From a virus, in the IMG/VR virus record IMGVR_UViG_3300024308_000021, positions 1 through 64,000 of that record: a DNA stretch of 64,000 nucleotides; one strand, given 5' to 3'. This document shows, piece after piece, positions 1-64,000 of this stretch. Made by a program: the position numbers and the translations under genes. A model generated the notes under the pieces. It ran no database searches. It was not told the origin of the DNA and saw only the letters and a program-made list of their open reading frames with translations. Position 1 is the first letter of the stretch, and each line of letters opens with the position of its first letter.

Positions 1-6
1 AATAAA

Positions 7-30
7 GGAGGAGGGGACACCCCCTCCTCC
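7..30 (+). terminator. Hairpin terminator of a gene upstream of the window
   Basis: A perfect 10-bp G/C stem (7-16 with 21-30) encloses an ACAC loop. There is no clear T tract. It probably ends a transcript that starts outside the window. Confidence 0.6.
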
Positions 31-57
31 TATGCCGGTTCGTATAAAAAACACACC

Positions 58-65
58 TAAATTAC
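58..65 (+). promoter_or_regulatory. Early promoter-like site, TAAATTAC
   Basis: It differs by one base from the phiKZ early consensus TATATTAC and is followed by CCAGGTGA. About 23 bases around it are nearly identical to the site in front of chmA at 37465. It sits about 33 bases upstream of the first gene. Confidence 0.65.
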
Positions 66-97
66 CCAGGTGAATCACTTACGATAAGGAATGTTAT

Positions 98-775
98 ATG
101 TTCAATTTTGGGTTTTTTAAAAAGCCGCCTGTGTCCCGCACTTACAGTCACGACGCCCTTGCCTTCATCGAAGCTAAGTTCGATGGACGAGTGTGGTCGC
201 CTAACAACCAGTGGCGTGAGTTCCAAAAAGCCGTAGAGCACAGTGGTGTTATCACCGACTCTTCCTCCTACGTGAAGGCTGGTTTCCATGAAGAAGTTTA
301 TGTGGTACTCAACACCAAGCCGTCGATCAGCTTCGTTAGTAAGCTGCACGTCTTCCTCCGTTTCGCTAACGGGGCGTGGGGGGAGGTAGATCAGGCTGTG
401 GTTAAACAAGCTTTGGTGCGGGTTTTGGACGACGATCTAGATCCCCACAAACTGGCTTACGAGATCTATAACCTAATCGACGACGACATGGAGTTTGGTG
501 GGGCTATTATTGAAAACTGTAAGCTGTTGAAAGGACATCATATCCGTTTTGAATACAACGGGATCATGGGACGCGCTGTTACCAATGAAATGAGTATTCA
601 GCAGATGTTTGCGCACATCGTGTCTCGCAACAGCATTCCGTCTACTTGGGGTGCGGTGAAAAGCAATTCCAGTTACTTGGAGTTGATTGTCGTTGGGTTG
701 CTGGCGGGTCAAGCACATGCTGGTCACGTCGTGCTGAAGCTAATCCCTGAGGATTTCATGGGAATGTTTTCCTAG
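98..775 (+). CDS. Unknown early protein, 225 aa
   Basis: I do not recognise this protein. It starts with MFNFGFFKK, has an acidic centre (DDDLD near residue 112 and IDDDM near 127) and a hydrophobic stretch near residues 195-210 that is too broken by polar residues to be a clear membrane segment. The start is supported by AAGGA 8 bases upstream and by the early promoter-like site at 58. Position and promoter suggest an early gene; its function is unknown. Confidence 0.85.
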   Translation: MFNFGFFKKPPVSRTYSHDALAFIEAKFDGRVWSPNNQWREFQKAVEHSGVITDSSSYVKAGFHEEVYVVLNTKPSISFVSKLHVFLRFANGAWGEVDQAVVKQALVRVLDDDLDPHKLAYEIYNLIDDDMEFGGAIIENCKLLKGHHIRFEYNGIMGRAVTNEMSIQQMFAHIVSRNSIPSTWGAVKSNSSYLELIVVGLLAGQAHAGHVVLKLIPEDFMGMFS

Positions 776-795
776 GTTCGAAAAATCCACAGGTC

Positions 796-803
796 TATAT
801 TAC
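796..803 (+). promoter_or_regulatory. Early promoter, exact TATATTAC
   Basis: This is an exact match to the phiKZ early promoter consensus read by the virion RNA polymerase. The following bases TCAAGTGCAATAA are nearly the same as those after the site at 4533. The next start codon is 46 bases away. Confidence 0.75.
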
Positions 804-848
804 TCAAGTGCAATAACTGCACTAAGGTTTCTAACAAAGGAATAAGTC

Positions 849-1823
849 ATGGAAAAGCGTATTATTGTTTGTAACTCTGGTAGTGAGTATCTGTTGTCTG
901 AAGAACCCATCGTAGCTGGGACTCGTATCTACGAAGCCGTGGCTGTAGGTCAGCCCGATAGCAACCCCAGTAGCTGGGGTCCTGGGATGATCTGGAGCAT
1001 GCTCCAGACTCCGGTTGAGTTCGACCTCGACACTCTGGAAGAGGAGAACTACAAAGAAGTTGGTTTGGATCTGCTCCGCGTTGAGGCTAACTCAAGCGAC
1101 ACTCCGGCGTACCGCGCTTACATTCGCGGTGAAGTGTTCGAAGTGGATGACTCTACTGCGGCTCTGTTTTCACAGCAAAACAATACCATCCAGGTTTTGA
1201 CTACTGAAACCAAGGAATTGTACCTCCTTCAACCCGGAATGTTTTCTGTGATTCCGGGACGGGTGTTGTGCAAGCTGTTTGCTGTCGCCGATCCTAAGGT
1301 TCGTGAAGAGTTCTTCCGCGCGGGCGTGGTGGTGGTACAGCATGATTTCTGTAAACCTTTGTGTGACTACCCCGCCAACAGTCCTTGGGGTGTAAATAAG
1401 ATCGCGCAGCTCTCCACACCCGAAAACATCAGTATGACCGGTTGTATTGGTTTGGTGGCAAAATATACTCATTCGGCGGATGGCTTTGGTGTCGCCTACG
1501 AATACGTATGGGACTGGATGGAGCTGGTGGAGCGCGCAGCCAAAGAGATGGGACTGGATGTCGAAACCCACAAGATCGGGATCAGTCATGCTCTGTTCAA
1601 CAACCAAGTGTTTGGTTCTGTTCGACTGATGCCGTTGCCTGTGGTAGCCGAACTGCATCGTCAGGTTTGCAGTAATCCTTTTGGTCTGTTCACTCAACCC
1701 CAGTCAAATGGTCTGGTGTTCCATAACAACCCTCACGATCCGAACCGTGGTTTTACTCAGATGGCTCCGCAGCGCAATCCGCACGAACCCTGGGGCCAGG
1801 CTCAACCTCGTCCTGTTTTCTAA
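849..1823 (+). CDS. Unknown early protein, 324 aa, with low-complexity C-terminus
   Basis: I do not recognise the fold. The first 275 residues look globular; the last 45 are rich in N, P, Q, G and W and end WGQAQPRPVF, a kind of tail shared by several abundant proteins in this window. The start codon follows ACAAAGGAATAAGTC, the same 5-prime sequence found before chmA, and an exact TATATTAC site lies upstream. It is probably a strongly expressed early gene. Confidence 0.88.
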   Translation: MEKRIIVCNSGSEYLLSEEPIVAGTRIYEAVAVGQPDSNPSSWGPGMIWSMLQTPVEFDLDTLEEENYKEVGLDLLRVEANSSDTPAYRAYIRGEVFEVDDSTAALFSQQNNTIQVLTTETKELYLLQPGMFSVIPGRVLCKLFAVADPKVREEFFRAGVVVVQHDFCKPLCDYPANSPWGVNKIAQLSTPENISMTGCIGLVAKYTHSADGFGVAYEYVWDWMELVERAAKEMGLDVETHKIGISHALFNNQVFGSVRLMPLPVVAELHRQVCSNPFGLFTQPQSNGLVFHNNPHDPNRGFTQMAPQRNPHEPWGQAQPRPVF

Positions 1824-1898
1824 GTAAAAAATTAATAGTCACGTCCAGGTGTGACTGAAGTAGTATACCCCTAACAAAACAATGCAAGGAAATTGAAA

Positions 1899-2342
1899 AT
1901 GTCTAACGAAATCAAAGAAAACATCCGTACTGGCGCTGACAAACTGCTGGAACTGTTCAAACTCGGCGACGCTGGTGTTATCGAATCCACTGGCGCTTTC
2001 GAAGCGATCAAGAAAGACACCTACACCATGGATCAGGCCCGTGACTTCGTAGCCGACGTCGGCGTGTTCACCGAAATGGCCGCACTGGCTACCGGCGAAG
2101 TTGCCAACAAAGCCTGGGGTACCAATCCCGATCTGACTCAGGTCACCAACTCCCTGGAAATCGTGAAGGGCCTGAAGGTGGACGTCGGTGTTCAGCGTGA
2201 CTACATGCGCATGGAAGGTAAGCCGGGTGAGCAGACTCAGGTTCCTGCTCACAACCAGGTTAAGTCCTCTGTGGTACTGGCCGTCTCCGGCGCTGGCATG
2301 AAACGCGTGCGTACTCACGTAAGCGGTCTGTTCCAGGACTAA
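1899..2342 (+). CDS. Small, probably highly expressed protein, 147 aa
   Basis: I do not recognise it. The sequence is mostly helical in appearance and soluble, with no signal peptide or membrane segment. Codon choice is strongly biased to C-ending and CTG codons, as in chmA, sheath and tube, and unlike the neighbouring small genes, which suggests abundant expression. ATG 1899 is preferred over TTG 1893 because AAGGA lies 9 bases upstream. A UUCG hairpin terminator follows, so it forms its own unit. Confidence 0.9.
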   Translation: MSNEIKENIRTGADKLLELFKLGDAGVIESTGAFEAIKKDTYTMDQARDFVADVGVFTEMAALATGEVANKAWGTNPDLTQVTNSLEIVKGLKVDVGVQRDYMRMEGKPGEQTQVPAHNQVKSSVVLAVSGAGMKRVRTHVSGLFQD

Positions 2343-2365
2343 ACGATTACAGCCTAGCGCTAGAT

Positions 2366-2385
2366 AGGGAGGCTTCGGCCTCCCT
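2366..2385 (+). terminator. UUCG hairpin terminator
   Basis: An 8-bp stem encloses TTCG and is followed by a T-rich stretch at 2386-2407. Confidence 0.85.
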
Positions 2386-2423
2386 TCTATTCACTTTAAT
2401 TTTTTGTTCTAGTGGAGTGGGTA

Positions 2424-2861
2424 GTGATACTTTCAACTAAAGTTTTAACTGTAGGTAACGATTCTAAACGCATCATTGCTCTAGAGAAACTGGTGGAAGA
2501 GTTCATTTCCGATAGTGTTCTGGAAGATACGGTAGAACACTACACTAAGCGTGGTAAGCAGATCCTCGTTATGTACGGGAAGGATTATGCTGGTTTCCTG
2601 AGTTATGTACATGTAAGGGGCGATGTCCACATCTCTGGGCTTTATGTAGCTAAAGCATATCGCGGTAAAGGGTTGGCTGGGGCATTGCTAGATTACTGCG
2701 TTCGGTGGTGTGGTAGAAATAAAGGTGGTAAGTTTATTATAGGGGTAGCAGCTGACAACACATCGGCTAAAAATCTCTACATCAAGCACGGTTTTGTAGT
2801 TAAGCAAACCGGTATCGAGGATGGTATCGAATTCAATTTACTGGAAAGAGTAGGAGACTAA
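2424..2861 (+). CDS. GNAT-family N-acetyltransferase, 145 aa
   Basis: The protein has the GNAT acetyl-CoA-binding pattern: VAKAYRGKGLAGALL (about residues 78-92) is motif A with its pyrophosphate-binding R-G-x-G-L/A loop, and NTSAKNLYIKHGF near 118-130 is motif B. The family transfers acetyl groups from acetyl-CoA to small amines, protein N-termini or lysines; the substrate cannot be read from sequence. GTG 2424 has GGAG at the proper distance, whereas GTG 2412 does not. It leads a run of overlapping genes that includes DUF488 and NADAR proteins, so a role in modification or counter-defence is possible but unproven. Confidence 0.85.
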   Translation: MILSTKVLTVGNDSKRIIALEKLVEEFISDSVLEDTVEHYTKRGKQILVMYGKDYAGFLSYVHVRGDVHISGLYVAKAYRGKGLAGALLDYCVRWCGRNKGGKFIIGVAADNTSAKNLYIKHGFVVKQTGIEDGIEFNLLERVGD

Positions 2862-2862
2862 T

Positions 2863-3249
2863 ATGCTGGATACTAAGATCGCAAAAGGAATTCTGGAATG
2901 TTTTCGTGCTAAATCCTACAACCGCGACGTGGAGTTCTTGACCGCTTGCGTGGTTGTGGCTATTGACACAGGTCGTCATCCGGTCAACCTCGACAATGCG
3001 TATACCACTTACCTGCGTTTGGCTGAGCGCAAGTACAGTATTTTCTCCAAACAGAAGTTTCGTGAGTTGGTTACTTACCTGTCTCCCGACGCTATGCTGG
3101 AAACTCGGAAAGCTATTCTGGTCGATGGGACTGCTATCGTCGTTACGACTGCTGTTACCGGCATGAAGCCTTCTGGTTGGGCGGATCGTTATCTCGATGA
3201 AGTAGCGGCGAGTGGGGCTCAAGAGGCTGTAGATGCGGTGGCCGAGTAA
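2863..3249 (+). CDS. Unknown protein, 128 aa
   Basis: I do not recognise it. It is an alpha-rich soluble sequence that starts one base after the GNAT stop codon, with GGAG upstream, so the two are translated together. Its C-terminus is alanine-rich and acidic. It overlaps the next gene by 17 bases. Confidence 0.8.
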   Translation: MLDTKIAKGILECFRAKSYNRDVEFLTACVVVAIDTGRHPVNLDNAYTTYLRLAERKYSIFSKQKFRELVTYLSPDAMLETRKAILVDGTAIVVTTAVTGMKPSGWADRYLDEVAASGAQEAVDAVAE

Positions 3250-3556
3250 ACGACATCGGTTAGTGGTGGAGTGTAAAAGCTCCACCGATATCACTACTAG
3301 CTACGAACAGCTCATGCCTCCTCGTGGGTGGTGTCGTATGCCTTTGGCTACTCGCAAGAAATGGCTAGAAGCTCGTCATCGTTGGGAGTTGTCGGTCTAC
3401 ATCGAGATCGAATCTGGTACTGAGGAGCGTGTGGTGGTGGTATCCACTCCTACGCAGTTGCGTGAAGTCAACCACGTAATCAGTCAGATCATCGAGGAAG
3501 CCGTAGGAAGCTCCACACAGGCTTTGTATGCTAAGGTAATAGCTCTTACAGTCTAA
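3233..3556 (+). CDS. Unknown basic protein, 107 aa
   Basis: I do not recognise it. The N-terminal half is basic and aromatic (KRHR, RGWCR, RKKWLEARHRW) and the C-terminal half looks like alternating strand and helix. It overlaps the preceding gene by 17 bases and is followed 9 bases later by the DUF488 gene, which places it in the same transcript. Confidence 0.75.
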   Translation: MRWPSKRHRLVVECKSSTDITTSYEQLMPPRGWCRMPLATRKKWLEARHRWELSVYIEIESGTEERVVVVSTPTQLREVNHVISQIIEEAVGSSTQALYAKVIALTV

Positions 3557-3565
3557 GGAGTCGAA

Positions 3566-3952
3566 ATGCGTGTATGGACGATACAGATGGCTAAATGGCG
3601 CATGCTGAGGTTGACTGAGGTGCACCTGATAGACATCACTGTAAAATCTGGTATAAAAGCTCTGGCTCCGAGCTGGGACTTACTCCAACGCTATCGCTCA
3701 GATCCAGCTAGTATGGAGCAGACGTATCGTGAGGAGTTTGCTGAGTTAATGGTAAAGTCTCAGTCAGAACATCCTGAGATCTGGGATGACTTACTGAAGA
3801 TGGAATCGATAGCACTGGCCTGTTACTGTAAAGCAGGTAAGTTCTGTCACAGGCACCTAGTAGCTGATCTGCTGGTAGAGTGGGGAGCTTCTAGAAACGT
3901 GGAAGTTAAACTGATGGGGGAATGGGGAGATGATCCTGGAACCGAAGAATGA
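3566..3952 (+). CDS. DUF488-family protein, 128 aa
   Basis: The signature CYCKAGKFCHRH at residues 86-97 is the hallmark of the DUF488 family, whose cysteines and histidines could bind a metal or form an active site. The biochemical role of the family is not settled. AAGGAG lies 6 bases before the ATG. The gene overlaps the NADAR gene by 23 bases, and close linkage of the two families suggests that they act on related substrates; this is inference. Confidence 0.82.
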   Translation: MRVWTIQMAKWRMLRLTEVHLIDITVKSGIKALAPSWDLLQRYRSDPASMEQTYREEFAELMVKSQSEHPEIWDDLLKMESIALACYCKAGKFCHRHLVADLLVEWGASRNVEVKLMGEWGDDPGTEE

Positions 3953-4469
3953 TGGAGTAGATCATATCAACGTTTACTCCAAAGGAGCTACTGAGTTAGG
4001 TCGTCTTCTGACGAACTTCTCTAGACACACCTTTACAGTACACGGGGAGAGTTTTAGCTCTCTAGAGGCTTGGTGGTATTGGGAGTTGTTGCGAGAAGCT
4101 GGAGTGGTACTGCGGTGGCGTAATGAGGAACTTCCGGTAGACGTAATGGCTCTTATGCTGGAGCTTAAGTTTACCTGGGGGGTTAACGCTAAAACGATCG
4201 GCACTAAGCTGACAGCGATGTACATACCTAACCGAGGTGCTCCTAGCGTGGAGTTTCGTAAGCGCTACGCGGAAGCTGCTGCTGAACGTTTACAGTCCGA
4301 TCTGAAACTGATACGTTTACTGAGAGACTCTCACCTACCACTGGTACACTACTACTGGTACGGTCGAGCTCAGAAGATCACAGTCGTACAGGATCTAAAG
4401 CATCAATGGGTTCTGGGAGTGTGGTCTGATTTCCGTAAGCAGTTGCAAGATGAGCTAAACTCAAACTGA
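3930..4469 (+). CDS. NADAR-family (YbiA-like) N-glycosidase, 179 aa
   Basis: Residues 13-50 follow the NADAR pattern: VYSKG, then LLTNFSRHTFTVHGESFSSLEAWWYW, with NFS at 29-31 and the conserved glutamate E46. MLELKFTWGVNAKTIGTKL near residues 72-90 matches the next conserved block. The C-terminal WG-type block is only weakly recognisable. Family members cleave N-glycosidic bonds; several remove ADP-ribose from guanine or DNA, and phage members are reported to oppose the DarT toxin, while YbiA acts on riboflavin intermediates. Translation is coupled to the DUF488 gene. A counter-defence role is likely but not shown. Confidence 0.75.
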   Translation: MILEPKNDGVDHINVYSKGATELGRLLTNFSRHTFTVHGESFSSLEAWWYWELLREAGVVLRWRNEELPVDVMALMLELKFTWGVNAKTIGTKLTAMYIPNRGAPSVEFRKRYAEAAAERLQSDLKLIRLLRDSHLPLVHYYWYGRAQKITVVQDLKHQWVLGVWSDFRKQLQDELNSN

Positions 4470-4470
4470 G

Positions 4471-4495
4471 GGGGAGTGGGGTAACCCCACTCCCC
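4471..4495 (+). terminator. Terminator after the GNAT-DUF488-NADAR run
   Basis: A perfect 11-bp G/C stem with a TAA loop is followed by T10 at 4500-4509. Confidence 0.92.
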
Positions 4496-4532
4496 TATTC
4501 TTTTTTTTTCGGAACGCACTGAATCTCAGATA

Positions 4533-4540
4533 CATATTAC
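4533..4540 (+). promoter_or_regulatory. Early promoter-like site, CATATTAC
   Basis: It has one mismatch to TATATTAC and is followed by TTAAGTGCAATAA, almost the same as at 796-816. It heads the block of small genes at 4593-7104. Confidence 0.7.
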
Positions 4541-4592
4541 TTAAGTGCAATAAAGCTATAATGCTTTTCAATCCCTTAAGGAGGGAAGTAAA

Positions 4593-4940
4593 ATGATCAA
4601 TTTCTTAAAAGATGTTGGGTACGTCATCCGAGCCACTTACTGGTTCCGCATCATAATGGCTCGAAATGGCTATAAGACTCTCCCACTTAGAAAATGGGAA
4701 TCGCGTCCCATAGGGTGTGAATATATACAGATCACCATACTGACACCTCGCGGTAATCTACTCCCACAAGAAGTAGTGGCGGCGTGGACACTGAAAGCCT
4801 CTATCGAAGAGTGTTTGGAAATGCTCTCTCAACACGGGTTACTCTGGACTGCTGGTGCAGTCCAAGCTACTAATGTTGGTAAATACAACACACATGCTCT
4901 AGCCGAATGCATGAAATACAGAAATTACATGTTAGCCTAA
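4593..4940 (+). CDS. Unknown early protein, 115 aa
   Basis: I do not recognise it. It is mildly basic at the N-terminus and has a strand-rich centre (IQITIL) followed by two likely helices. AAGGAGG is well placed before the ATG. It is the first gene after the early promoter-like site at 4533 and probably the first gene of a unit running to the terminator at 7115. Confidence 0.82.
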   Translation: MINFLKDVGYVIRATYWFRIIMARNGYKTLPLRKWESRPIGCEYIQITILTPRGNLLPQEVVAAWTLKASIEECLEMLSQHGLLWTAGAVQATNVGKYNTHALAECMKYRNYMLA

Positions 4941-4955
4941 AAAGGGATTTACAAA

Positions 4956-5270
4956 ATGACTATCACTGAAATCAAAGCAATGCTGTTGGAGTCCTCTCTG
5001 AGTGAGCCACAGCAGGTTAGTTTACTGAACCGGATTGAGCGTGCTAAGCGCGTAATCGTTTCCGTAAGAGGTGGTCGTTGTCGGAAGATCACTAACGGAC
5101 TGGCGGGGAAGATGTCTCCACTGGATCACGGGGCTTGGTTCTATCGGACACAAGGTCAGTTGGCTATCGTAGAAGCCAAACGGATAATGGTCGATCGGGT
5201 GTTGGTTCCTTCGGTGTTCCTGGAACTGGCTTTCGTTCGGGTCAAAGAAAATAACAAATGGGTCGACTAA
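4956..5270 (+). CDS. Unknown early protein, 104 aa
   Basis: I do not recognise it. The first 30 residues are helical; the middle is very basic (RAKRVIVSVRGGRCRKI near 29-43), which could suit nucleic acid binding, though nothing specific supports that. It has AAAGGG before the ATG and lies 15 bases after the previous gene. Confidence 0.8.
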   Translation: MTITEIKAMLLESSLSEPQQVSLLNRIERAKRVIVSVRGGRCRKITNGLAGKMSPLDHGAWFYRTQGQLAIVEAKRIMVDRVLVPSVFLELAFVRVKENNKWVD

Positions 5271-5287
5271 AGGACTGAGGAGGTCCT

Positions 5288-5608
5288 ATGGGTGTCGTGA
5301 CACTTAGTGGGACCTTTGAGTCCATCTTTACACGGAAGTTTGTAGTGGAGCGTACTGAGATACTGAGCTTAGGTAGCTTGGCTCGTACGCTTCAAGAATC
5401 TTTAGAGGCGATGGGATTGCGAGCTACTGCTTCAGCATACCCACCAGAGCGCCGTAAAGGGGCCTTGGTGCTCTCTCGAGGTAATCGGAGTGTGTATGTA
5501 CACACTACAGTCAAAGATGCCGACGATTACTTCCAGGAGCTTCGTCCTGTAATCTTCCGTTCCATTCCGGTAAAGGGATTGGAACTCACTGCGATATTTG
5601 GAGAATAA
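5288..5608 (+). CDS. Small early protein, 106 aa, possible member of a local paralogue group
   Basis: I do not recognise the family. Residues 41-90 (MGLRATAS, then LVLSRGNRSVYVHTTVK, then DYFQEL) share the order of features seen in the three small proteins at 6223-7104: a GLxxTxS strand, a strand pair and a final helix. GAGGAGG stands 4 bases before the ATG. The relation to the others is weaker than theirs to each other. Confidence 0.78.
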   Translation: MGVVTLSGTFESIFTRKFVVERTEILSLGSLARTLQESLEAMGLRATASAYPPERRKGALVLSRGNRSVYVHTTVKDADDYFQELRPVIFRSIPVKGLELTAIFGE

Positions 5609-5612
5609 AGTC

Positions 5613-6230
5613 ATGAACTGCTTTCGCACTGATAACGGAACACACATCTGGAAATGTGGGATCTGGTTGATAGGTAGTAATGGTAAGGATATCTTGCTGT
5701 ATTCTACTCTTCCGCATGATGCTATTCCGGTAGATCAAAACCACCCCGTAGGGATACGTAATGCGGTGGACTATCTTCAGTCCAACTACCCCAATGGGTT
5801 TGCACACAACCTGCTTACTGAGCTTTACTACGTGAAGCTCAGGGAGTTTCTGAAAATAGCAGAACAGCCTTTGCGTTACTGCTACAGTAGCTACTGGCAG
5901 ACCTGGTCTAGACTGGTAGCTGAGTGCGATGGGAAGTACGTGGAGGTGAATCTGTCGCCTCTTAACGGCTGGAGTTCTAAGGCGGGACTGGATCACGTAC
6001 TTGGTGTTCGGGTACGCTGTCACTGTACTCCTAAGACCCCTAAAGACATCGTGACTGACCAACTACCACCTTACCTGCTCGAAGAGATGCGCGAGCACCT
6101 GGGGGCTGAACTCACTCAGTTTATGCTCACAGCTGATTTCGTAAACCTTGTTGACTGGCAGTCTTACCGTAAAGCAAACAACGGTGGGGCTAGTTTTTAC
6201 CGTATTGCAAAAGGAGTTCCTTGTGTCTAA
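5613..6230 (+). CDS. Unknown early protein, 205 aa
   Basis: I do not recognise it. It contains many aromatic residues (WQTWSRL, YYVKL, NGWSS) and looks like a mixed alpha/beta soluble protein. ATG 5613 is chosen over TTG 5598 because GGAG lies 9 bases upstream of it. The last bases overlap the GTG start of the next gene. Confidence 0.82.
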   Translation: MNCFRTDNGTHIWKCGIWLIGSNGKDILLYSTLPHDAIPVDQNHPVGIRNAVDYLQSNYPNGFAHNLLTELYYVKLREFLKIAEQPLRYCYSSYWQTWSRLVAECDGKYVEVNLSPLNGWSSKAGLDHVLGVRVRCHCTPKTPKDIVTDQLPPYLLEEMREHLGAELTQFMLTADFVNLVDWQSYRKANNGGASFYRIAKGVPCV

Positions 6231-6564
6231 TACAAACACTATCGACTTTACAAGCATAAAGTCTTATATTCGTTACAACGTTATAGATTCCATGGTAGTC
6301 ACCTACTGTTGTCCCATTCGACTCCGAGAGTATCCTCAGTTACTGATGATGGCCCGCAAGTTGGGTGTGGTCGTTACCTCACACAGACCAGAAGGTAAAA
6401 TGTTCACCGCTCTGTGTAAGTTAAAACTATCTGGAGAGGTGTTGGTTTGTTATCCCCGTAAACCCCTGAATCTGTATCAATTCAAACAGAACGTCCGGAT
6501 GCTGTTTAATCTCATGCAATCACTTCGCCCCGATATTGGGGCGTTGTCCGACATGGAGTTGTGA
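6223..6564 (+). CDS. Small early protein, paralogue 1 of 3, 113 aa
   Basis: The GTG start is set by AAGGAG 7 bases upstream. Residues 45-100 run RKLGVVVTS, then a strand (KLSGEVLVCY), then PRKPLNLYQFKQNV and a helix ending in LRPD. The next two proteins show the same plan, which indicates local duplication. Function is unknown. Confidence 0.8.
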   Translation: MSNTNTIDFTSIKSYIRYNVIDSMVVTYCCPIRLREYPQLLMMARKLGVVVTSHRPEGKMFTALCKLKLSGEVLVCYPRKPLNLYQFKQNVRMLFNLMQSLRPDIGALSDMEL

Positions 6565-6872
6565 TGAAATTACCTTTGAATAAAATTCGTAAGTTGGGAC
6601 TGCGTGTAACCACTCAAACCCCAACGACTGGAGAGATGATAACTCTTGCATTGGATAGTGATAAAAATTCATTCTACCTTATCGCTAACCGTGCTCTGAG
6701 CATCGACAGTTTCAGTAAACGGGTAAGTGTAGTTCTAGGATTGGTTGGTGGTATGATCGACCCGTTGTGGTTTGGTTACACTCCTTACCATCCGGAGTTA
6801 ATCCTGAGACGTCAAAGATTCATGAAGGGAGGGTTGGGAATTGAACAATCGTGTAAATCTGTATCTGGTTGA
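6564..6872 (+). CDS. Small early protein, paralogue 2 of 3, 102 aa
   Basis: It shares RKLGLRVTT, then a strand pair, then NRALSIDSFSKRVSV and a terminal helix with its two neighbours. The ATG overlaps the previous stop codon by one base and has GGAG 5 bases upstream, so translation is coupled. The C-terminal part is longer than in the other two copies. Function is unknown. Confidence 0.8.
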   Translation: MKLPLNKIRKLGLRVTTQTPTTGEMITLALDSDKNSFYLIANRALSIDSFSKRVSVVLGLVGGMIDPLWFGYTPYHPELILRRQRFMKGGLGIEQSCKSVSG

Positions 6873-7104
6873 GGATATTCAGGCTATACAGCTGGCTATG
6901 TACTACCGAGCTGCTCGTAAACTGGGTTTGGTAGTTAGTACTGTCGACACTCTACCAGGTCGTAGTTTGGTGCATCGCACTCCTACAGGGGTGGAAGTAA
7001 ACGTCTATGCTAAACGACCGATGTGTTACCGACGGTATCTGCGACGGTTTAATAAGCTGGTTGCTCTATTTCCCAATCCAGTAGATCTGTCGAAAATGTT
7101 CTAA
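6841..7104 (+). CDS. Small early protein, paralogue 3 of 3, 87 aa
   Basis: It starts with TTG preceded by GGGAGG and overlaps the previous gene by 32 bases. The shared plan is again visible: ARKLGLVVSTV, then VEVNVYAKRPMCYRRYLRRFNKLV and a PNPVD end that compares with LRPD and MIDP in the others. It is the last gene before the terminator. Function is unknown. Confidence 0.76.
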   Translation: MNNRVNLYLVEDIQAIQLAMYYRAARKLGLVVSTVDTLPGRSLVHRTPTGVEVNVYAKRPMCYRRYLRRFNKLVALFPNPVDLSKMF

Positions 7105-7114
7105 GGACATAAAA

Positions 7115-7138
7115 GGAGGAGGGCGCGAGCCCTCCTCC
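7115..7138. terminator. Bidirectional terminator between convergent units
   Basis: A perfect 10-bp stem with a GCGA loop has T11 downstream on the plus strand and A residues on the other side. It ends the small-gene block and the tube gene from the opposite direction. Confidence 0.9.
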
Positions 7139-7159
7139 TCTGTTCTTTTTTTTTTTGGA

Positions 7160-8023
7160 TTACTGACGGATGAACACCTGAGCAGCTTCTTCCATTTGAC
7201 CCATGTATCCGTTGTTGTGGCGAGCCACTTCCGGATCGATCTCTTGGATAAAGCTCGGAGCCATGTTCGGGTTGACACCGGTCCGTACCATCTGATCCAG
7301 CAGTTTCTGGCAGTACAGACGTACGCCGTAACCATACTGAGTCAGAGCAGTAAACGGAATGCTCAGCTCGTTGAGCTCACCACCAGCAGTCAGGTCGCGA
7401 GAACCTTCGATAGCACCGGTAGTGGTCGGACGCATGTTGGTGCAGACCCAACCTTCGATTACACGAGTACCTGACGGGTCAGTCTCGATGAAGGCACAGC
7501 TTGCGCCAGTGTACTCCGGCAGCAAGTCGATGTTCCGAGCCAGACCACGAGATACAACCATCGGGGTCTTGGTGCTGGGGTCGCCTACCAGATACAGGAT
7601 CCAACCTTCCAGCAGATGCTTGAAGGGTTTCCCGTATTTCTCAGGCCAGGTAAAGGTCGGCTCAGAACGCTCACGAGTAACGTTCGAGGGATCTTGTTGC
7701 ATTTCACCGGCACCGCCGACTGCAACTTCCTGGTGCTCTACAGTCAGCGTAGCACGCAGACCTTCGATGCGAGTGGCGTGACGCTCGAACATCGCCTTCA
7801 GTGCAGAGATCCAAGCGTCCGGATCCGGAAGATCCAGGAAACCGCGAGGAGCCTGCAACATGATGCAGATGAGATTACGGCGGACGTAGTTAGCGTCCGC
7901 GTTGTGTACGGTCAGGTCGGGCATGAAGCCTTGTTGGCCAGACTCGATGATGTTAACCATCGGAGAAGTAGCCTGGGAGGCAAACCCGCGCTGAGCCGCT
8001 AGGATGGACTCTTTAGTACTCAT
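7160..8023 (-). CDS. Tail tube protein, 287 aa
   Basis: The gene lies directly downstream of the sheath gene, overlapping it by four bases, as the gp29/gp30 sheath-tube pair does in phiKZ. Length and the strongly biased, high-expression codon usage fit a major tail tube protein, which would polymerise into the inner tube through which DNA passes. I cannot point to a diagnostic tube motif, so the call rests on gene order, size and codon bias. The bidirectional terminator at 7115 follows. Confidence 0.82.
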   Translation of the reverse strand: MSTKESILAAQRGFASQATSPMVNIIESGQQGFMPDLTVHNADANYVRRNLICIMLQAPRGFLDLPDPDAWISALKAMFERHATRIEGLRATLTVEHQEVAVGGAGEMQQDPSNVTRERSEPTFTWPEKYGKPFKHLLEGWILYLVGDPSTKTPMVVSRGLARNIDLLPEYTGASCAFIETDPSGTRVIEGWVCTNMRPTTTGAIEGSRDLTAGGELNELSIPFTALTQYGYGVRLYCQKLLDQMVRTGVNPNMAPSFIQEIDPEVARHNNGYMGQMEEAAQVFIRQ

Positions 8024-10098
8024 TGATCAAGCTCCGATCTGCGGTGGGCCACAACAGTGAACGAGGTCACTGTCTTCATGTTGTTACCGTACACGTGGAT
8101 CTTACAGGTTTCGCTGTAACCACGTTGTTCGTCGTACTTGGTTTCGTAGGTATCGGGAACGATCACTACACGCTCGTCGAAACGATCTTTAACCAGTTCA
8201 CGAACACGACGGTTGATCCGGTCAGCGCGCTGAGCCGGGGTCAGATCAGAACGACCGGTGAAGTCACGCCACACACGGAAGTTGACCTTCTGAACTTCCA
8301 CGCAGATGATCATGTTGATCAGAGCATTCAGGATACTGGTATCGTCACGATACACAGTCTGCATGCCAGCGTAGAAATCAGAACGAGTGTCGTAGGACTG
8401 AGCCCAGATCATCCCGTTATCCCAGTCTTTGATACGGTTCGGATCAGACTTCCAAGTGGTCTGGAGACCCTTGAGCAGTTTGACTTTGTTGTTCGGAGTA
8501 ATGTCAGCAGCAAAGCGGCCTTTCATCACACCGTCACCGGAACCACAGTACTGAGACAGAGCGTACGCGATTTCGAAGGTGCCCGGAACCAGCTTCTTCC
8601 AAGCGGAGTTGATCAGGTAACCCGACTGACCTACGATAGCAGCACGTACCACGGAAGTACCGTAGAGTTCAGCTTCAGGGAACTGCTCTGCGGCAGTGCG
8701 CAGCGCGATCGCCATACTGGACTCGGTAGCCTGGTCGTTCTGCTTGAGCGACACGTCCTGAGTGGACAGACAGACCCAAACGTCTTTACGAGCGCCGAGT
8801 ACTTTGAGCATCGACTTCTTGGTATCGATGTTAAAGCCGGTATCGACGTAGACAGACTGCGGGAACCGCGCGATGTCCAGGTACTGGTTGGCCAGACCGC
8901 CGAAGTTATCGAACTGCTCTTTAACAGAGACGTTGAACGCTTCGTCAGACATTTCGCCATCAGCACCGCCTTGCAGATACTGCACGGAGGTCTCGCTGAA
9001 CACCACACCGCCGTCCAGGGTACCCTGTACTACCAGTGAGTGGAGTGGGTTGTTGTAAACATCCCGACCAGTCAGTACGTTAACCAGGTACTTGGATTCC
9101 GGAACATCCGGCCAGGTAGGTTGCAGCGCGTGCTCTTTGGAGTAGATCTTGGCCAGTACGGCGTCGACGTTAGCCTGGTACACGTGGAACTCACGCAGAG
9201 GACCGTAGATCGGCGCGAAGCCAGAGGTCGGGTCTACTGAACGGTAGCTCGGGATCACTACGTCATCCGCGTGGTATTCGCGGTTGGTACGATCGTCGTA
9301 GGAGTTCGGACGCAGGGTGAAGTCCACGAAAGGAGCGGAGTTCAGATCCTGAGTGATCACCGGGGTGCTGCGAGCATTCGGACGCTTGAGCATCTGGAGA
9401 CGATACATAAACGCACCCAGGCGAGTCATCAGAGACTCATCGGCCGGGGAGGAACTACGCAGGGTAGGAGCCATCAGGCGCACACCTACGTTGTCGCCGT
9501 CTTTACCGAAGTGGGCGTGATCCAGATCGAAGAACGGATAGAAGGTAGACTTCTCACCAGCACTGCCGGTCAGAGTCCCTTCTTTGGTAACGCCCAGACC
9601 GATACCATCGGGGTTGTCTTCAGTACCAGGACCGATGGGTTGCACGGACCACTTGACGATCACACCGGGACGGGTTTCACCAGTATCGACCGGTTGACCG
9701 TCTTGACCCAGTTTCAGAGAACCGTCGGGATTGCGTTCGTAGATCTTGACCACAGACTCCACGACCTCAGCGCCGAAACGCAGATTCGGACGCTTAGCAC
9801 CAGTCGGGATAATACGCTGATAAACAGCGGACTGACCGGACTTGAGGAGAACCTCGTTGATGAAAGCTGTGGAGTGGTTGGCGTATGGACTGCGATAGTT
9901 CAGTGCATCGTCGCCGAAGATGCGCTTAGCATCCGCCGCGTTCAAGTGCAATGCATTCTCGTCGCCACTGGGAGCGTAAAGGAATACGTGAGGGAGGAAG
10001 ATAGGGAGCTGTTCCGGCTCCGGATCTACACGTCTCCCGGAAACGTCCTGGATGCCTTCGAGGATGGCAGCCGGAGACGCGTTTGCGTAATTGGACAT
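8020..10098 (-). CDS. Contractile tail sheath protein, 692 aa
   Basis: Length is close to phiKZ gp29 (about 695 aa). The C-terminal part has the look of the conserved sheath core: a DFTGRSDLTPAQRADRINRRV region near the end followed by strand-rich sequence. The sheath polymerises around the tube and contracts on infection. MSNYANAS at 10098 is chosen as start over the 15-residue upstream extension because AAGGAG lies 7 bases before it. Codon usage is strongly biased, as expected for a major virion protein. Confidence 0.88.
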   Translation of the reverse strand: MSNYANASPAAILEGIQDVSGRRVDPEPEQLPIFLPHVFLYAPSGDENALHLNAADAKRIFGDDALNYRSPYANHSTAFINEVLLKSGQSAVYQRIIPTGAKRPNLRFGAEVVESVVKIYERNPDGSLKLGQDGQPVDTGETRPGVIVKWSVQPIGPGTEDNPDGIGLGVTKEGTLTGSAGEKSTFYPFFDLDHAHFGKDGDNVGVRLMAPTLRSSSPADESLMTRLGAFMYRLQMLKRPNARSTPVITQDLNSAPFVDFTLRPNSYDDRTNREYHADDVVIPSYRSVDPTSGFAPIYGPLREFHVYQANVDAVLAKIYSKEHALQPTWPDVPESKYLVNVLTGRDVYNNPLHSLVVQGTLDGGVVFSETSVQYLQGGADGEMSDEAFNVSVKEQFDNFGGLANQYLDIARFPQSVYVDTGFNIDTKKSMLKVLGARKDVWVCLSTQDVSLKQNDQATESSMAIALRTAAEQFPEAELYGTSVVRAAIVGQSGYLINSAWKKLVPGTFEIAYALSQYCGSGDGVMKGRFAADITPNNKVKLLKGLQTTWKSDPNRIKDWDNGMIWAQSYDTRSDFYAGMQTVYRDDTSILNALINMIICVEVQKVNFRVWRDFTGRSDLTPAQRADRINRRVRELVKDRFDERVVIVPDTYETKYDEQRGYSETCKIHVYGNNMKTVTSFTVVAHRRSELDQ

Positions 10099-10300
10099 CG
10101 TTGACTCCTTGATCAAGGGTTCAGTAGTTCGTACTGAAAACACTTAAAGTGGCACGAAACCGCCTTAAGGGTATTTATAAGAACACATAGCACACCTTTA
10201 CCAAAATGGTATGGTTGTGCGTATGTATCCGGGACGCACGTCATAGAGATTAACGTTTATTAATACTACTCTCTTCATTTATTTCCCAGGAAGGTAAACC

Positions 10301-11287
10301 ATGTTGCTGAAAACACCATACGACGCACCGGTCATGAAAGCCTATGACCTCAAAAAAATCCAATCCCAAGTAGCTGAAGCCATCGTAGCTGGTGAGTATG
10401 CTAGTCGTGAAAAACTCGACGAGTCTGCTGCTATCTACAGAACTCCTAATCCGATGTGGGATTTTGAGCTGGCTAATGACGTCGTGGCTATCGTGAAAAA
10501 TACTGACTGGAAAACCACAGTCGATCCTTTCCCTATTCCTTTTAAGATGCGCACTGCTGCTGGTAAAGAGCTGTACGTCCTGGATGCTCGGATGTACACA
10601 GCTCCGGCCAACCACTACCGTCAGTACGGCATTATGCACAACCCGTCTGAGATTGGTGTGTATTCCGACATTATCTCTTGGATGCGTTGCTGGGATGCCC
10701 GTGAGGGTGGTGACATTCGTCGTGTGCATGACTACGTGACTGGTACTTTCGCTAACTGGATTGCCAGTGCTGTTTCCAGGATCACTGGTGTGAACGGTGG
10801 TGAGGATTACGATATCATTCGTTTCCTGGCAGCTTACTGGTTCCAGGCTCAGTTCTCTGAAGTACCTTACGAGGTTACTGTAGAAGAGCGTCTGCGGATG
10901 CGTCGCGTAATGACCAACTGCTGGCCTCGCCCGGATTCCGTGGTAGATCTGCAAACCAAGGACTTCGGTTACATCGGAAACCTGGAAGACTTCCTGGAAG
11001 CGGTTAAGAAACAGCTTCCTAACAATCGTCGGGTACACATGCTCAACCGGGCTTACTTCACACAGCAGATCGCCAACAGCTGGCGCGGCTTCCATGCTGG
11101 TGTGATGAGCAACGTGGCTATGGAGTATCCTCCTTTCTTTATCGCCATGTACTACTACTCGCTGACCAACGGTTGGGCTAAAGATGTTGGTTTGGGTAAA
11201 GTAGCACAGAACCTGCGCGATACTCAAAAGCGTGCAGACTTCCTGGCCTCCTATCGGAGAACTATCAATGTCTGGAAACAGCCGTAA
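10301..11287 (+). CDS. Probable virion protein (phiKZ gp28-like position), 328 aa
   Basis: I cannot name a fold. The sequence is soluble and aromatic (WMRCWDAREGGD, AAYWFQAQFSEVP, YYYSLTNGW). It stands divergent from the sheath gene and leads three large genes that run to the terminase, the arrangement found around gp26-gp28 of phiKZ; homology to those is inferred from gene order only. AGGAAGG precedes the ATG. It overlaps the next gene by 20 bases. Confidence 0.8.
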   Translation: MLLKTPYDAPVMKAYDLKKIQSQVAEAIVAGEYASREKLDESAAIYRTPNPMWDFELANDVVAIVKNTDWKTTVDPFPIPFKMRTAAGKELYVLDARMYTAPANHYRQYGIMHNPSEIGVYSDIISWMRCWDAREGGDIRRVHDYVTGTFANWIASAVSRITGVNGGEDYDIIRFLAAYWFQAQFSEVPYEVTVEERLRMRRVMTNCWPRPDSVVDLQTKDFGYIGNLEDFLEAVKKQLPNNRRVHMLNRAYFTQQIANSWRGFHAGVMSNVAMEYPPFFIAMYYYSLTNGWAKDVGLGKVAQNLRDTQKRADFLASYRRTINVWKQP

Positions 11288-13814
11288 ATTTCTATCTGAT
11301 TTGGTAGCGCATGCTCGAGCGAACGTGTGGTGTACTCCACGCCAAGACGAGCAGGCTATACTCAAACTCACTAGACTGACCCCGGATTTCGGGGTCTTAC
11401 GACGGTTTGCTCTAGACTGGAATTCATTGGACCTGCCTGAGTCAGGTCCTTATTTCCATGTCTATCAAATCGGTTCTAACCTTCCTACTGATCTGGGGTT
11501 AGGTAACGTAGGACGTGAATGGAAGCGAATGGATCAGATTTGTAAAGATGAGTTGCTGTATGCTGATCTCTACGAGTCTGACGGATACCACTTGCCTTTA
11601 ACAGGTGCTTGGTTCTGTCGTACCGACAACCAGAATTTGCTGTTGGCTGTACGCATCCATCCTAAACTTCCAGATCTAAACCAGAACTCAGTTTATCTGC
11701 GCTTGTATTCCAGTGCTTGGTTCCGAGTGGAGTCTAATCCCACTGCACCTCACGAGATCCGAGTGCGTGGTGGGGTAATGACTAGTGTTCCTGAGATTAC
11801 CACCATTATCACCGAATACAACTCCCTGGTGGGTTTAGGTCGTGTGGGTGTGTTCCTGTACTGGAACGGTGTGTGGGTTCGTAACCTAAGAGCTGCTTCG
11901 GTAGCTATCGGTGATGTACTGGAGTATGTTTACGATTCTAGTGTTTATCGTTCCGTAGGTGTGGAGCTGAAGAACCTGGATCTGTTCACCAGTATTATCG
12001 ACACCACCAACAAATACCTACTGCATGTTCCGAAGTCTGAAAACAATCAGATAGCGTATCGTGACGACGTGGAGGTGGTGGTACATCGCCTAGCTGCTGA
12101 TGGAGATACTGAAGCTGGACTGTATTACCATCGTAACAATGAAAACGGCATGCGGATGGTTACTCATAACGACTATTCGTTCCCGGTGCATCATGTTACT
12201 GCTGTAGCTAACCGACTCACCCCAGCAGCTCCTATCGACGCTGTAGGGGTGCGTGTGTACTTCCGTCACAGTGGGTACGACCGTCCGTTAGTGTTTGAAT
12301 CCAACCGCATACACGAGCTCTACAAGCTCAGCGACACGCAGATCCGTCAGGCGATGACTGGGATGCATGCTACTTTACCAGAGTGGCAAGCAGCTCATCT
12401 CGAGAACTCCTGGTACACGTATCTGATGCGTAATACCTTCGGTAACTTTACATCCGATGATGTTATCCGTGCGTACGGGTATAACGCGATGTCTGTTCTA
12501 AGTGGGATGTCTCCCATGCCTCCTCGTAAAGACGAATCTAACTTCCCCGTTCCAGTGGGGTGTGAGGCTCGGGTTTGTGGTGTGTACGAGTATAAGGATG
12601 GGGTACTGTCTGGTGTGGTGTCTGGGTATATGGGTGTTTCCTATACTCCCAACTACACCGGGACTAACTTGGTGGAGTATGTGCAGGCCGAACCTACTAA
12701 CATAGGGATCGAACAACCAGGTACGATGTGGGTACTGGAAGATGACCTAGACTATCGCGTGTATCGCACGCCGTCTGGGTATCTGCCGGGTAAACGCAAG
12801 TGGGTGGATGTTACTGAGTTAGATGTAGTCCAAGAAGACTGGCCTGTGGTGGAGGTTAAGGATACTACTGGTATCTACGACTACTGCTTGAAAACCGATG
12901 AGCGCTTCGTTACTTATGCTTTTGATTTCAATCCAGTGGATCGACTGTTTAAGTTCGATGTCTTCCATTACACTGAAGATGGTGGTGTGGCTACTATGGA
13001 GATTCCTCCGGGTAGTTTGGAGCTGTGGTTGAACAACCGTCGTTGCATTCGGGATCTGGATTATCACGTAGAGTGGCCTACTGTCGTGATTACCAACAAA
13101 GAGTTCCTGATAGAAGGCGTAAACCGTGTTCGGGTACGCGCTGTAGGGTTCTGTACTGCCGACGGGGAGTTGGAACCATTAGGCGACTTCGGTTACGTAG
13201 AGAATGGACTAGTGAGTGTTAATAACCGGTTTAACATTCGGGATGATAAATCCCAAGTCCACATAGTCTACGGTAAGGTATACGATCGAAGTGTACTGAA
13301 GTTCTCTGAAAAAGACTCTGGGGTGTATCTCGACAACGTACGAGAGGGTGCTCCTTATCTGTGCACTAACAACTGGGTGCCGGTGCGTGGGGTAGGGGCG
13401 GAGCGCTCTGTGAAACTCTACCACGCTGCGCTGGAGCTAGATACCAGGGTCGAAGCTTATATGTCTCGATACCTACCACAGCCCTCGCGACCGAACTCTC
13501 CAGGTATCCCTGAGTTTTACCAGCTTTACAGTCCGTGGTTCAGTAAGCTGACCTGGGATCTGAAACTGGGATTACTGCGGCCTGAAGAAGTCACGACCGA
13601 CAAACAGCTCCTAGATGCCGTAAAACGCTACGAGGAGTTGCTGGGGTACGATCCCCTCAAGACTGGTGTAGACACTCACTACGTGGCAGTACACCCGCAC
13701 TCATCCCACAACGTGGTAGAGGTTACTGGTGAGCAGTACGACGTACTGCGTCGAGCTAATCGCCTGGTGTTCAACAACCAGCTTCTGCTGTCTCAGTTCT
13801 ATCACTTGGTTTAA
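11268..13814 (+). CDS. Large virion-type protein (phiKZ gp27-like position), 848 aa
   Basis: The function is not recognised. The sequence is strand-rich with many aromatic and charged residues, typical of large tail or baseplate proteins, and has no membrane segment. ATG 11268 (MSGNSRKF) is preferred over the upstream ATG 11232 because the latter lies deep within the preceding gene. Between the gp28-like and gp26-like genes, it probably belongs to the tail or neck assembly. Confidence 0.8.
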   Translation: MSGNSRKFLSDLVAHARANVWCTPRQDEQAILKLTRLTPDFGVLRRFALDWNSLDLPESGPYFHVYQIGSNLPTDLGLGNVGREWKRMDQICKDELLYADLYESDGYHLPLTGAWFCRTDNQNLLLAVRIHPKLPDLNQNSVYLRLYSSAWFRVESNPTAPHEIRVRGGVMTSVPEITTIITEYNSLVGLGRVGVFLYWNGVWVRNLRAASVAIGDVLEYVYDSSVYRSVGVELKNLDLFTSIIDTTNKYLLHVPKSENNQIAYRDDVEVVVHRLAADGDTEAGLYYHRNNENGMRMVTHNDYSFPVHHVTAVANRLTPAAPIDAVGVRVYFRHSGYDRPLVFESNRIHELYKLSDTQIRQAMTGMHATLPEWQAAHLENSWYTYLMRNTFGNFTSDDVIRAYGYNAMSVLSGMSPMPPRKDESNFPVPVGCEARVCGVYEYKDGVLSGVVSGYMGVSYTPNYTGTNLVEYVQAEPTNIGIEQPGTMWVLEDDLDYRVYRTPSGYLPGKRKWVDVTELDVVQEDWPVVEVKDTTGIYDYCLKTDERFVTYAFDFNPVDRLFKFDVFHYTEDGGVATMEIPPGSLELWLNNRRCIRDLDYHVEWPTVVITNKEFLIEGVNRVRVRAVGFCTADGELEPLGDFGYVENGLVSVNNRFNIRDDKSQVHIVYGKVYDRSVLKFSEKDSGVYLDNVREGAPYLCTNNWVPVRGVGAERSVKLYHAALELDTRVEAYMSRYLPQPSRPNSPGIPEFYQLYSPWFSKLTWDLKLGLLRPEEVTTDKQLLDAVKRYEELLGYDPLKTGVDTHYVAVHPHSSHNVVEVTGEQYDVLRRANRLVFNNQLLLSQFYHLV

Positions 13815-13824
13815 GGAATAGGAA

Positions 13825-15480
13825 ATGTCTGAAAAACAACCTGTATACAATCCCCATCGTGGATGGCGGGAATGGTTCCTTCCGGAAACCTGGACGGGAC
13901 CTGGTGGTAGTGGCGTTTACGTGCCTAACGTAAATGACCGCTTGTTCTCTTACGAGAAAGGTTTTGAGCGTGTTACATGGGTTGAGGATACCTATCCTCA
14001 CCGCTACACCTCAGAGCCGTGGAACCCTCCACGTAAAGCGGAGGACATTGAAGGCCTGGATCTGCTGCGTGGTAGTGGTCCTGGGTATCGTAGTGAGTCT
14101 TATCGTTTGCTGGTAGACGATTCTCAGATGCCTGCTCGGGCTGCTGTGAAGGGCAGTGCGTTTGTAAACGCACGAGACGCCTCTTACGCTAAACTGTTCC
14201 GTGGTAACGACTTCGAGAACGGTGAGGTAATCTCTAAGTTCTTCGATGACTCGATGACACTACTGGGTGAGAACATTCCGCTGGAACTGGTAGCGATGCC
14301 TGATCACCAGAACTACGGAGTGAAAACTGTCAAGCCCTTCCACATCACTCACTCGCTCACCGAACGGGAAGAAGTTACTCTGGTATTCTACGGAGCTAAC
14401 AACCGTAAGTTGAGTGAAGCCAACCTGTTGGTAACTAAGACAGGTTTCGTGCGTGGTATCGAGGCTGGTCAGCGTTACATCACTGACCTGGAACTGATTA
14501 CTCCGTGGCGGGACGTGAACGATCCGAACCTCTTGGTGTTCCCTGTGAATATCACGATGTCCAGTATCAGTTTCTTCGCTAAGGCTGTCTACTCCGATGG
14601 TACTAAGTCTAAGAACCTTCCGATCGACGGAACTAAGGTGCGATTGGATGGTTTGGATTCTTATCTGCCGACCAACACTGGTGATCCGGTGAATCTGGTA
14701 CTCTCGTATCAACTCGGGCCCAACGAGAACGCTTACGGGATGATTGGTATTTCCAACAACTTCCCGAAGGTGTATCGTGCTGTGACTGGTCCTGTACAAG
14801 GAGCTTACTCCGTACGTCTGTTCGGTTTCCCTTGCTGGAACCGAGACATCAGTTCTTACGAGCTGCATTGGTTCTTGTACAACCTCGATCGAGATCAGTG
14901 GTACTCTTGCGATGACAATGTCGAGCTGGCTCAGAACTCTCCTGCTTTCGATGGTCGGAAGTTCGGTGAAATCCAGGATATGACATTCGTCGTAGACCTC
15001 AGTAAGATCGATCGTCGGTTTGCTTCGTATCGTCACGAGCAGAAGCTCAGACTGACGCTCAAACGAGCTTACGACGCCAACGAGGAGCTCTGGGAGCTGT
15101 ATCAGGAAGTTGGTCAGAACCCAGGGTACGGTAAAGGACTGGCTGCGCTGTTTACTCACGTCAGTGGTGCTAACTACACCGTGCGGTTAGACAGTGGGTT
15201 TACTCTGCTGGATGACTGGTTGCAACACGTCTACTACGACGTGAAGCCTATCATCAATCCGCTGGTAGAAACCAAGCCACCTCGTCCTACTCACTTCGTA
15301 CTGAACACCGGTTCTGTTACGCAGGAGTACACTCTGGAAGCATGGAACACCGAACTGGTGTCTGTGCAGGAAGTACGTCCTGGCGAGAACGTGTATCTGC
15401 ACTGGATTCGTCGTGATGGTAACACTGACCTGCAATTGGGTGTGTCGGCTATCCCGGTAAACCACGCCACAACCGTTTAA
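13825..15480 (+). CDS. Virion-type protein (phiKZ gp26-like position), 551 aa
   Basis: The function is not recognised. The N-terminal 80 residues are rich in G, P and W; the rest is strand-rich and resembles phage structural proteins. AAGGAATAGG precedes the ATG. It ends just before a hairpin that separates it from the terminase gene. The role is inferred from its place in the virion module. Confidence 0.8.
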   Translation: MSEKQPVYNPHRGWREWFLPETWTGPGGSGVYVPNVNDRLFSYEKGFERVTWVEDTYPHRYTSEPWNPPRKAEDIEGLDLLRGSGPGYRSESYRLLVDDSQMPARAAVKGSAFVNARDASYAKLFRGNDFENGEVISKFFDDSMTLLGENIPLELVAMPDHQNYGVKTVKPFHITHSLTEREEVTLVFYGANNRKLSEANLLVTKTGFVRGIEAGQRYITDLELITPWRDVNDPNLLVFPVNITMSSISFFAKAVYSDGTKSKNLPIDGTKVRLDGLDSYLPTNTGDPVNLVLSYQLGPNENAYGMIGISNNFPKVYRAVTGPVQGAYSVRLFGFPCWNRDISSYELHWFLYNLDRDQWYSCDDNVELAQNSPAFDGRKFGEIQDMTFVVDLSKIDRRFASYRHEQKLRLTLKRAYDANEELWELYQEVGQNPGYGKGLAALFTHVSGANYTVRLDSGFTLLDDWLQHVYYDVKPIINPLVETKPPRPTHFVLNTGSVTQEYTLEAWNTELVSVQEVRPGENVYLHWIRRDGNTDLQLGVSAIPVNHATTV

Positions 15481-15489
15481 CGTAATACG

Positions 15490-15512
15490 GAGGAGGGGGA
15501 CTACCCCTCCTC
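15490..15512 (+). terminator. Hairpin between the gp26-like gene and the terminase
   Basis: A perfect 9-bp stem with a GACTA loop and no T tract. The terminase Shine-Dalgarno AAGGA starts 3 bases later, so it could also protect or process mRNA. Confidence 0.65.
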
Positions 15513-15524
15513 TAAGGAACGTTT

Positions 15525-17714
15525 ATGATTCGATTTCACAGTGACTGGGCTAAGTACCCTGACGCGATACCACATTTATCCACCAAGAATAAGTCGTTCC
15601 TTAACATGGCGAAGCTTTATCGCGACATGGGTAAAAAGAATGCTTACTTCTTGTTGGCTTTACATCAGCCAGAACTACAACACCTAGATCCTCACGCCGA
15701 TGATCTAACAGAAGATGAAAAATTCAAGATAGGTATTGAGTGTAAATACAACATCTGGTATTTCTTGCGGGAAGTTGTACGCATACCAGGTGGTGACCAC
15801 GGCGTGCCTTTCAACGCCAACCGGGGGAACATAGCTCTGGTGTGGCTGCACATCTGTAACGTTGACGTGGCGCTGATACAACCACGTCAGACTGGTAAGT
15901 CGGTTTCGACCGACGGCATTATGCTCTGGTTGTTGTATTTCGGTAACTACAACAAAACGATAGGACTGATCACTAAAGACCACTCCCTGCGGGTAGGTAA
16001 CGTTGAACGTCTGAAGAAGTTCAGGCAGTTACTACCGACGTATCTGTACTCAGTAGCTCGTGAAGACACTGACAACCAGATCGAGCTTACCAACATCAAG
16101 ATGAAGAACAAATACGAGACAGCTGTTGCTCAGAACTCTGAGATGATGGCTAACAACGTATTTCGTGGTAAGACGCTCCCGACTATCCAGTGTGACGAAG
16201 GCCCGTTTATTCCTTGGATCAGTATCACGCTGCCTGCGGCGCTGGCGGCTACTACTGAAGCTTCTCAGCAAGCAGCTCGTGAAGGGAAACCTCACGGTAA
16301 CATCTTCACTACAACCGCAGGTAAGAAGGACGACCGGGACGGTAAGTACATGTACTCGCTGATCCACAACGGTCTCCCATGGACTGAAGACTTGCTGGAT
16401 CTGGAAGATCGTGAGCAGCTCCATCAATTCATCAAAGCAAACGTACACGCCGATGAGAACGGGGTGCGTCGGATGTTGGTAAACTGTACGTTCAACCATC
16501 GTCAGCTAGGCTTTACTGACGAGTGGCTCTACGAGCGGATCGGTAAGGCTGGTGGTACTGAAGATCAGATCAACCGTGACTGGTTTAACGTTTGGACTAG
16601 TGGTACTCAGAACTCTCCGCTTAGTATCAAACTCAACGGCATCATTAAAGACTCTGAGCGCGATCCTCTGCGCACTGAGTTCACCAAGGAGGGTTACGCT
16701 ATCCGTTGGTACGTGGAGCCGTCAGAACTCGCTACAGGCCATTATTTCATGGGTCTCGATACTTCCGAAGCATTGGGAGGTCAGAACGATGACATTGCGA
16801 TGGTTCTAGTAGACATTCGTGATATGTCTGTAGTGGCTCAGATGTCTGTGAACGAGACTAACCTGTTTAACTTTGCTAACTGGTTGGCGTTGTTCCTGAT
16901 CGATCATCGTAACGTAACGCTGATACCTGAGCGTAAGTCTTCTGCTACTAGCATCATCGGTTTCGTATGTCTGATCCTGCAACGCTACGGCGTAGATCCT
17001 TTCGAGCGGATCTTCAACCACATCGTACAAGATCAGCATCAGCATCCTGAGAAGTTCAAAGAGATCCAACTGTCCTTGAGTCGTCGTACTGAACTGTTCT
17101 ACGATGATTTCATCAAGTACTTTGGTTTCGTAACTGGTTCCAACAACCGGGACGAGCTCTACGGGAATACGCTTCAGAACGCCGCTAAGCAAGCCGGGCA
17201 TTTGGTAAGGGATAAGATCCTAGGTGGTCAGATCCGTGGTCTGGTGGTGCGTAAGGGCCGTATAGACCACGCTGCTAGCGGACACGATGACTGTGTAATC
17301 GCTTGGCTGCTGACTCACTGGTTGGCTACTCAAGGTCGCTACCTCGAATACTACGGTGTAGATACTCGTCAGTTGATGAAGTTCGTGACTGAAGAGAACC
17401 GTACGCTAAACGAAGTAGAAGTACGTGTGAAAGAAAACCAGGCTAAGATGAAGCAAGAGATCGAAGAGTTGGTACAACGCTTGGGTAAAGGTGGTAGTCC
17501 GATCGAGCAGATGCGTATCGAGCATCGGTTGAGATTCCTCTACCCACAGGTATCTTGGACTGAAGGTAGTTACTCTTCTGTGGATGAGTTGCTGCGCAGT
17601 ATCAAAGACCAGCGTAAAGTCAACACTCGGATGAACTCACTGAATCGAGGGACTGGGTATCGTCCTGCAAATCGTGCTTGGGATTCCAATACTCAAGTGT
17701 TTGGTATGCGTTGA
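15525..17714 (+). CDS. terL: Terminase large subunit, 729 aa
   Basis: This is the DNA-packaging motor. The ATPase half has Walker A QPRQTGKS with GK near residues 124-125 and Walker B QCDE (D224, E225). The nuclease half shows the acidic residues of an RNase H-like fold: GLDTS with D412, and GHDD with D588 and D589. The length fits phiKZ-type terminases (about 700 aa) and I see no intein or intron. It acts at the portal to cut and translocate concatemeric DNA. A strong terminator follows, and the gene ends a unit of virion genes. Confidence 0.95.
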   Translation: MIRFHSDWAKYPDAIPHLSTKNKSFLNMAKLYRDMGKKNAYFLLALHQPELQHLDPHADDLTEDEKFKIGIECKYNIWYFLREVVRIPGGDHGVPFNANRGNIALVWLHICNVDVALIQPRQTGKSVSTDGIMLWLLYFGNYNKTIGLITKDHSLRVGNVERLKKFRQLLPTYLYSVAREDTDNQIELTNIKMKNKYETAVAQNSEMMANNVFRGKTLPTIQCDEGPFIPWISITLPAALAATTEASQQAAREGKPHGNIFTTTAGKKDDRDGKYMYSLIHNGLPWTEDLLDLEDREQLHQFIKANVHADENGVRRMLVNCTFNHRQLGFTDEWLYERIGKAGGTEDQINRDWFNVWTSGTQNSPLSIKLNGIIKDSERDPLRTEFTKEGYAIRWYVEPSELATGHYFMGLDTSEALGGQNDDIAMVLVDIRDMSVVAQMSVNETNLFNFANWLALFLIDHRNVTLIPERKSSATSIIGFVCLILQRYGVDPFERIFNHIVQDQHQHPEKFKEIQLSLSRRTELFYDDFIKYFGFVTGSNNRDELYGNTLQNAAKQAGHLVRDKILGGQIRGLVVRKGRIDHAASGHDDCVIAWLLTHWLATQGRYLEYYGVDTRQLMKFVTEENRTLNEVEVRVKENQAKMKQEIEELVQRLGKGGSPIEQMRIEHRLRFLYPQVSWTEGSYSSVDELLRSIKDQRKVNTRMNSLNRGTGYRPANRAWDSNTQVFGMR

Positions 17715-17723
17715 GCATAAAAG

Positions 17724-17745
17724 AGGAGGGGCTTGAGCCCCTCCT
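17724..17745. terminator. Terminator between terminase and the convergent gene
   Basis: A 9-bp perfect stem with a TTGA loop lies between convergent genes and could serve both. Confidence 0.85.
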
Positions 17746-17762
17746 GCTATGTCGTTAGTCAA

Positions 17763-19130
17763 TCATCGCTTGTAATACTCTCTGGTGAGCGTACGAAGCA
17801 CTACATACAAAAAGATGGCCGTACGTACCGCTGCAAGTACATCGCGGTTAGAACTCGATACAGCCTCTTTTACGATGAGGTCACCTTCGTTACGGATTTT
17901 GAGCACCACTTCGTTTACAGAACGAGAAGCTGTGTACATAAACCGAAGTTTAGAGATGATCACATCGAGTTGAGTAGCTCGATAACCTTTGGACTGGATG
18001 TAATCGAAGGCATGGATCAGTACATCGTCCACTAGCTCTACGATAAACGGGTACTTCTGGTTACCGTAGTTGGCTTGTAGGAACTCCAGTCCTTCGACGA
18101 TGTGTTTGGTATCCACACCAGTCATGGCTTCTGACACGACTTCTACTAACTCTGATTTGATAAACGAGTTACGATCTTGCAGAACCGATTGTAGGTACCT
18201 ACGATAGATTGTAAACGCGTTTGCCTTGTCCCGCAGTACTACCTCACCCTCAATCTCTACTGTGTTGCCACGCGCGCTTATACGAGCGTTACGGTCACGT
18301 ACGTTGTAGAACTCAGCAGTGAGTGCTTTTACTACTTCACGTATACGAGACTGGATGTCGTTCACCATGTACACGATAGCTTTGTCTGAGTCGTAACGTG
18401 TGTAGGTTTGGAAGTGTAAGCCTTTAGGGGAAGTGATCAGTTCAGCACGTGCTTGGATCAAGGCTTCCCAGCTACCGAAGACTTTGATGTCGAACTTCTT
18501 AGACAGCGAAGCATAGGTAGCCAGAGCTACTTCACGATCAGCCGGAAATGGGAAGTAGTGCGCCATCAGACTCGATACGAATTTGTAGTGCATGATCTTG
18601 ATCAGATCGATCTTGGCTTGCTGCTGCTCTTTAGGAGAGATCTGTTTGGAGTTGTGGATCTGGTAGAGTAGCCAGATGATCGACTGGTTCATTGCATCCG
18701 AAGACACTACGAAGTTAGGGTCGATACCTTCAGCTGATTTTACAGCTCTTCCTAACTGGATGTCGTCACAATCCAATACGTCGTCAAACCAAGCTAGACG
18801 GTCGTCTTCTGTAAAGCGTACAGGATACACTCCTATAAGCGGATTACCGAAGAACTGGATGTGATCCGCATCCTTAGTCACAAAACCTAAAGCAAAGCGT
18901 CTAATCGCTTTACAGAGCTTTAGATCGTACTTCAGGTGACCTAGGTGTTGTTCGAATACTGGACGTAGGCTACACAGTCTAGAGTCGTACTCTTCTAAAC
19001 TGAGTTCCCATTCCCGTTCGAAGCGGTGTTCGAATGATTCATTACTCCAGACCAAGTCTGCGAGTAAAGTGTTGTCGAGGAGTTCCTCGAGACTAGGCGT
19101 TAAGTAATCTATCATCTTAAGGGATCCCAT
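17763..19130 (-). CDS. Unknown protein next to terminase, 455 aa
   Basis: I do not recognise it. The first 60 residues are acidic and helical, and a possible hydrophobic helix (AAVRTAIFLYVVLRTL) lies near the C-terminus just before YYKR. That could be a membrane segment or an amphipathic helix. Two in-frame ATG codons (19130 and 19115) have no strong ribosome site, so the start is uncertain. Its place suggests a virion or assembly role. Confidence 0.8.
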   Translation of the reverse strand: MGSLKMIDYLTPSLEELLDNTLLADLVWSNESFEHRFEREWELSLEEYDSRLCSLRPVFEQHLGHLKYDLKLCKAIRRFALGFVTKDADHIQFFGNPLIGVYPVRFTEDDRLAWFDDVLDCDDIQLGRAVKSAEGIDPNFVVSSDAMNQSIIWLLYQIHNSKQISPKEQQQAKIDLIKIMHYKFVSSLMAHYFPFPADREVALATYASLSKKFDIKVFGSWEALIQARAELITSPKGLHFQTYTRYDSDKAIVYMVNDIQSRIREVVKALTAEFYNVRDRNARISARGNTVEIEGEVVLRDKANAFTIYRRYLQSVLQDRNSFIKSELVEVVSEAMTGVDTKHIVEGLEFLQANYGNQKYPFIVELVDDVLIHAFDYIQSKGYRATQLDVIISKLRFMYTASRSVNEVVLKIRNEGDLIVKEAVSSSNRDVLAAVRTAIFLYVVLRTLTREYYKR

Positions 19131-19143
19131 TGGTTTTCAAACC

Positions 19144-19151
19144 CATATTAT
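19144..19151 (+). promoter_or_regulatory. Early promoter-like site, CATATTAT
   Basis: Two mismatches to TATATTAC, followed by CTCAGTGTAAT, which resembles the downstream box of the other sites. It lies 34 bases before the start at 19185. Confidence 0.55.
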
Positions 19152-19184
19152 CTCAGTGTAATCCAACTAATAAGGGCTTTTAAA

Positions 19185-19973
19185 ATGTTCTACGCTAACA
19201 CTCCGATCACTAAGTGGTCTCGCATTCAAGACATCAAATTCCCGATGGTAGTACAACACCATCTTCCTGGTAACTGTTTTACTGCAAACTACCACGAGGG
19301 TCACTACAACCTGATCACTCGTCAGTTCGCTTACGAAGACAGCGGTATGGCACGTGCTGTGCTGAACTGGCTGGGTACTGTGGGTATCTCCAACGCCACT
19401 ACAGTAACGTTCGATATCCAGCATCGTCTGCTGACTACTTCTCAGTCCAGAGAGATGGTTATGGATGAGATGTTGTTTGCAGTTCCTACATTCGAACTCA
19501 ACGGATGGTTGGTGCGTATCTACGACCACAACGGTGTGGTGACTTCTCCTGAAACAGTAGAAGAGTATCTGATTCCGAAAGTAGAGGTACACGACGACCT
19601 CGAGCTGGAACATCAGTATCGCTGTATTGCAGAACTGCGTGGCGTGCTGGGCTTCTACGTACACGCTCAAGACGGTGAGGTATACAACCTGCCGGTACGT
19701 CGCTGGTTGGCTGTGAAAGGCGACTACGATCGTCGTAGCGGTACTCTGATGGTACGTGGTATCGAAGATCCTAATTACATTGGTCGCTTCAATACCAAAA
19801 TGAACCGGGTACTGGAGAAAGCATTACAGGACAGTCCTGCAAACCTTGAGTTTCAGGTTTCCTATTCCAGCCTGGCTCGTCAGATAGATGGTCGTGTGAA
19901 TATGTTCGGACTGCGCTACGACGGTCATAATCCTGACACTTCTAAAGATCATCAGCTGTGTGGGGTGTTCTGA
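19185..19973 (+). CDS. Unknown protein, 262 aa
   Basis: I do not recognise it. It looks like a soluble alpha/beta protein with a strand-rich first half and a polar second half (RRWLAVKGDYDRRSG near 173). AGGG is placed before the ATG. The stop codon overlaps the next start (TGATG), which implies translational coupling. Confidence 0.82.
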   Translation: MFYANTPITKWSRIQDIKFPMVVQHHLPGNCFTANYHEGHYNLITRQFAYEDSGMARAVLNWLGTVGISNATTVTFDIQHRLLTTSQSREMVMDEMLFAVPTFELNGWLVRIYDHNGVVTSPETVEEYLIPKVEVHDDLELEHQYRCIAELRGVLGFYVHAQDGEVYNLPVRRWLAVKGDYDRRSGTLMVRGIEDPNYIGRFNTKMNRVLEKALQDSPANLEFQVSYSSLARQIDGRVNMFGLRYDGHNPDTSKDHQLCGVF

Positions 19974-20218
19974 TGCACTTACGAGCTACACTGAACTTAC
20001 AACTCAACACGGTACTTCAAGATCCGGAGCTCTCTACTGTAGAGCAACTGAAAGAGGAGTATCCGTTACTGATCCAGAACCTGAAGGACTACTGTTTCGA
20101 TTCAGGGTGTCCTGAACCAGACTCTAGACTGGAGTTGCTGGAGTCTAAAGGTATTATGTGTTGGAAGGAAGAGGATGGCATGGTATTCAAATTCCCTTTT
20201 GGGAATCTGGTACTGTGA
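19973..20218 (+). CDS. Unknown small acidic protein, 81 aa
   Basis: I do not recognise it. It is helical and acidic (EQLKEEYPLL) with three cysteines. ATG 19973 overlaps the preceding stop codon and is preferred over GTG 19958. It is followed by tandem hairpins that end the unit. Confidence 0.75.
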   Translation: MHLRATLNLQLNTVLQDPELSTVEQLKEEYPLLIQNLKDYCFDSGCPEPDSRLELLESKGIMCWKEEDGMVFKFPFGNLVL

Positions 20219-20233
20219 AACTACAACCCGTGT

Positions 20234-20269
20234 TTGCTTCGTGTTGAAGCAAGGCCCACTTAGGTGGGC
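20234..20269 (+). terminator. Tandem hairpins with T tract
   Basis: A 7-bp hairpin (20234-20240 with 20246-20252) is followed directly by a 6-bp G/C hairpin (20254-20269, loop TTAG) and T7. The second is a standard terminator; the first may strengthen it. Confidence 0.85.
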
Positions 20270-20378
20270 TTCTTTTTTTGTAACTATCTGTATAGACTCG
20301 GTTTTATATCGAGGCGTATTGTAACAATCCAGGAGGCTTCTGTGTTTCCTATCGATTCTACTTAAGAGGTAAATGAAA

Positions 20379-20729
20379 ATGTCTAGACTAGCTCGAGCTT
20401 TCCGTTCTCTGGAATGCAACCAAGGCGTTACTGTGGTATTGGATCTCAATCCTGACTACGCTACTAACGAAGTATTCTTCAACTCTATCAACCAAGGCAG
20501 CGGGAGTGCCCAGGGACGCATTCGACATCATCTGGCTAAGTTCGGTATTAGCTACTTTGCTCTCACTGGTATCAACTCTCTGGAGCAGTGTCACGAAGTC
20601 TTGGCCGACTATGGAATGAACAACTGTGGGTCAGGTCGTATCCTACTGATGTGGGATCGCAGACCCGTGGGGATCGAACAGATCGTAGGGAGCTTTAACA
20701 ACAAGATTGCTGATGTGGTCTTCTGCTAA
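20379..20729 (+). CDS. Unknown small protein, 116 aa
   Basis: I do not recognise it. It is basic at the N-terminus (SRLARAFRSL), glycine- and serine-rich near residue 41 (NQGSGSAQGR) and strand/helix mixed afterwards. ATG 20379 is preferred to ATG 20373 because GAGGT is then properly spaced. It stands alone between two terminators, beside the long non-coding block. Confidence 0.78.
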   Translation: MSRLARAFRSLECNQGVTVVLDLNPDYATNEVFFNSINQGSGSAQGRIRHHLAKFGISYFALTGINSLEQCHEVLADYGMNNCGSGRILLMWDRRPVGIEQIVGSFNNKIADVVFC

Positions 20730-20731
20730 GC

Positions 20732-20751
20732 GAGGGGGCTTCGACCCCCTC
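20732..20751 (+). terminator. Terminator before the non-coding block
   Basis: A 7-bp G/C stem with a CTTCGA loop followed by T8 at 20758-20765. Confidence 0.88.
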
Positions 20752-20840
20752 TAGTTCTTTTTTTTGCCCTCGTGCGCCGAGCCGCCCGATCGCGCCTGGC
20801 TGCGCCGCGCCCAGAGTTTAGTTGCTAATTCGTATTTTTT

Positions 20841-20869
20841 CTTTTAGAGTATACAAGATACTCTAAAAG
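20841..20869 (+). repeat. Perfect 12-bp inverted repeat
   Basis: CTTTTAGAGTAT at 20841-20852 pairs with 20858-20869 across ACAAG. The core TTAGAGTA recurs in the second inverted repeat at 20939-20979, so the two may be related binding or structural elements. Confidence 0.9.
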
Positions 20870-20938
20870 CCTCTGATGAGGTTTACTATTTGATTTTTTA
20901 TTTTATCACGTTAGTGATTCTTCTTTTCAATTTAAAAC

Positions 20939-20979
20939 ATTAGAGTAGTGTGATACGTAGTAATCTAAACTACTCTAAT
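20939..20979 (+). repeat. Perfect 11-bp inverted repeat
   Basis: ATTAGAGTAGT at 20939-20949 pairs with 20969-20979 across 19 bases. It shares the AGAGTA core with the repeat at 20841. Confidence 0.9.
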
Positions 20980-21279
20980 TTAAACATTCAACTAGTTAGC
21001 TAATTGGTTTTTTTAAGTATGTAAAAAATTACATAGTCTTATTATATGTGAAGTGCTATTAAAAGACGACTGAGTGAAGAGACTGAGGGTATCGAAGATA
21101 CACGAGGGAACGGAACGAAGGAGATCAGAATGGAACGACGACTCTGACCCACTCTAGCGAGGAGCTAGAGGGGGGAGGTGGCGGAGAGGCAAGGGGTAGG
21201 AAGAGATAGAGAAAGGAAAAGGGGGAGGAGGGGCGCAGCCCCTCCGTCTGGGGGAAAAGGAAAGAGAAAGAGAAGGAAG

Positions 21280-21310
21280 GGGGATTTCAGCAAAAGCTGA
21301 ATAAATCCCC
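21280..21310 (+). terminator. Hairpin with T tract in the non-coding block
   Basis: A 12-bp stem interrupted by a 3-base bulge, loop AAAA, and T6-7 at 21321-21327. It looks like the end of a non-coding transcript running through the purine-rich tract. Confidence 0.7.
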
Positions 21311-21449
21311 AGTAAAATACTTTTTTATTCGCTTACTTAGAAACGACTAGCTAGTGGTGGCTTTAGCTAAACCACGAGAGCTAGGAGTCGGATTGCAGTT
21401 AGTTTCAGCAGGTTCCTGGAAGACAGCGGAACCCACTGGATTTCAGATA

Positions 21450-21457
21450 CATATTAC
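21450..21457 (+). promoter_or_regulatory. Early promoter-like site, CATATTAC
   Basis: One mismatch to TATATTAC; the preceding TTTCAGATA is also nearly identical to the sequence before the site at 4533. It lies 66 bases before the 592-aa gene. Confidence 0.68.
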
Positions 21458-21467
21458 TACAATGCAT

Positions 21468-21488
21468 CTAGGAGCTTGGAGCTCCTAG
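21468..21488 (+). promoter_or_regulatory. Leader hairpin of the 592-aa gene
   Basis: A perfect 9-bp stem (CTAGGAGCT with its complement) and a TGG loop sit between the promoter-like site and the ribosome site. Part of the left arm, AGGAG, resembles a Shine-Dalgarno sequence. Confidence 0.6.
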
Positions 21489-21523
21489 CTTTATTTCCCA
21501 AAATAGAATAAAGGGGTTTTAGA

Positions 21524-23302
21524 ATGCAAGAAAAGATTCAAGAGCAACTCGATGCATTACAAGGAAGCTGGATCCTACAGTGCGTAAGAGACCACGGAAG
21601 TCCAGAGGCGTTGGATGACGATACGGTACCTGGGTACGATGTAGTCGTGGGGGAGTACAGACTGTCACTACGCAAACAGGAACTGCCCAGGAGGTATCTG
21701 AGTAGCTACAATCCAGTGAACATTACAACTAATCTCGAAGTAGACGATAAAGCTCCTAAGCTCCTGAAGCTTTACGCAGAGCATCTGAATCGCAAAACAG
21801 ACGAGACTTGGTTAGCTGTACTCGAAGAACTCGTACAAGTAGAAAACAAACTCAATAAGAAGGAAAAGAAAATGTTGAAACTGCATTGGGATCTGAGAAT
21901 TGAAAAACTGAACGACAGTAATCCTCACAAAGGAGTAGTACTGGGGGATTACGTTCTGTCGATAACCAACGCACCTAGCTTTTATCCAGGATATAAGCTT
22001 CACTGTCCTCCAGTGCCGCCGAAGCTGGATGATGGTGAGATTTTTGAGTTGGTAAGAGCTGGTAAAATCACAGAGCTGGAAGCTGCGGTTTTGGAGTACA
22101 GTAAACACTGCGGTAATCCAACTTCGGCTACAGTAGGTGAGCTGGAAGCTGCTCTCGAGAAAGCTGGGGCTGAGTGGTTTGCTATGGAGCAAGAGATCAA
22201 GCACATAGTAGGTCAGATGCAACTCCACTGGCACGCCGGGGTAACTGATAATAAATACAAAGACCCAGTCAAAAGAGAAGTAATACGCCAACCAATAAAC
22301 GATACTCAGTGGTTCGTTTTGAGTTGTATGGATCCAATTGCTTTTCATCCGAAGGGTTTTTGTTTCGAACCGCCTGTTTGCTTGGGAGAAGTCCTTAATG
22401 AGCACCTGGGTGTGGTTGCGGGACACTATCTAGATATCGTAAATGTCGACCCGGCAAACCCTCGTAGTATGAAACGTTATCATGCCCTCGTAAAACAAAT
22501 TTGGGCGTTGGAGAAAGCAATGGATCAGTCTAAACCAGCAGACACCCAGCTAGGGTTCACTCAGGTCGATGATGTTACTGTAAAAATCGAATCGCTGCGT
22601 AGCAAACTTAAGTACGATTGGTTATTCCAGATAGTTGATGCTGGAACTCCGGATCATGCAATCTGGCCCGAAGCTAATATGTGGTGTCGCGACTCTTTAA
22701 GCAATGGTAGTGACTTAGCCATCCTTTATCGTCCTAAAGGAGAAGAGTTACTTGGCTTTTTGAAAATAGGCGGGCATCCATTCCAACAGTTCCACAACGC
22801 TACGATAACAAACCGACTTACTGAAGAGTTTTTGAATATGATTGGTAGACATACCACCAATGTACCGGTGTTTGAGAAAACCCCCGGTTATGTGGATCTG
22901 CTCGAAGCAGTCTTGGAACAGGAAACCAAAATGGGACAGGGGTGGTCGACTGAGGGAGCAAGCCACCAACACTCACTCAAACTCAACCCAACACCTACCG
23001 CGTACAGCTACCTGGTGGTGTTCCAGGATCTGATGGCTCCGCAGAGTACTGTACTCGGTGCTGACTGGGTTGGTAGTTTTGAGATCAAGCCTCTTTACAA
23101 CGTCGCTGTGTATCGTGCTCCTTCTGAAAGCTTTGCGCTGATGTTTACACTGGATGGTAACGTCCGGGTTGATGCTCTAGAAGCAGGTGCTAAAGGTACC
23201 GGTCTGGCAGCGCAGCTCAGTAAGCTGGCTGTAGCGCACCTGGGACACACTACATTAGAATGGAGAGAGACCACTAAGCTCCTGCGTGCTTGTTTCGAAT
23301 AA
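21524..23302 (+). CDS. Repeat-containing unknown protein, 592 aa
   Basis: The family is not recognised. At least three similar units of about 150 residues can be seen: each has a helical linker rich in E and K (for example LEELVQVENKLNKKEKKMLK near 93-112, LEKAMDQ near 329, KIESLRSKLKYDW near 355-367) followed by a W-containing block with a G-D/H-Y strand (GDYVLSI, GHYLDIV, ADLAILY-like). It follows its own early promoter-like site and leader hairpin. The region up to 22000 is unusually rich in rarer codons compared with virion genes. The role is unknown. Confidence 0.82.
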   Translation: MQEKIQEQLDALQGSWILQCVRDHGSPEALDDDTVPGYDVVVGEYRLSLRKQELPRRYLSSYNPVNITTNLEVDDKAPKLLKLYAEHLNRKTDETWLAVLEELVQVENKLNKKEKKMLKLHWDLRIEKLNDSNPHKGVVLGDYVLSITNAPSFYPGYKLHCPPVPPKLDDGEIFELVRAGKITELEAAVLEYSKHCGNPTSATVGELEAALEKAGAEWFAMEQEIKHIVGQMQLHWHAGVTDNKYKDPVKREVIRQPINDTQWFVLSCMDPIAFHPKGFCFEPPVCLGEVLNEHLGVVAGHYLDIVNVDPANPRSMKRYHALVKQIWALEKAMDQSKPADTQLGFTQVDDVTVKIESLRSKLKYDWLFQIVDAGTPDHAIWPEANMWCRDSLSNGSDLAILYRPKGEELLGFLKIGGHPFQQFHNATITNRLTEEFLNMIGRHTTNVPVFEKTPGYVDLLEAVLEQETKMGQGWSTEGASHQHSLKLNPTPTAYSYLVVFQDLMAPQSTVLGADWVGSFEIKPLYNVAVYRAPSESFALMFTLDGNVRVDALEAGAKGTGLAAQLSKLAVAHLGHTTLEWRETTKLLRACFE

Positions 23303-23309
23303 ACCACTC

Positions 23310-23333
23310 GGAGAGGAGCCTAGACTCCTCTCC
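23310..23333 (+). terminator. Terminator
   Basis: A 9-bp stem of GGAGAGGAG with its complement, loop CCTAGA, then T4. The same stem is reused at 24452. Confidence 0.85.
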
Positions 23334-23365
23334 TTTTATACCTTCAGAATAAGGGAAATGAAAAC

Positions 23366-23827
23366 ATGATTTTAGTAACCACTAACGAACACTCCAAGAA
23401 CGTGTACTGTTCCGATGAGCTCGTAAACACTCTCAGCAGCTCTGTAGTAGCCATCGGCACTTCAGGACGGTGTTTGGTAGATCCTGCTATCGGAATCTCT
23501 CTGGAAGGTGTTAGAGAGGCATTGGAGGACATTGGACTGCGGCCTGATGAACTCGAGTACGACTCCGAGCGCTTCCAACGTAAGTACGTCGTGGCTACTC
23601 TTACTGAAAACATGTGGTATTTCGAAACAACCACAGAAGCTCCTGTACGGACTCCTAACGAGTTCGAGTTCATTAGAGTCGAACTCCACGACTGTAACGA
23701 CGTAATCACTCGTATGGTGTTTGCATCGCACGTACGTGGCGATTCGAGTTTGCTCGATGATCCGATGATCGCAGACTACCTCGCACTGCAACAGTACAGT
23801 CAGTATCGCTGTCTGGTATTAAAATAA
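23366..23827 (+). CDS. Unknown protein, 153 aa
   Basis: I do not recognise it. It is acidic and mixed alpha/beta, with a likely terminal helix (IADYLALQQYSQY). Its start has AAGGG upstream. It belongs to a row of separately terminated accessory genes at 23.3-26.6 kb that resemble each other in size and in short leaders of the form AATAAGGGA. Confidence 0.8.
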   Translation: MILVTTNEHSKNVYCSDELVNTLSSSVVAIGTSGRCLVDPAIGISLEGVREALEDIGLRPDELEYDSERFQRKYVVATLTENMWYFETTTEAPVRTPNEFEFIRVELHDCNDVITRMVFASHVRGDSSLLDDPMIADYLALQQYSQYRCLVLK

Positions 23828-23880
23828 AAACATTACATCATGGTAATGACAGTCGTCCAACTAGATAAGGAATGTAGAAA

Positions 23881-24444
23881 ATGATGATCGCAATTGTAAC
23901 CCCCGAACATGTCTTCGACCGCCTGAGCGATAAATCCCGCGTCCATTACGTCGATGATGTCGCCGTCGTACTCAATCCTTCTATCCGTCCTGGTTTTGTT
24001 ATCGATGAGGAGATAGATCGCTCACGTATCGTGAGTATTTTATCTCAGGTCGAAATCCGGGGAGTTACTGTCGACACCTGGGTGATTCCAGAAGCATTTA
24101 AGACAGTAAAAAAGGTCGAGAAGATTCCTCTCGAACATTACCATCTTAAAGTGTTCCTTGGCAAACCCAATAAAGACAAAGAACACATGATGCGCCAAGC
24201 CCATTGGTTCATCAATAAAAACGCGTGCCTCATTGCCGAGATTAGTCGCGATCCAATTGATGTTTATGAAAACCACCGCATCCTTCGCGAGTTGAGAAAC
24301 TTCGACTTGTCAGAACTTCCACCGCATATGAAGTTCGCTGTTGGCAGTATTCTTTCTGGTAATGATGATATCATCTACGATCCGACACTGATCTCTTTCA
24401 CTTCGCAGGAGATCACAGATCGCGGCTACGCTTCTACCAACTAA
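23881..24444 (+). CDS. Unknown protein, 187 aa
   Basis: I do not recognise it. The first 70 residues are strand-rich (MIAIVTPEHVF, VHYVDDVAVVLNP), the middle is basic (KTVKKVEKI) and the end is acidic. AAGGAATG lies 7 bases before ATGATG, so either ATG could be used. A CATTAC/GTAATG hairpin lies upstream at about 23831-23848. Confidence 0.8.
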   Translation: MMIAIVTPEHVFDRLSDKSRVHYVDDVAVVLNPSIRPGFVIDEEIDRSRIVSILSQVEIRGVTVDTWVIPEAFKTVKKVEKIPLEHYHLKVFLGKPNKDKEHMMRQAHWFINKNACLIAEISRDPIDVYENHRILRELRNFDLSELPPHMKFAVGSILSGNDDIIYDPTLISFTSQEITDRGYASTN

Positions 24445-24451
24445 AACATTC

Positions 24452-24475
24452 GGAGAGGAGCTTGAGCTCCTCTCC
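24452..24475 (+). terminator. Terminator, copy of the stem at 23310
   Basis: A 10-bp stem with a TTGA loop; nine stem positions per arm are identical to the terminator at 23310-23333. Confidence 0.88.
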
Positions 24476-24504
24476 TTTGCACCTACTAATAAGGGATTTA
24501 CAAA

Positions 24505-25092
24505 ATGAAAATCTACGAAACCATTCGTCCCCTGGGTATCTGCCATCCCACCATGCGTCTGTTGTCTGCTATCTCAGAATCCACTCTCTGGGTTTGCGAG
24601 GAAGAAAATCTATCCGAACTGGAGATCTGGCGTGATCCTAAAATCGATGTCCCACGCCTCACGGGTACTGAACTTCTATCCAAAGACCAACAACAAGCTT
24701 TGAAAGACGTGGAACCCACCTACCACGCAATACAAGATCTTCCTGAAAAGAAAGGATATGTCGTAACGCTTGCATGTGTGGAGCATCGGTATGCTGCCGA
24801 AATGCAGCTGTACGCGCACTCTAATGATCGCCGCTACGTTCTCGGAGAACATACCCTGATCGTAGGATGTCGCGTAAGTGATGATCCGATGATAGTGCTG
24901 GACTTCCAAGCAATACCACAAGCCACACTACCTCTGTTCGTATCGGTGCTGATAGATCACTGTGTGCGTTCCAACCCTTACTTGGTCCCAGAAGAAACCT
25001 ACAATCAGCAGGTTCGTACCTACAACAACCCGCTCCTGAACGCTCTGATCGAAGCCTGGTTGGCTTCTGGCGAACTCGTACTCTCAGAATAA
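24505..25092 (+). CDS. Unknown protein, 195 aa
   Basis: I do not recognise it. It is acidic at the N-terminal third and has a strand followed by a hydrophobic helix near 130-155 (MIVLDFQAIPQ, PLFVSVLIDHC). A comparable segment occurs in the protein at 26096, which hints at a shared fold. AAGGGA precedes the ATG; the next gene starts 11 bases after the stop. Confidence 0.8.
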   Translation: MKIYETIRPLGICHPTMRLLSAISESTLWVCEEENLSELEIWRDPKIDVPRLTGTELLSKDQQQALKDVEPTYHAIQDLPEKKGYVVTLACVEHRYAAEMQLYAHSNDRRYVLGEHTLIVGCRVSDDPMIVLDFQAIPQATLPLFVSVLIDHCVRSNPYLVPEETYNQQVRTYNNPLLNALIEAWLASGELVLSE

Positions 25093-25103
25093 GGAAATAC
25101 AGA

Positions 25104-25982
25104 ATGCGCTTTGAAATCCACGTATCGGAAAACATCCACCATCTTCGTTTGACAGAAGACACACTCGTATTCAATATAGCGCCACTTTACTTGAGCGTAA
25201 CTTCTATCGAAGATGAGGATCGTATTGATGTGGATCTTCATCACACCAATTCGGCGGTTTGGATGGAGGTCCTGAACAAATACATAAAAGAAGATGAACC
25301 CAAGCCGGAAGTGCATGATAAACCTCTGTTGATTTTGTCTGGACCCGATACACTGGACAACTATCTAACCGACTGGTTGAAAATAGCCAACAGCGTAGTT
25401 ATCAACCAACCTATCAATCTAAGAGACATTCCACACCACCCACATCCGCGTGGGAACTCCACCAGAAGGAAAGAAGTTTATTTTATCGATAATGATAAAG
25501 TAGAACTCGGTCTCGGAGAACGGAACTTACGTTACCTGAACAAACAGCACAGCAATGCTACAGTAATCCGTAAGTTGCTGGAGCACATGCCTTACTTGTA
25601 CGTCTACACACCACCTAAACCAGTCTATGTGGAATATGAGTTTGTTTTGGTAAAAGCTGGGGAAGAGTTGTATGATCGTCGCGGTCTGATGGCTGTAGAA
25701 CACAACGTTCTGATCGGTATCGATGTCTGGGTCTATTCTAAACAAGTAGAACAGTTAACAAATAAGGGAGTGATTGCGAACCGTTTTCCAAACATCTCTA
25801 TTACGAAGATAACCCGTAAGACCGACGTACCCTGTGTGGGATATGCTGATGTGGACATCTGTGGTGTGGCTGCGTCGGATCTTTACGAATTTTATTGTAT
25901 TAACCAAATGGAACTGAAGTACGAGGAGATCCCGAAAGAGCAACAGGGTGATCCTTTGTACTTTTCACCTGATTTTAAATAG
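25104..25982 (+). CDS. Unknown protein, 292 aa
   Basis: I do not recognise it. It is an alpha/beta sequence with a proline- and histidine-rich patch (RDIPHHPHPRGN near 111-122) and a stretch VLIGIDVWVYSKQVEQL near 198-214. AAGGA lies before the ATG. It shares a transcript with the preceding gene and ends at the terminator at 25990. Confidence 0.8.
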   Translation: MRFEIHVSENIHHLRLTEDTLVFNIAPLYLSVTSIEDEDRIDVDLHHTNSAVWMEVLNKYIKEDEPKPEVHDKPLLILSGPDTLDNYLTDWLKIANSVVINQPINLRDIPHHPHPRGNSTRRKEVYFIDNDKVELGLGERNLRYLNKQHSNATVIRKLLEHMPYLYVYTPPKPVYVEYEFVLVKAGEELYDRRGLMAVEHNVLIGIDVWVYSKQVEQLTNKGVIANRFPNISITKITRKTDVPCVGYADVDICGVAASDLYEFYCINQMELKYEEIPKEQQGDPLYFSPDFK

Positions 25983-25989
25983 ACGACAC

Positions 25990-26012
25990 GGAGGAGGGGT
26001 AGTCCCTCCTCC
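25990..26012 (+). terminator. Terminator
   Basis: A perfect 9-bp stem with a GTAGT loop and T4. Confidence 0.88.
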
Positions 26013-26036
26013 TTTTATACGCCGAGGTAACTCTGT

Positions 26037-26225
26037 ATGAATTATTCTCACTTTACACCTGAAGAACTTGATCTTAGCATACCGCTGGAGGAGCCATGTT
26101 GGTCAGAACAGGATTTGGAGCTCAGTCGCTTGCACACAGGGAGTTACTTGCCCTCTCGTTTAGTCCGGAACGTTTCCCGACACCAATCTCGATCACAGAC
26201 TCCCCTCTTAGAAGAATTACACTAA
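26037..26225 (+). CDS. Small ORF overlapping the next gene, 62 aa
   Basis: The first 20 residues (MNYSHFTPEELDLSIPLEEP) look like real protein, and GAGGT precedes the ATG. The last two thirds overlap the ORF at 26096 in another frame and are less convincing. It may be a short gene whose translation leads into the next, or the true N-terminus of that gene split by a frameshift. Confidence 0.45.
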   Translation: MNYSHFTPEELDLSIPLEEPCWSEQDLELSRLHTGSYLPSRLVRNVSRHQSRSQTPLLEELH

Positions 26226-26557
26226 CCAACCACAACGTTCGCTTCTATTCAGACCTGAAACTAATGAAGGCATCCAACGCATACGTGTTGACTGGTCTAA
26301 GAAGCGGATACACGGAAGAGATCCTCGCAATCGGGTACAGTAACCCAGAACCCCCTAGAGGGTCAGCGCCTGTACCCACTGAGAACGACTACTTTAATTT
26401 CGTAGACACCACCACTGAGTTTATACTGGCGATCGAGTTTCCTTTTCGGTCTTCAGTAGCTGGACTTCTGCTGATGGACTGCATCCTAGGAGCCGATGAA
26501 AACTACGTGGATGTAGTACGCTACGAAGAACTTAGCTTTTGGGCAAACGGCGAATAG
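26096..26557 (+). CDS. Unknown protein, 153 aa
   Basis: GGAGGAG is placed 5 bases before the ATG. From about residue 40 the sequence is protein-like (TLTNHNVRFYSDLKLMKASNAY) and ends with a strand-helix segment (FILAIEF, VAGLLLMDCIL) like that of the protein at 24505. The first 40 residues overlap the small ORF at 26037. The function is unknown. Confidence 0.75.
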   Translation: MLVRTGFGAQSLAHRELLALSFSPERFPTPISITDSPLRRITLTNHNVRFYSDLKLMKASNAYVLTGLRSGYTEEILAIGYSNPEPPRGSAPVPTENDYFNFVDTTTEFILAIEFPFRSSVAGLLLMDCILGADENYVDVVRYEELSFWANGE

Positions 26558-26579
26558 GAGGAGGGCTCGAGCCCTCCTC
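26558..26579. terminator. Bidirectional terminator between convergent genes
   Basis: A perfect 9-bp stem with a TCGA loop; T-rich sequence follows on the plus strand. Confidence 0.88.
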
Positions 26580-26594
26580 TGTTTCTTTTTTCTT

Positions 26595-27431
26595 TTAGTT
26601 CAAACCACCCACACGACTGCGTAGGTCACGAGCATGACGTTTACGGTCGTTCATGAACATCAGCTTACCACCCTTCTCTTTGAGGAGTTCTCGGTAGGTT
26701 TGGTTAGCGTCAGCATACTCGGAGATTACCTCACGGATCACCCCGAGTTCTTGACCAGCCATTAACTGACCCTGGTCAATTCCCACACGCAGTTTAGTGT
26801 AGATAAAAGCTTTGCAAGCCAGTACCGACAGTTCAGCAATAAACCCGTAGTAAGCCGGCTGGATGTTTTCCATCTCACCTGAGTTAGCTACCAAACAGAT
26901 CAACCACGAATGAGGTGTCTTAGCCACTACGTCACGCACTAGGATAGTGTTAGGAGCTATCAGTGTAACGTTGTCCGTAGAAACCAGAGGAATAGGAGAG
27001 TGTGAAGCCATTACACCTATTACCTGGTTAGACACAGCACTACGACCGGGCTCAGACCCTAAGAACCCAGAGTACTGTGACATCCCGTAGTTGTAACCAA
27101 AGCCACCATTCTGACCGTAGGAGACGTTCAGAGGCTGAATGATCTCACGACCACCCGTCAACTCCATTGGGATCGTATACACCTCAGCGTAGGATTCTAC
27201 TAGCTTAGGCTCCAGGCCGCTGAGAGGCACTCGGATCTCAGCACCACCGATCAGATTCAGATCTCGACGTACACGACGTTGGATGATCTGCTCACGCAAC
27301 ATCGTTTCAATACTGACGTGTTGTTGTAACCAAGGCGAGTTACGCACGTCATGATCAACGAAAGCTAGTTCGAGGATCTCCCGTGGGATCTCGTACATGA
27401 TCTCGTCTATAGCCTTACCTGTGGGTCCCAT
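26595..27431 (-). CDS. Virion-type protein, 278 aa
   Basis: The function is not recognised. A glycine- and tyrosine-rich loop (YGQNGGFGYNYGMSQYSGF, about residues 108-126) separates two strand- and helix-rich halves, and the C-terminus is basic (NDRKRHARDLRSRVGG). GGAGG stands 6 bases before the ATG. As a lone minus-strand gene similar in style to the sheath and tube region, it may be a structural protein expressed late; this is inference. Confidence 0.78.
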   Translation of the reverse strand: MGPTGKAIDEIMYEIPREILELAFVDHDVRNSPWLQQHVSIETMLREQIIQRRVRRDLNLIGGAEIRVPLSGLEPKLVESYAEVYTIPMELTGGREIIQPLNVSYGQNGGFGYNYGMSQYSGFLGSEPGRSAVSNQVIGVMASHSPIPLVSTDNVTLIAPNTILVRDVVAKTPHSWLICLVANSGEMENIQPAYYGFIAELSVLACKAFIYTKLRVGIDQGQLMAGQELGVIREVISEYADANQTYRELLKEKGGKLMFMNDRKRHARDLRSRVGGLN

Positions 27432-27473
27432 CGCAACCCCTCCCCATCGTATGTGTAAATAAAAACCATCCAG

Positions 27474-27504
27474 GAGATGGTATAGAACTCAGTCATACCA
27501 TCTC
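27474..27504 (+). repeat. 10-bp perfect inverted repeat between divergent genes
   Basis: GAGATGGTAT at 27474-27483 pairs with 27495-27504 across 11 bases. It lies in the divergent region between the genes at 26595 and 27520, ending about 15 bases before the second gene. The size and position suit an operator or a leader hairpin. Confidence 0.7.
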
Positions 27505-27519
27505 TTAAGGATATCGAAA

Positions 27520-27768
27520 ATGGAAAAGACCCCTGTCGACCAACACACTGTAGTTGGCTATGCAACTACCATCGCCCAGAACGTCAACGAAATGGCGAAA
27601 GCGCTGGTTCCTGAAGTTTCTGGACTGCTCTGGCAAGCCGGCAATCTCCCGCTGGAAAAGCAAGTAGCTCTGAACGAAGCTCTCCTGGGTATCCAGTCCC
27701 TGACTCTGGAGCTTCAACAAAGAGTTAAAGATCTGCTGGAATCCGACCTGATCCAAAACAAACAGTAA
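27520..27768 (+). CDS. Small helical protein, 82 aa
   Basis: I do not recognise it. It is almost entirely helical in appearance, with heptad-like leucine spacing in the second half (LEKQVALNEALLGIQSLTLELQQ). AAGGA precedes the ATG. It is the first of three genes that lead to phuZ, so a link to the spindle is possible but unproven. Confidence 0.82.
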   Translation: MEKTPVDQHTVVGYATTIAQNVNEMAKALVPEVSGLLWQAGNLPLEKQVALNEALLGIQSLTLELQQRVKDLLESDLIQNKQ

Positions 27769-27786
27769 GATAAAGGAACCATTGTC

Positions 27787-28230
27787 GTGGAAACTACAGC
27801 ACTCGATATTTTGCGGACATTGATTCTCAACAACCAATCTACAGCTAACGAAGACCAGGCATTGCTGACCTCACTGTACACCAAGTACGGTCAGCTCGAT
27901 TCTTCTGATCAGATCTGCCTACATCAGCAGATTGTTAATCTGATGGAAACTCGCCGCACCTACGCTATGCAGCTTAACGACCTCCAGGAATCTTCCAAGA
28001 ATCTTTTGGAACCGACCCAGGAAAAGGTAGATGCCGGCATGCCTTCAGGTTTGTTTGTTTCTCTGCGCCAGATCGCTCTCCCGGAGACCCAGAAAGCCGT
28101 TTACAACGACCTCGTAGACCAACTCGAGCTGCTCCTGAAAACCAACGGTAAGATCTACACCTGGGAAGACGTTGCGGCACAGCGTCTCCAAGATCCTCAA
28201 CCGGTTAAAGTTGATCTTAACACTCTGTAA
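27787..28230 (+). CDS. Helical protein upstream of phuZ, 147 aa
   Basis: I do not recognise it. It starts with GTG preceded by AAAGGA and is helical throughout, with a probable coiled coil near residues 35-75. It ends 9 bases before phuZ. Codon use is C-ending and similar to phuZ, which suggests joint expression. It could be a PhuZ partner; nothing in the sequence proves this. Confidence 0.82.
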   Translation: METTALDILRTLILNNQSTANEDQALLTSLYTKYGQLDSSDQICLHQQIVNLMETRRTYAMQLNDLQESSKNLLEPTQEKVDAGMPSGLFVSLRQIALPETQKAVYNDLVDQLELLLKTNGKIYTWEDVAAQRLQDPQPVKVDLNTL

Positions 28231-28239
28231 GGACTTCAG

Positions 28240-29199
28240 ATGAAGAACACTGTTCGTATCTACGCCTGTGGCGGTGGTGGTATCGCCCAAGCTCAGAATC
28301 TTCCTGCGTTGGAAAACGCGGTAGGACTGGCCACTCCGAGTATCGTATATTGTGATACCTCAGAAGCCAACCTCCTGGCTCACGACACTACTCAGACCTT
28401 CCTGATCAAAGGAGCTAAAGGTAGTGGTGGTTTGCGTTCTCAGAACGCTGAACCCATCGTGGAGTCCGTAGGTGACCTGTTAAGGGAACATCCGCCATGC
28501 GACTTCAACATCGTTCTGTTCACTGGCGGCGGCGGTTCTGGTAGTGTGTTCGGACCGATCGTGCAAGGTGAGTTACTGCAACGTGGTGTAGCCACGGTTG
28601 GGTTGATGATCGGTTCTACCGAGTCAGCTCGTGTCACCGAGAACGTTCTGAACACTTTCCGGTCTCTGGAATCTGTACGTGGTGAGCTCCCTCTGGTGAT
28701 CATGTACTTCCAGAACCAGGACAACGCCTCCCAGGCTGTAGTAGACCAGCAAGTAATGGCAGCGCTCCCTCTGCTGTTGATGCTGGCTTCCGGTGAAAAC
28801 TACAGTATGGATCCGAACGATCTACTGCACTTCTTGCGGTACGACCGTGTGACGGATGTTCCCGCCCAACTCACGCTGTTGGACATCTTTACTGATGCGG
28901 AAGCGGTTGCTCGCGCAATCACTCATCCGATTACCAACGCCAGCGTGTACTCCGATCGCGATGCTACTGTATTGCAACTCGGTTCCCAGTACGACGCATT
29001 CGGCTTCCGTCCGAAGATCGATGCGATGGATGCTCCTGAATCAGTGCACTTCGTTACGCACACTCAAGAGCTTCGTGAAATCCTGGGTGGACTCCAGTCC
29101 GCTCGTGAAAAGTTCCAGGAGACTGCCAAGTCGATCCGCCCTGCTATGGATCTGCTGTCCGGCGTCTCCCAGAAAGGCCCTGGTAAACTAGTCCTGTAA
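28240..29199 (+). CDS. phuZ: PhuZ, phage tubulin-like GTPase, 319 aa
   Basis: The tubulin/FtsZ signature loop is clear: FTGGGGSGS with GGGGSG at residues 96-101, which binds the GTP phosphates, and the N-terminal strand with ACGGGGIAQ near residues 9-17. Length is that of the phage tubulins (about 315 aa). In phiKZ-like phages PhuZ forms a bipolar spindle that centres the phage nucleus and carries capsids to it. AAGGA precedes the ATG. The C-terminal tail (SIRPAMDLLSG to LVL) may contact neighbouring subunits in the filament, as known for PhuZ. No transcription terminator follows immediately. Confidence 0.95.
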   Translation: MKNTVRIYACGGGGIAQAQNLPALENAVGLATPSIVYCDTSEANLLAHDTTQTFLIKGAKGSGGLRSQNAEPIVESVGDLLREHPPCDFNIVLFTGGGGSGSVFGPIVQGELLQRGVATVGLMIGSTESARVTENVLNTFRSLESVRGELPLVIMYFQNQDNASQAVVDQQVMAALPLLLMLASGENYSMDPNDLLHFLRYDRVTDVPAQLTLLDIFTDAEAVARAITHPITNASVYSDRDATVLQLGSQYDAFGFRPKIDAMDAPESVHFVTHTQELREILGGLQSAREKFQETAKSIRPAMDLLSGVSQKGPGKLVL

Positions 29200-29216
29200 A
29201 AGGAGAAGGAGTGTCG

Positions 29217-29432
29217 ATGTTTGTATGTGCGTCTTGTAGCTGCCCAGAGGAGCTCGAACTCATCTCGGTTGCAGTGACTCCACGAACCGATACTCCGCTG
29301 CTCTGTTCCGTCTGCATTTCCGTGGGGGAAGATGTAGGGGGATTACGATCAGTGTCTAGTGGGCGACTCGGGGTTACCCCGAAGCAGTCGCCAGTACCAA
29401 AGCCAGACAATAGGAGGTCTGATTGCTGCTAA
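29217..29432 (+). CDS. Small cysteine-rich protein, possible zinc ribbon, 71 aa
   Basis: Two CxxC pairs (CASC at residues 4-7 and CSVC near 31-34) could hold a zinc ion; the end is CC. AAGGAG precedes ATG 29217, which is preferred to GTG 29211. The second half is serine- and proline-rich and probably unstructured. It follows phuZ by 17 bases and is probably in the same transcript. Confidence 0.65.
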   Translation: MFVCASCSCPEELELISVAVTPRTDTPLLCSVCISVGEDVGGLRSVSSGRLGVTPKQSPVPKPDNRRSDCC

Positions 29433-29611
29433 CCGGATTCGGTGTGGTATTAGGATACCCACTGGCTCTTGCTGAACCGCAAGAAGTTTACGTCCAGGTG
29501 CAACCAGACTACGTAGCAACCTCAGTCGGGATAGTGAACGACTCTCACTCTCCTTACTTCTCCGGACGACCCACCGTCATGGGTAGAGCACAGGCTCGCA
29601 GGTGCCTGTAA
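29423..29611 (+). CDS. Small protein with signal-like N-terminus, 62 aa
   Basis: It starts with TTG 5 bases after AGGAGGT and overlaps the preceding gene by 10 bases. Residues 1-17 are hydrophobic (MLLTGFGVVLGYPLALA) followed by EPQEV, which resembles a weak Sec signal with an ALA cleavage site but lacks a positive N-terminal end. It might be an envelope protein. Because it is short and starts with TTG, it remains tentative. Confidence 0.5.
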   Translation: MLLTGFGVVLGYPLALAEPQEVYVQVQPDYVATSVGIVNDSHSPYFSGRPTVMGRAQARRCL

Positions 29612-29866
29612 GCTCACCCACCGGAGGAGGGGTTGCATACATAGCCTGATACGCACACTTGGCATACAGCCCTATGGTATGGAGTCACAGACTCTTCTCT
29701 AACAACTAGGTTAAGTTCTCAGCCGAGAACGCAAAGCGCAGCAGTGATGCTCACGGGTAATAAAGCTAATCTGTCTAAAAAGGTACAAGGATTGCTCTGG
29801 TGTCCGTTGCGACGGTTCGACCTGATCTCGAGTCCGACGAGCAGTCAGCAAATAATGCCTAAATCA

Positions 29867-29887
29867 GGGAGGGCGTTCAGCCCTCCC
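29867..29887 (+). terminator. Terminator in the non-coding block
   Basis: A perfect 8-bp stem with a GTTCA loop; T-rich sequence follows from 29888. Confidence 0.82.
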
Positions 29888-29954
29888 TTATGCCGCTTTT
29901 TATTTACGTCACCAAACCATCTATGAACGTCATAGAGCCATTTTAAAACAAACC

Positions 29955-29962
29955 TATATTAC
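29955..29962 (+). promoter_or_regulatory. Early promoter, exact TATATTAC
   Basis: Exact consensus, followed by CCTACTGG. It lies 54 bases before the gene at 30016 and probably drives the overlapping row 30016-33973. Confidence 0.72.
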
Positions 29963-30015
29963 CCTACTGGACTACCTTAGGAATGCGTTTAAAAAGGTTT
30001 TAGGAGCCTCTGCGA

Positions 30016-30369
30016 ATGAAAAGAGTATTGGTTATCGCATGTGGATTTTTTAAGCTAAAGCATACTCCCAGTTTAGGGATGTCGTTCGACGACAACCGTG
30101 TGTTAAAAGTACAAGTACTCACCCAAGCTGAATTCGCCACAAACGTAGTAGCTTGTGTGGCTAAAATACTAAACGACGAAGGATACGACGTTAGAGGCTC
30201 TTATGGGTTTCTGTCTCGTGAAGCTCTACAACAGTCCTTACGGATTTGTTCGGAACACAGAGACCGTGTGCTGAGGCTTGTACAAGAGCTCAACTGGTAT
30301 CGTTCCAAGGATATACAGCTACACAGTAACGACGGGATCAACATTTATATAACCTACGAGGAAGTGTAA
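30016..30369 (+). CDS. Unknown early protein, 117 aa
   Basis: I do not recognise it. The N-terminus (MKRVLVIACGFFKLK) is hydrophobic and basic; the rest is helix/strand mixed. GGAG lies 9 bases before the ATG. Its stop codon overlaps the next start, and it is the first gene behind an exact early promoter. Confidence 0.82.
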   Translation: MKRVLVIACGFFKLKHTPSLGMSFDDNRVLKVQVLTQAEFATNVVACVAKILNDEGYDVRGSYGFLSREALQQSLRICSEHRDRVLRLVQELNWYRSKDIQLHSNDGINIYITYEEV

Positions 30370-31514
30370 TGTCCAACAAAGCTTTTGCCATCAACACAGC
30401 CAACGCTATAACGTACCTAATCGGGGAGATGCGACAGGTATGTGAATCATCCTCGTGTTTGGTAGACCGAGGGTTTCTGGCACGCAGTCTTACTCAAGCT
30501 GTGTGTGATTACATTCAAGAATGCGAAGCGTGGCGCAGTACCTACAACCCAGGACGAGCTCGCAACTGCACTAGCATCCGTGGGTTGACACACATCCGCA
30601 AACAGTTCGACAGCCACATCCGCGCGCTACAGACACGCGGCCCCCTTCCTTTCTCTCGTGTGCAGTACGAGCGAGCAGTGCTTGCTTTTAATAAAGTAAG
30701 AGAATGGATTGTGGAAGCTGTGGCCGAATATATCACCGTAGAGGAATGGCAGGTCTGCTACACCCGAGCCCACACCACCACTGTTACAGTGGAGTTGTTG
30801 GGAGACTATCGGATCCTGGATTGGGAGTACCGTCGTAAGTGTGGTGAGTTGGTGCATGACGGCGAACTTACCACAGCCCACATCGATCATCTGGTTCGAG
30901 CTAAAGGTTTAAAAGTAGCGCGTAGCGTAGACTCTGTAGTGTTACCTACCGACGACACCGACTTAGTAAACGGAGCTGGTGACGTGGTAGACTCCACGGC
31001 ATTCACAGCTGTCCAGCCGTTAGGCGGTATAGTTCAAGAAGGTCGCGATGACGACTACGATGAATACGCACGGAACAACAACTCAGATCTATTACTGACC
31101 CGAGTTGAATCTAACCCGTACAACGCCACCAAGTCAGTTCTGTTCGATGACCTACAGTCCGCTAGAGTAGTGGGTTACCATGCTCGTACTCCATTAGGCA
31201 GTGCTCGACGTATCATGACGACAGCTTTTGGTAACTACCCGGAACTGGTACGTCGTATTCAGAGCAGTTCGGCTGTAAGAGAGCGCCTGCGTACTATGGG
31301 TTGGAATGGAGATACTGCTAAGTTCACTGAAGAGATGGCAGCCGCAGTGCTTTACGGAATGTCTCCAGAAGTTTACAGAAACCTTCGTCCGGTTAATAAA
31401 CCAATAGGTTTGCAGAATGTACAAGACGATATATCCACTAACAAGACCGCTACAGAAGCTCCACGGCAAGATACTGGCTTTCGCTTTACCGCAACACCGA
31501 GGAAGAGTTACTAA
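30369..31514 (+). CDS. Unknown early protein, 381 aa
   Basis: I do not recognise it. Residues 1-170 are helical and basic; an acidic, low-complexity stretch near 205-240 (EGRDDDYDEYARNNNSD) separates it from a second helical part that ends in a basic, flexible tail. Translation is coupled to the preceding gene. There are no visible catalytic motifs. Confidence 0.82.
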   Translation: MSNKAFAINTANAITYLIGEMRQVCESSSCLVDRGFLARSLTQAVCDYIQECEAWRSTYNPGRARNCTSIRGLTHIRKQFDSHIRALQTRGPLPFSRVQYERAVLAFNKVREWIVEAVAEYITVEEWQVCYTRAHTTTVTVELLGDYRILDWEYRRKCGELVHDGELTTAHIDHLVRAKGLKVARSVDSVVLPTDDTDLVNGAGDVVDSTAFTAVQPLGGIVQEGRDDDYDEYARNNNSDLLLTRVESNPYNATKSVLFDDLQSARVVGYHARTPLGSARRIMTTAFGNYPELVRRIQSSSAVRERLRTMGWNGDTAKFTEEMAAAVLYGMSPEVYRNLRPVNKPIGLQNVQDDISTNKTATEAPRQDTGFRFTATPRKSY

Positions 31515-31527
31515 CGATTTCTTGTTG

Positions 31528-31824
31528 ATGTTGGCTGAGTGTGTCTGTAATCGAGTGTTGTATGGGGCGTCGGAGTTGGATTACGAGATACCAACTCCTG
31601 GAGAGGTATTGGATGAGTTCTCAGGAACAAACGGTTCTGGTGAGTTACTCTTACAGGAACTGAAGTCAGACATCCACTACCAGATGTGCATGCTCAATCC
31701 CAACTACAAGGAAAACATAAATGACTTGGAACTCGTTTGGTGCGATGACCCAACGCTCACATTCGAAGCCTGGGTCACTTACTCAGAGTCCGTACCTGGA
31801 GCACCTTCGAAAAGCTGGCGGTGA
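31528..31824 (+). CDS. Unknown acidic protein, about 98 aa
   Basis: I do not recognise it. It is acidic and helical. The frame is open from 31417, inside the previous gene; ATG 31528 (or TTG 31522) is the likeliest start just after that gene ends, but no good ribosome site decides. Translational coupling is likely. The start is uncertain; the frame is reasonably sure because of the tight packing with its neighbours. Confidence 0.6.
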   Translation: MLAECVCNRVLYGASELDYEIPTPGEVLDEFSGTNGSGELLLQELKSDIHYQMCMLNPNYKENINDLELVWCDDPTLTFEAWVTYSESVPGAPSKSWR

Positions 31825-31828
31825 GTTG

Positions 31829-32311
31829 ATGAACAGAATAGTTATCATTCCAGATACGCAACTACAACGTACTCTGGTGAAAGGGTTACGGGAAATACAA
31901 GTAGACGAACTAGGAATCTCTGTAAAGCAAGCTATGGAGTTTGTGTACGACGCGCAGCTCCGCAGTTTACAAAACACAGGGGATCCTGGCTCAGCTTTTC
32001 AAGAAGCAGTAGCTGATGTGGTGTGGGGGTTTTTCGCTGGGTATGAGGAGAGTTACGACGCAGATAGCGGAATGATCCACCTGGCGATAAACCACGCCCG
32101 TGGTAACGGCGGGTTGAGTATTATCGAACTCGACCATCGAGCTAATCAACTGATCTACCTGCTGCAAGAACAGACCGACCTCTACTGCAAACACTATCGT
32201 GATTACATTGCTCGCTGGATACACGAGTATCCTGAGTACGTGATCACAGCTGAGTTCATTCGCTTCTTACACGGAGGCTACGCGGTATATGTCGGAGAAC
32301 CCAAGTGGTGA
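31829..32311 (+). CDS. Unknown protein, 160 aa
   Basis: I do not recognise it. It starts MNRIVIIPDTQ and is mostly helical, with a histidine-rich middle (IHLAINHARGNGG). ATG 31829 is chosen because GGTGAG lies just before it and the upstream extension lies in the preceding gene. It overlaps the next gene by 23 bases. Confidence 0.78.
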   Translation: MNRIVIIPDTQLQRTLVKGLREIQVDELGISVKQAMEFVYDAQLRSLQNTGDPGSAFQEAVADVVWGFFAGYEESYDADSGMIHLAINHARGNGGLSIIELDHRANQLIYLLQEQTDLYCKHYRDYIARWIHEYPEYVITAEFIRFLHGGYAVYVGEPKW

Positions 32312-32654
32312 GGGAATACTCGTACTGAACCTGGAAACCCTAGTAATAGCTACAGAGCGTAAACTACTAGGGTTAGGTTTAACGGGATTGGGATTAGATT
32401 GCATTACTGGAGTAAGTCTCAACAACCTACTCCAGTTTACAGACGATCCTCAGTCTACCTACGAACTCCCAGCCGTATTGGAGTTCGGTATTACCAACCC
32501 AGATCACTACGAGTATTTATACTCGATACTAGACGAATACACCACCACCCTGAGAGGCCAGATCCAACGTACCGGAATAGGGTTAAACCACGTTACTGGC
32601 TTACATGGATGGATGGGGAACTCGATCTTACTAACTGTAACACAAAATTTCTAG
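32289..32654 (+). CDS. Unknown protein, 121 aa
   Basis: I do not recognise it. It is leucine- and glycine-rich (KLLGLGLTGLGLD near 25-37) with a strand-rich end. It overlaps its predecessor by 23 bases; GGAGG is 13 bases before the ATG, which is long, so expression may depend on coupling. Confidence 0.7.
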   Translation: MSENPSGEGILVLNLETLVIATERKLLGLGLTGLGLDCITGVSLNNLLQFTDDPQSTYELPAVLEFGITNPDHYEYLYSILDEYTTTLRGQIQRTGIGLNHVTGLHGWMGNSILLTVTQNF

Positions 32655-32683
32655 GACGCTCGTAGGGGCGTCGGGAGTAATCG

Positions 32684-33160
32684 ATGCTTAGTCAGCAAGT
32701 AATCACTATCGCACTTCAGTCCAGCATGGACTCTGTGACAGGACTAGCCCTGACGCCGTATGAGCGTACCAAAACTGCTGTAATGATGTTGTTGGAGCTA
32801 AGCGGTATGCCAGTACCGCAGTGCTATCCGAAGCCTCAGAACGCGATACATCAGTATTCTCTGGAGCTAGTGTTTTCCAACGTAAGACGCAGTATCCAGA
32901 CCAACCTCGGGTATTGGTTGCAGGATCGCAGTGCACACGTAATCCCGATCAGTTACGTGAACGACATACTGACCGTACATGTGTATGACTCGTTGGAGCT
33001 CAACCCCATCCGACAGCAACTTAGACGAGAGTCTTCTCAGGATCTCGAGTTAGTAATAGCTTACCTCGAGAAAGCAGCCACCACTTCAGTGTTCGATAGC
33101 ATCGCAGTAATGCGCCCTAACGGATTACTGGACTATCGGACTTTGCTTTATGGTGCATAA
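32684..33160 (+). CDS. Unknown protein, 158 aa
   Basis: I do not recognise it. It is a helical protein with hydrophobic N-terminal segments and a polar end. GGGAG precedes the ATG. It overlaps the next gene by 11 bases and belongs to the chain that starts at 30016. Confidence 0.78.
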   Translation: MLSQQVITIALQSSMDSVTGLALTPYERTKTAVMMLLELSGMPVPQCYPKPQNAIHQYSLELVFSNVRRSIQTNLGYWLQDRSAHVIPISYVNDILTVHVYDSLELNPIRQQLRRESSQDLELVIAYLEKAATTSVFDSIAVMRPNGLLDYRTLLYGA

Positions 33161-33569
33161 ACTCGAAGCCGTAGATACCCAGTCGATTTACGTAATAAGA
33201 CCACGCTGGTACACTCCGCTTAAATCCCCGGTAACGGGGATGATTATTTACCGTTCAGAACAAACCATCGTGGAGCTCGACGAATCCGGACGTTCTTACG
33301 AGGTTCCTCAGGAACTACATCTGAGTTTCTTGGAAGCGATGGAGTATCTATTCAACCTCTGGATACAGTCCCCGACAGAAGACACTCCCTTGGACGTTAC
33401 AGAAAGTATTGATGTCCTGATGAGTTACACGATCTTCAAAAACAATCTGGTAGAGTCTCTGGAGCGGTACGGGATTAAATTCTTTGATGTGGAGTCCATA
33501 GCTTGCGGTGCTACTTACATCGCCCTTAAACTGAATTCAAGGAGTTACCGATGTCAGTCCCAGTGTTAA
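33150..33569 (+). CDS. Unknown protein, 139 aa
   Basis: I do not recognise it. A strand-rich first half (IYVIRPRWYTPL, GMIIYRSEQTIVEL) is followed by an acidic helical half. The start lies in the preceding gene and its end overlaps the following gene by 19 bases, consistent with translational coupling along the chain. Confidence 0.75.
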   Translation: MVHKLEAVDTQSIYVIRPRWYTPLKSPVTGMIIYRSEQTIVELDESGRSYEVPQELHLSFLEAMEYLFNLWIQSPTEDTPLDVTESIDVLMSYTIFKNNLVESLERYGIKFFDVESIACGATYIALKLNSRSYRCQSQC

Positions 33570-33973
33570 CAGATCTTCCTATTGGAAGCATTGTATCGTT
33601 CGAGGTAACAGCCCCCGTAGTCCTGGCTACCACTTACCAGGATTGTAAGGTGTGTGGTTACACAGACGTAGAAGGAGCTCGACTGGCAGGCGACAGTCCC
33701 TACGAGACCGCTGCTGCTGTACAGCCCACCCTACCAGAAGGAACTTCCCCAGATCCAAGAGACTACCTCTTCGTGACCGTGGAACTCCCTAATGGTAAAA
33801 GAGCCAACCTCGGCCTACCCTGGATCCGTAAGGAAACCATTGTAGTGAAAACCAATACGCAGCACATCATCCGAACCCTACACACAGGTCCGAATGACAC
33901 AGCTCGTATTCAGGAACTGTTTGCTCGAGCAGGTATCCAGGTCGAATCCATCGTGTTGCAGTCACACACCTAA
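33551..33973 (+). CDS. Unknown protein, 140 aa
   Basis: I do not recognise it. It is strand-rich with a CKVC pair near residues 28-31, too isolated to call a zinc site. AAGGAG precedes the ATG. It is the last gene of the chain before the terminator at 34008. Confidence 0.78.
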   Translation: MSVPVLTDLPIGSIVSFEVTAPVVLATTYQDCKVCGYTDVEGARLAGDSPYETAAAVQPTLPEGTSPDPRDYLFVTVELPNGKRANLGLPWIRKETIVVKTNTQHIIRTLHTGPNDTARIQELFARAGIQVESIVLQSHT

Positions 33974-34007
33974 TGTTATAGATCATTCCATCTAGGACGA
34001 CTTTTTC

Positions 34008-34025
34008 AGAGGGCTTCGGCCCTCT
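34008..34025 (+). terminator. UUCG hairpin terminator
   Basis: A 7-bp stem with a TTCG loop, followed by T10 at 34025-34034. Confidence 0.92.
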
Positions 34026-34083
34026 TTTTTTTTTATTTTTAGGTAAGGGGTAGCTTTATGAAAACCAGACGGAGTTTCTGAAG

Positions 34084-36210
34084 ATGGCTGAGATAAACCA
34101 GTTTCTGTGGGACAAATCCCAATACACACGTGATTTCGATTTCATCAAACATCACATCAACAACCAAGCTTGGTATCTGAGTAAGATGACCGGCGACCAG
34201 CTCGACGAATGTTTGGAGTTCTGCCACCAAGCTTACCGTCCTGGTGGAGTATTCGAATTCAAAGATCCTCGTGTGCTAGGTATCTACCAACGTGAGGAAG
34301 GTACGCGTAAACTCGAAGAGACTACTGTAACAGCTATGTTAGCTGAGGTAGTAGCTACACGCAGGATTATGTCTCCGAGCATGGCTTTCTACATCCACCC
34401 TAAAGAGAAGCGTAGTATTCTCGGTAAGTTCATCAAGAAGAACGTGGGGCGTCGTGGTGTAGCTAAGAAAGAGATGATGCGTGCTAAGATGGCTCTGGAC
34501 AAAGTCCTCGAGCAGATCAAGAACGACGAACAGTCTTCGTACAAAATCTCAAACAACTCGCTCTCAGGTGCGCACGTATCCGAGTTCACGATACTGTACC
34601 TCAAGTCAGCTCACTCTAGCCTGACTTCACTGTGTCGTACTAGCGCAGCTTATGCTAACGCTAACAACGAGAAGTTTCTAACAGGTAACCGACACTACTA
34701 CGACCGTAATGTAATCCTAGAGAACATCATTAGCATATCCACCCACACCGACTACGTGGCACTGGAAGCTGTGATGTCCAAATACGGAATCCATTACCCG
34801 ACCGCTCAAGAAGCTATCGACGTAGTACAACACAGTACTGCTTTCTATTTCCCGAAGCACATTCGTCTCCACGACGTGGAAGACCTCCTGCATGCAATGA
34901 CTCCTCTGGAGCGTGCTGCATTCGTTTACACAGGCGATGGTTACCATCTGTGTAAGTACAACGAGCCTCTCTTCCGCAAGTTTGTGGAAGACATGATTCG
35001 TTTGCCAGAAATCCAACACCCAGACCCCGAGTCTGTGTATAAAGAGATGTCGGGTGACACCGTAGCATTCGTTTCCAGTAAGATGGCTCACCTCACCCAA
35101 GGTAAGAACATCTTCGATAAGGAGCTCGATCCTTCAGTAAAAGCTCTGGTAGCTCAGTCCGTCGTAGAGATGCACCAGACGCTTGCTGACTACTCGGACT
35201 TGATCCGCACCCTGTGGGTTACCTCCAACGTACCAGCTTCCGTAGCGCGCTTTACAGAGTCCACCAGACGCTGTGGTGTGGTATCCGATACAGACTCTAC
35301 GATCTTTACAGTACAGTGGTGGTGTAAGTGGTTTACAGGTTACGACCGTGTGGATCAAACCACTAACGCAGTACGTAATGCGATGGTGTACCTGGTCTCC
35401 CAGCAGATCATCCACATCCTGGCGATTATGTCAGGTAACCTTGGTGTAGATGAATCTCAACTCCACCAAGTAGCCATGAAGAACGAATACGCTTTCCCTG
35501 TGTTCGTACTGACTTCCAGAGGTAAGCACTACTTTGGTTGGATGGCTGAGCAAGAAGGTAACGTGTTCAAAGAACCTAAGCTGGAACTCAAAGGCGTAGG
35601 TCTGAAGAACTCACTAGCTCCTGCTGAAATCAACAAAGAGTCAGTGGACTTCATCAAAGACTGCATGAACACTGTAATGGCTGGTGAACCGATTGAGATG
35701 ATACCTCGTCTAACCAAGATAGCTGACCGTGAACGTACACTCATGCGTTCTATCACGGAAGGTGGTTACGAGTTTTACACCTCAGCTCAGATCAAGGACG
35801 CTTACGGCGGACCGCTTGAGAAATCGCCTCACCGCTACCACGTTATGTGGGAAGAAGTCTTCGCACCCAAATACGGCCCAGCACCTCAACCTCCTTATGC
35901 AGCTATCAAAGTCAACATCGAAGCTGACAAACCCTCCAAACTCAAGGAGTGGTTGGCCAGTATCGAGGATGATGGTGTACGCAGTAGACTGACCGAGTAC
36001 TGCCGTAGGGAAGGTAAGACCAGCTTCGGAATGTTACTTCTGCCGAAGGAACGTATCGAAGTATGTGGTGTACCTAAAGAAATCGTTCAGTGTGTAAACG
36101 TACGTAGTATGGTTCACGAGATAATGTCTCCTTTCTATATCGAACTAGAGTCATTTGGCTTTTACATGAACAACTCGGGTCTCACCAGACTAGTGTCTGA
36201 CGAATACTAA
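34084..36210 (+). CDS. DNA polymerase B family, core fragment (phiKZ gp44-like), 708 aa
   Basis: Motif C of family B polymerases is visible as VVSDTDSTIF, with D402 and D404 as metal ligands. Motif B appears as YKISNNSLSG (residues 153-162), preceded by a basic helix (residues 112-142) like the fingers. I find no 3-5-prime exonuclease motifs and no motif A (DxxSLYP), although only about 100 residues come before the fingers. The protein is therefore probably the fingers-palm-thumb half of a split polymerase, the other half lying outside the window. It would replicate DNA inside the phage nucleus. Inference is strongest for motif C. Confidence 0.82.
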   Translation: MAEINQFLWDKSQYTRDFDFIKHHINNQAWYLSKMTGDQLDECLEFCHQAYRPGGVFEFKDPRVLGIYQREEGTRKLEETTVTAMLAEVVATRRIMSPSMAFYIHPKEKRSILGKFIKKNVGRRGVAKKEMMRAKMALDKVLEQIKNDEQSSYKISNNSLSGAHVSEFTILYLKSAHSSLTSLCRTSAAYANANNEKFLTGNRHYYDRNVILENIISISTHTDYVALEAVMSKYGIHYPTAQEAIDVVQHSTAFYFPKHIRLHDVEDLLHAMTPLERAAFVYTGDGYHLCKYNEPLFRKFVEDMIRLPEIQHPDPESVYKEMSGDTVAFVSSKMAHLTQGKNIFDKELDPSVKALVAQSVVEMHQTLADYSDLIRTLWVTSNVPASVARFTESTRRCGVVSDTDSTIFTVQWWCKWFTGYDRVDQTTNAVRNAMVYLVSQQIIHILAIMSGNLGVDESQLHQVAMKNEYAFPVFVLTSRGKHYFGWMAEQEGNVFKEPKLELKGVGLKNSLAPAEINKESVDFIKDCMNTVMAGEPIEMIPRLTKIADRERTLMRSITEGGYEFYTSAQIKDAYGGPLEKSPHRYHVMWEEVFAPKYGPAPQPPYAAIKVNIEADKPSKLKEWLASIEDDGVRSRLTEYCRREGKTSFGMLLLPKERIEVCGVPKEIVQCVNVRSMVHEIMSPFYIELESFGFYMNNSGLTRLVSDEY

Positions 36211-36214
36211 GGAG

Positions 36215-36244
36215 CAGAGGAGGAGGCTCACGCCTCCTCCTCTG
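36215..36244. terminator. Bidirectional terminator after the polymerase
   Basis: A perfect 13-bp stem with a TCAC loop lies between convergent genes and overlaps the stop region of neither. Confidence 0.9.
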
Positions 36245-36246
36245 GA

Positions 36247-37326
36247 TTAGTAAGCAAGAACCTGTAGAAACTCAGCCTCAACGCTATAGCGCGTTTCAGC
36301 GTCTAATAGACGCACTAAAGCACTACCGCTGTATCCTAATCGGATTTCGCGTAGCGTACGATTGTTCTGTGTTCCGTTGTTGCCGTTGTCATTACGCACC
36401 AACCACCAGACCCAGCCTATCTGACCAGCCCCTAGAGCCCAGCGTACAGACTCGGTGAGGTAGTAGTTCGGTAGACGTAGTAACTCTTCGGCCGTGTCTG
36501 CAAACGGAACCCGGCACATACGCAAGAGGTCAGCGTAAGACTTCCCGCCCATACGCAAGCGATAAGCGATTTCATCACATCCATTCTCCATGTAACGGTG
36601 ATTTAAAGGAAGGTGTATTGGTAGATTCGGAACCGGAGGTTTCTCGGAGTAAGGCTCGTGCTCGGCTTTTGCAATACAGCGATTCAACCAAGCTACATCC
36701 AACCAAGACTCTACAGCATTAGGTAAAGGATACATAGCCAGGAAGTGCATTAGCCCCAAACGCTCCTCAGGAGGTTTAGCACGCTCCTCTAGACTCCAGC
36801 AGTAGTACTGTAGTGCTAGTAGAGGAATGTCCACCAGATACACTGACAACCCTTCCTGTGCGGTGTATCCACTGAAGCGCTCTAACCGTAGATCACTACA
36901 AGAGTGCCTTAGGAAACGAATAGGAGCTAGGTCACACCACTTACGATTGAGCACCAGCTCAGTGTAGTTACACTGATACTTCCCATCACTTAGAGCGATA
37001 GGTAGTTCCAAGCTGTTAGAGAACAGTACATCCCGATGAGCTCGTCCTTTAGTAGCCAGGTTACTGATCCGTAGAGCACTAGCTAACTCATTACTCAAGC
37101 CGTAGATTTGGTCATAGTAAAATTGTACGTCATCGTACAAAGCTATAGGAAGACTGTGCAGCAACCTTACCAACACATTACGACCGTTAACTTTGGCTGG
37201 ATATCTGCGACAGTATTGTTTTAATTTTGCAACGTTACCTCTAAGCGCCAGGAACCCGTTGTTTAACTCAGGTAGTTCGTACCTGGTCTGTCTGGGTGTT
37301 CCTGGGTTCTGGAACAATGAGAACAT
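36247..37326 (-). CDS. Unknown minus-strand protein, 359 aa
   Basis: I do not recognise it. It is rich in leucine, arginine and aromatic residues and mostly helical; cysteines are scattered without a motif. AAGGTGG precedes the ATG. It is divergent from chmA and convergent with the polymerase gene. It might be a virion protein, as minus-strand genes here often are, but that is a guess. Confidence 0.78.
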   Translation of the reverse strand: MFSLFQNPGTPRQTRYELPELNNGFLALRGNVAKLKQYCRRYPAKVNGRNVLVRLLHSLPIALYDDVQFYYDQIYGLSNELASALRISNLATKGRAHRDVLFSNSLELPIALSDGKYQCNYTELVLNRKWCDLAPIRFLRHSCSDLRLERFSGYTAQEGLSVYLVDIPLLALQYYCWSLEERAKPPEERLGLMHFLAMYPLPNAVESWLDVAWLNRCIAKAEHEPYSEKPPVPNLPIHLPLNHRYMENGCDEIAYRLRMGGKSYADLLRMCRVPFADTAEELLRLPNYYLTESVRWALGAGQIGWVWWLVRNDNGNNGTQNNRTLREIRLGYSGSALVRLLDAETRYSVEAEFLQVLAY

Positions 37327-37410
37327 CGTTGGCCACCTTTGAGTTTGGAATCATAGAGTGAACGTGTAATAAAAAACAATAGGTATCTATTGTATAGAGG
37401 AAACTCACCC

Positions 37411-37430
37411 GCTGGTGTTCACGCACCAGC
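37411..37430 (+). repeat. Hairpin upstream of chmA
   Basis: GCTGGTG and CACCAGC (7 bp) enclose TTCACG, followed by TTTTGGGGGG. It lies between divergent genes, 35 bases before the early promoter-like site of chmA. It may be an attenuator or a protein-binding site. Confidence 0.6.
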
Positions 37431-37464
37431 TATCGTTTTGGGGGGTTCCAAAAAAACACACACC

Positions 37465-37472
37465 TAAATTAC
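37465..37472 (+). promoter_or_regulatory. Early promoter-like site of chmA, TAAATTAC
   Basis: One mismatch to TATATTAC; the context ACACACCTAAATTACCCAGG is almost identical to the site at 58. Early transcription of chmA is expected because the shell forms soon after infection. Confidence 0.72.
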
Positions 37473-37498
37473 CCAGGTGAGCAAACGAAAGTATGCTC

Positions 37499-37516
37499 TT
37501 GTTTTACGTAAAACAA
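37499..37516 (+). promoter_or_regulatory. 18-bp perfect palindrome in the chmA leader
   Basis: TTGTTTTACGTAAAACAA lies 27 to 44 bases after the promoter-like site and directly precedes the ribosome site AAGGA. It could form a hairpin in the leader or bind a dimeric protein. Confidence 0.75.
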
Positions 37517-37527
37517 AGGAATAAGTC

Positions 37528-39489
37528 ATGGGAGTCGTCTTAGATGATCTGGAGTCCTCTCCAGACTCCGAAGAAAACACCAACACTACTACTCAGGCTC
37601 CGGTCGCTCCGGCAACTGAGCCAGTGGTGCAGAAAGCTCAACCCCAACCGGAACCCGCATACCGCGCTACCGAAAATCATAATACCCAACAACAAGGAAA
37701 AATGGACATGTCCCAAGAACAAAACCAATTCGACCAGCAAGCTGCTACCGACATCTTTGCTCAGCTGGCCAACACTGCATCCCCGCTGGGTTCCCGTTCT
37801 GCCGAATACGGCCACCGTTTCAAGATGGCCTGGACTGACGCTGTAAAAGAATCCACTGGTAAATCCGAAATCGACGGCTACGTCACCAGCATCATCTCTG
37901 GCGTCTCCGTAGGTTCTCCGGCCGACATCGCTGCTCTGAGCCACATCGGCAAAGACAAGCGTATCGTGACCTACTGCCTGCTGCTGGGCGGCGCTGCTGT
38001 AGAGCTGGCTCCGAAAACTGAGCAACGTGATGGCGAGACTATCTCCGTTACCCAGACCATCGGTACCGTGTTCGACGGCGATACCAACATGGCTATCGCC
38101 ACTGTACTGGGTCAGCAATTCGGTGTCCCGGCTCAAGCCGTGATGATCGTTGGTAAGTCCCTGGTGCCTAAGAACTTCGAGTGCACCCCGCTGACCATGC
38201 GTGACGTCATCCAGAACGCCTACATGGCGGTATCCGTTGTCTCCAAGATGACTGAGTTCCGTCCGTTCACTGTTTCCCAGCTGTCCACCGCGATCAACCA
38301 GAACATCCGTGTTGGTGCCAAGGCCGACTTCTCCGCACAACCGACTAAAGACATCTACGGTCGTCCGCTGCGTACCGAAGTTACCCTGGAAACCTACGCT
38401 GCTGTGAAAGGTAAGTCCAAGTCCTGGGAACAGCAGATCAACCTGACCCGTGTACAAGGTTTCATCAACGTTCTGTACCTGCCGCAGCTGCAAGTACAAG
38501 GCATGATGCCTTCCACTCAGGTGCTGATGCCGGAACTGGTAATCACCAACGTCTCTGCTGACTTCGGTGACCCGACTCTGGAGCGTATCCTGTTCGCGCT
38601 GGTAGGTGCTCTGTCCATCGAGCGTGATGGTCTGTGGGCTAAAGCGTTCATCCCCCGCAACAACGTCAAAGGCCGTATCGACACCCGTGACATCGGTGCC
38701 GTAGGTTGCGACATCAAGCTGGGTGCTGACGTTCCGCTGGCCAAGATCGATACCAAGTCTGCAAGCTTCACTCAGGACAAGCTCAAAGAGCTGCTGTCCA
38801 TGGTGTTCCGCCGCGAGGCCGGTATCGCTATCTCCATGGATCTGGATCCGACCGCTTACAACTCCTGGCTGACCGACATCTTCGCACGTGCCGCTTCTGG
38901 CGACTCGCATGCGCAGACCACCATCCTGCGTGCTACCGACCGCATGTGCAACGGTAAGTTCCAGGCTCGTTGGGATGCTCTGCAAGTCCAGGGTGAGAAG
39001 CGTGTGCTGATCAACCGTGGTCTGGTTCAGAAAGGTACCTACGTCCATGACGACGGTACCCTGCACTCTCTGGATGAGATGAACGATTACCTGGCCGTGT
39101 GCAACCTGTACGGTTCCGGTGATCCGCAGGTTCTGCGTGAGTATGTCGAAACCATCGAGTCTCCGGACATGCCGATGCCGATCCGTCTGTCTCGTCGTGA
39201 GCGTCTGTTCCGCAGCATGAACGACACTGTGAACATCGAGTCCTACGCTCTGCGTGCCATGTTCACTCCGTACTACATGCAGTGCTTCGTTGCCGCTCTG
39301 GCTGAGTGCAAGGTTGTCATCAACCCGGATACCTCCGGCTTCACTCTGACCGGTGGTCTGCGTGGCGATGCTTCCCTGCAAGGCATGGGTATGACTGGGT
39401 TCTCCAACACCCTGTTCCAATCCCAGACCTTCGGTGGTGGTAACTGGGGCAACAGCATGGGTGGTTCCTGGAACAACAACTGGGGTTAA
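37528..39489 (+). CDS. chmA: ChmA, chimallin, major protein of the phage nucleus, 653 aa
   Basis: The protein matches chimallin in length (201phi2-1 gp105 is about 630 aa), in its place immediately before the non-virion polymerase beta-prime gene as in phiKZ (gp54-gp55), and in layout: a disordered Q/P/T-rich N-terminal segment (residues 1-60), a two-domain core, and a glycine-, asparagine- and tryptophan-rich C-terminal tail (from about 630) that is known to link tetramers. ChmA assembles into the lattice that encloses phage DNA and keeps out DNA-targeting defences. Codon usage is extremely biased, as expected for the most abundant early product. A second possible start, ATG 37708 preceded by AAGG, would remove the first 60 residues. 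Confidence 0.9.
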   Translation: MGVVLDDLESSPDSEENTNTTTQAPVAPATEPVVQKAQPQPEPAYRATENHNTQQQGKMDMSQEQNQFDQQAATDIFAQLANTASPLGSRSAEYGHRFKMAWTDAVKESTGKSEIDGYVTSIISGVSVGSPADIAALSHIGKDKRIVTYCLLLGGAAVELAPKTEQRDGETISVTQTIGTVFDGDTNMAIATVLGQQFGVPAQAVMIVGKSLVPKNFECTPLTMRDVIQNAYMAVSVVSKMTEFRPFTVSQLSTAINQNIRVGAKADFSAQPTKDIYGRPLRTEVTLETYAAVKGKSKSWEQQINLTRVQGFINVLYLPQLQVQGMMPSTQVLMPELVITNVSADFGDPTLERILFALVGALSIERDGLWAKAFIPRNNVKGRIDTRDIGAVGCDIKLGADVPLAKIDTKSASFTQDKLKELLSMVFRREAGIAISMDLDPTAYNSWLTDIFARAASGDSHAQTTILRATDRMCNGKFQARWDALQVQGEKRVLINRGLVQKGTYVHDDGTLHSLDEMNDYLAVCNLYGSGDPQVLREYVETIESPDMPMPIRLSRRERLFRSMNDTVNIESYALRAMFTPYYMQCFVAALAECKVVINPDTSGFTLTGGLRGDASLQGMGMTGFSNTLFQSQTFGGGNWGNSMGGSWNNNWG

Positions 39490-39513
39490 TTCGCTGATCC
39501 AGTAATACAGAAA

Positions 39514-39533
39514 AGGGGAGCTTCGGCTCCTCT
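39514..39533 (+). terminator. UUCG terminator after chmA
   Basis: An 8-bp stem with one G-T pair, a TTCG loop and T6. The next gene starts 28 bases later, so some read-through is possible. Confidence 0.85.
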
Positions 39534-39560
39534 TTTTTCTTTGTTGACTAGGAGAGTTGA

Positions 39561-41021
39561 ATGTCAGTTGCTAAACAACTACCAGGCGTGTCAGCCTACT
39601 TGTTAGACTATCGTGAACTGATAGCCAGACAGTCCACACCCCCCACGTTCGTAAACGACATCGACGTAAACGAACTGACTGACCGTAAGAAGCTCGATGA
39701 GATGCTGATCACTCGGTTCGACTCAGACCTCCTGAGTTCTGAGCCTAGCTGCGAGTGTGGAGCTAGTGGTGCTGAAGCCAAAGGCAGTATCTGTCCTGAG
39801 TGTTTCACTCCAGTAGTAGTGCCTGCTGAGCGTAAGATCGAGTCTAGTCTGTGGATTCGCACACCAGACGGAGTACACTCGCTACTGCATCCGCAGATAG
39901 TCGATCACCTCAGTCGTTATTTCAAAGTAGGTGGAGTAGATCTGATCAGTTGGATCTGCGATCCTTACTACAAACCACCATACAACTCCTCAGCTATCGA
40001 GCGCCTAAAAGCGTTTGGTGTAAAGCGAGGGTTGAACTGGTTCCATGACAACCATGAAGCTCTGTTCGAGTTCCTGTTCGATGGACGCTTCGTAAATAAG
40101 TCCAAGAGAGATCGCACGATCTTCCGTGGATTCTGGGAAAAACACAAACACCTACTGTTCCAACCAGCCCTCCCTATTCCGAGTAAGCTTGCTTTTATTA
40201 TCGAGTCGTCCGATACTGGACGTTACTCAGATCCTAACATAGCGAGCGCTATCGATGCTGTGCGTACGATTACTTCACTGCGTACCAGTATCACGGAGCC
40301 GGGATTGCCTTCGAAGGAATCCAAAGCGTATCGTGCGTGCCGTCAGTTGGATCAGTTCTACGACCGACAGTTCCGCGTAAACTTTGGCCCTAAGAAAGGA
40401 CAGTATCGTAAGCACGTATTCGGATCTCGTCCAGCTCACAGCTTCCGAGCTGTAATCGTATCGGTATCTGGAGTACACGACTACAGGCACGTAGAACTAC
40501 CTTACGGCTTAACAGTCTGTATTCTGGAAGAACACATTATCTCGTGTTTGATTAACCGACTGAACTACACTCCAGTACAAGCTTACAAGCTGTTCACGGA
40601 ATCGGTGCTCACGTTTAACCAGACGATCTACGACCTCATCCAAACACTGCTGGAAGAAGGCACTGTTCGTGATGAGATGCAGAAGATCACACAAGCCCTG
40701 AGCATTATCCTCCAGCGTAACCCTAGTCTGAAACGACTGAGTGCGCAGAAGTTTATCATTGGTAAGATCAAGAAAGACCCTGCCGATAATACCATCGGTA
40801 TGTCCGTGTTAACCCTCGCGGGACCAAACGCTGATTTTGACGGCGACCAGTTGAACGGACTCTTACTGATAGACTTCGTCTCTTACGAGATGCTGGAACC
40901 TCTGGAACCGCACCTCGGTATAGTAGACATGCACACTCCGTTCAAGTTCTCCTCGGATATGGCTCTCGAAGCTCCTATCCTGGCGACCCTGAACGAGTGG
41001 TTGCGACACGCTCCTAAGTAA
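39561..41021 (+). CDS. Non-virion RNA polymerase, beta-prime N-terminal part (phiKZ gp55-like), 486 aa
   Basis: The catalytic magnesium motif NADFDGD is at residues 423-429, the hallmark of the beta-prime subunit. Near the N-terminus CECGASGAEAKGSICPEC (C64, C66, C78, C81) matches the beta-prime zinc ribbon. The subunit is split: the C-terminal part is encoded at 52647. In phiKZ this polymerase transcribes middle and late genes. AGGAGAG precedes the ATG. The adjoining chmA makes the order the same as phiKZ gp54-gp55. Confidence 0.95.
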   Translation: MSVAKQLPGVSAYLLDYRELIARQSTPPTFVNDIDVNELTDRKKLDEMLITRFDSDLLSSEPSCECGASGAEAKGSICPECFTPVVVPAERKIESSLWIRTPDGVHSLLHPQIVDHLSRYFKVGGVDLISWICDPYYKPPYNSSAIERLKAFGVKRGLNWFHDNHEALFEFLFDGRFVNKSKRDRTIFRGFWEKHKHLLFQPALPIPSKLAFIIESSDTGRYSDPNIASAIDAVRTITSLRTSITEPGLPSKESKAYRACRQLDQFYDRQFRVNFGPKKGQYRKHVFGSRPAHSFRAVIVSVSGVHDYRHVELPYGLTVCILEEHIISCLINRLNYTPVQAYKLFTESVLTFNQTIYDLIQTLLEEGTVRDEMQKITQALSIILQRNPSLKRLSAQKFIIGKIKKDPADNTIGMSVLTLAGPNADFDGDQLNGLLLIDFVSYEMLEPLEPHLGIVDMHTPFKFSSDMALEAPILATLNEWLRHAPK

Positions 41022-41026
41022 TCAGG

Positions 41027-41045
41027 CGGAGGGCTAGTCCCTCCG
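41027..41045 (+). terminator. Hairpin after the beta-prime N gene
   Basis: A perfect 7-bp stem with a CTAGT loop; A/T-rich sequence follows but no T tract. Confidence 0.7.
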
Positions 41046-41096
41046 TATTTATTCACGCAAGAGAGGAATATTGTAGTGGAACATGGAGTATAGATT

Positions 41097-41705
41097 ATGC
41101 AAGTAATGATGGGAAGTAACGATACGTTTAATGGCATGCTGTTCGGGGCACCCCATCCAGAAACCATCAATTTTCTGAAAAGTCAACCTGCGTTTAATAC
41201 ATCCAGTTTGTTGCCAGCGGCTAGTGGATTCGCTCAAGCAGTACGTACCTTCAGCGAAAACTTTAACCTCGACAGACTGACCCGAGTCATGGAAGCTGCG
41301 TCGCGCACCGTAGCACACATGTGGGACTCGAACACCATTCGTAGACTGGATACACTGTCGGACTTCCAACAAGCTCCGACTATGATGATCCCGTTCCTGA
41401 TGGCGTGTCCAGATGTTCGCAAGTTGTATAACTCTCAGCAGATAGATGGTTGGAGTCACTGGTATCAGGATACTAATCCTGGAGCTAGTGGCGTGGACCT
41501 CCCCGAGTATCGTGCGGTGATGCAAGGTATGGGGGTGGATGTCGGTGACGAGATCCATTACACTACGTACTGTGAGGACGATGACTTCGCGTATGATCTG
41601 TCTATCGGACAGAAACAAGAGATCCTACTCAGCTGGGATTCCATACGTCATCATCTCTACAACGGTACTAGTGACCCGACTAGCAAATCAAACAACTCGT
41701 TGTAA
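41097..41705 (+). CDS. Unknown protein, 202 aa
   Basis: I do not recognise it. It begins MQVMMGSNDTFNGMLFGAP, is helical in the first two thirds and ends in an asparagine/serine-rich tail. GGAG lies 9 bases before the ATG. It stands between two hairpin terminators among replication and transcription genes. Confidence 0.8.
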   Translation: MQVMMGSNDTFNGMLFGAPHPETINFLKSQPAFNTSSLLPAASGFAQAVRTFSENFNLDRLTRVMEAASRTVAHMWDSNTIRRLDTLSDFQQAPTMMIPFLMACPDVRKLYNSQQIDGWSHWYQDTNPGASGVDLPEYRAVMQGMGVDVGDEIHYTTYCEDDDFAYDLSIGQKQEILLSWDSIRHHLYNGTSDPTSKSNNSL

Positions 41706-41709
41706 TACG

Positions 41710-41732
41710 AAAAGCCCTCCAGTAGGGCTTTT
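41710..41732 (+). terminator. Terminator
   Basis: A perfect 9-bp stem AAAAGCCCT with its complement, loop CCAGT, and a T run. Confidence 0.9.
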
Positions 41733-41755
41733 TTCTTTGCTGAGGTAAATCGAAA

Positions 41756-42169
41756 ATGAGCGAGAAAGTAAGCCCTTCTCTGTCTAGTAAAGGATGGATC
41801 CGTACTCCTAGTGAGATACTCGACAATGAATTCGCCAACTTCATGTTGAACGAATACTCCAAAACACATTTCTACGTAGGACACATCGCAAGCTTTACCT
41901 ACCTGGTACAGCGTTACGGAAACGATAGATTCGAACTAGCTGTTCGAACTCAGGACACTCTGCGACGACTGTTCGAATGTTTCTTCGATACAGTCAGTGT
42001 GGAAGTTTCCCCAGAGCAGATCTCTGAGGAAGACGACACCAAGTTCTACCTGCGTATTGCCCTCACGGTAATCCATGAAGGACTGTCTTATGTACTCAGT
42101 AAAGAAACCTCTGCTGTGGACTCACGTACACGCAGTATCATCGACATTCAGAAAGGAATTAAGTCATGA
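41756..42169 (+). CDS. Unknown protein, 137 aa
   Basis: I do not recognise it. It is helical and acidic, with no catalytic motif. GAGGT precedes the ATG. Its stop overlaps the next start by four bases (ATGA), and it heads a five-gene unit with an SbcD-like nuclease and an SSB-like protein, which suggests a role in DNA metabolism. Confidence 0.8.
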   Translation: MSEKVSPSLSSKGWIRTPSEILDNEFANFMLNEYSKTHFYVGHIASFTYLVQRYGNDRFELAVRTQDTLRRLFECFFDTVSVEVSPEQISEEDDTKFYLRIALTVIHEGLSYVLSKETSAVDSRTRSIIDIQKGIKS

Positions 42170-42702
42170 AGATCGCTAATTTCCCAGAACACGCACAAGC
42201 GCTGTCTATCCTGAACCAAGTACCGCTTCCCACAGTAACCGACCACGAGCTGCGCGAGCGCTACCTCGGTCTGCTTTGTGGTGAAGAACTCACCAACGAA
42301 CTCGCAGTACTGTGGACTGACGAGATCTGTGGTGGTAAAGACTCTGCTGTAAACGTGGTAAACTCCGAAGGGGCTGTCATCGACCAGGTTCCTCCTTTGC
42401 TGATGCCTTACCCCACTGAACTCAAGTTCGGTCGTAGTCGCAGCATCTCAGCTATTGTAGCTGAAACCCAGATCACCAATCGCATCAACCCAATCATGGG
42501 TGAGCGGTTTATGGAAGAAACCCTGGGCAAGCAGGTTGAGACTTTGTTCGAGTCTGAAGCTGTTCGTAATGCAGTGGAAGCCCATCGTCAGAAGTGGGTG
42601 GAATTCCTGGCCCGTTGGGGTAAGAAGTTGCAGGTAGCAAAAGGATCAGTACAAGATGCCACTCCAGCTGAAGAAGAACCCACCGGCTTCGAAGAATTCT
42701 AA
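42166..42702 (+). CDS. Unknown protein, 178 aa
   Basis: I do not recognise it. It is a helical acidic protein with a flexible C-terminal tail (residues 160-178, PAEEEPTGFEEF) resembling tails that dock onto partner proteins. It is translationally coupled to its predecessor and overlaps the nuclease gene by 47 bases. Confidence 0.8.
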   Translation: MKIANFPEHAQALSILNQVPLPTVTDHELRERYLGLLCGEELTNELAVLWTDEICGGKDSAVNVVNSEGAVIDQVPPLLMPYPTELKFGRSRSISAIVAETQITNRINPIMGERFMEETLGKQVETLFESEAVRNAVEAHRQKWVEFLARWGKKLQVAKGSVQDATPAEEEPTGFEEF

Positions 42703-43837
42703 CGAACTTCGTTCCCTGTGGATTTCCGATATACACCTAGGGAACAACCTCACACCTACCGAGCATACTCTAGCTAGCCTAGACCAGATGGTTTTCGCTA
42801 ACCACGAAAACCGTTTCCTGGACTTCATCGCATTCCCTGGAGATTTCTTCGACCAGAGCTTAGCAGCTGGAGATCCGAGATACTTTCTGATTGTGAAGTG
42901 GGTTACGAAGTTCATGAAGTGGGCTCGTAAGCACGATGTAGTGGTGTTCGTACTAGCTGGTACTAAGTCTCATGACGCAGAGCAATCGGAGATCTTCGTA
43001 AAGATCAACGAAGCCGGTATCCACGCCGAGCTTTACTATGCCGACGATGTTTGCATCCGACACATCGCCAGATGGGGACTAGATTTCCTATTTGTACCAG
43101 ATAACAAAGGCACAGGAGATCACGTCTGGAAACGTGTGAACGAAGAGTTGCAAGCTAATGGGTTGCAACAAGTGCATTACGCTGTAATGCACGGCTTCTT
43201 TGATTTCGAATTACCAGAAGCTGCTCGAAACAAACATCCAGAACACCACATCCGAGAGCGCTACGAGTCTGTAGTACGTTACGCCATCGTGATAGGACAT
43301 CACCACACCCCGCAGCATCGCGGGTTAGTGTGGGTTCCTGGTAGTTTGGAGCGTAACAAGCATGGTGAAGAAGAAGCTAAAGGAGCTTTACTGCTTACGG
43401 AATCTGGTGGTAAGGTCACAGGCACTTTCGTAGAGAACACCAGAGCTAAGATCTATCGTGATCTAAAGTGTCACGGTTATTCCACTCAACGTGTACTGGA
43501 ACTACTAGAGTCGCTAGGAGACCTTCCTGTAGACTCCAGTTTGCGTTTGCATGGTTATCGTGACGATGAGTACGTGGCTGGGTTTAAAGAGCTTCAGAAG
43601 CGATTCTATCGCTATTCCTTGAAGCTCCAGACTGAACTGAGAGAAGATGCTTTCGAGAAACGTCTCGAAGAAGTAGCTTTGAACTTCGTCCCGCTGGTTT
43701 TAACTTCCAGCAATATCGTAGAACACCTCGGTAATCGTTTGCATTCCCAGAAACACTCACCAGAACTGGTCTCACGAGCTCTGAAACGATTGGAGCAGAA
43801 AGTAAATGGATCATCAAGCGCTAATGGCGTCTCGTGA
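42656..43837 (+). CDS. SbcD/Mre11-like metallophosphoesterase, 393 aa
   Basis: The five metal-binding motifs of calcineurin-like phosphoesterases occur in order: DIHLG (about 25-29), GDFFD (about 61-65), a variant GTKSHD in place of GNHD (about 102-107), MHG (near 172) and GHHHTPQ (near 213). The overall layout is that of SbcD/Mre11 exonucleases, which process DNA ends with an SbcC/Rad50 ATPase. No SbcC partner lies in the window. Replacement of the GNHD asparagine by K or S is unusual. It overlaps genes on both sides, so expression is coupled. Confidence 0.87.
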   Translation: MPLQLKKNPPASKNSNELRSLWISDIHLGNNLTPTEHTLASLDQMVFANHENRFLDFIAFPGDFFDQSLAAGDPRYFLIVKWVTKFMKWARKHDVVVFVLAGTKSHDAEQSEIFVKINEAGIHAELYYADDVCIRHIARWGLDFLFVPDNKGTGDHVWKRVNEELQANGLQQVHYAVMHGFFDFELPEAARNKHPEHHIRERYESVVRYAIVIGHHHTPQHRGLVWVPGSLERNKHGEEEAKGALLLTESGGKVTGTFVENTRAKIYRDLKCHGYSTQRVLELLESLGDLPVDSSLRLHGYRDDEYVAGFKELQKRFYRYSLKLQTELREDAFEKRLEEVALNFVPLVLTSSNIVEHLGNRLHSQKHSPELVSRALKRLEQKVNGSSSANGVS

Positions 43838-44603
43838 GTTAGGAGCCCTACCGCTATCGGTAGGGACTTCCCTAGCATTCGAGTCGTTTGAACTCAATGG
43901 GTTCGGAAAACTCCGCAAGATCTACGTAAATCTTCACACCCTGATGCGTAACCTACATGGAGCATGTAACTCCGCATGGAGAGACACTGTACCGTACGAA
44001 GTATATGCACGTACGCTTTTAGAAGAGCTTACGCACATCCAGAATTACATCCAGGGAATAGATGGTTCAGTAGAGCTCGTGGTATACATCCCGACCTATG
44101 CTGTGTTGGCTCGTGAGTTCCCCAGAGCTAACATCAAGGAAATCAAAACACCATTACAGAAACTGTACGCCGATCTTTCAGGTCGCGTTCTAGGTGCGTT
44201 TATCAAAAACAAACCTTTCCCTGTAGTGGAAACCAAACATCACATCCCTAAGTGCGAGCTAAGCTGTGGGGTGATTACACACCACGCTGTAGACTTACTC
44301 TCCGCCCGTAGCGATACGATACTAATCGAGTCGCATACAGGCAAGCACAAACGGATTATCGAGTGGAACTCCAAACTCAACGGAGTAGGTAACTCCCCTC
44401 GACTTCCGTTCAACCGACTGACCCTACAGGTCTTCGGCGATGGGATTGATTTTGGTAGTAATAGTTATGCGATGAAGAAAGCACTACTAGAGCTGGCTGA
44501 AGAACGTAAATGGACTTCAGCTACTACAGACGAACGAGTGGGTTGGAGCATCCGTCAGATGCGTGATCCAGTGGCTCGTACACTGTTTCTAGAGATGCTG
44601 TAG
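43806..44603 (+). CDS. Unknown protein downstream of the nuclease, 265 aa
   Basis: I do not recognise it. It looks alpha/beta, with a cysteine/histidine group (HHIPKCELSCGVITHHA near 162-178) that could bind metal and a basic C-terminal helix region. It overlaps the nuclease gene by 32 bases with GGAG 10 bases before the ATG. Its place suggests a role in DNA processing or repair. Confidence 0.78.
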   Translation: MDHQALMASRELGALPLSVGTSLAFESFELNGFGKLRKIYVNLHTLMRNLHGACNSAWRDTVPYEVYARTLLEELTHIQNYIQGIDGSVELVVYIPTYAVLAREFPRANIKEIKTPLQKLYADLSGRVLGAFIKNKPFPVVETKHHIPKCELSCGVITHHAVDLLSARSDTILIESHTGKHKRIIEWNSKLNGVGNSPRLPFNRLTLQVFGDGIDFGSNSYAMKKALLELAEERKWTSATTDERVGWSIRQMRDPVARTLFLEML

Positions 44604-44657
44604 TAAAATAGAGACACTAGTAATTATCTGAAACCCATCTTGCAAGAAGGTTTAACC

Positions 44658-45566
44658 ATGGAAAACGAACAACCCGCACAGGCACCTCAGACAGGTCGTC
44701 GACCCCGCAATGCTCTTGATGAGCAGAAGCTGAAACTGATGAGCGATGCGCCGCTGCATACTGCAACCAAACCGGCTACACTGCAACCTGCAATGATTGC
44801 CAACCAGCTTCGCTTGCGTTGCTGGACTAATGTCCCGTCCGATAAAAACGACGGACTGATCGAAGCTCGTATGGACTCCGCTACTTTCCGTAGCTTCTTC
44901 GAGCGAATGCTGCTGCTGGTAGAAGGTAAAATCACCGAGACCGTACGTCTGGCGTGTGACGCCCAAGACGAGCAAGGCAACCAGGCTCCATCCGTGGTGG
45001 TGGTAGGTGGTCGTAACGACAAAGGCGAGATCTTCATCGGACTGATTCCTGCCGACGAGTCTCGTCCTCGTCCTCAGTTCATCCTCCACACCTCCAGCTG
45101 GCATCGTTGGTTGGATCAGAACAACCAACCTATCTCCGCAGCACTGGCTTCTGAGATCTTTGCTCGTGGTTGGATCCGTCAAGTACTGGAACTCAGTACC
45201 TGCGTACTGGCTGTGAATTTCACAGAACGCCAAATCGGTCCGGATGGCAAAACCATTCCTCAAGGCCAGGGTGGTCAGCGTCCTGCTTACCAAGGTGGTG
45301 GCCAGCAAGGCGGTTACAAGAAGCAGTGGCAGAGCGGTAACGGCGGCGGCCAAAACTTCCAGAAGAAACCGTATCAAGGCGGTGGTAACGGTAACTACCA
45401 GAAGAAACCCTGGCAGGGTGGTGGCAACCAAAACGGAGGCGGTGGTTATAAGAAGCCGTGGCAGCAGAACCAAGGCGGTGGTCAAAACAACTACCAGGCA
45501 GCAGCCCCTCAAGCCACTGCTGCTCCGAGCCCTAACGGTGGATTCGATACCAACATCCCGTTCTAA
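44658..45566 (+). CDS. SSB-like protein with glycine-rich linker and IPF tip, 302 aa
   Basis: The layout is that of a bacterial-type single-stranded DNA-binding protein: a folded N-terminal part (about 40-195), a long unstructured linker with repeats of GGQ, GGN and basic-aromatic KKPW or KKQW units (about 200-280), and the final residues DTNIPF, which closely resemble the DDDIPF tip by which SSB recruits partner proteins. The first part is not clearly an OB fold by eye. ATG 44658 is chosen over TTG 44640 because AGAAGG is properly spaced. Codon use is biased to C-ending codons, which suggests abundance. It lies next to nuclease and polymerase genes. Confidence 0.72.
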   Translation: MENEQPAQAPQTGRRPRNALDEQKLKLMSDAPLHTATKPATLQPAMIANQLRLRCWTNVPSDKNDGLIEARMDSATFRSFFERMLLLVEGKITETVRLACDAQDEQGNQAPSVVVVGGRNDKGEIFIGLIPADESRPRPQFILHTSSWHRWLDQNNQPISAALASEIFARGWIRQVLELSTCVLAVNFTERQIGPDGKTIPQGQGGQRPAYQGGGQQGGYKKQWQSGNGGGQNFQKKPYQGGGNGNYQKKPWQGGGNQNGGGGYKKPWQQNQGGGQNNYQAAAPQATAAPSPNGGFDTNIPF

Positions 45567-45572
45567 GAGTAA

Positions 45573-45600
45573 TAGAGGAGTGGCGTTAGCCACTCCTCTA
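45573..45600 (+). terminator. Terminator after the SSB-like gene
   Basis: A perfect 12-bp stem with a GTTA loop; no long T tract. Confidence 0.82.
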
Positions 45601-45621
45601 GGTTGAAAATAATAATAAGCC

Positions 45622-45629
45622 TACATTAC
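45622..45629 (+). promoter_or_regulatory. Early promoter-like site, TACATTAC
   Basis: One mismatch to TATATTAC, followed by TTAGGTGAG, like the downstream box of sites 58 and 37465. It lies 38 bases before the gene at 45667. Confidence 0.68.
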
Positions 45630-45666
45630 TTAGGTGAGTGTCCCCTAGATAAAGGAATACCGACAT

Positions 45667-47283
45667 ATGCGTTTTATAAAAGACGAGTCTCGTAAACTGG
45701 GCGTCGTCACTGTGGAACATCGCGGACAAACGATTGTGTTTGATACCTCGCGATATATCCAGCCAGACGAGTACTCGGATCCAACGAATTTGTTTCAGGC
45801 ATTGAATGCATGGTGGGCTAGTTTAAACGACCAGATGCAGGATGCGATCTTCCAAGTATACGTTGAGTCTCGTGAGATCCTCGATACCGTATACGAGACA
45901 GGTCGTCGTCAAGCCGGTCTGCGCCGTCAGTTCCGTAGACTCTACGAACTGAATGAACTCCCTACAGTCAAGGCTTTCCTGGTACGCAATGGCCTGATCA
46001 GTTTCCCAGGGAATATCAAAGACCAGTACTCTCCTACTGACAACGTAGACCTTACGTATCTGCGCGCACACTACGCAGGATTGGCTACACTAGCCATCCT
46101 CCTGCGGATGGTAGTGCCGATGTGGGGTGTGTTTCTGACCAGTCTGGGTCGTAACGAGATCAACACCAAAGACCGACTAGCAGTTCGGTTGTTAGGTGAA
46201 GTGAACTTCACTCAACCTGAGTCTGGTTTCTCTGAAGACTACGATCGTCTGCGTAACTACGTACTGACTCTCGTATCAGACAAAGGAGGCGTGCCGCTCT
46301 CAGCTCTGGTAGACTCCATCGGTAGTGAGGAATTCCCTGAGTGGATCTTCTCTACAGTACTGCTTCGCCGAGTAGCACTGGGAGAGGTCTCTCGCACCGA
46401 GCGTGAAGTAAACATCGTCTCTACCGTGTACGCTCTGGTGAAGTCGTACATCGATTCTGCTGATCGTAAGTTCGACGGACGGATCTCCGATAAACACGGG
46501 GACTCCGACGATGAAGACAACGCTAGTTTGATGGAAGCGTTCAAAGCCAAGCAAGACATCTCTCCTGGGCAGATTACCGCTTACGAGGTGTATATGGAAA
46601 ACCTTCCACGCCTGGCTAATCACGTCGATCCGTTACTGGAACCAGCTCGCGTAGAGCTTTGTTTCCAGAACATCCGTCAAGCTTTACTGAGTGACGATAT
46701 TCGGATTACCAAACACGTATCAACTCTGATCAAGATGATTGCGTCTAAAGTAATCCCACATCGAGCTGTAGCTCACATCGCAGGTTTCGTTCCAGCGGAT
46801 ATGCCGGATGAAGCTTCAGATGGTTCCAACCGAGAGGAACTCCTGGCTGCTCGTCAGCGGGCTTTCGTAACCGGGAATGGTAACTATCCGCTGTGGAACT
46901 TGGTAGCAGTGACACAAGCACTGCTGTGGCAACAAGGCTTCACAGCACTGGCAGCACTGGTTACAGTCAAACCACTTCCTCGTGAACAATCCTTCGGTCA
47001 GTCTGTAGTAATGCGACAGATCCCGAAAGACCAACTCGCGGAGTTAGAAGCGCTGTACCCACACTACCGCCTACCAGGCAATAAAACCAACCTGGTAGAA
47101 TTCGAAGCAGCTAAGTTCTTAGAACAGTTAGCTGTATCGGATTGGAAGTGCGTGGCTCCACTGGAACTTCGTAAAACCCTGGAGAACTACCAAGAAGGAC
47201 AAGATAACTTCGTACCTCCGGGAAATCTGCGTATTGAGTTCGCGGCTTTTGTTAAATGGTTCAATCAAACCTACCTAGACTAA
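45667..47283 (+). CDS. Probable fifth subunit of the non-virion RNA polymerase (phiKZ gp68-like), 538 aa
   Basis: I see no catalytic motif. The call rests on length (phiKZ gp68 is about 520 aa) and position: between the beta-prime N gene and the beta C gene and directly before a gp69-like gene. gp68 is the essential, phage-specific subunit needed for promoter recognition. The sequence is helical and basic-acidic mixed, with an acidic linker near 278-290 (KHGDSDDEDN). AAAGGA precedes the ATG. An unrelated protein remains possible. Confidence 0.6.
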   Translation: MRFIKDESRKLGVVTVEHRGQTIVFDTSRYIQPDEYSDPTNLFQALNAWWASLNDQMQDAIFQVYVESREILDTVYETGRRQAGLRRQFRRLYELNELPTVKAFLVRNGLISFPGNIKDQYSPTDNVDLTYLRAHYAGLATLAILLRMVVPMWGVFLTSLGRNEINTKDRLAVRLLGEVNFTQPESGFSEDYDRLRNYVLTLVSDKGGVPLSALVDSIGSEEFPEWIFSTVLLRRVALGEVSRTEREVNIVSTVYALVKSYIDSADRKFDGRISDKHGDSDDEDNASLMEAFKAKQDISPGQITAYEVYMENLPRLANHVDPLLEPARVELCFQNIRQALLSDDIRITKHVSTLIKMIASKVIPHRAVAHIAGFVPADMPDEASDGSNREELLAARQRAFVTGNGNYPLWNLVAVTQALLWQQGFTALAALVTVKPLPREQSFGQSVVMRQIPKDQLAELEALYPHYRLPGNKTNLVEFEAAKFLEQLAVSDWKCVAPLELRKTLENYQEGQDNFVPPGNLRIEFAAFVKWFNQTYLD

Positions 47284-47299
47284 TAAAGGAGTAATGGAC

Positions 47300-48796
47300 A
47301 TGTCTTATATGAATTTCGGTGTCGGCGCTGGTAATGACGTAGTGCGCGTAGTCAAGCTGGCAATCGTGGAAACTGGTAGTTATCAAACCCAGTTCATTCG
47401 TCCCCTGGCCATGTCCCAGATCGATGCTTCTGTGAACCAGGCTTTGGATTCCGCTACTCGCGAGGGTACTAACGTAACCCCGCAGGCTTTTGCTAACGTA
47501 GCAGGTCAGCTGCTGGCTCCGAGTTCTCAAGTAGATGCTCCTGCGGTAATCCCTGGTGGTTGGGGTGAGAAACGCGGTCGCTTCTACATGGAAGTTGCCA
47601 TCAAGCGTCCGAACTCAGCTATCACAGTGCACCAAGTACTGACTGGCTTTACTGACCACCTGGGCTTTGGTCTGAACGGTTATGATGAGAACATGCGTTT
47701 CTACATCAACAACGTGATTACCATTCGTGAGACTGTGAACGCCATCGGTGGACACAACCACTCACAACTCCAGGTAGCTGGCTGTGATCAGTTGTTGCTG
47801 CCATCCTACCAACCCCAGCAGTCTGGTATGAACGAGTTCACCATGCGTCCTATGGACATCATGGGGGCTGGTACTGCCGGTAGTCTGATGTTGGATACTC
47901 CGGTTCCTGTGAATGATGGTCGTGCTACTTTCGCAGATGGTGTTAAACTGTCTCGTCGTAGCAACCTGGTTGCATCGAATTACCTGTCTCGTGCAGTACA
48001 GGCTTATATCGATGCTCAGTCCTGCACTACCGATGCAGACAACCTGGTTAGTATCGGGGATGCTGCTACCAGCAACCTGAACGAAGCTTCAGTAGATTCC
48101 AATGACCTGTTCTGTCTGTTCTCCCGTGTAACCGGGTTCAACGATCAGACCAACCTGGGTAGTATCACCTACCGTGAGTTGTTGGAAATCGATCCGAATG
48201 CTCGGAACGTAACCAAGGCTACTCTGCTGGATCAGGCTGCTCGTGCTAAAGCACCGACTCCCGATCAGTCCAATACCTTCAACGGCAGTAACTGGGAAGA
48301 TGTAATCCAGCAGTCGCTGTTGCAAGGCATCGTGGCTATCGTATCGGAGTGTAACCTGCGTAGCTTTAATATGATCGCTTCCAACCAGACCATGGAACCC
48401 ACTCACGACTCCTGGCAGATCAACCTCCAGTACGTAGGTGGTTTTGTACCGAACCGTCCAGTACACTACGAAGCGCAGGTAGCTTTGCAGCGCATCGTGT
48501 TCCAGGTTCTGAAGCCGACCTCCCGCAACAACCTGATCGGTATTGCGTTCACCATCTCAGTAGATCTGATGGGTGATACCAGTATCCAGTTGTCTGTAAA
48601 CGGCGGTCCTGTGGTTCCGTATATCATTCCGACCGTAGCGGATGGTCTGAGCAGCATGCTGCTGACCACCAACTACCAGAACATCACCAGTATGGGGCAT
48701 GACCTCGTAATGATGGCTTCTAAAATCGCACCGACTGAAACCAGCATGGGACAGCCTGGTGACTCTCTTTCCGGTAACAACGCTTGGGGATTCTAA
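47300..48796 (+). CDS. Probable nuclear protein-import factor (phiKZ gp69-like), 498 aa
   Basis: No motif defines this protein. It occupies the place of phiKZ gp69 (named Imp1 or PicA), which is needed for import of selected proteins into the phage nucleus, and its length is similar. The C-terminus is flexible and ends SGNNAWGF. Codon usage is strongly biased, so it should be abundant. ATG 47300 has GGAG 8 bases upstream; the ATG at 47294 is too close. The functional call is inferred from gene order. Confidence 0.55.
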   Translation: MSYMNFGVGAGNDVVRVVKLAIVETGSYQTQFIRPLAMSQIDASVNQALDSATREGTNVTPQAFANVAGQLLAPSSQVDAPAVIPGGWGEKRGRFYMEVAIKRPNSAITVHQVLTGFTDHLGFGLNGYDENMRFYINNVITIRETVNAIGGHNHSQLQVAGCDQLLLPSYQPQQSGMNEFTMRPMDIMGAGTAGSLMLDTPVPVNDGRATFADGVKLSRRSNLVASNYLSRAVQAYIDAQSCTTDADNLVSIGDAATSNLNEASVDSNDLFCLFSRVTGFNDQTNLGSITYRELLEIDPNARNVTKATLLDQAARAKAPTPDQSNTFNGSNWEDVIQQSLLQGIVAIVSECNLRSFNMIASNQTMEPTHDSWQINLQYVGGFVPNRPVHYEAQVALQRIVFQVLKPTSRNNLIGIAFTISVDLMGDTSIQLSVNGGPVVPYIIPTVADGLSSMLLTTNYQNITSMGHDLVMMASKIAPTETSMGQPGDSLSGNNAWGF

Positions 48797-48799
48797 GAA

Positions 48800-50059
48800 A
48801 TGGCCTTACTTGATTATTATAAACTGATTGTCGAGGAGTGTGCGGGTATGGTGCTGTCGGAAGATGGCACTATCCACTCTTCCGTAGACGGGGTACTGGC
48901 ACCGGTACTGGTTAACAAAAAGAAACTGATCATGCCGACTCGGGAGTTTCTCTCCCGCCCGGACTGGGAACAGTTCACCGCATTCCATCCTCTGTCTGAG
49001 AAATCCAGCATGGGTGAGTCTGAGGTACTGCGTACCATCCGGATGTATATGTACACTACCCTCAACGGCGACGGTAGCATGATTCTCGAATCTGCAATCC
49101 GTCTGGCGGCTTCTCCTGCTCTGCACAAGAAACTCCCAGCCAAAGTGAAACGAATGCTCGCAATCGTTCCTGACGCTGACGATCGTTCTGTGAAAGACAT
49201 GGGTAAGATCCTGGATCGTCTGGGTTCCCACAACCGAGCTAAGCTCGTAAGTATCTTCCTCAAACGCAAAGGTAAGCTGGATGGTCGTGAGTACTCTCGT
49301 GTGTGCTCTGTAGACTTCCCCATCCTTACTGACGCGAACGACGATACTCGTGAGATCCTGGGTGTACAGGTACGCGTCAAGGATTACGAGCCGTTCAAAG
49401 CTCTTATCCGCTGGATGTACGGTGTGGAGAAAGGTTACTCTCGTGGTACCAACACTCCGATCGCTCCTTACCTGACCTGCCTGCTCCAGTCCTGGTTTGC
49501 GATTGCAGAACACATCAATGAAATCGTGACTCTGCTCAAAGACTCACTGCCGGAACTGGCTGTGTTGGGTTACAACACCTCCTGGGCTGATTTCCTGGAC
49601 GAGTTTCCGAAACTCCAACTCGAGATCCCTGCCTTGGAAGGTAATACCGGAGTAGTGGATGAAGAAGTAGCCGCACAGTCCGGCGTAGCTCCTACCACCA
49701 CTGTAACCGGTCAGCGTAACCTGGCTAGCAAGATGATCACTGAAGCTCCACAGCAACCCAATGCTGTAGTGATGCCTCAGCCGACCATTCAGCAGCCTAC
49801 GCCCAACACACCTACCCCCACTGTAACAGCAGCACCAGGTGGTACTGTGTCTTGGGACGACATTCGTCCTAAAGCCATTCCGCAGACGCAGTATGGTGGG
49901 TGGGGTCAGCCACAACAGATCCCTGTAGGCGGTCGGATGTCTGGACCTAACACTCACCTGCAACCCCAGCAGGCCCAGGGCGGTTGGTTTGGTGAGACCA
50001 CCGCACCACAGCAAGGTGGATGGGGTCAGCCCACTTCACCTCAAGGTTGGAATTTCTAA
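48800..50059 (+). CDS. Unknown protein with disordered C-terminal tail (phiKZ gp70-like position), 419 aa
   Basis: The first 280 residues are helical and globular. The last 140 are rich in P, Q, T and G with WGQPQQ and GGWGQP repeats and end PQGWNF, an aromatic tip similar to the preceding protein. Only three bases separate the two genes, so they are co-expressed, and both are codon-biased. It may work with the import factor or polymerase; that is speculation. Confidence 0.78.
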   Translation: MALLDYYKLIVEECAGMVLSEDGTIHSSVDGVLAPVLVNKKKLIMPTREFLSRPDWEQFTAFHPLSEKSSMGESEVLRTIRMYMYTTLNGDGSMILESAIRLAASPALHKKLPAKVKRMLAIVPDADDRSVKDMGKILDRLGSHNRAKLVSIFLKRKGKLDGREYSRVCSVDFPILTDANDDTREILGVQVRVKDYEPFKALIRWMYGVEKGYSRGTNTPIAPYLTCLLQSWFAIAEHINEIVTLLKDSLPELAVLGYNTSWADFLDEFPKLQLEIPALEGNTGVVDEEVAAQSGVAPTTTVTGQRNLASKMITEAPQQPNAVVMPQPTIQQPTPNTPTPTVTAAPGGTVSWDDIRPKAIPQTQYGGWGQPQQIPVGGRMSGPNTHLQPQQAQGGWFGETTAPQQGGWGQPTSPQGWNF

Positions 50060-50071
50060 TAAGAGCATAAC

Positions 50072-50102
50072 GGCTAGCTAGGGGGAGTACCCCTAGCTAG
50101 CC
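50072..50102. terminator. Terminator between convergent genes
   Basis: A perfect 13-bp stem with a GAGTA loop lies between the genes at 48800 and 50132. Confidence 0.88.
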
Positions 50103-50131
50103 TTAATATAATGTATTTTTTTATCTGAAGG

Positions 50132-50467
50132 TCAGATATTGTAGTTAGTCTGAAAGCGTTGTTGTAAATACTCCATACTCGTATCTCCAGGAATGTAGAG
50201 ATTAGTATGTTGGTAGTCGAACTCATGGTCGTGTTTGAGACTATTGAGTCGCATGGTTAAGTAATGTTTGTGTTGAGGCACGTTGTAGTGTGCTAAAAAC
50301 CCAAACAGGTTAAACCTGAATTTATGCAGTTCACTAGGAGGCACTGAGACTAGTTGTGTATCCTGGCGTTTACGGAACCACTCTAAGTGATCTACTAAAA
50401 CCTGCATGAATTTAGGATCGTAATAAATTTGGGAACCCGAGGGTACCAGTAGAGCTTCTAGCGACAT
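50132..50467 (-). CDS. Unknown small protein, 111 aa
   Basis: I do not recognise it. It is rich in histidine, phenylalanine and tyrosine, with a basic centre. AAGGGA precedes the ATG. It lies alone on the minus strand among transcription genes and is divergent from the polymerase beta gene. Confidence 0.75.
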   Translation of the reverse strand: MSLEALLVPSGSQIYYDPKFMQVLVDHLEWFRKRQDTQLVSVPPSELHKFRFNLFGFLAHYNVPQHKHYLTMRLNSLKHDHEFDYQHTNLYIPGDTSMEYLQQRFQTNYNI

Positions 50468-50492
50468 GGTAGATCCCTTAATTTTTGCAACC

Positions 50493-50503
50493 TATATCAT
50501 TAC
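50493..50503 (+). promoter_or_regulatory. Weak early promoter-like site, TATATCATTAC
   Basis: It resembles TATATTAC with two bases inserted and lies 33 bases before the polymerase gene. It is weaker evidence than the other sites. Confidence 0.35.
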
Positions 50504-50535
50504 TATGCCTAAGAATAACTAGGAGTGTAACCTAG

Positions 50536-52647
50536 ATGGAATTAAGTAAAATATTTGCACCCAAATTCCCGATACCCACGAGAGTAAACCAACTCAATCC
50601 GGTTTACTTGGGCGTAGGGACAGGTCTGAACTCATTCGTCGCAAACGATTCCTCGTCTCGTATGCAGATGTTTGGTTCTCACCTGACACAGTTACTACTA
50701 ATGAAAGGAGCAGGAGTACGTAACATACTCTCAGGTTCTGAGAAAGAGTACGGGAAATACGTTTTCAATAAGAAGCTGAACTATCCGTGTCGTATCGTGA
50801 AGATACTGCCGAAGTATCCGGTGGGTATGGGTTCTGGTAGTGTGTCGAATTCCACCACTACTACAGTCCTGATCGAACACGAGTCCACTCGTGAACTCGA
50901 CTACATCCAACTCCACGACTACCACTCGCTGCACCAGTCTTACGGTTATCGCTTCCGTAAGATGCCTGCGTGTCGGAACCTCGTAGAGAACCAGATGTTC
51001 CCGCAGGATGAAACAATCCTCTACCAAACTCCAGGCGTCACCGACTCGGGTATCTATACCTACGGTCGTGAGACCAACGTGGCTTTTATGTCGCTTCCAG
51101 GTATTATCCAGGACGGTGTGATAGCTTCGGACGAGTGGTGTGAGCAAGCTACGTTCACCGCTGTGAAAACTGCGGTAGCTAGCGGTGGTTCCAAGTTTGT
51201 GTTCTTGAATCTCTACGGGGATGATACGAATTACAAATGCTTCCCAGATCACGGAGAGCGGGTGGCGGATCATGGGGTGTTGGTAGCGATGCGTCGTATA
51301 GACGATGACACTGCACTGATTGATCTCTCACCTAAAGCACTGCGTAAGATCGACTACGCTTTTGACAAACTCACCTACGCTGAACCAAGCGCTGTAGTGA
51401 CGGATGTTACTGTGTGGCACGATCCTGCTAGCAGATCGCCTAAGTCCCCTTCCGGTACAGCTACTCAGATGCAGAAGTATCACGCTAAGACAATGGAGTA
51501 TTACGCCAACGTCGATCGTGAGTATTATCGGTACTTCAAAGAACGTGGGGATGCGCTGCGCATTACACCACGACTGCATGGTCTGGTACGAGAAGCCAAA
51601 GCACGACTGCTGAACACGAAGTCTGGGTCTAGCAAGAACAAGCTGACCTACACTTATCGTAAAGCTCCTCTGGATGACTACCGAGTAGAGATTCAGTATG
51701 CGTACGAGGTTACTCCGACCATCGGGTTTAAAGTAACAGGGTGTCACGGGGATAAAGGGGTTATCTGCGGTAAGTGGCCTAAAGCCAACATGCCGCGAGA
51801 TGAATACGGTAACGTAGCGGATATGGTGATGGATGGGGACTCCACTAGTAAGCGGATGAACCTAGGTCGTGTGTACGAGCAGTACATCAACATCTCAGGT
51901 CGTGAGACTCGTGATCGTTTGCATGAACTGCTGCCACTGGGGAAGGAAGTTGCTTTCGAACACCTGATCGGTTTCTACGAAGCAGTAGCTCCTGAGTTCC
52001 ATGCCAAGTGCAAGGAATACTTCGAGCTGCAAGCTAGTAAGGGTCGTCTGGAGGAAGCAGTAGAACATCACTTACGCTGCGTGATGACTCCTAACCCCAA
52101 CAACCCAGCTGAAGGTATCAACGTCTGGATCCCCACGAACTGTAGCGTGATTGGAGCTGAACAAATCCGCAGACTGATGGCCTCAGTGTATCGTCCGCGT
52201 AAGTCTCATGTCACCTATACTGATCCTTACGGTAAAACCATTGTTACTCGCACTAAGATGATGATCGGTAGTATGTACATCATGCTGCTCGAGAAAACAG
52301 GCGATGACTGGTCTTCCGTAAGTTCTCCCAGACTGCAACACATCGGCCTGGCAGCTAAGCTCAGTAAGTCAGACAAACTCAGTACTCCAGCTAAACGTAC
52401 AGCCACCCGGATCTTCGGTGAAGACGAAATCCGTCTGATCTGTGCTAACGCTGGTGGGGATGTCGCTGCTGAGTTACTGGATCGTACCAACAACCCTGCG
52501 AAGCACCGGATGATCTGCCGTAACATCCAGCGCTCTCACACACCGAGTCGTATACACGACGCTACACGCGGTGTAGTGGGTCGCAACAACAACGCAGTGA
52601 ACTTCACTTTCCACATTCAGGAATCCGGCGGGATAGGTATCGAGTAA
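50536..52647 (+). CDS. Non-virion RNA polymerase, beta C-terminal part (phiKZ gp71-73-like), 703 aa
   Basis: Residues 398-450 follow the most conserved part of the beta subunit: FKVTGCHGDKGVICGKWP with HGDKG at 404-408 (K407 equals the catalytic lysine of E. coli beta), then MPRDEYGNVADMV and KRMNLGRVYE. The N-terminal beta part is encoded elsewhere, as in phiKZ, where this gene is gp71-73. AGGAG precedes the ATG. Its stop codon overlaps the start of the beta-prime C gene, so the subunits are made together. Confidence 0.95.
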   Translation: MELSKIFAPKFPIPTRVNQLNPVYLGVGTGLNSFVANDSSSRMQMFGSHLTQLLLMKGAGVRNILSGSEKEYGKYVFNKKLNYPCRIVKILPKYPVGMGSGSVSNSTTTTVLIEHESTRELDYIQLHDYHSLHQSYGYRFRKMPACRNLVENQMFPQDETILYQTPGVTDSGIYTYGRETNVAFMSLPGIIQDGVIASDEWCEQATFTAVKTAVASGGSKFVFLNLYGDDTNYKCFPDHGERVADHGVLVAMRRIDDDTALIDLSPKALRKIDYAFDKLTYAEPSAVVTDVTVWHDPASRSPKSPSGTATQMQKYHAKTMEYYANVDREYYRYFKERGDALRITPRLHGLVREAKARLLNTKSGSSKNKLTYTYRKAPLDDYRVEIQYAYEVTPTIGFKVTGCHGDKGVICGKWPKANMPRDEYGNVADMVMDGDSTSKRMNLGRVYEQYINISGRETRDRLHELLPLGKEVAFEHLIGFYEAVAPEFHAKCKEYFELQASKGRLEEAVEHHLRCVMTPNPNNPAEGINVWIPTNCSVIGAEQIRRLMASVYRPRKSHVTYTDPYGKTIVTRTKMMIGSMYIMLLEKTGDDWSSVSSPRLQHIGLAAKLSKSDKLSTPAKRTATRIFGEDEIRLICANAGGDVAAELLDRTNNPAKHRMICRNIQRSHTPSRIHDATRGVVGRNNNAVNFTFHIQESGGIGIE

Positions 52648-54599
52648 TGTCCAATTTAGTATACAATGCTAAGGAGTTGATGTTTCGTTCGTTAAATGAG
52701 ATACTTACTCTTCCGGACTGTGACATCACTGTGGTGTTTGACGATGGTGAGGTGCGTGCTAGCACGCGCTCCACTATTCTCAGTTGGTTTAACTGGCGGT
52801 TCTGGGCTGAGTTCGCACCAGACTGTCCTCTGGACATGGAGCAGCACCTAGGTAATGCTCCAGCCTCCAAAGGTAAGGAGTTAGATCTACTCAGTACAGC
52901 TTACAAGAAGACGTTTCGTTATGCGTACGCTCGGGATCGTTCCGTGGACATCACCAAGTGGTGGTTGTTCGGCTACGCACTGCAAAACGAGATACACAAC
53001 TTCGTATCTAAGGATCTGGGGGAGTGGGTGGTTAGTTTGTCAGCAGAAGACTACGTCGAATGCTTAGACCACCCAGAGATCTCTAAGATCAACGCTGAGA
53101 TGCAGCCTAACAAGCACAGCATCAAACAAGGGTACTCGAAGATTATCTCGATACTCAAAGATCCTACTGAGCTTAAAGGAAACCGCATAGCAGATCAGAC
53201 TCGTGACGGTCTGACCTCCGATGGCCAAACGCTTCAGATTCTGTCTAAGCGGGGTTTCTTGACCGACGTAGGTTCTAAGCTGTTCGAACATCCGGTAATG
53301 GAAAACTACGCGGAAGGTATTACTACTCTGTCCGGTAGTTACCGTGAGAGTTTCTCAGCAGCTAAAGCGTTGTTCTCGACCAAAGCTCCTCTGGCAGCTA
53401 CTCAGTACTTCAACCGGCAAATGCAGTTACAAACCGGTGTACTGATGAACCTGCATCATGGATGTGACTGTGGTACCAAACACACAGTTCCATTCCACGT
53501 AGGGCCAGGGGATCTCAAAGTACTCAATGGCAAACATTACCTGCTAGATGATGGTGCATTAGGTACTATCACTCCGAACGCACGACACCTGATTGGGACT
53601 GTGGTACAACTGCGGTCTCCGTTTGGGTGTTTGCACGAAGACCCTTCAGGGATCTGTGCAACGTGTATGGGAGAGATGGCGTTCGCTATTCCGGGGCGCA
53701 AGTACCGTACTGTAATCGGCCACGTCTCCGTAGTAGAGATCTGCGAAAAGATCTCTCAGATTGTGCTGTCCACCAAACACTTGGATGCGTCAGCTACTGT
53801 CGATGACTTCTACATCGAACCAATCGATCGTAAGTACCTCGAACTCGGAGACACAGGTAACTCTCTAAGACTCAAGTCGTGGGTTCAGTCCCACCGACCG
53901 AAGTTGTTGTTCAGCGTGGAAACTGCTAAGCACATAGCGCTAGTAGAGAAAACAGAGAACGTTCGTACTCTGGATATCGAAACCGTAGGTAGTTTCCAAG
54001 ATCTAACGCTAGTGTATGAGCGTAATGGCGAATCCTGCATGCAGGGACTGAATACGTCTATGGGTTCCAGGTGGGGTAGTTTCACCCACGAGTTCCTGGA
54101 TTACCTGAAGCGTCACCAGTACACACGTCAGGACGAACATTACTACGTGGTAGATCTCACGGAGTGGGATTTCAGCCAAACGTTGCTCGAACTGCCACTC
54201 AAGCATACCAACATGCTGGAGTACAAGAACGAGATCGAATGGTTTATCAAAGGTGAGAAAACAAACGCTAAGCGTCTGTATCGTCCCGTTACTTACGAGG
54301 ACATCGGAGCTGCTCTGCGTGAGTTCCACAACTTGATCTCCTCCAAGCTGAGTATCAACATCTGTCACCTGGAAAACGTACTGTTCTCTACGATGATCCG
54401 TTCGTCGGCTGAGGATAACTGGTGGCTACCTAAAGGCAACACTGAACGAGAGTTCGCTGGTTTCAAAGACCTCATCGCTCGTCGCAGTCTAGCTCCAGCC
54501 CTGGCGTTCCAAGAGCAGCGTAAGCTCCTCAAAGACCACAGGACGTATATGGTGCCTTCTCGTCCTCCGTCACCTATGGATCCGATTCTTCGGAGGTAG
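52647..54599 (+). CDS. Non-virion RNA polymerase, beta-prime C-terminal part (phiKZ gp74-like), 650 aa
   Basis: Residues around 208-270 correspond to the bridge-helix and trigger-loop side of beta-prime (SKRGFLTDVGSKLFEHP). A four-cysteine site follows (GCDCG near 272 and CLHEDPSGICATCMGE near 331-346), the second zinc site of beta-prime. The C-terminal ALAFQEQRKLL corresponds to the SFQETTRVL region near the end of beta-prime. Together with the protein at 39561 it makes a complete beta-prime. It shares TAATG with the preceding gene. Confidence 0.92.
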   Translation: MSNLVYNAKELMFRSLNEILTLPDCDITVVFDDGEVRASTRSTILSWFNWRFWAEFAPDCPLDMEQHLGNAPASKGKELDLLSTAYKKTFRYAYARDRSVDITKWWLFGYALQNEIHNFVSKDLGEWVVSLSAEDYVECLDHPEISKINAEMQPNKHSIKQGYSKIISILKDPTELKGNRIADQTRDGLTSDGQTLQILSKRGFLTDVGSKLFEHPVMENYAEGITTLSGSYRESFSAAKALFSTKAPLAATQYFNRQMQLQTGVLMNLHHGCDCGTKHTVPFHVGPGDLKVLNGKHYLLDDGALGTITPNARHLIGTVVQLRSPFGCLHEDPSGICATCMGEMAFAIPGRKYRTVIGHVSVVEICEKISQIVLSTKHLDASATVDDFYIEPIDRKYLELGDTGNSLRLKSWVQSHRPKLLFSVETAKHIALVEKTENVRTLDIETVGSFQDLTLVYERNGESCMQGLNTSMGSRWGSFTHEFLDYLKRHQYTRQDEHYYVVDLTEWDFSQTLLELPLKHTNMLEYKNEIEWFIKGEKTNAKRLYRPVTYEDIGAALREFHNLISSKLSINICHLENVLFSTMIRSSAEDNWWLPKGNTEREFAGFKDLIARRSLAPALAFQEQRKLLKDHRTYMVPSRPPSPMDPILRR

Positions 54600-54600
54600 T

Positions 54601-57282
54601 GTGTCGAAGTTGCAGATAGAGGTGCAGTCTCACCACTTTGTATTGAGCGGGTATGATTTCCCGCTCTTTCAAAAGCTGGTGAAGTTCTGTGAACCTCTGA
54701 TACAGACGGAAGTCGACGTAGATCCGCGTAAAGGCACTGAGACCTCAGTAACGAAAGTATACGCTGCGTCTTCGCCCGATCGAAAGATCATGCGGTTCCA
54801 CATCAACATTCTCAATAAGTTCATGGAGTTCGTGAAACAGATCGGGCTCACGCCCGATCAGTACGAAACGGTTGTGAAACCAATGTACACACCAGCTCGC
54901 ATGAAGTGTAAGTTAAAGGAGCATATCAAACCTCGGGATTACCAAGTTCCCATTGTGGATTTTGTTGTAGAACCCGAACAGAAAACCAGAGTAATAGGCA
55001 TACAAACGGGAAAGGGTAAGAGCACATCAAACGACACTTTCGTTCGAATTCCTGGTGGTTGGAAGAGAATGGGTGATCTTAAGGTGGGCGATTACGTTAT
55101 TGGGCGTGATGGCAAACCAACCCGCGTGAAAGGAGTTTATCCGCAGGGTAAGCTCCAACTTTACGAAGTGGTTTTCTGGGATGGTCGGAAAGTTGAGGTG
55201 TGTAAAGAACACCTCTGGGAAAGTTATTTCTCCAACGCCTCCCCTAAAAAACGATGGTCTGTAAGAAACACAGATACCATTAAAACCATAATCGAAAAGA
55301 ATCCAAAACCAGGAGTTTATATTCCACTCCCAGATCCTGAAGATTGTCCGGAAAAGGACTTTTTAATGGATCCATGGTTATTGGGCGCGTTGCTGGGGGA
55401 TGGGTGTATATCACACTCCTCGACAGCTATAAGTACTCCAGACGAACATATCGTCGATAAGTGTAATGCGATACTCAACCCCATCGGTTATGAACTCCGC
55501 TATGATAGCAAGTACGACCACAGTATCGTTAGATCAACAACTGACGTCGATCCTTTTTACAAGTATCTCCAGCGTGTCGGTATTTTTGGCAAGCGTGCTT
55601 GGGAAAAGGAGATACCGTGGGAGTATCTGGAGGGTTCGTTAGAACAACGCTGGAAGCTACTACAGGGACTGTTGGACACCGACGGGACTGTAGGTAAGGA
55701 AGGACATATAACTTTCGATACTACTAGCATGGTACTAGCCGATCAAGTTCAAACTCTCGTACGTAGTCTTGGGGGAATAGCTCGGATTAAATATCGAGCT
55801 AAGAACATGTATACTTACAAAGGAGAATATCTCGCAGGTCGTCCGAGTTATCGGGTAGGCATACGTTTGAAAACTCCAAGTAAGGCTTTTACTCTTCCGA
55901 AAAAGAAAGATCGCACTAACGATCAAAATCAGTACTCGGAAGGATTAAAGCTGCGTGTTCGCAGTATCACCCCCACACGTGTTGACGAAGCCACCTGTAT
56001 CGCTGTAGAAGCAGAAGATCACCTGTTTGTGGTACAGGACTACATCGTCACACACAACACGCTCACAGCGCTGATGGCCGTGGCTCAGCTTGGCCTGCGT
56101 ACCGCTGTGGTATTACCGGCGATGTATGCTGAGCAGTGGTATGGCGACATCCAGGATGCTTTCAACTGTACTGTGAAAGACATCATGTTTGTTCGTGGTC
56201 TTAAGAATCTAAGATCAGTAATCCAAATGGCACGTAATGGTGAGTATACCCAAGACTTCATCATCATGTCGTCCACGACGATGCAGTTGCTGATTAAAGA
56301 GTACGAGACCAACCCCGAACTGTGTTGTGAGATGTATTGTCACCCAGCTGAGCTGTTTGAGCTACTGCAAGTCGGTGCTCGTGTGATTGATGAATGCCAC
56401 CGGAACATCCATCTGAACATCAAGATGGATTTGTACACTCACCTTCAGAAGTCTATCAACCTGTCAGCCACACTCAACACAAGAGATCCTTTCATTTCCA
56501 GAATGTACGGAATGATCTATCCCAAGAAAGACCGTTACGATGGTCTGGAGTACGACCGCTACGTGGACGTGTTTGCATTGGAGTATACGATGCGGCGTGC
56601 ACACAAAGCCAAGTACAAGGGATTCAAGGGTTACTACAGTCACACTCGCTTAGAGCAGTGGCTGCTGAAGAACCCTAAGGAGCTCGACAACTATTGCGAG
56701 ATGATTTATCAGATCGTGAAAGATTGTTACGTAGTAGATCGGTTGGAAGGTCAGAGGTGTTTGATCTTTGCGGCATTCGTGGAGTTCTGTACTTACCTGA
56801 CGAAGTATCTACAACGTAAGATACCAGAGTTGAAAGTTGGTCGTTACGTGTCGGAAGATGATTACGTGACGTTACTGGCTAACGACATCTCTGTGTCTAC
56901 GATTCTGTCGGCGGGTACAGGCGTGGATATCCCAGGCTTACGTGAGGTTATAATGACCACCAGCATTGATTCGATGCAGGCTAACGAGCAAGCCAAAGGA
57001 CGTCTGCGTAGACTGAAGGACTTCCCTGACGTCAACCCAAGGTTCTGGTACATCTACTGTACACAGATACCTAAGCAGGTCGATTACTCCCGACGCAAGG
57101 AACAGCAGTTCCGTGGTACGTGTCGTTACTTCAAGCAGATACAAACGGACTACACAGTTGCAACTGACTTCGAAGACTATCTGGCAGAACCATTCCTCTT
57201 GGAAGGAGATTGTTTCCGCCAAGATGATGCTGGATTCTTCGATCAGCATGTGCAGTGGATCCCGTACGATGAAGCAGCCTAA
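54601..57282 (+). CDS. SF2 DNA helicase interrupted by an intein (phiKZ gp75-like), 893 aa
   Basis: After removal of the intein the protein has 547 residues. Superfamily 2 motifs are present: Walker A TGKGKT rejoined across the intein, DECH at residues 597-600 (motif II), SAT near 622 (motif III) and QAKGRLRR near 797 (motif VI). Such helicases remodel DNA or RNA using ATP; the precise role here is unknown. It starts with GTG 5 bases after GGAGG, directly behind the polymerase beta-prime C gene, the position of phiKZ gp75. Splicing must occur for the ATP site to form. Confidence 0.92.
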   Translation: MSKLQIEVQSHHFVLSGYDFPLFQKLVKFCEPLIQTEVDVDPRKGTETSVTKVYAASSPDRKIMRFHINILNKFMEFVKQIGLTPDQYETVVKPMYTPARMKCKLKEHIKPRDYQVPIVDFVVEPEQKTRVIGIQTGKGKSTSNDTFVRIPGGWKRMGDLKVGDYVIGRDGKPTRVKGVYPQGKLQLYEVVFWDGRKVEVCKEHLWESYFSNASPKKRWSVRNTDTIKTIIEKNPKPGVYIPLPDPEDCPEKDFLMDPWLLGALLGDGCISHSSTAISTPDEHIVDKCNAILNPIGYELRYDSKYDHSIVRSTTDVDPFYKYLQRVGIFGKRAWEKEIPWEYLEGSLEQRWKLLQGLLDTDGTVGKEGHITFDTTSMVLADQVQTLVRSLGGIARIKYRAKNMYTYKGEYLAGRPSYRVGIRLKTPSKAFTLPKKKDRTNDQNQYSEGLKLRVRSITPTRVDEATCIAVEAEDHLFVVQDYIVTHNTLTALMAVAQLGLRTAVVLPAMYAEQWYGDIQDAFNCTVKDIMFVRGLKNLRSVIQMARNGEYTQDFIIMSSTTMQLLIKEYETNPELCCEMYCHPAELFELLQVGARVIDECHRNIHLNIKMDLYTHLQKSINLSATLNTRDPFISRMYGMIYPKKDRYDGLEYDRYVDVFALEYTMRRAHKAKYKGFKGYYSHTRLEQWLLKNPKELDNYCEMIYQIVKDCYVVDRLEGQRCLIFAAFVEFCTYLTKYLQRKIPELKVGRYVSEDDYVTLLANDISVSTILSAGTGVDIPGLREVIMTTSIDSMQANEQAKGRLRRLKDFPDVNPRFWYIYCTQIPKQVDYSRRKEQQFRGTCRYFKQIQTDYTVATDFEDYLAEPFLLEGDCFRQDDAGFFDQHVQWIPYDEAA
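55021..56058 (+). mobile_element. Intein with LAGLIDADG homing endonuclease in the helicase Walker A motif, 346 aa
   Basis: Splicing blocks are visible: block A STSNDTFVRI at the start (nucleophile Ser1), and block G at the end with VTHN followed by Thr+1. Two LAGLIDADG motifs, LLGALLGDG (near residue 260 of the precursor) and LLQGLLDTDG (near 353), mark a homing endonuclease. The insertion falls between Lys and Thr of GKGKT, so excision restores the ATP-binding site. Codon use is less biased and more A/T-rich than in the flanking helicase, which suggests recent transfer. No other intein was seen in the window. Confidence 0.93.
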
Positions 57283-57286
57283 AAGA

Positions 57287-57304
57287 GGAGGGCTTCGGCC
57301 CTCC
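57287..57304 (+). terminator. UUCG terminator after the helicase
   Basis: A 7-bp stem with a TTCG loop and T5. Confidence 0.9.
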
Positions 57305-57337
57305 ATTTTTACCAACCCCAGAATAAAAGGTATTAAA

Positions 57338-57709
57338 ATGCGTAACAAACACCCTATCCAACCACTGGAACTCGTAGACGGTATTTTGCGTTTCAAAGCC
57401 AATAAACTGGTCAGAATTCTGTTCGAAACCCATCCAACCATGGATTTGAACCGCATAGCGTGCATGGACTTCAGCGACGAAGACCGTGAGCAGCTCTCCC
57501 AGCTTATGGGCGGTAGTTTTAGCTACTGTGGTGACCTACCGTATTTCAGTACAGCTACGCTACATATCGCTAAAGCACAGTACGACCGTGGCGCAGATCC
57601 TCGCGACGCCCGCATAGAGCAACTCGAAGCGGAACTAGCCGCTATCAAAAAGCTACTAGCTCCTGCCGTTTCGGTTATCTACGACATCCACCCAGATGAC
57701 CTGAAGTAA
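57338..57709 (+). CDS. Unknown protein with C-terminal coiled-coil segment, 123 aa
   Basis: I do not recognise it. Residues 88-105 (DARIEQLEAELAAIKKLL) form a likely coiled coil, suggesting oligomers. ATG 57338 has AAAAGG upstream; longer readings run into the helicase gene. It lies between two terminators, so it is a single-gene unit. Confidence 0.82.
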   Translation: MRNKHPIQPLELVDGILRFKANKLVRILFETHPTMDLNRIACMDFSDEDREQLSQLMGGSFSYCGDLPYFSTATLHIAKAQYDRGADPRDARIEQLEAELAAIKKLLAPAVSVIYDIHPDDLK

Positions 57710-57714
57710 TCACT

Positions 57715-57734
57715 AGAGGAGCTTAGTCTCCTCT
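57715..57734 (+). terminator. Terminator
   Basis: A 7-bp stem AGAGGAG with its complement, loop CTTAGT, then T9. Confidence 0.9.
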
Positions 57735-57765
57735 TTTTTTTTGGGATTCCACGCAAACACAAACC

Positions 57766-57773
57766 TATATTCT
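57766..57773 (+). promoter_or_regulatory. Early promoter-like site, TATATTCT
   Basis: Two mismatches to TATATTAC at the end, but the context AAACCTATATT and the following TTCAGTGAA match the other sites. It lies 53 bases before the gene at 57826. Confidence 0.6.
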
Positions 57774-57825
57774 TTCAGTGAATAGGAGCATTCCGCCCCT
57801 GTTCTTTTACTGAAGGAGTAGTGAA

Positions 57826-58053
57826 ATGACAGTAAGCGATCTAACCTTAGACATCATACGCGCTAAACGCGAGTGTCGTGCCTACCTGTGGAGTCTCCAC
57901 AAACACCGCCTGACCTGGCGTATGCGTGCAGTAGTGTGTCTGTTCCTAGCAGTACACTTCGCACGTGACCTCCGTATGACCTGGACTTACGTACACGTAG
58001 AGCGAATGATTCGCCTGCTGGGTCTGGATAAAGGAGGATCCAAATGTCGCTGA
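57826..58053 (+). CDS. Small basic early protein, 75 aa
   Basis: I do not recognise it. It is strongly basic with a short hydrophobic segment (AVVCLFLAVHFA near 35-46) that is too short for a sure membrane helix. AAGGAG precedes the ATG and an early promoter-like site lies upstream. It could be a small host-takeover protein. Confidence 0.78.
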   Translation: MTVSDLTLDIIRAKRECRAYLWSLHKHRLTWRMRAVVCLFLAVHFARDLRMTWTYVHVERMIRLLGLDKGGSKCR

Positions 58054-58481
58054 CACCTGCAAAACTAAAGTCACATCGTGACGAAGCCCAACGTAACGCC
58101 GAACAAGGCTTTGCTAATGGGATACTAAAAGCATTATGTGGCGAAGGGTTTTCACCCATAGAAGCTACTAACCGTTACTCACGACCAACCCCAGGAGGAA
58201 CCTTAGTAAAAGCCCGCTCTGAGTTATACCCAGAGTCTGGGTATGAGTGTCTAGTAGTAGCCGAGGGAAACCGCTACATAGACAACCACAGCTTCGCAAT
58301 TCGTGTGATGCACGATCTTCTGATCGGTCTGTACCGCAAGGATCTACCAAAGGAACAGAAACACCGATACCTGAAACCAGGTGGCAGTGGAATGACTTAC
58401 ACAGTCTCTGATCCCTGGAGGAAGTGTAAGGTTACGATGATGTACGATCGCATTGTAATCGACTTCCGTAAACTACGTTAG
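58044..58481 (+). CDS. Unknown protein, 145 aa
   Basis: I do not recognise it. It is basic and looks alpha/beta, with a glycine-rich loop (LKPGGSGMTYTV near 108-119). AAAGGAGG lies before the ATG, which overlaps the preceding gene by 10 bases. It ends at a bidirectional terminator. Confidence 0.8.
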   Translation: MSLTPAKLKSHRDEAQRNAEQGFANGILKALCGEGFSPIEATNRYSRPTPGGTLVKARSELYPESGYECLVVAEGNRYIDNHSFAIRVMHDLLIGLYRKDLPKEQKHRYLKPGGSGMTYTVSDPWRKCKVTMMYDRIVIDFRKLR

Positions 58482-58490
58482 AGACATAAA

Positions 58491-58514
58491 AGAGGAGGGC
58501 GGTAGCCCTCCTCT
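58491..58514. terminator. Bidirectional terminator
   Basis: A perfect 10-bp stem with a GGTA loop between convergent genes; T10 follows on the plus strand. Confidence 0.9.
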
Positions 58515-58536
58515 TAAGTTTCTTTTTTTTTTCGAG

Positions 58537-58989
58537 TTAACGCCATTCGTTGTAGATGTAGACTTCGTTTGGGATGCGATCAAACCAGTACCTAAAGATA
58601 TGTCTTACCTTACGATACTCCAGTGTGCCAGTCTGTTGCCCACATCCTAACGCTGGTGAGTAGATTTTTGCATTACCCAAACGATCCACAGACTCTACAA
58701 GTTTACGAAGGTTTTGCTCCAACAACTCAGTAGTAGAGACGTCATACCAATGGTGTTTAGTAGGTATCAGTAATAGCTTTAAGTCTGGGTTGATATCAAA
58801 CAACATCAGACTGTTTAAACCAAACCGTCCCTCCTTACACATCACACGGTATCTACGGTAAACTTCAGGATAGCGACTACGAATGTAAGCAGCTATTCCT
58901 TTACCCATGATACCATCGATATTCACAGGTACTAGCAATATCCCCTCGTCGTGTTTAAACACGTCACCAGGGCCTTCGTAAACGACCAT
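58537..58989 (-). CDS. Macrodomain protein, DarG/ALC1-like class, 150 aa
   Basis: The ADP-ribose-binding pattern is plain: GDVF (8-11), VNIDGIMGKGIA (22-33, the adenine and distal-ribose loop), IPTKHHW (75-81) and ALGCGQQTGTL (113-123, phosphate loop). The TK-x-HW block with K78 corresponds to the catalytic lysine of the DarG and TARG1-type macrodomains, which remove ADP-ribose from DNA or from glutamate. The likely job is to remove or bind ADP-ribose on phage DNA or protein, for example to counter a DarT-type defence; this is inferred from family. It forms the last gene of the minus-strand group. Confidence 0.85.
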   Translation of the reverse strand: MVVYEGPGDVFKHDEGILLVPVNIDGIMGKGIAAYIRSRYPEVYRRYRVMCKEGRFGLNSLMLFDINPDLKLLLIPTKHHWYDVSTTELLEQNLRKLVESVDRLGNAKIYSPALGCGQQTGTLEYRKVRHIFRYWFDRIPNEVYIYNEWR

Positions 58990-59016
58990 ACGGCGTTCCT
59001 CGTGTTCAGTACTACC

Positions 59017-59541
59017 TTACCCACGAGCTCCACCCTGAGCTCGCAAAGCTTCCGCTTTAGCCTTCTCTTCAGCAAACTTACGATCACGAGTCTCTCGTAC
59101 TTTGACTTCAGCAGCGATTTCAAACCACTGCTCCACCGCCTCTGGAGGTAACTCCAAAAACTGATCAATAGTCCATCCCGTCAGTTCATGTATTCCGAAC
59201 TTCTTGAATCGATAGGCTCGATCGATAATCCACGCACCAGGATTTCTGGGTACAAACGCTGCTTTAACAGAGTCGATACCCATTCCAGTACCCAAGTTGT
59301 TCCTGCGCACAGGATGCGGATCATCCACTGTAGGAGTGCCGTCCACGTCGTACGTGTAGTGCACACCCATCAGTCTCCAGTAAGTCTCACGTATAAGCTT
59401 GCGAGCTTGAAGTAGTTCCAACCCACCTTCGATCTCCACGAGATCATCTAGAATATCGGAGGCAGTTACGTCAAAACGTATCCCAGTTAAGACACGCTTA
59501 CGTTTCGGGTTGTCATTCTCAGCTTGTGAGTAAGAATTGTA
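59017..59541 (-). CDS. Frameshift extension (-1) of the gene at 59487, about 174 codons
   Basis: This frame is open from the T8 run at 59541-59548 to the stop at 59017 with no internal stop codon. Near the shift it reads YNSYSQAENDN, then PKRKRVLTGIRFDVTASDIL, which is more protein-like than the 17 residues at the end of the zero frame. A GTG at 59439 would be an alternative separate start, without a clear ribosome site. The second part is acidic and helical with an alanine- and glutamate-rich end. Fusion would give about 685 aa. Confidence 0.7.
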   Translation of the reverse strand, partial: YNSYSQAENDNPKRKRVLTGIRFDVTASDILDDLVEIEGGLELLQARKLIRETYWRLMGVHYTYDVDGTPTVDDPHPVRRNNLGTGMGIDSVKAAFVPRNPGAWIIDRAYRFKKFGIHELTGWTIDQFLELPPEAVEQWFEIAAEVKVRETRDRKFAEEKAKAEALRAQGGARG

Positions 59542-61073
59542 AAAAAAAGTTTGATCGGTGAGATCGGAATCAGATACGGATCTCTGGCTACGTGATCGAC
59601 CTGGGTCTCACCACACTTAGCGCAGACGTAGTTCCAGATAGCGATCATAGTAACAGCGCGAGCTGCAAAGAAACGATCGATGTGTTCCAGGAACTTGGAG
59701 TTGAACTCCGAGTTACCAGTCATACTGCCGACGTGTAATGCGATCTCGAGTTCGTCGTCGATATAACCATCTTCTTCACCAGCATCGTTGTAAAAAGCGA
59801 TGCGATGTACGAAGTGAGAATACTGACGCAGTGAACTCAGACCAGCTTGCTCAGTGATATAAGCATCACGTTCCTTAGCAGACATCTTGCCAGTAAACGC
59901 AGCTTCCACTGAAAGCTCGAGTTCACGAACCCACTGGAACCCTTCGTCAACCCATTGACGAATACTCGGCTCTACCAGCTCCAGACTCATGTTACCAAAC
60001 CGGAATACCGACAGACCATCAGTCCCTTCCTGAGTCAGGAACTCAGCACGATATGCTGCGATCTGTTCCAGGGTGTGGCGTTTGGTACGCTGTGCCATGT
60101 GGATCTTCTGTTTCTCAGTCAGACGATCTGTACGCACGCGCTGTAGATCAGAAAGATCGATGTAAGCGCGTTCCACAGCTTTACATTTACCAGTAGCGCC
60201 CGTACAAGCCCGAGACATCGGGAAGCCTTGTAAATACAAAGCCAGACCTACACCCCAGAGCAAGTCCTCGTGCTCGTCAAAAGGAATGAGCTCGTAGAGT
60301 TCCTGAGGATCTTGGTAAACTACCGTAGCATCGTAGATGCAGGAGATAGCCAGGTCGATCAGAGGCTTACGTGAGTAAACGTCGGTCAGTGAGTTGGTAC
60401 GCCCGCCACTACGACGACCAAACTCGTCTTTCTGCTGCTCGCATTTCAGACGAGTCTCGTTCAGAGCAGTGTCGCCAGGAGCTTTAATGCTAACCCAGAA
60501 ACCAGCTTTGTAGAGAGGGATCTGTACCACACCACCCACTGAGGTAACGGCCGCGATCTTAGCGGCAGCGCGAGCGCCAGTCAGAGGTTGGTTACCGCCT
60601 CCGAAAGAAGGCTTACCTGCACGCAGACGTTGAGTCAGGTGTTCTACGTAGTTACCCCACGCCCCCTGCTCCAGAGCTTTCTGCTTGATGTTAGAGTTCT
60701 CGTGCAGAATACCGCCCGCACTACCAGTCAGAACCCACTCAGCAGCATCCTGATCATCCAGGAACTCGTCGTCCATAGACAGGTCATTGAACTGCATCAG
60801 CAGATCGTTAGTGGTTTCCAGGGCATCCGACGGGAGGAAGAGATCGATCTCAGCCGCAGAAGGCTCTCCACGACCAGAACGAATCATGGAATGAGGAGAC
60901 ATCACACCTACGTGTGTCTGCTTCCCTTCGTAAGGAAGCTTGGTGAACTTAGGAGCTTGTGGCTCCTCAGCATCCGGCTTCTCTGCTACTGGGGGAGCGT
61001 GTTCCACTTCCGGGACTTCCGGCAAATCAGCCGCGACTTCAGTCGCGGGCTGGTCGTTATTAATTTCAGACAT
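59487..61073 (-). CDS. Probable tail assembly chaperone or baseplate-hub assembly protein, 528 aa (zero frame)
   Basis: The first 70 residues are acidic and proline-rich. The body is helical, and near the end a CAKC pair (VCAKCGETQ) could bind zinc. The reading ends 17 residues after a run of T8. The long upstream ORF, short downstream ORF and slippery run fit tail assembly chaperones, which precede the tape measure gene in many tailed phages, although this protein is larger than usual. I cannot name the family surely; another virion protein is possible. AAGGAGCAG precedes the ATG. Confidence 0.7.
   Translation of the reverse strand: MSEINNDQPATEVAADLPEVPEVEHAPPVAEKPDAEEPQAPKFTKLPYEGKQTHVGVMSPHSMIRSGRGEPSAAEIDLFLPSDALETTNDLLMQFNDLSMDDEFLDDQDAAEWVLTGSAGGILHENSNIKQKALEQGAWGNYVEHLTQRLRAGKPSFGGGNQPLTGARAAAKIAAVTSVGGVVQIPLYKAGFWVSIKAPGDTALNETRLKCEQQKDEFGRRSGGRTNSLTDVYSRKPLIDLAISCIYDATVVYQDPQELYELIPFDEHEDLLWGVGLALYLQGFPMSRACTGATGKCKAVERAYIDLSDLQRVRTDRLTEKQKIHMAQRTKRHTLEQIAAYRAEFLTQEGTDGLSVFRFGNMSLELVEPSIRQWVDEGFQWVRELELSVEAAFTGKMSAKERDAYITEQAGLSSLRQYSHFVHRIAFYNDAGEEDGYIDDELEIALHVGSMTGNSEFNSKFLEHIDRFFAARAVTMIAIWNYVCAKCGETQVDHVARDPYLIPISPIKLFFTILTHKLRMTTRNVSVS
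59541..59549 (-). promoter_or_regulatory. Putative -1 ribosomal frameshift site
   Basis: On the minus strand the sequence is C followed by T8, read CTT TTT TTT in frame. This contains the canonical slippery heptamer T TTT TTT. Slippage by one base enters the long open frame at 59017-59541 described above. A sequencing or true indel in the homopolymer is the alternative. Confidence 0.65.
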
Positions 61074-61473
61074 TTACTGCTCCTTGAGAGTTACGCAGTT
61101 CACCAATGATGGTAGCTACGCTTTTAACACCACTGTCAGCCCAGTCTTCCATCCAGCGCTGGTATTGTTCACCAGCCTGCAAGACTGAACCGATATTCGA
61201 TACACCTACGTTACGACCGACCAGGTGTTGGACAGACTGATCGATCTGATCGAGTCGTGAGCGGAAGACTTTAACCTGCTCTACCAGAGCAGATGCGTTC
61301 TGGTTTACCAGACCTACATTGAATACACGACCTTCAGCGTTAGCTTGACGAATCAGAGTTCCAACCTCACATGCTTTATTCAGTTGCTGACGGCATTGAT
61401 CGGAGAGTTGCGGGATCTCGTTAGTCGGAGTCGGGCTGACGTAAGGGCGACGAGTTCTGCTGTTACTTGGCAT
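61066..61473 (-). CDS. Unknown protein at the head of the minus-strand group, 135 aa
   Basis: I do not recognise it. The N-terminus is basic (MPSNSRTRRPY) and the rest is helical, with a possible coiled coil near 60-95. It overlaps the following gene by eight bases. A CTATTAC AGTGAG sequence on the minus strand just upstream looks like a weak early motif. Its role is probably tied to the next gene. Confidence 0.78.
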   Translation of the reverse strand: MPSNSRTRRPYVSPTPTNEIPQLSDQCRQQLNKACEVGTLIRQANAEGRVFNVGLVNQNASALVEQVKVFRSRLDQIDQSVQHLVGRNVGVSNIGSVLQAGEQYQRWMEDWADSGVKSVATIIGELRNSQGAVNV

Positions 61474-61545
61474 GATATGATCTCACTGTAATAGGGTTGG
61501 TTTCATATACTACTAACCCTTGCTATTTTTTTACTGGAGCCGGGT

Positions 61546-62373
61546 ATGTTCGATTATATCAACGAGTATCTGATGGGTCGTACTAGTTTGGAGTTAAGAA
61601 CCAAACTAATGGACGGCCTACGCACTGCCACTACTATTCTAGGGGAGCAGTGTTTGATGGCGGTGCAAAAAGAGATACAACGTGACGAAGCCGAGTTCTC
61701 CGCTAACGGAATCGATTTCATCACAGAAGCCCTTCTGGGGCTGATCTATCAATCTTTCTTGAAGTTCGGTATTACCTTAGATCAGGATGCGATGGAGCAT
61801 CGCTGGATTACTCCGTACTGCGATACATTGGAGTTGCTGGCTAACTACGAGCAGACTCAGTATGCTGAACAGATAACTTCTATTCTGGAGCTTTCTGATA
61901 CTTCAGAGGATGTGTTGTTTAACGTCCTACAGCTGCTGGATCCCGATTTGGATCTGTCCTGGGAGGATACGCTGGACTCAGTGTCAATCGCTCTCATAGA
62001 GCGTTTCAGGACTGCTCTGCGCGAAGCTGCTACTCAAGTACCAGACACCACTGGTTTAGGATCTGTGGACGAGGAAACCGCATACCTGGAACGCATCCGG
62101 GCTTTCCGCGAACAAGGTAAATACCTGGACACAGTAACCTACCAGTACTACGACTCCGGGGCTAACCTCAGAGTAGCGCCCGAGCTCACTCTGGATCTCC
62201 TCAAACATCGTTACTCAGTGCTGGAGTACCCACAACTCGCTCGAGAGTTGATAGTGCTGTGTACCTACGCAGCTCTCCCTAACGCTGAAGTAGTCCCTAC
62301 AGCTAAACGCATAGCGCAGTCCTTCGACCCAGAAGTAGAACTTGCGTTGGCAGACCTACTCGGAGGTAGATGA
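61546..62373 (+). CDS. Unknown protein before the virion polymerase gene, 275 aa
   Basis: I do not recognise it. It is acidic and helical, with leucine-rich segments (VLFNVLQLLDPDLDLSWEDTL near 123-143). GGAG precedes the ATG, and its stop codon overlaps the start of the polymerase gene. A role in virion polymerase assembly is possible but not shown. Confidence 0.8.
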   Translation: MFDYINEYLMGRTSLELRTKLMDGLRTATTILGEQCLMAVQKEIQRDEAEFSANGIDFITEALLGLIYQSFLKFGITLDQDAMEHRWITPYCDTLELLANYEQTQYAEQITSILELSDTSEDVLFNVLQLLDPDLDLSWEDTLDSVSIALIERFRTALREAATQVPDTTGLGSVDEETAYLERIRAFREQGKYLDTVTYQYYDSGANLRVAPELTLDLLKHRYSVLEYPQLARELIVLCTYAALPNAEVVPTAKRIAQSFDPEVELALADLLGGR

Positions 62374-63671
62374 TGACTCGTCTAGATTTCTTCAGGCTGG
62401 CGCTCAAACACCACGCCTGGAGATGGCGTTACTGGATGGTGTGTGGATTTAGCGTAGCTAAGATCTCCGATACCCCCAAAGGAGAAGGGGTTTGTGAAAT
62501 CGTTCAGGTAGGTGACCAATACGGCTACGTAGATCCTGAAAACAAAACCATCGTTACGATCGAAGACTCCCAAGTAGGTCAAACCCTTTTCCCTGTAAAG
62601 GAAGAGATTGTTCTGCGTAAGGGAGACCTAGCTAACCTCACCAAGGACATCCGCACTACCTACGGAAACGCTATCTTCAACGCAGCTGCATTAGCTTACT
62701 GTTTTGGAGCTACGATTCCTTATCTGAATCGATCAGCCGACGCAGATCAGATCATGGATCTGTACGTGCCTAAGATCGTAGATGATCCTGCTGAAGGAGA
62801 GGAGTTAGAAGAAGGTAAGGTTAGCGTGGCGCAAGGCTACAAGCACGCTGAGGCGATGTTCAACGTAATCACTCCCATGAGTATCCAGATTACGCAGTCG
62901 TCTTCTGAAGCCATCCTAGGTGTGGATCCTTCAGTAATCGAATTACGTGATCGTTTGCTGGAAGAGCACAAAGACGAGCTAACCGACCTGACCGTAGTAG
63001 CCAGTATCATCAAGCAGTTGATAGCTGCTGATAAAGCTACCTTCGAGAACGATCCAGCCAAAGGCTTCCTGTTCAAATCCAAAGCTTTCGATATCGTCCG
63101 ACTACGTACGCAGATTATGTACGGCGTGGAGTTCAGTTTCGAACAAGACGGTACGTTTACGCTTGTTACGAGATCCCTGGTAGAAGGTTGGGACATCTCT
63201 AAGTTCACCGAGTATAACAACTCGATGCGTGATGGTAGTTTCAACCGTGGTGCGATGACTGCTCTAGGTGGTGAAGCGGTTAAGAAAGCTTATCGTAGAT
63301 ACCAGAACTCGAAGATTATCGCTGAGGACTGTAAGACTCCTCTTACACTGCGTCGTAGAGTGCTCCCAGAGCTCGCCAAACGACTTGTGGGGCGTTTCTA
63401 CGTAGAAGGTGGTAAACTACACGAGACTACTGGCGAATCGATTAAAGCGCTTATAGGACGCGAGGTAGACTTCCGTGATCCTTCGTGCTGTCGTGCTGGT
63501 GGATTCAACCTGTGTCGTTACTGCTACGGCACTAGTCTAGACCTCACCCCAATGGCTGTATCTAATGCGATGTCAGAACCTTACTCGCAGCAGATGTACA
63601 TCTTCATGAAGAAAATGCATGGTACTTCATTGAAAACCGTAGACTACGATTTCCATTTCTGGCTATCTTAG
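62370..63671 (+). CDS. Virion RNA polymerase, beta-prime C-terminal fragment (phiKZ gp80-like), 433 aa
   Basis: Residues near 280-320 (SFNRGAMTALGGEAVKKAY, then IIAEDCKTPLTLRRR) match the beta-prime segment before the second zinc site, and PSCC with CRYCYG near 373-388 are its cysteines. SEPYSQQMYIFMKKMHG near 402-418 matches GEPGTQLTMRTFH, the entry to the trigger loop. The protein then stops about 15 residues later, so the rest of beta-prime must come from another gene. The virion polymerase is injected with DNA and transcribes early genes. GGAGG precedes ATGATG. Confidence 0.9.
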   Translation: MMTRLDFFRLALKHHAWRWRYWMVCGFSVAKISDTPKGEGVCEIVQVGDQYGYVDPENKTIVTIEDSQVGQTLFPVKEEIVLRKGDLANLTKDIRTTYGNAIFNAAALAYCFGATIPYLNRSADADQIMDLYVPKIVDDPAEGEELEEGKVSVAQGYKHAEAMFNVITPMSIQITQSSSEAILGVDPSVIELRDRLLEEHKDELTDLTVVASIIKQLIAADKATFENDPAKGFLFKSKAFDIVRLRTQIMYGVEFSFEQDGTFTLVTRSLVEGWDISKFTEYNNSMRDGSFNRGAMTALGGEAVKKAYRRYQNSKIIAEDCKTPLTLRRRVLPELAKRLVGRFYVEGGKLHETTGESIKALIGREVDFRDPSCCRAGGFNLCRYCYGTSLDLTPMAVSNAMSEPYSQQMYIFMKKMHGTSLKTVDYDFHFWLS

Positions 63672-63712
63672 TCTAGTCAATGTATGACTCATTCAATCCA
63701 GGAGTAGAGAAA

Positions 63713-64000
63713 ATGGCTAAGCCTCCGTTCAACAATCAACAACCCCGTCAGCCGTCCCAGACAGCTCCCCAGCAACCTGAAAAGAAACCCGAGGACAACA
63801 CTTACCTCGATCAGCCTCCGATCTCTCCTGTGATCGAAGATCTGGCTGCTGGCAACGTAGCTCCTCGTCCGAAGTCTGACACCGTAGCGATCTTCGAAGA
63901 CCGCGTGCAGTCTTACCTGAAGGCTTGTGGTCCCACCGTAACCAAGACCCCGTCCTCGATCGGTCAAGCTCAGGGTGGTTTTATCTACACCATCCAGTCT
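63713..64000 (+). CDS. Unknown protein, N-terminal 96 codons only
   Basis: The gene runs out of the window. The first 40 residues are rich in P, Q and N and probably unstructured; the part after residue 55 looks folded (DTVAIFEDRVQSYLKACG). AGGAG precedes the ATG. It lies after the virion polymerase fragment, but I see no polymerase motif in the part present. Confidence 0.75.
   Translation, partial: MAKPPFNNQQPRQPSQTAPQQPEKKPEDNTYLDQPPISPVIEDLAAGNVAPRPKSDTVAIFEDRVQSYLKACGPTVTKTPSSIGQAQGGFIYTIQS

Follow-up and report, generated by a model that had tools for sequence, protein, structure and literature searches.

A predicted DarG-type macrodomain, a NADAR-fold protein and a DUF488-N3a protein in a nucleus-forming phage, and their possible roles in ADP-ribose removal

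The window analysed here, a stretch of 64,000 nucleotides from the viral record IMGVR_UViG_3300024308_000021, carries genes for a DUF488 protein, a NADAR protein and a macrodomain. Macrodomains of the DarG kind and NADARs are enzyme kinds known to remove ADP-ribose from DNA, and the phage nucleus is thought to keep out host proteins that target DNA. The question raised by the locus is whether the three genes of this phage serve together in ADP-ribose removal, and from which substrates. A sequence-only reading had proposed layered protection against ADP-ribosylation of DNA, guanine or protein, with DUF488 possibly in the same pathway.

The claim that the phage is nucleus-forming was confirmed, as chimallin and PhuZ (Table 1) and multisubunit phage RNA polymerases, which mark the Chimalliviridae, are present. 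All three ORFs of interest were confirmed at their coordinates and strands. The DUF488 and NADAR genes do overlap, sharing 23 bases; an intrinsic-terminator-like hairpin closes the pair. The pair had also been placed behind a GNAT gene; such a gene is found upstream, but not immediately, since two ORFs (2863-3249 and 3233-3556) lie between it and the DUF488 gene. The macrodomain gene is located 54 kb from the pair. Megablast of window positions 1-12000 against phages gave no match, and scans of viral contigs with single proteins (NADAR, macrodomain, tail sheath) found nothing; alignments were required to find relatives in viral contigs. In addition, a LigA-like ORF was spotted by eye in the contig, suggesting NAD+ use by the phage.

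Table 1. Positions of the genes and the hairpin discussed in the text
Feature	Position	Strand	Evidence or key residues
GNAT acetyltransferase	2412..2861	+	Pfam Acetyltransf_10 E 4.3e-15; upstream of DUF488, same direction
DUF488-N3a protein, rhodanese-phosphatase superfamily (predicted)	3566..3952	+	active-site block CYCKAGKFCHRH
Phage gp30.3-type NADAR, YbiA fold (predicted)	3930..4469	+	phrog_652 E 4e-26; AlphaFold; Foldseek
Intrinsic terminator-like hairpin + T run	4468..4511	+	ggggagtggggtaaccccactcccc then T run, read from sequence
PhuZ tubulin	28240..29199	+	phrog_4733 E 1.1e-79
Chimallin, nuclear shell protein	37528..39489	+	phrog_4795 E 3.7e-66
DarG-type macrodomain, macrodomain only (predicted)	58537..58989	-	N23, K30, K78, H80, W81

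The protein at 58537-58989 is assigned by sequence to the DarG-type macrodomains. It scores 29.7 bits against Pfam Macro (cut-off 22) and matches NCBIfam antitoxin_DarG (E 3.1e-25, profile positions 6-147 of 338), PADLOC DarG (E 1.9e-27) and, in a sequence search of the PDB, 5m3i (3.6e-16). In Foldseek the best four matches are DarG structures (Taq, Mtb and Thermosipho; TM ~0.83), followed by TARG1, while the macrodomain of Thoeris ThsA ranks 30th. The TK-x-HW block with K78, named in the sequence-only reading, reads PTKHHW, and the TaqDarG residues N22, K29, K80, H82 and W83 are all kept. In TaqDarG, K80A inactivates the enzyme, N22A and K29E strongly reduce activity, and W83 has been proposed to stack on thymine (PMC5179494). 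K78 is kept in all 32 aligned relatives, a set for which one of the two search patterns included the K78 block. The window protein shares its fold with the macrodomains of the DarTG2 antitoxin DarG (TaqDarG 5m31/5m3e, MtbDarG 5m3i), together with the catalytic Lys, the Asn, the H-W after the Lys and the MGKGIA loop; it differs by a 2-residue insertion in the GCGQQTGTL loop. Unlike DarG, the protein (150 aa) lacks the C-terminal DarT-binding domain, and no darT was found in the record, a fragment of 125.6 kb that includes the genes neighbouring the macrodomain gene. Lacking the half of DarG that binds DarT, it would be a stand-alone DarG-type ADP-ribosyl hydrolase whose action is purely catalytic.

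Stand-alone DarG-type domains with the PTK block also occur as phiKZ gp104, as RAY gp152 and in LucasX and phiEco32, and of these phages phiKZ, RAY and LucasX are nucleus-forming. Previous work showed that PicA imports phiKZ gp104 into the phage nucleus; beyond phiKZ and PhiPA3, no such import of macrodomains is known (PMC11087766). The window macrodomain does not join gp104 in the tree, so that carrying the import over to the window protein is an extrapolation. The tree shows several separate macrodomain lineages among nucleus-forming phages, and the idea that their macrodomains form one orthologous group was rejected. The import of gp104, a protein from outside the window, offers the most useful lead, as it opens the removal of ADP-ribose from DNA within the nucleus to testing. 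That a DarG-type eraser of thymidine-linked ADP-ribose, such as the imported gp104, cleans DNA inside the phage nucleus is a tentative and rather doubtful proposal. If it is true, ADP-ribosylating toxins gain access to phage DNA either in spite of the nuclear shell or ahead of its formation. With a DarG-type enzyme among the imported cargoes, the shell would seem to be an incomplete barrier to DNA ADP-ribosylation, and gp104, whose function is so far unassigned, would gain a concrete predicted reaction. Knock-down of gp104 leads to a mild decrease of ChmA (PMC12571901).

The protein at 3930-4469 belongs by fold and descent, as judged from its predicted structure, to the NADAR superfamily. Profile comparison, proposed in the sequence-only reading for all three families, put Macro and DUF488-N3a above the Pfam cut-offs, but the NADAR protein has no match among Pfam, NCBIfam or PADLOC models, and a direct search of the PDB with the single sequence found nothing. 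Its relation to PDB structures was reached only by profile and fold searches: the profile matches 8bau (1.2e-4), and the AlphaFold model (pLDDT 96.5) matches YbiA and the P. nicotianae NADAR-ADPr complex in Foldseek with probability 1.00, with TM ~0.5 to YbiA and 8bau. Meanwhile, phrog_652 is common to the window protein and T4 gp30.3 (T4 match E 8.9e-52). The catalytic Glu of the first active-site helix (the E43/E88 position) is E46, found in 40/40 family members, and the phage-type His of the last strand is H140 (39/40). The NADAR protein has L53 at the E+7 site of the canonical phosphate-clamp Lys (K50/K95) and T92 at the site of Arg79. This Lys (Lys50/Lys95) is essential in the E. coli C7 NADAR, and by residue comparison its loss sets the window protein apart from the canonical guanine-ADPr NADARs of the DarT1-antitoxin type. 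The DarT1-linked NADARs (E. coli C7, G. lovleyi) and YbiA share the YbiA fold but have the Lys and, on the last strand, an Asp or Glu in place of His; the DarT1-linked proteins also carry an N-terminal extension that the window protein lacks (PMC11543638, PMC11125620). T4 gp30.3 has the same active-site Glu and His as the window protein; however, the two share only ~22% identity and the E+7 Lys is kept in T4. T4 gp30.3 hydrolyses guanine-ADP-ribose in vitro and does not protect cells from DarT1 (PMC11125620). Without its two phosphate-contacting basic residues, the window NADAR has an uncertain predicted activity.

Judged from its sequence, the protein at 3566-3952 is an active-clade DUF488-N3a protein (Pfam 54.7 bits, cut-off 27, E 1.6e-14; phrog_2450, E 4e-39). 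Its match to Pfam DUF4326 (E 0.0014) is under the cut-off. The CYCxxGxFCHR block is present as CYCKAGKFCHR, with only small variation across 14 relatives. Knock-down of the phiKZ DUF488 gene, PHIKZ151, moves plaques or ChmA up, not down.

We put the probability of the following overall model, in which all three proteins have roles in ADP-ribose removal, at about 0.5. The macrodomain most likely takes ADP-ribose off thymidine in phage DNA, probably in the phage nucleus as judged from gp104, which would relieve the replication block imposed by DarT-type host toxins. The NADAR protein, by fold and kinship a T4 gp30.3-type N-glycosidase, would most likely strip ADP-ribose from guanine bases or act on a related small molecule. 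In the weakest step, DUF488-N3a would probably finish off ADP-ribose products or signals, at a minimum in the settings that link it to NADAR and SLOG domains. Protection of the phage against DNA ADP-ribosylation is thus plausible, given the DarG-type macrodomain, the gp30.3 kinship and the nucleus-imported phiKZ relative. The layered protection as such is partly supported: the altered NADAR clamp and the failure of T4 gp30.3 against DarT1 weigh against it, as does the preference of Iyer et al. for small ADP-ribose derivatives as substrates (PMC9503650).

The set of macrodomain, NADAR and DUF488 is not new. Among 15 known relatives examined, DUF488 was found in 12, the macrodomain in nine and NADAR in seven, and all three in five; the recurrence of the trio or its parts in many relatives makes the set ordinary for the group. 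The three genes may also be independent accessories, with DUF488 serving nucleic-acid modification or other chemistry away from ADP-ribose. This is possible if somewhat improbable: DUF488 is the commonest of the three, in Caitlin and Asesino its gene comes directly after one for a PP-loop ATPase-like protein (no such gene was found in the record), and NADAR lies within 6 kb of DUF488 at none of 12 other DUF488 loci. However, a distant syntenic relative (L049, ~34% identity) keeps the DUF488-NADAR order and the tail block downstream as in the window, and in another case a SLOG-DUF488 fusion adjoins NADAR. The DUF488-NADAR link is therefore real in some lineages and absent in most, and the claim that DUF488 acts in the same pathway draws support from linkage in the former only. 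Our literature search found no discussion of DUF488 together with NADAR.

Co-occurrence of macrodomains and NADARs in large phages has already been described (Iyer et al. 2021, 2022; PMC9503650 is the 2022 paper). The DUF4326-NADAR-SLOG-Macro assemblies of these authors have the same domain families within one genome. In the window, DUF488-N3a stands in place of DUF4326, which it resembles, and there is no fusion. DUF4326-NADAR fusions occur in two other loci (L028 and L062), and in RAY the macrodomain gp152 is directly followed by the NADAR-SLOG protein gp153; these linkages, like the DUF488-NADAR order of L049 and the SLOG-DUF488 fusion beside NADAR, speak for the overall model. The recurring DUF488/DUF4326-NADAR-SLOG-Macro grouping hints at what DUF488, still a domain of unknown function, may act on. 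By the argument of Iyer et al. 2022, most phage Macro, NADAR, SLOG and DUF4326 domains act on small ADP-ribose derivatives (PMC9503650). On that account the set would mainly clear cADPR variants or ADPr-1''-phosphate that arise from NAD+-based host defences such as Thoeris, and macromolecular ADP-ribose would not be the main target. NADAR-SLOG links do recur; SLOG is a proposed small-molecule sensor or processor, and the altered NADAR clamp fits another ligand. We consider this unlikely for the window, because its macrodomain is of DarG type, including the Trp with a proposed stacking role on thymine, and not of ThsA type, a relative acts in the nucleus where the DNA is, and a search of the 125.6 kb record for SLOG (YAcAr) genes found none.

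The replacement of the essential Lys by Leu and of the Arg by Thr, and the lack of a match to curated NADAR models, would also fit a NADAR-fold protein whose enzymatic activity is lost or altered and which now binds a nucleotide ligand or toxin. This is distinctly unlikely, since the Glu is invariant and the His nearly so in a diverse family of which 21 of 40 members lack Lys/Arg at the E+7 clamp position (present in 19), so that the family seems to manage without it. Housekeeping of ADP-ribose by-products that come from RNA repair or from taking 2'-phosphates off tRNA, or else damage control linked to the phage's own NAD+ use, would suit the LigA-like ORF and the reported links of Macro and NADAR to RNA repair (PMC9503650), yet it is very improbable, as DarT was not found in the record and the macrodomain is of DarG rather than Poa1p type.

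Judged from its sequence, the macrodomain protein is an enzyme that resembles DarG but lacks its toxin-binding half, because curated DarG models match it (3e-25 and 2e-27) over the macrodomain part alone and no DarT was found in the 125,585-base viral source record. By sequence, the solved structures closest to it are DarG macrodomains (M. tuberculosis, T. aquaticus) and a Thermosipho protein. When its AlphaFold model (pLDDT 87; loop 118-120 ill-defined) was compared with known structures, DarG ranked first (TM ~0.83), human TARG1 next, and the Thoeris ThsA macrodomain 30th. N23, K30, K78, H80 and W81 correspond to N22, K29, K80, H82 and W83 of TaqDarG, in which K80A abolishes activity, N22A and K29E reduce it strongly, and H82A and W83A have little effect; thymine stacking was proposed for W83 (PMC5179494). 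The DarG-like macrodomain with K78 noticed in the sequence-only reading is thus borne out, sharing with DarG the fold and these N, K, K, H and W residues.

No curated model in Pfam, NCBIfam or PADLOC matches the NADAR protein, but three lines of evidence concur on its identity. The protein falls in phrog_652, as does T4 gp30.3 (8.9e-52); an AlphaFold model from a 40-member alignment (mean pLDDT 96.5) has as top PDB matches YbiA and the P. nicotianae NADAR-ADP-ribose complex (probability 1.00 each, at E-values of 0.004 and 0.02 and a TM of only ~0.5); and the same two entries rank first in a PDB profile search with the family (1.2e-4 and 1.9e-3). In vitro, T4 gp30.3 strips guanine of ADP-ribose, but it gave cells no protection against DarT1 (PMC11125620). 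The expected catalytic residues are kept in part: the catalytic Glu (E46, 40/40 in the alignment) and the phage-type His of the last strand (H140, 39/40) are present, but Leu53 replaces the phosphate-coordinating Lys of P. nicotianae (K50) and E. coli C7 (K95, essential there; PMC11543638), and Thr92 occupies the Arg79 position, with the K75 position kept as K88. Since Lys or Arg is missing from the first clamp site in about half of the family too, the clamp is altered family-wide, not merely broken in this phage.

The DUF488 protein matches DUF488-N3a, the clade termed active by Pfam, at 54.7 bits (cut-off 27), and weakly resembles DUF4326. Its CYCKAGKFCHR block is kept in 14 relatives with small variation. 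Knock-down of the phiKZ DUF488 gene, PHIKZ151, raised plaque or ChmA (chimallin) levels, unlike most hits (PMC12571901). In Caitlin and Asesino, the DUF488 gene begins inside a PP-loop ATPase-like ORF that carries a TGG[LV]DS motif; a search of the window phage's record for the Caitlin protein found nothing.

Features discussed, with positions in their own records
Feature	Record	Position	Strand
DUF488-N3a	window	3566-3952	+
NADAR	window	3930-4469	+
Large terminase	window	15525-17714	
PhuZ	window	28240-29199	
Chimallin	window	37528-39489	
Helicase with intein-like insert	window	54601-57282	
DarG-type macrodomain	window	58537-58989	-
LigA-like ORF	source record beyond window (G000:C1)	121449-123407	
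SLOG-DUF488 fusion by NADAR; second NADAR 3.5 kb further	viral locus L041	3905-5456; 8901-9476	
NADAR, 3'-5' exonuclease and DNA polymerase A in one frame	viral contig L015	4992-7883	
PD-(D/E)XK nuclease-NADAR fusion	viral locus L046	4986-6614	
PP-loop ATPase-like ORF	Erwinia phage Caitlin (L103)	456-1791	
PHIKZ151	phiKZ, NC_004629	155325-155675	

The window phage is nucleus-forming and encodes several phage RNA polymerase subunits besides chimallin and PhuZ. The three ORFs lie where the sequence-only reading had placed them; the GNAT gene that it put ahead of DUF488 is real but not adjacent, two small ORFs lying in between. The DUF488 and NADAR ORFs share 23 bases, and downstream of NADAR comes an intrinsic-terminator-like hairpin, so the pair probably stands at the end of a single unit. 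A hairpin and T run likewise mark the end of the macrodomain gene, which is found at a distance of 54 kb and on the opposite strand. Residues ~137-490 of the helicase gather matches to unrelated phage families. Terminase families match residues 1-209 of the large terminase only, and its other 520 aa may be an intein or insertion. The LigA-like ORF, judged by eye to resemble NAD+-dependent DNA ligase, suggests that the phage itself probably consumes NAD+.

Among 15 known relatives, of which the chimallin model matches 12 and misses three, DUF488 occurs in 12, the macrodomain in nine (three under the family cut-off) and NADAR in seven; Caitlin, LucasX, SPN3US, RAY and Asesino, a reported nucleus-former (PMC11724907), hold all three. 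The linkage is real but optional. The DUF488-NADAR pair recurs in L049 (~34% identity for each protein), followed there by the virion protein and tail sheath genes that also follow it in the window, and a SLOG-DUF488 fusion adjoins NADAR in L041, L042 and L044, tying DUF488 directly to SLOG in L041 as is known for DUF4326. However, no NADAR gene lies within 6 kb of DUF488 at any of 12 further loci, and LucasX carries DUF488 at the corresponding place with NADAR elsewhere. In RAY, the macrodomain gene gp152 is directly followed by gp153, a NADAR-SLOG fusion, and L026 has the same order; DUF4326-NADAR fusions occur in L028 and L062.

The phiKZ macrodomain protein gp104, of the same family, is imported into the phage nucleus via PicA within ~10 minutes (PMC11087766). 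When it was knocked down in an antisense screen, chimallin fell slightly and plaque counts did not change substantially; the authors propose that gp104 could be useful in hosts that carry other defences (PMC12571901). Since the window macrodomain and gp104 are not grouped together in the tree, and macrodomains of nucleus-forming phages form several lineages (well-supported branches force at least four changes), nuclear import of the window protein would be an extrapolation. Whether nuclear-imported macrodomains strip ADP-ribose off phage DNA is a testable question.

Macro and NADAR are known from all groups of jumbo phages through the work of Iyer et al. (PMC7824862). The same authors found NADAR in ~48% of medium and jumbo phages, Macro and NADAR together more often than chance predicts, and fusions of DUF4326 with each of the two; they favour small-molecule ADP-ribose derivatives as substrates (PMC9503650). 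Compared with those assemblies, the window adds a further member in which DUF488-N3a stands in place of DUF4326, with a very DarG-like macrodomain. The 963-aa fusion of L015, a single contig in which assembly error is possible, would, if real, hint at DNA as a NADAR substrate. In L046, NADAR is fused to a nuclease domain.
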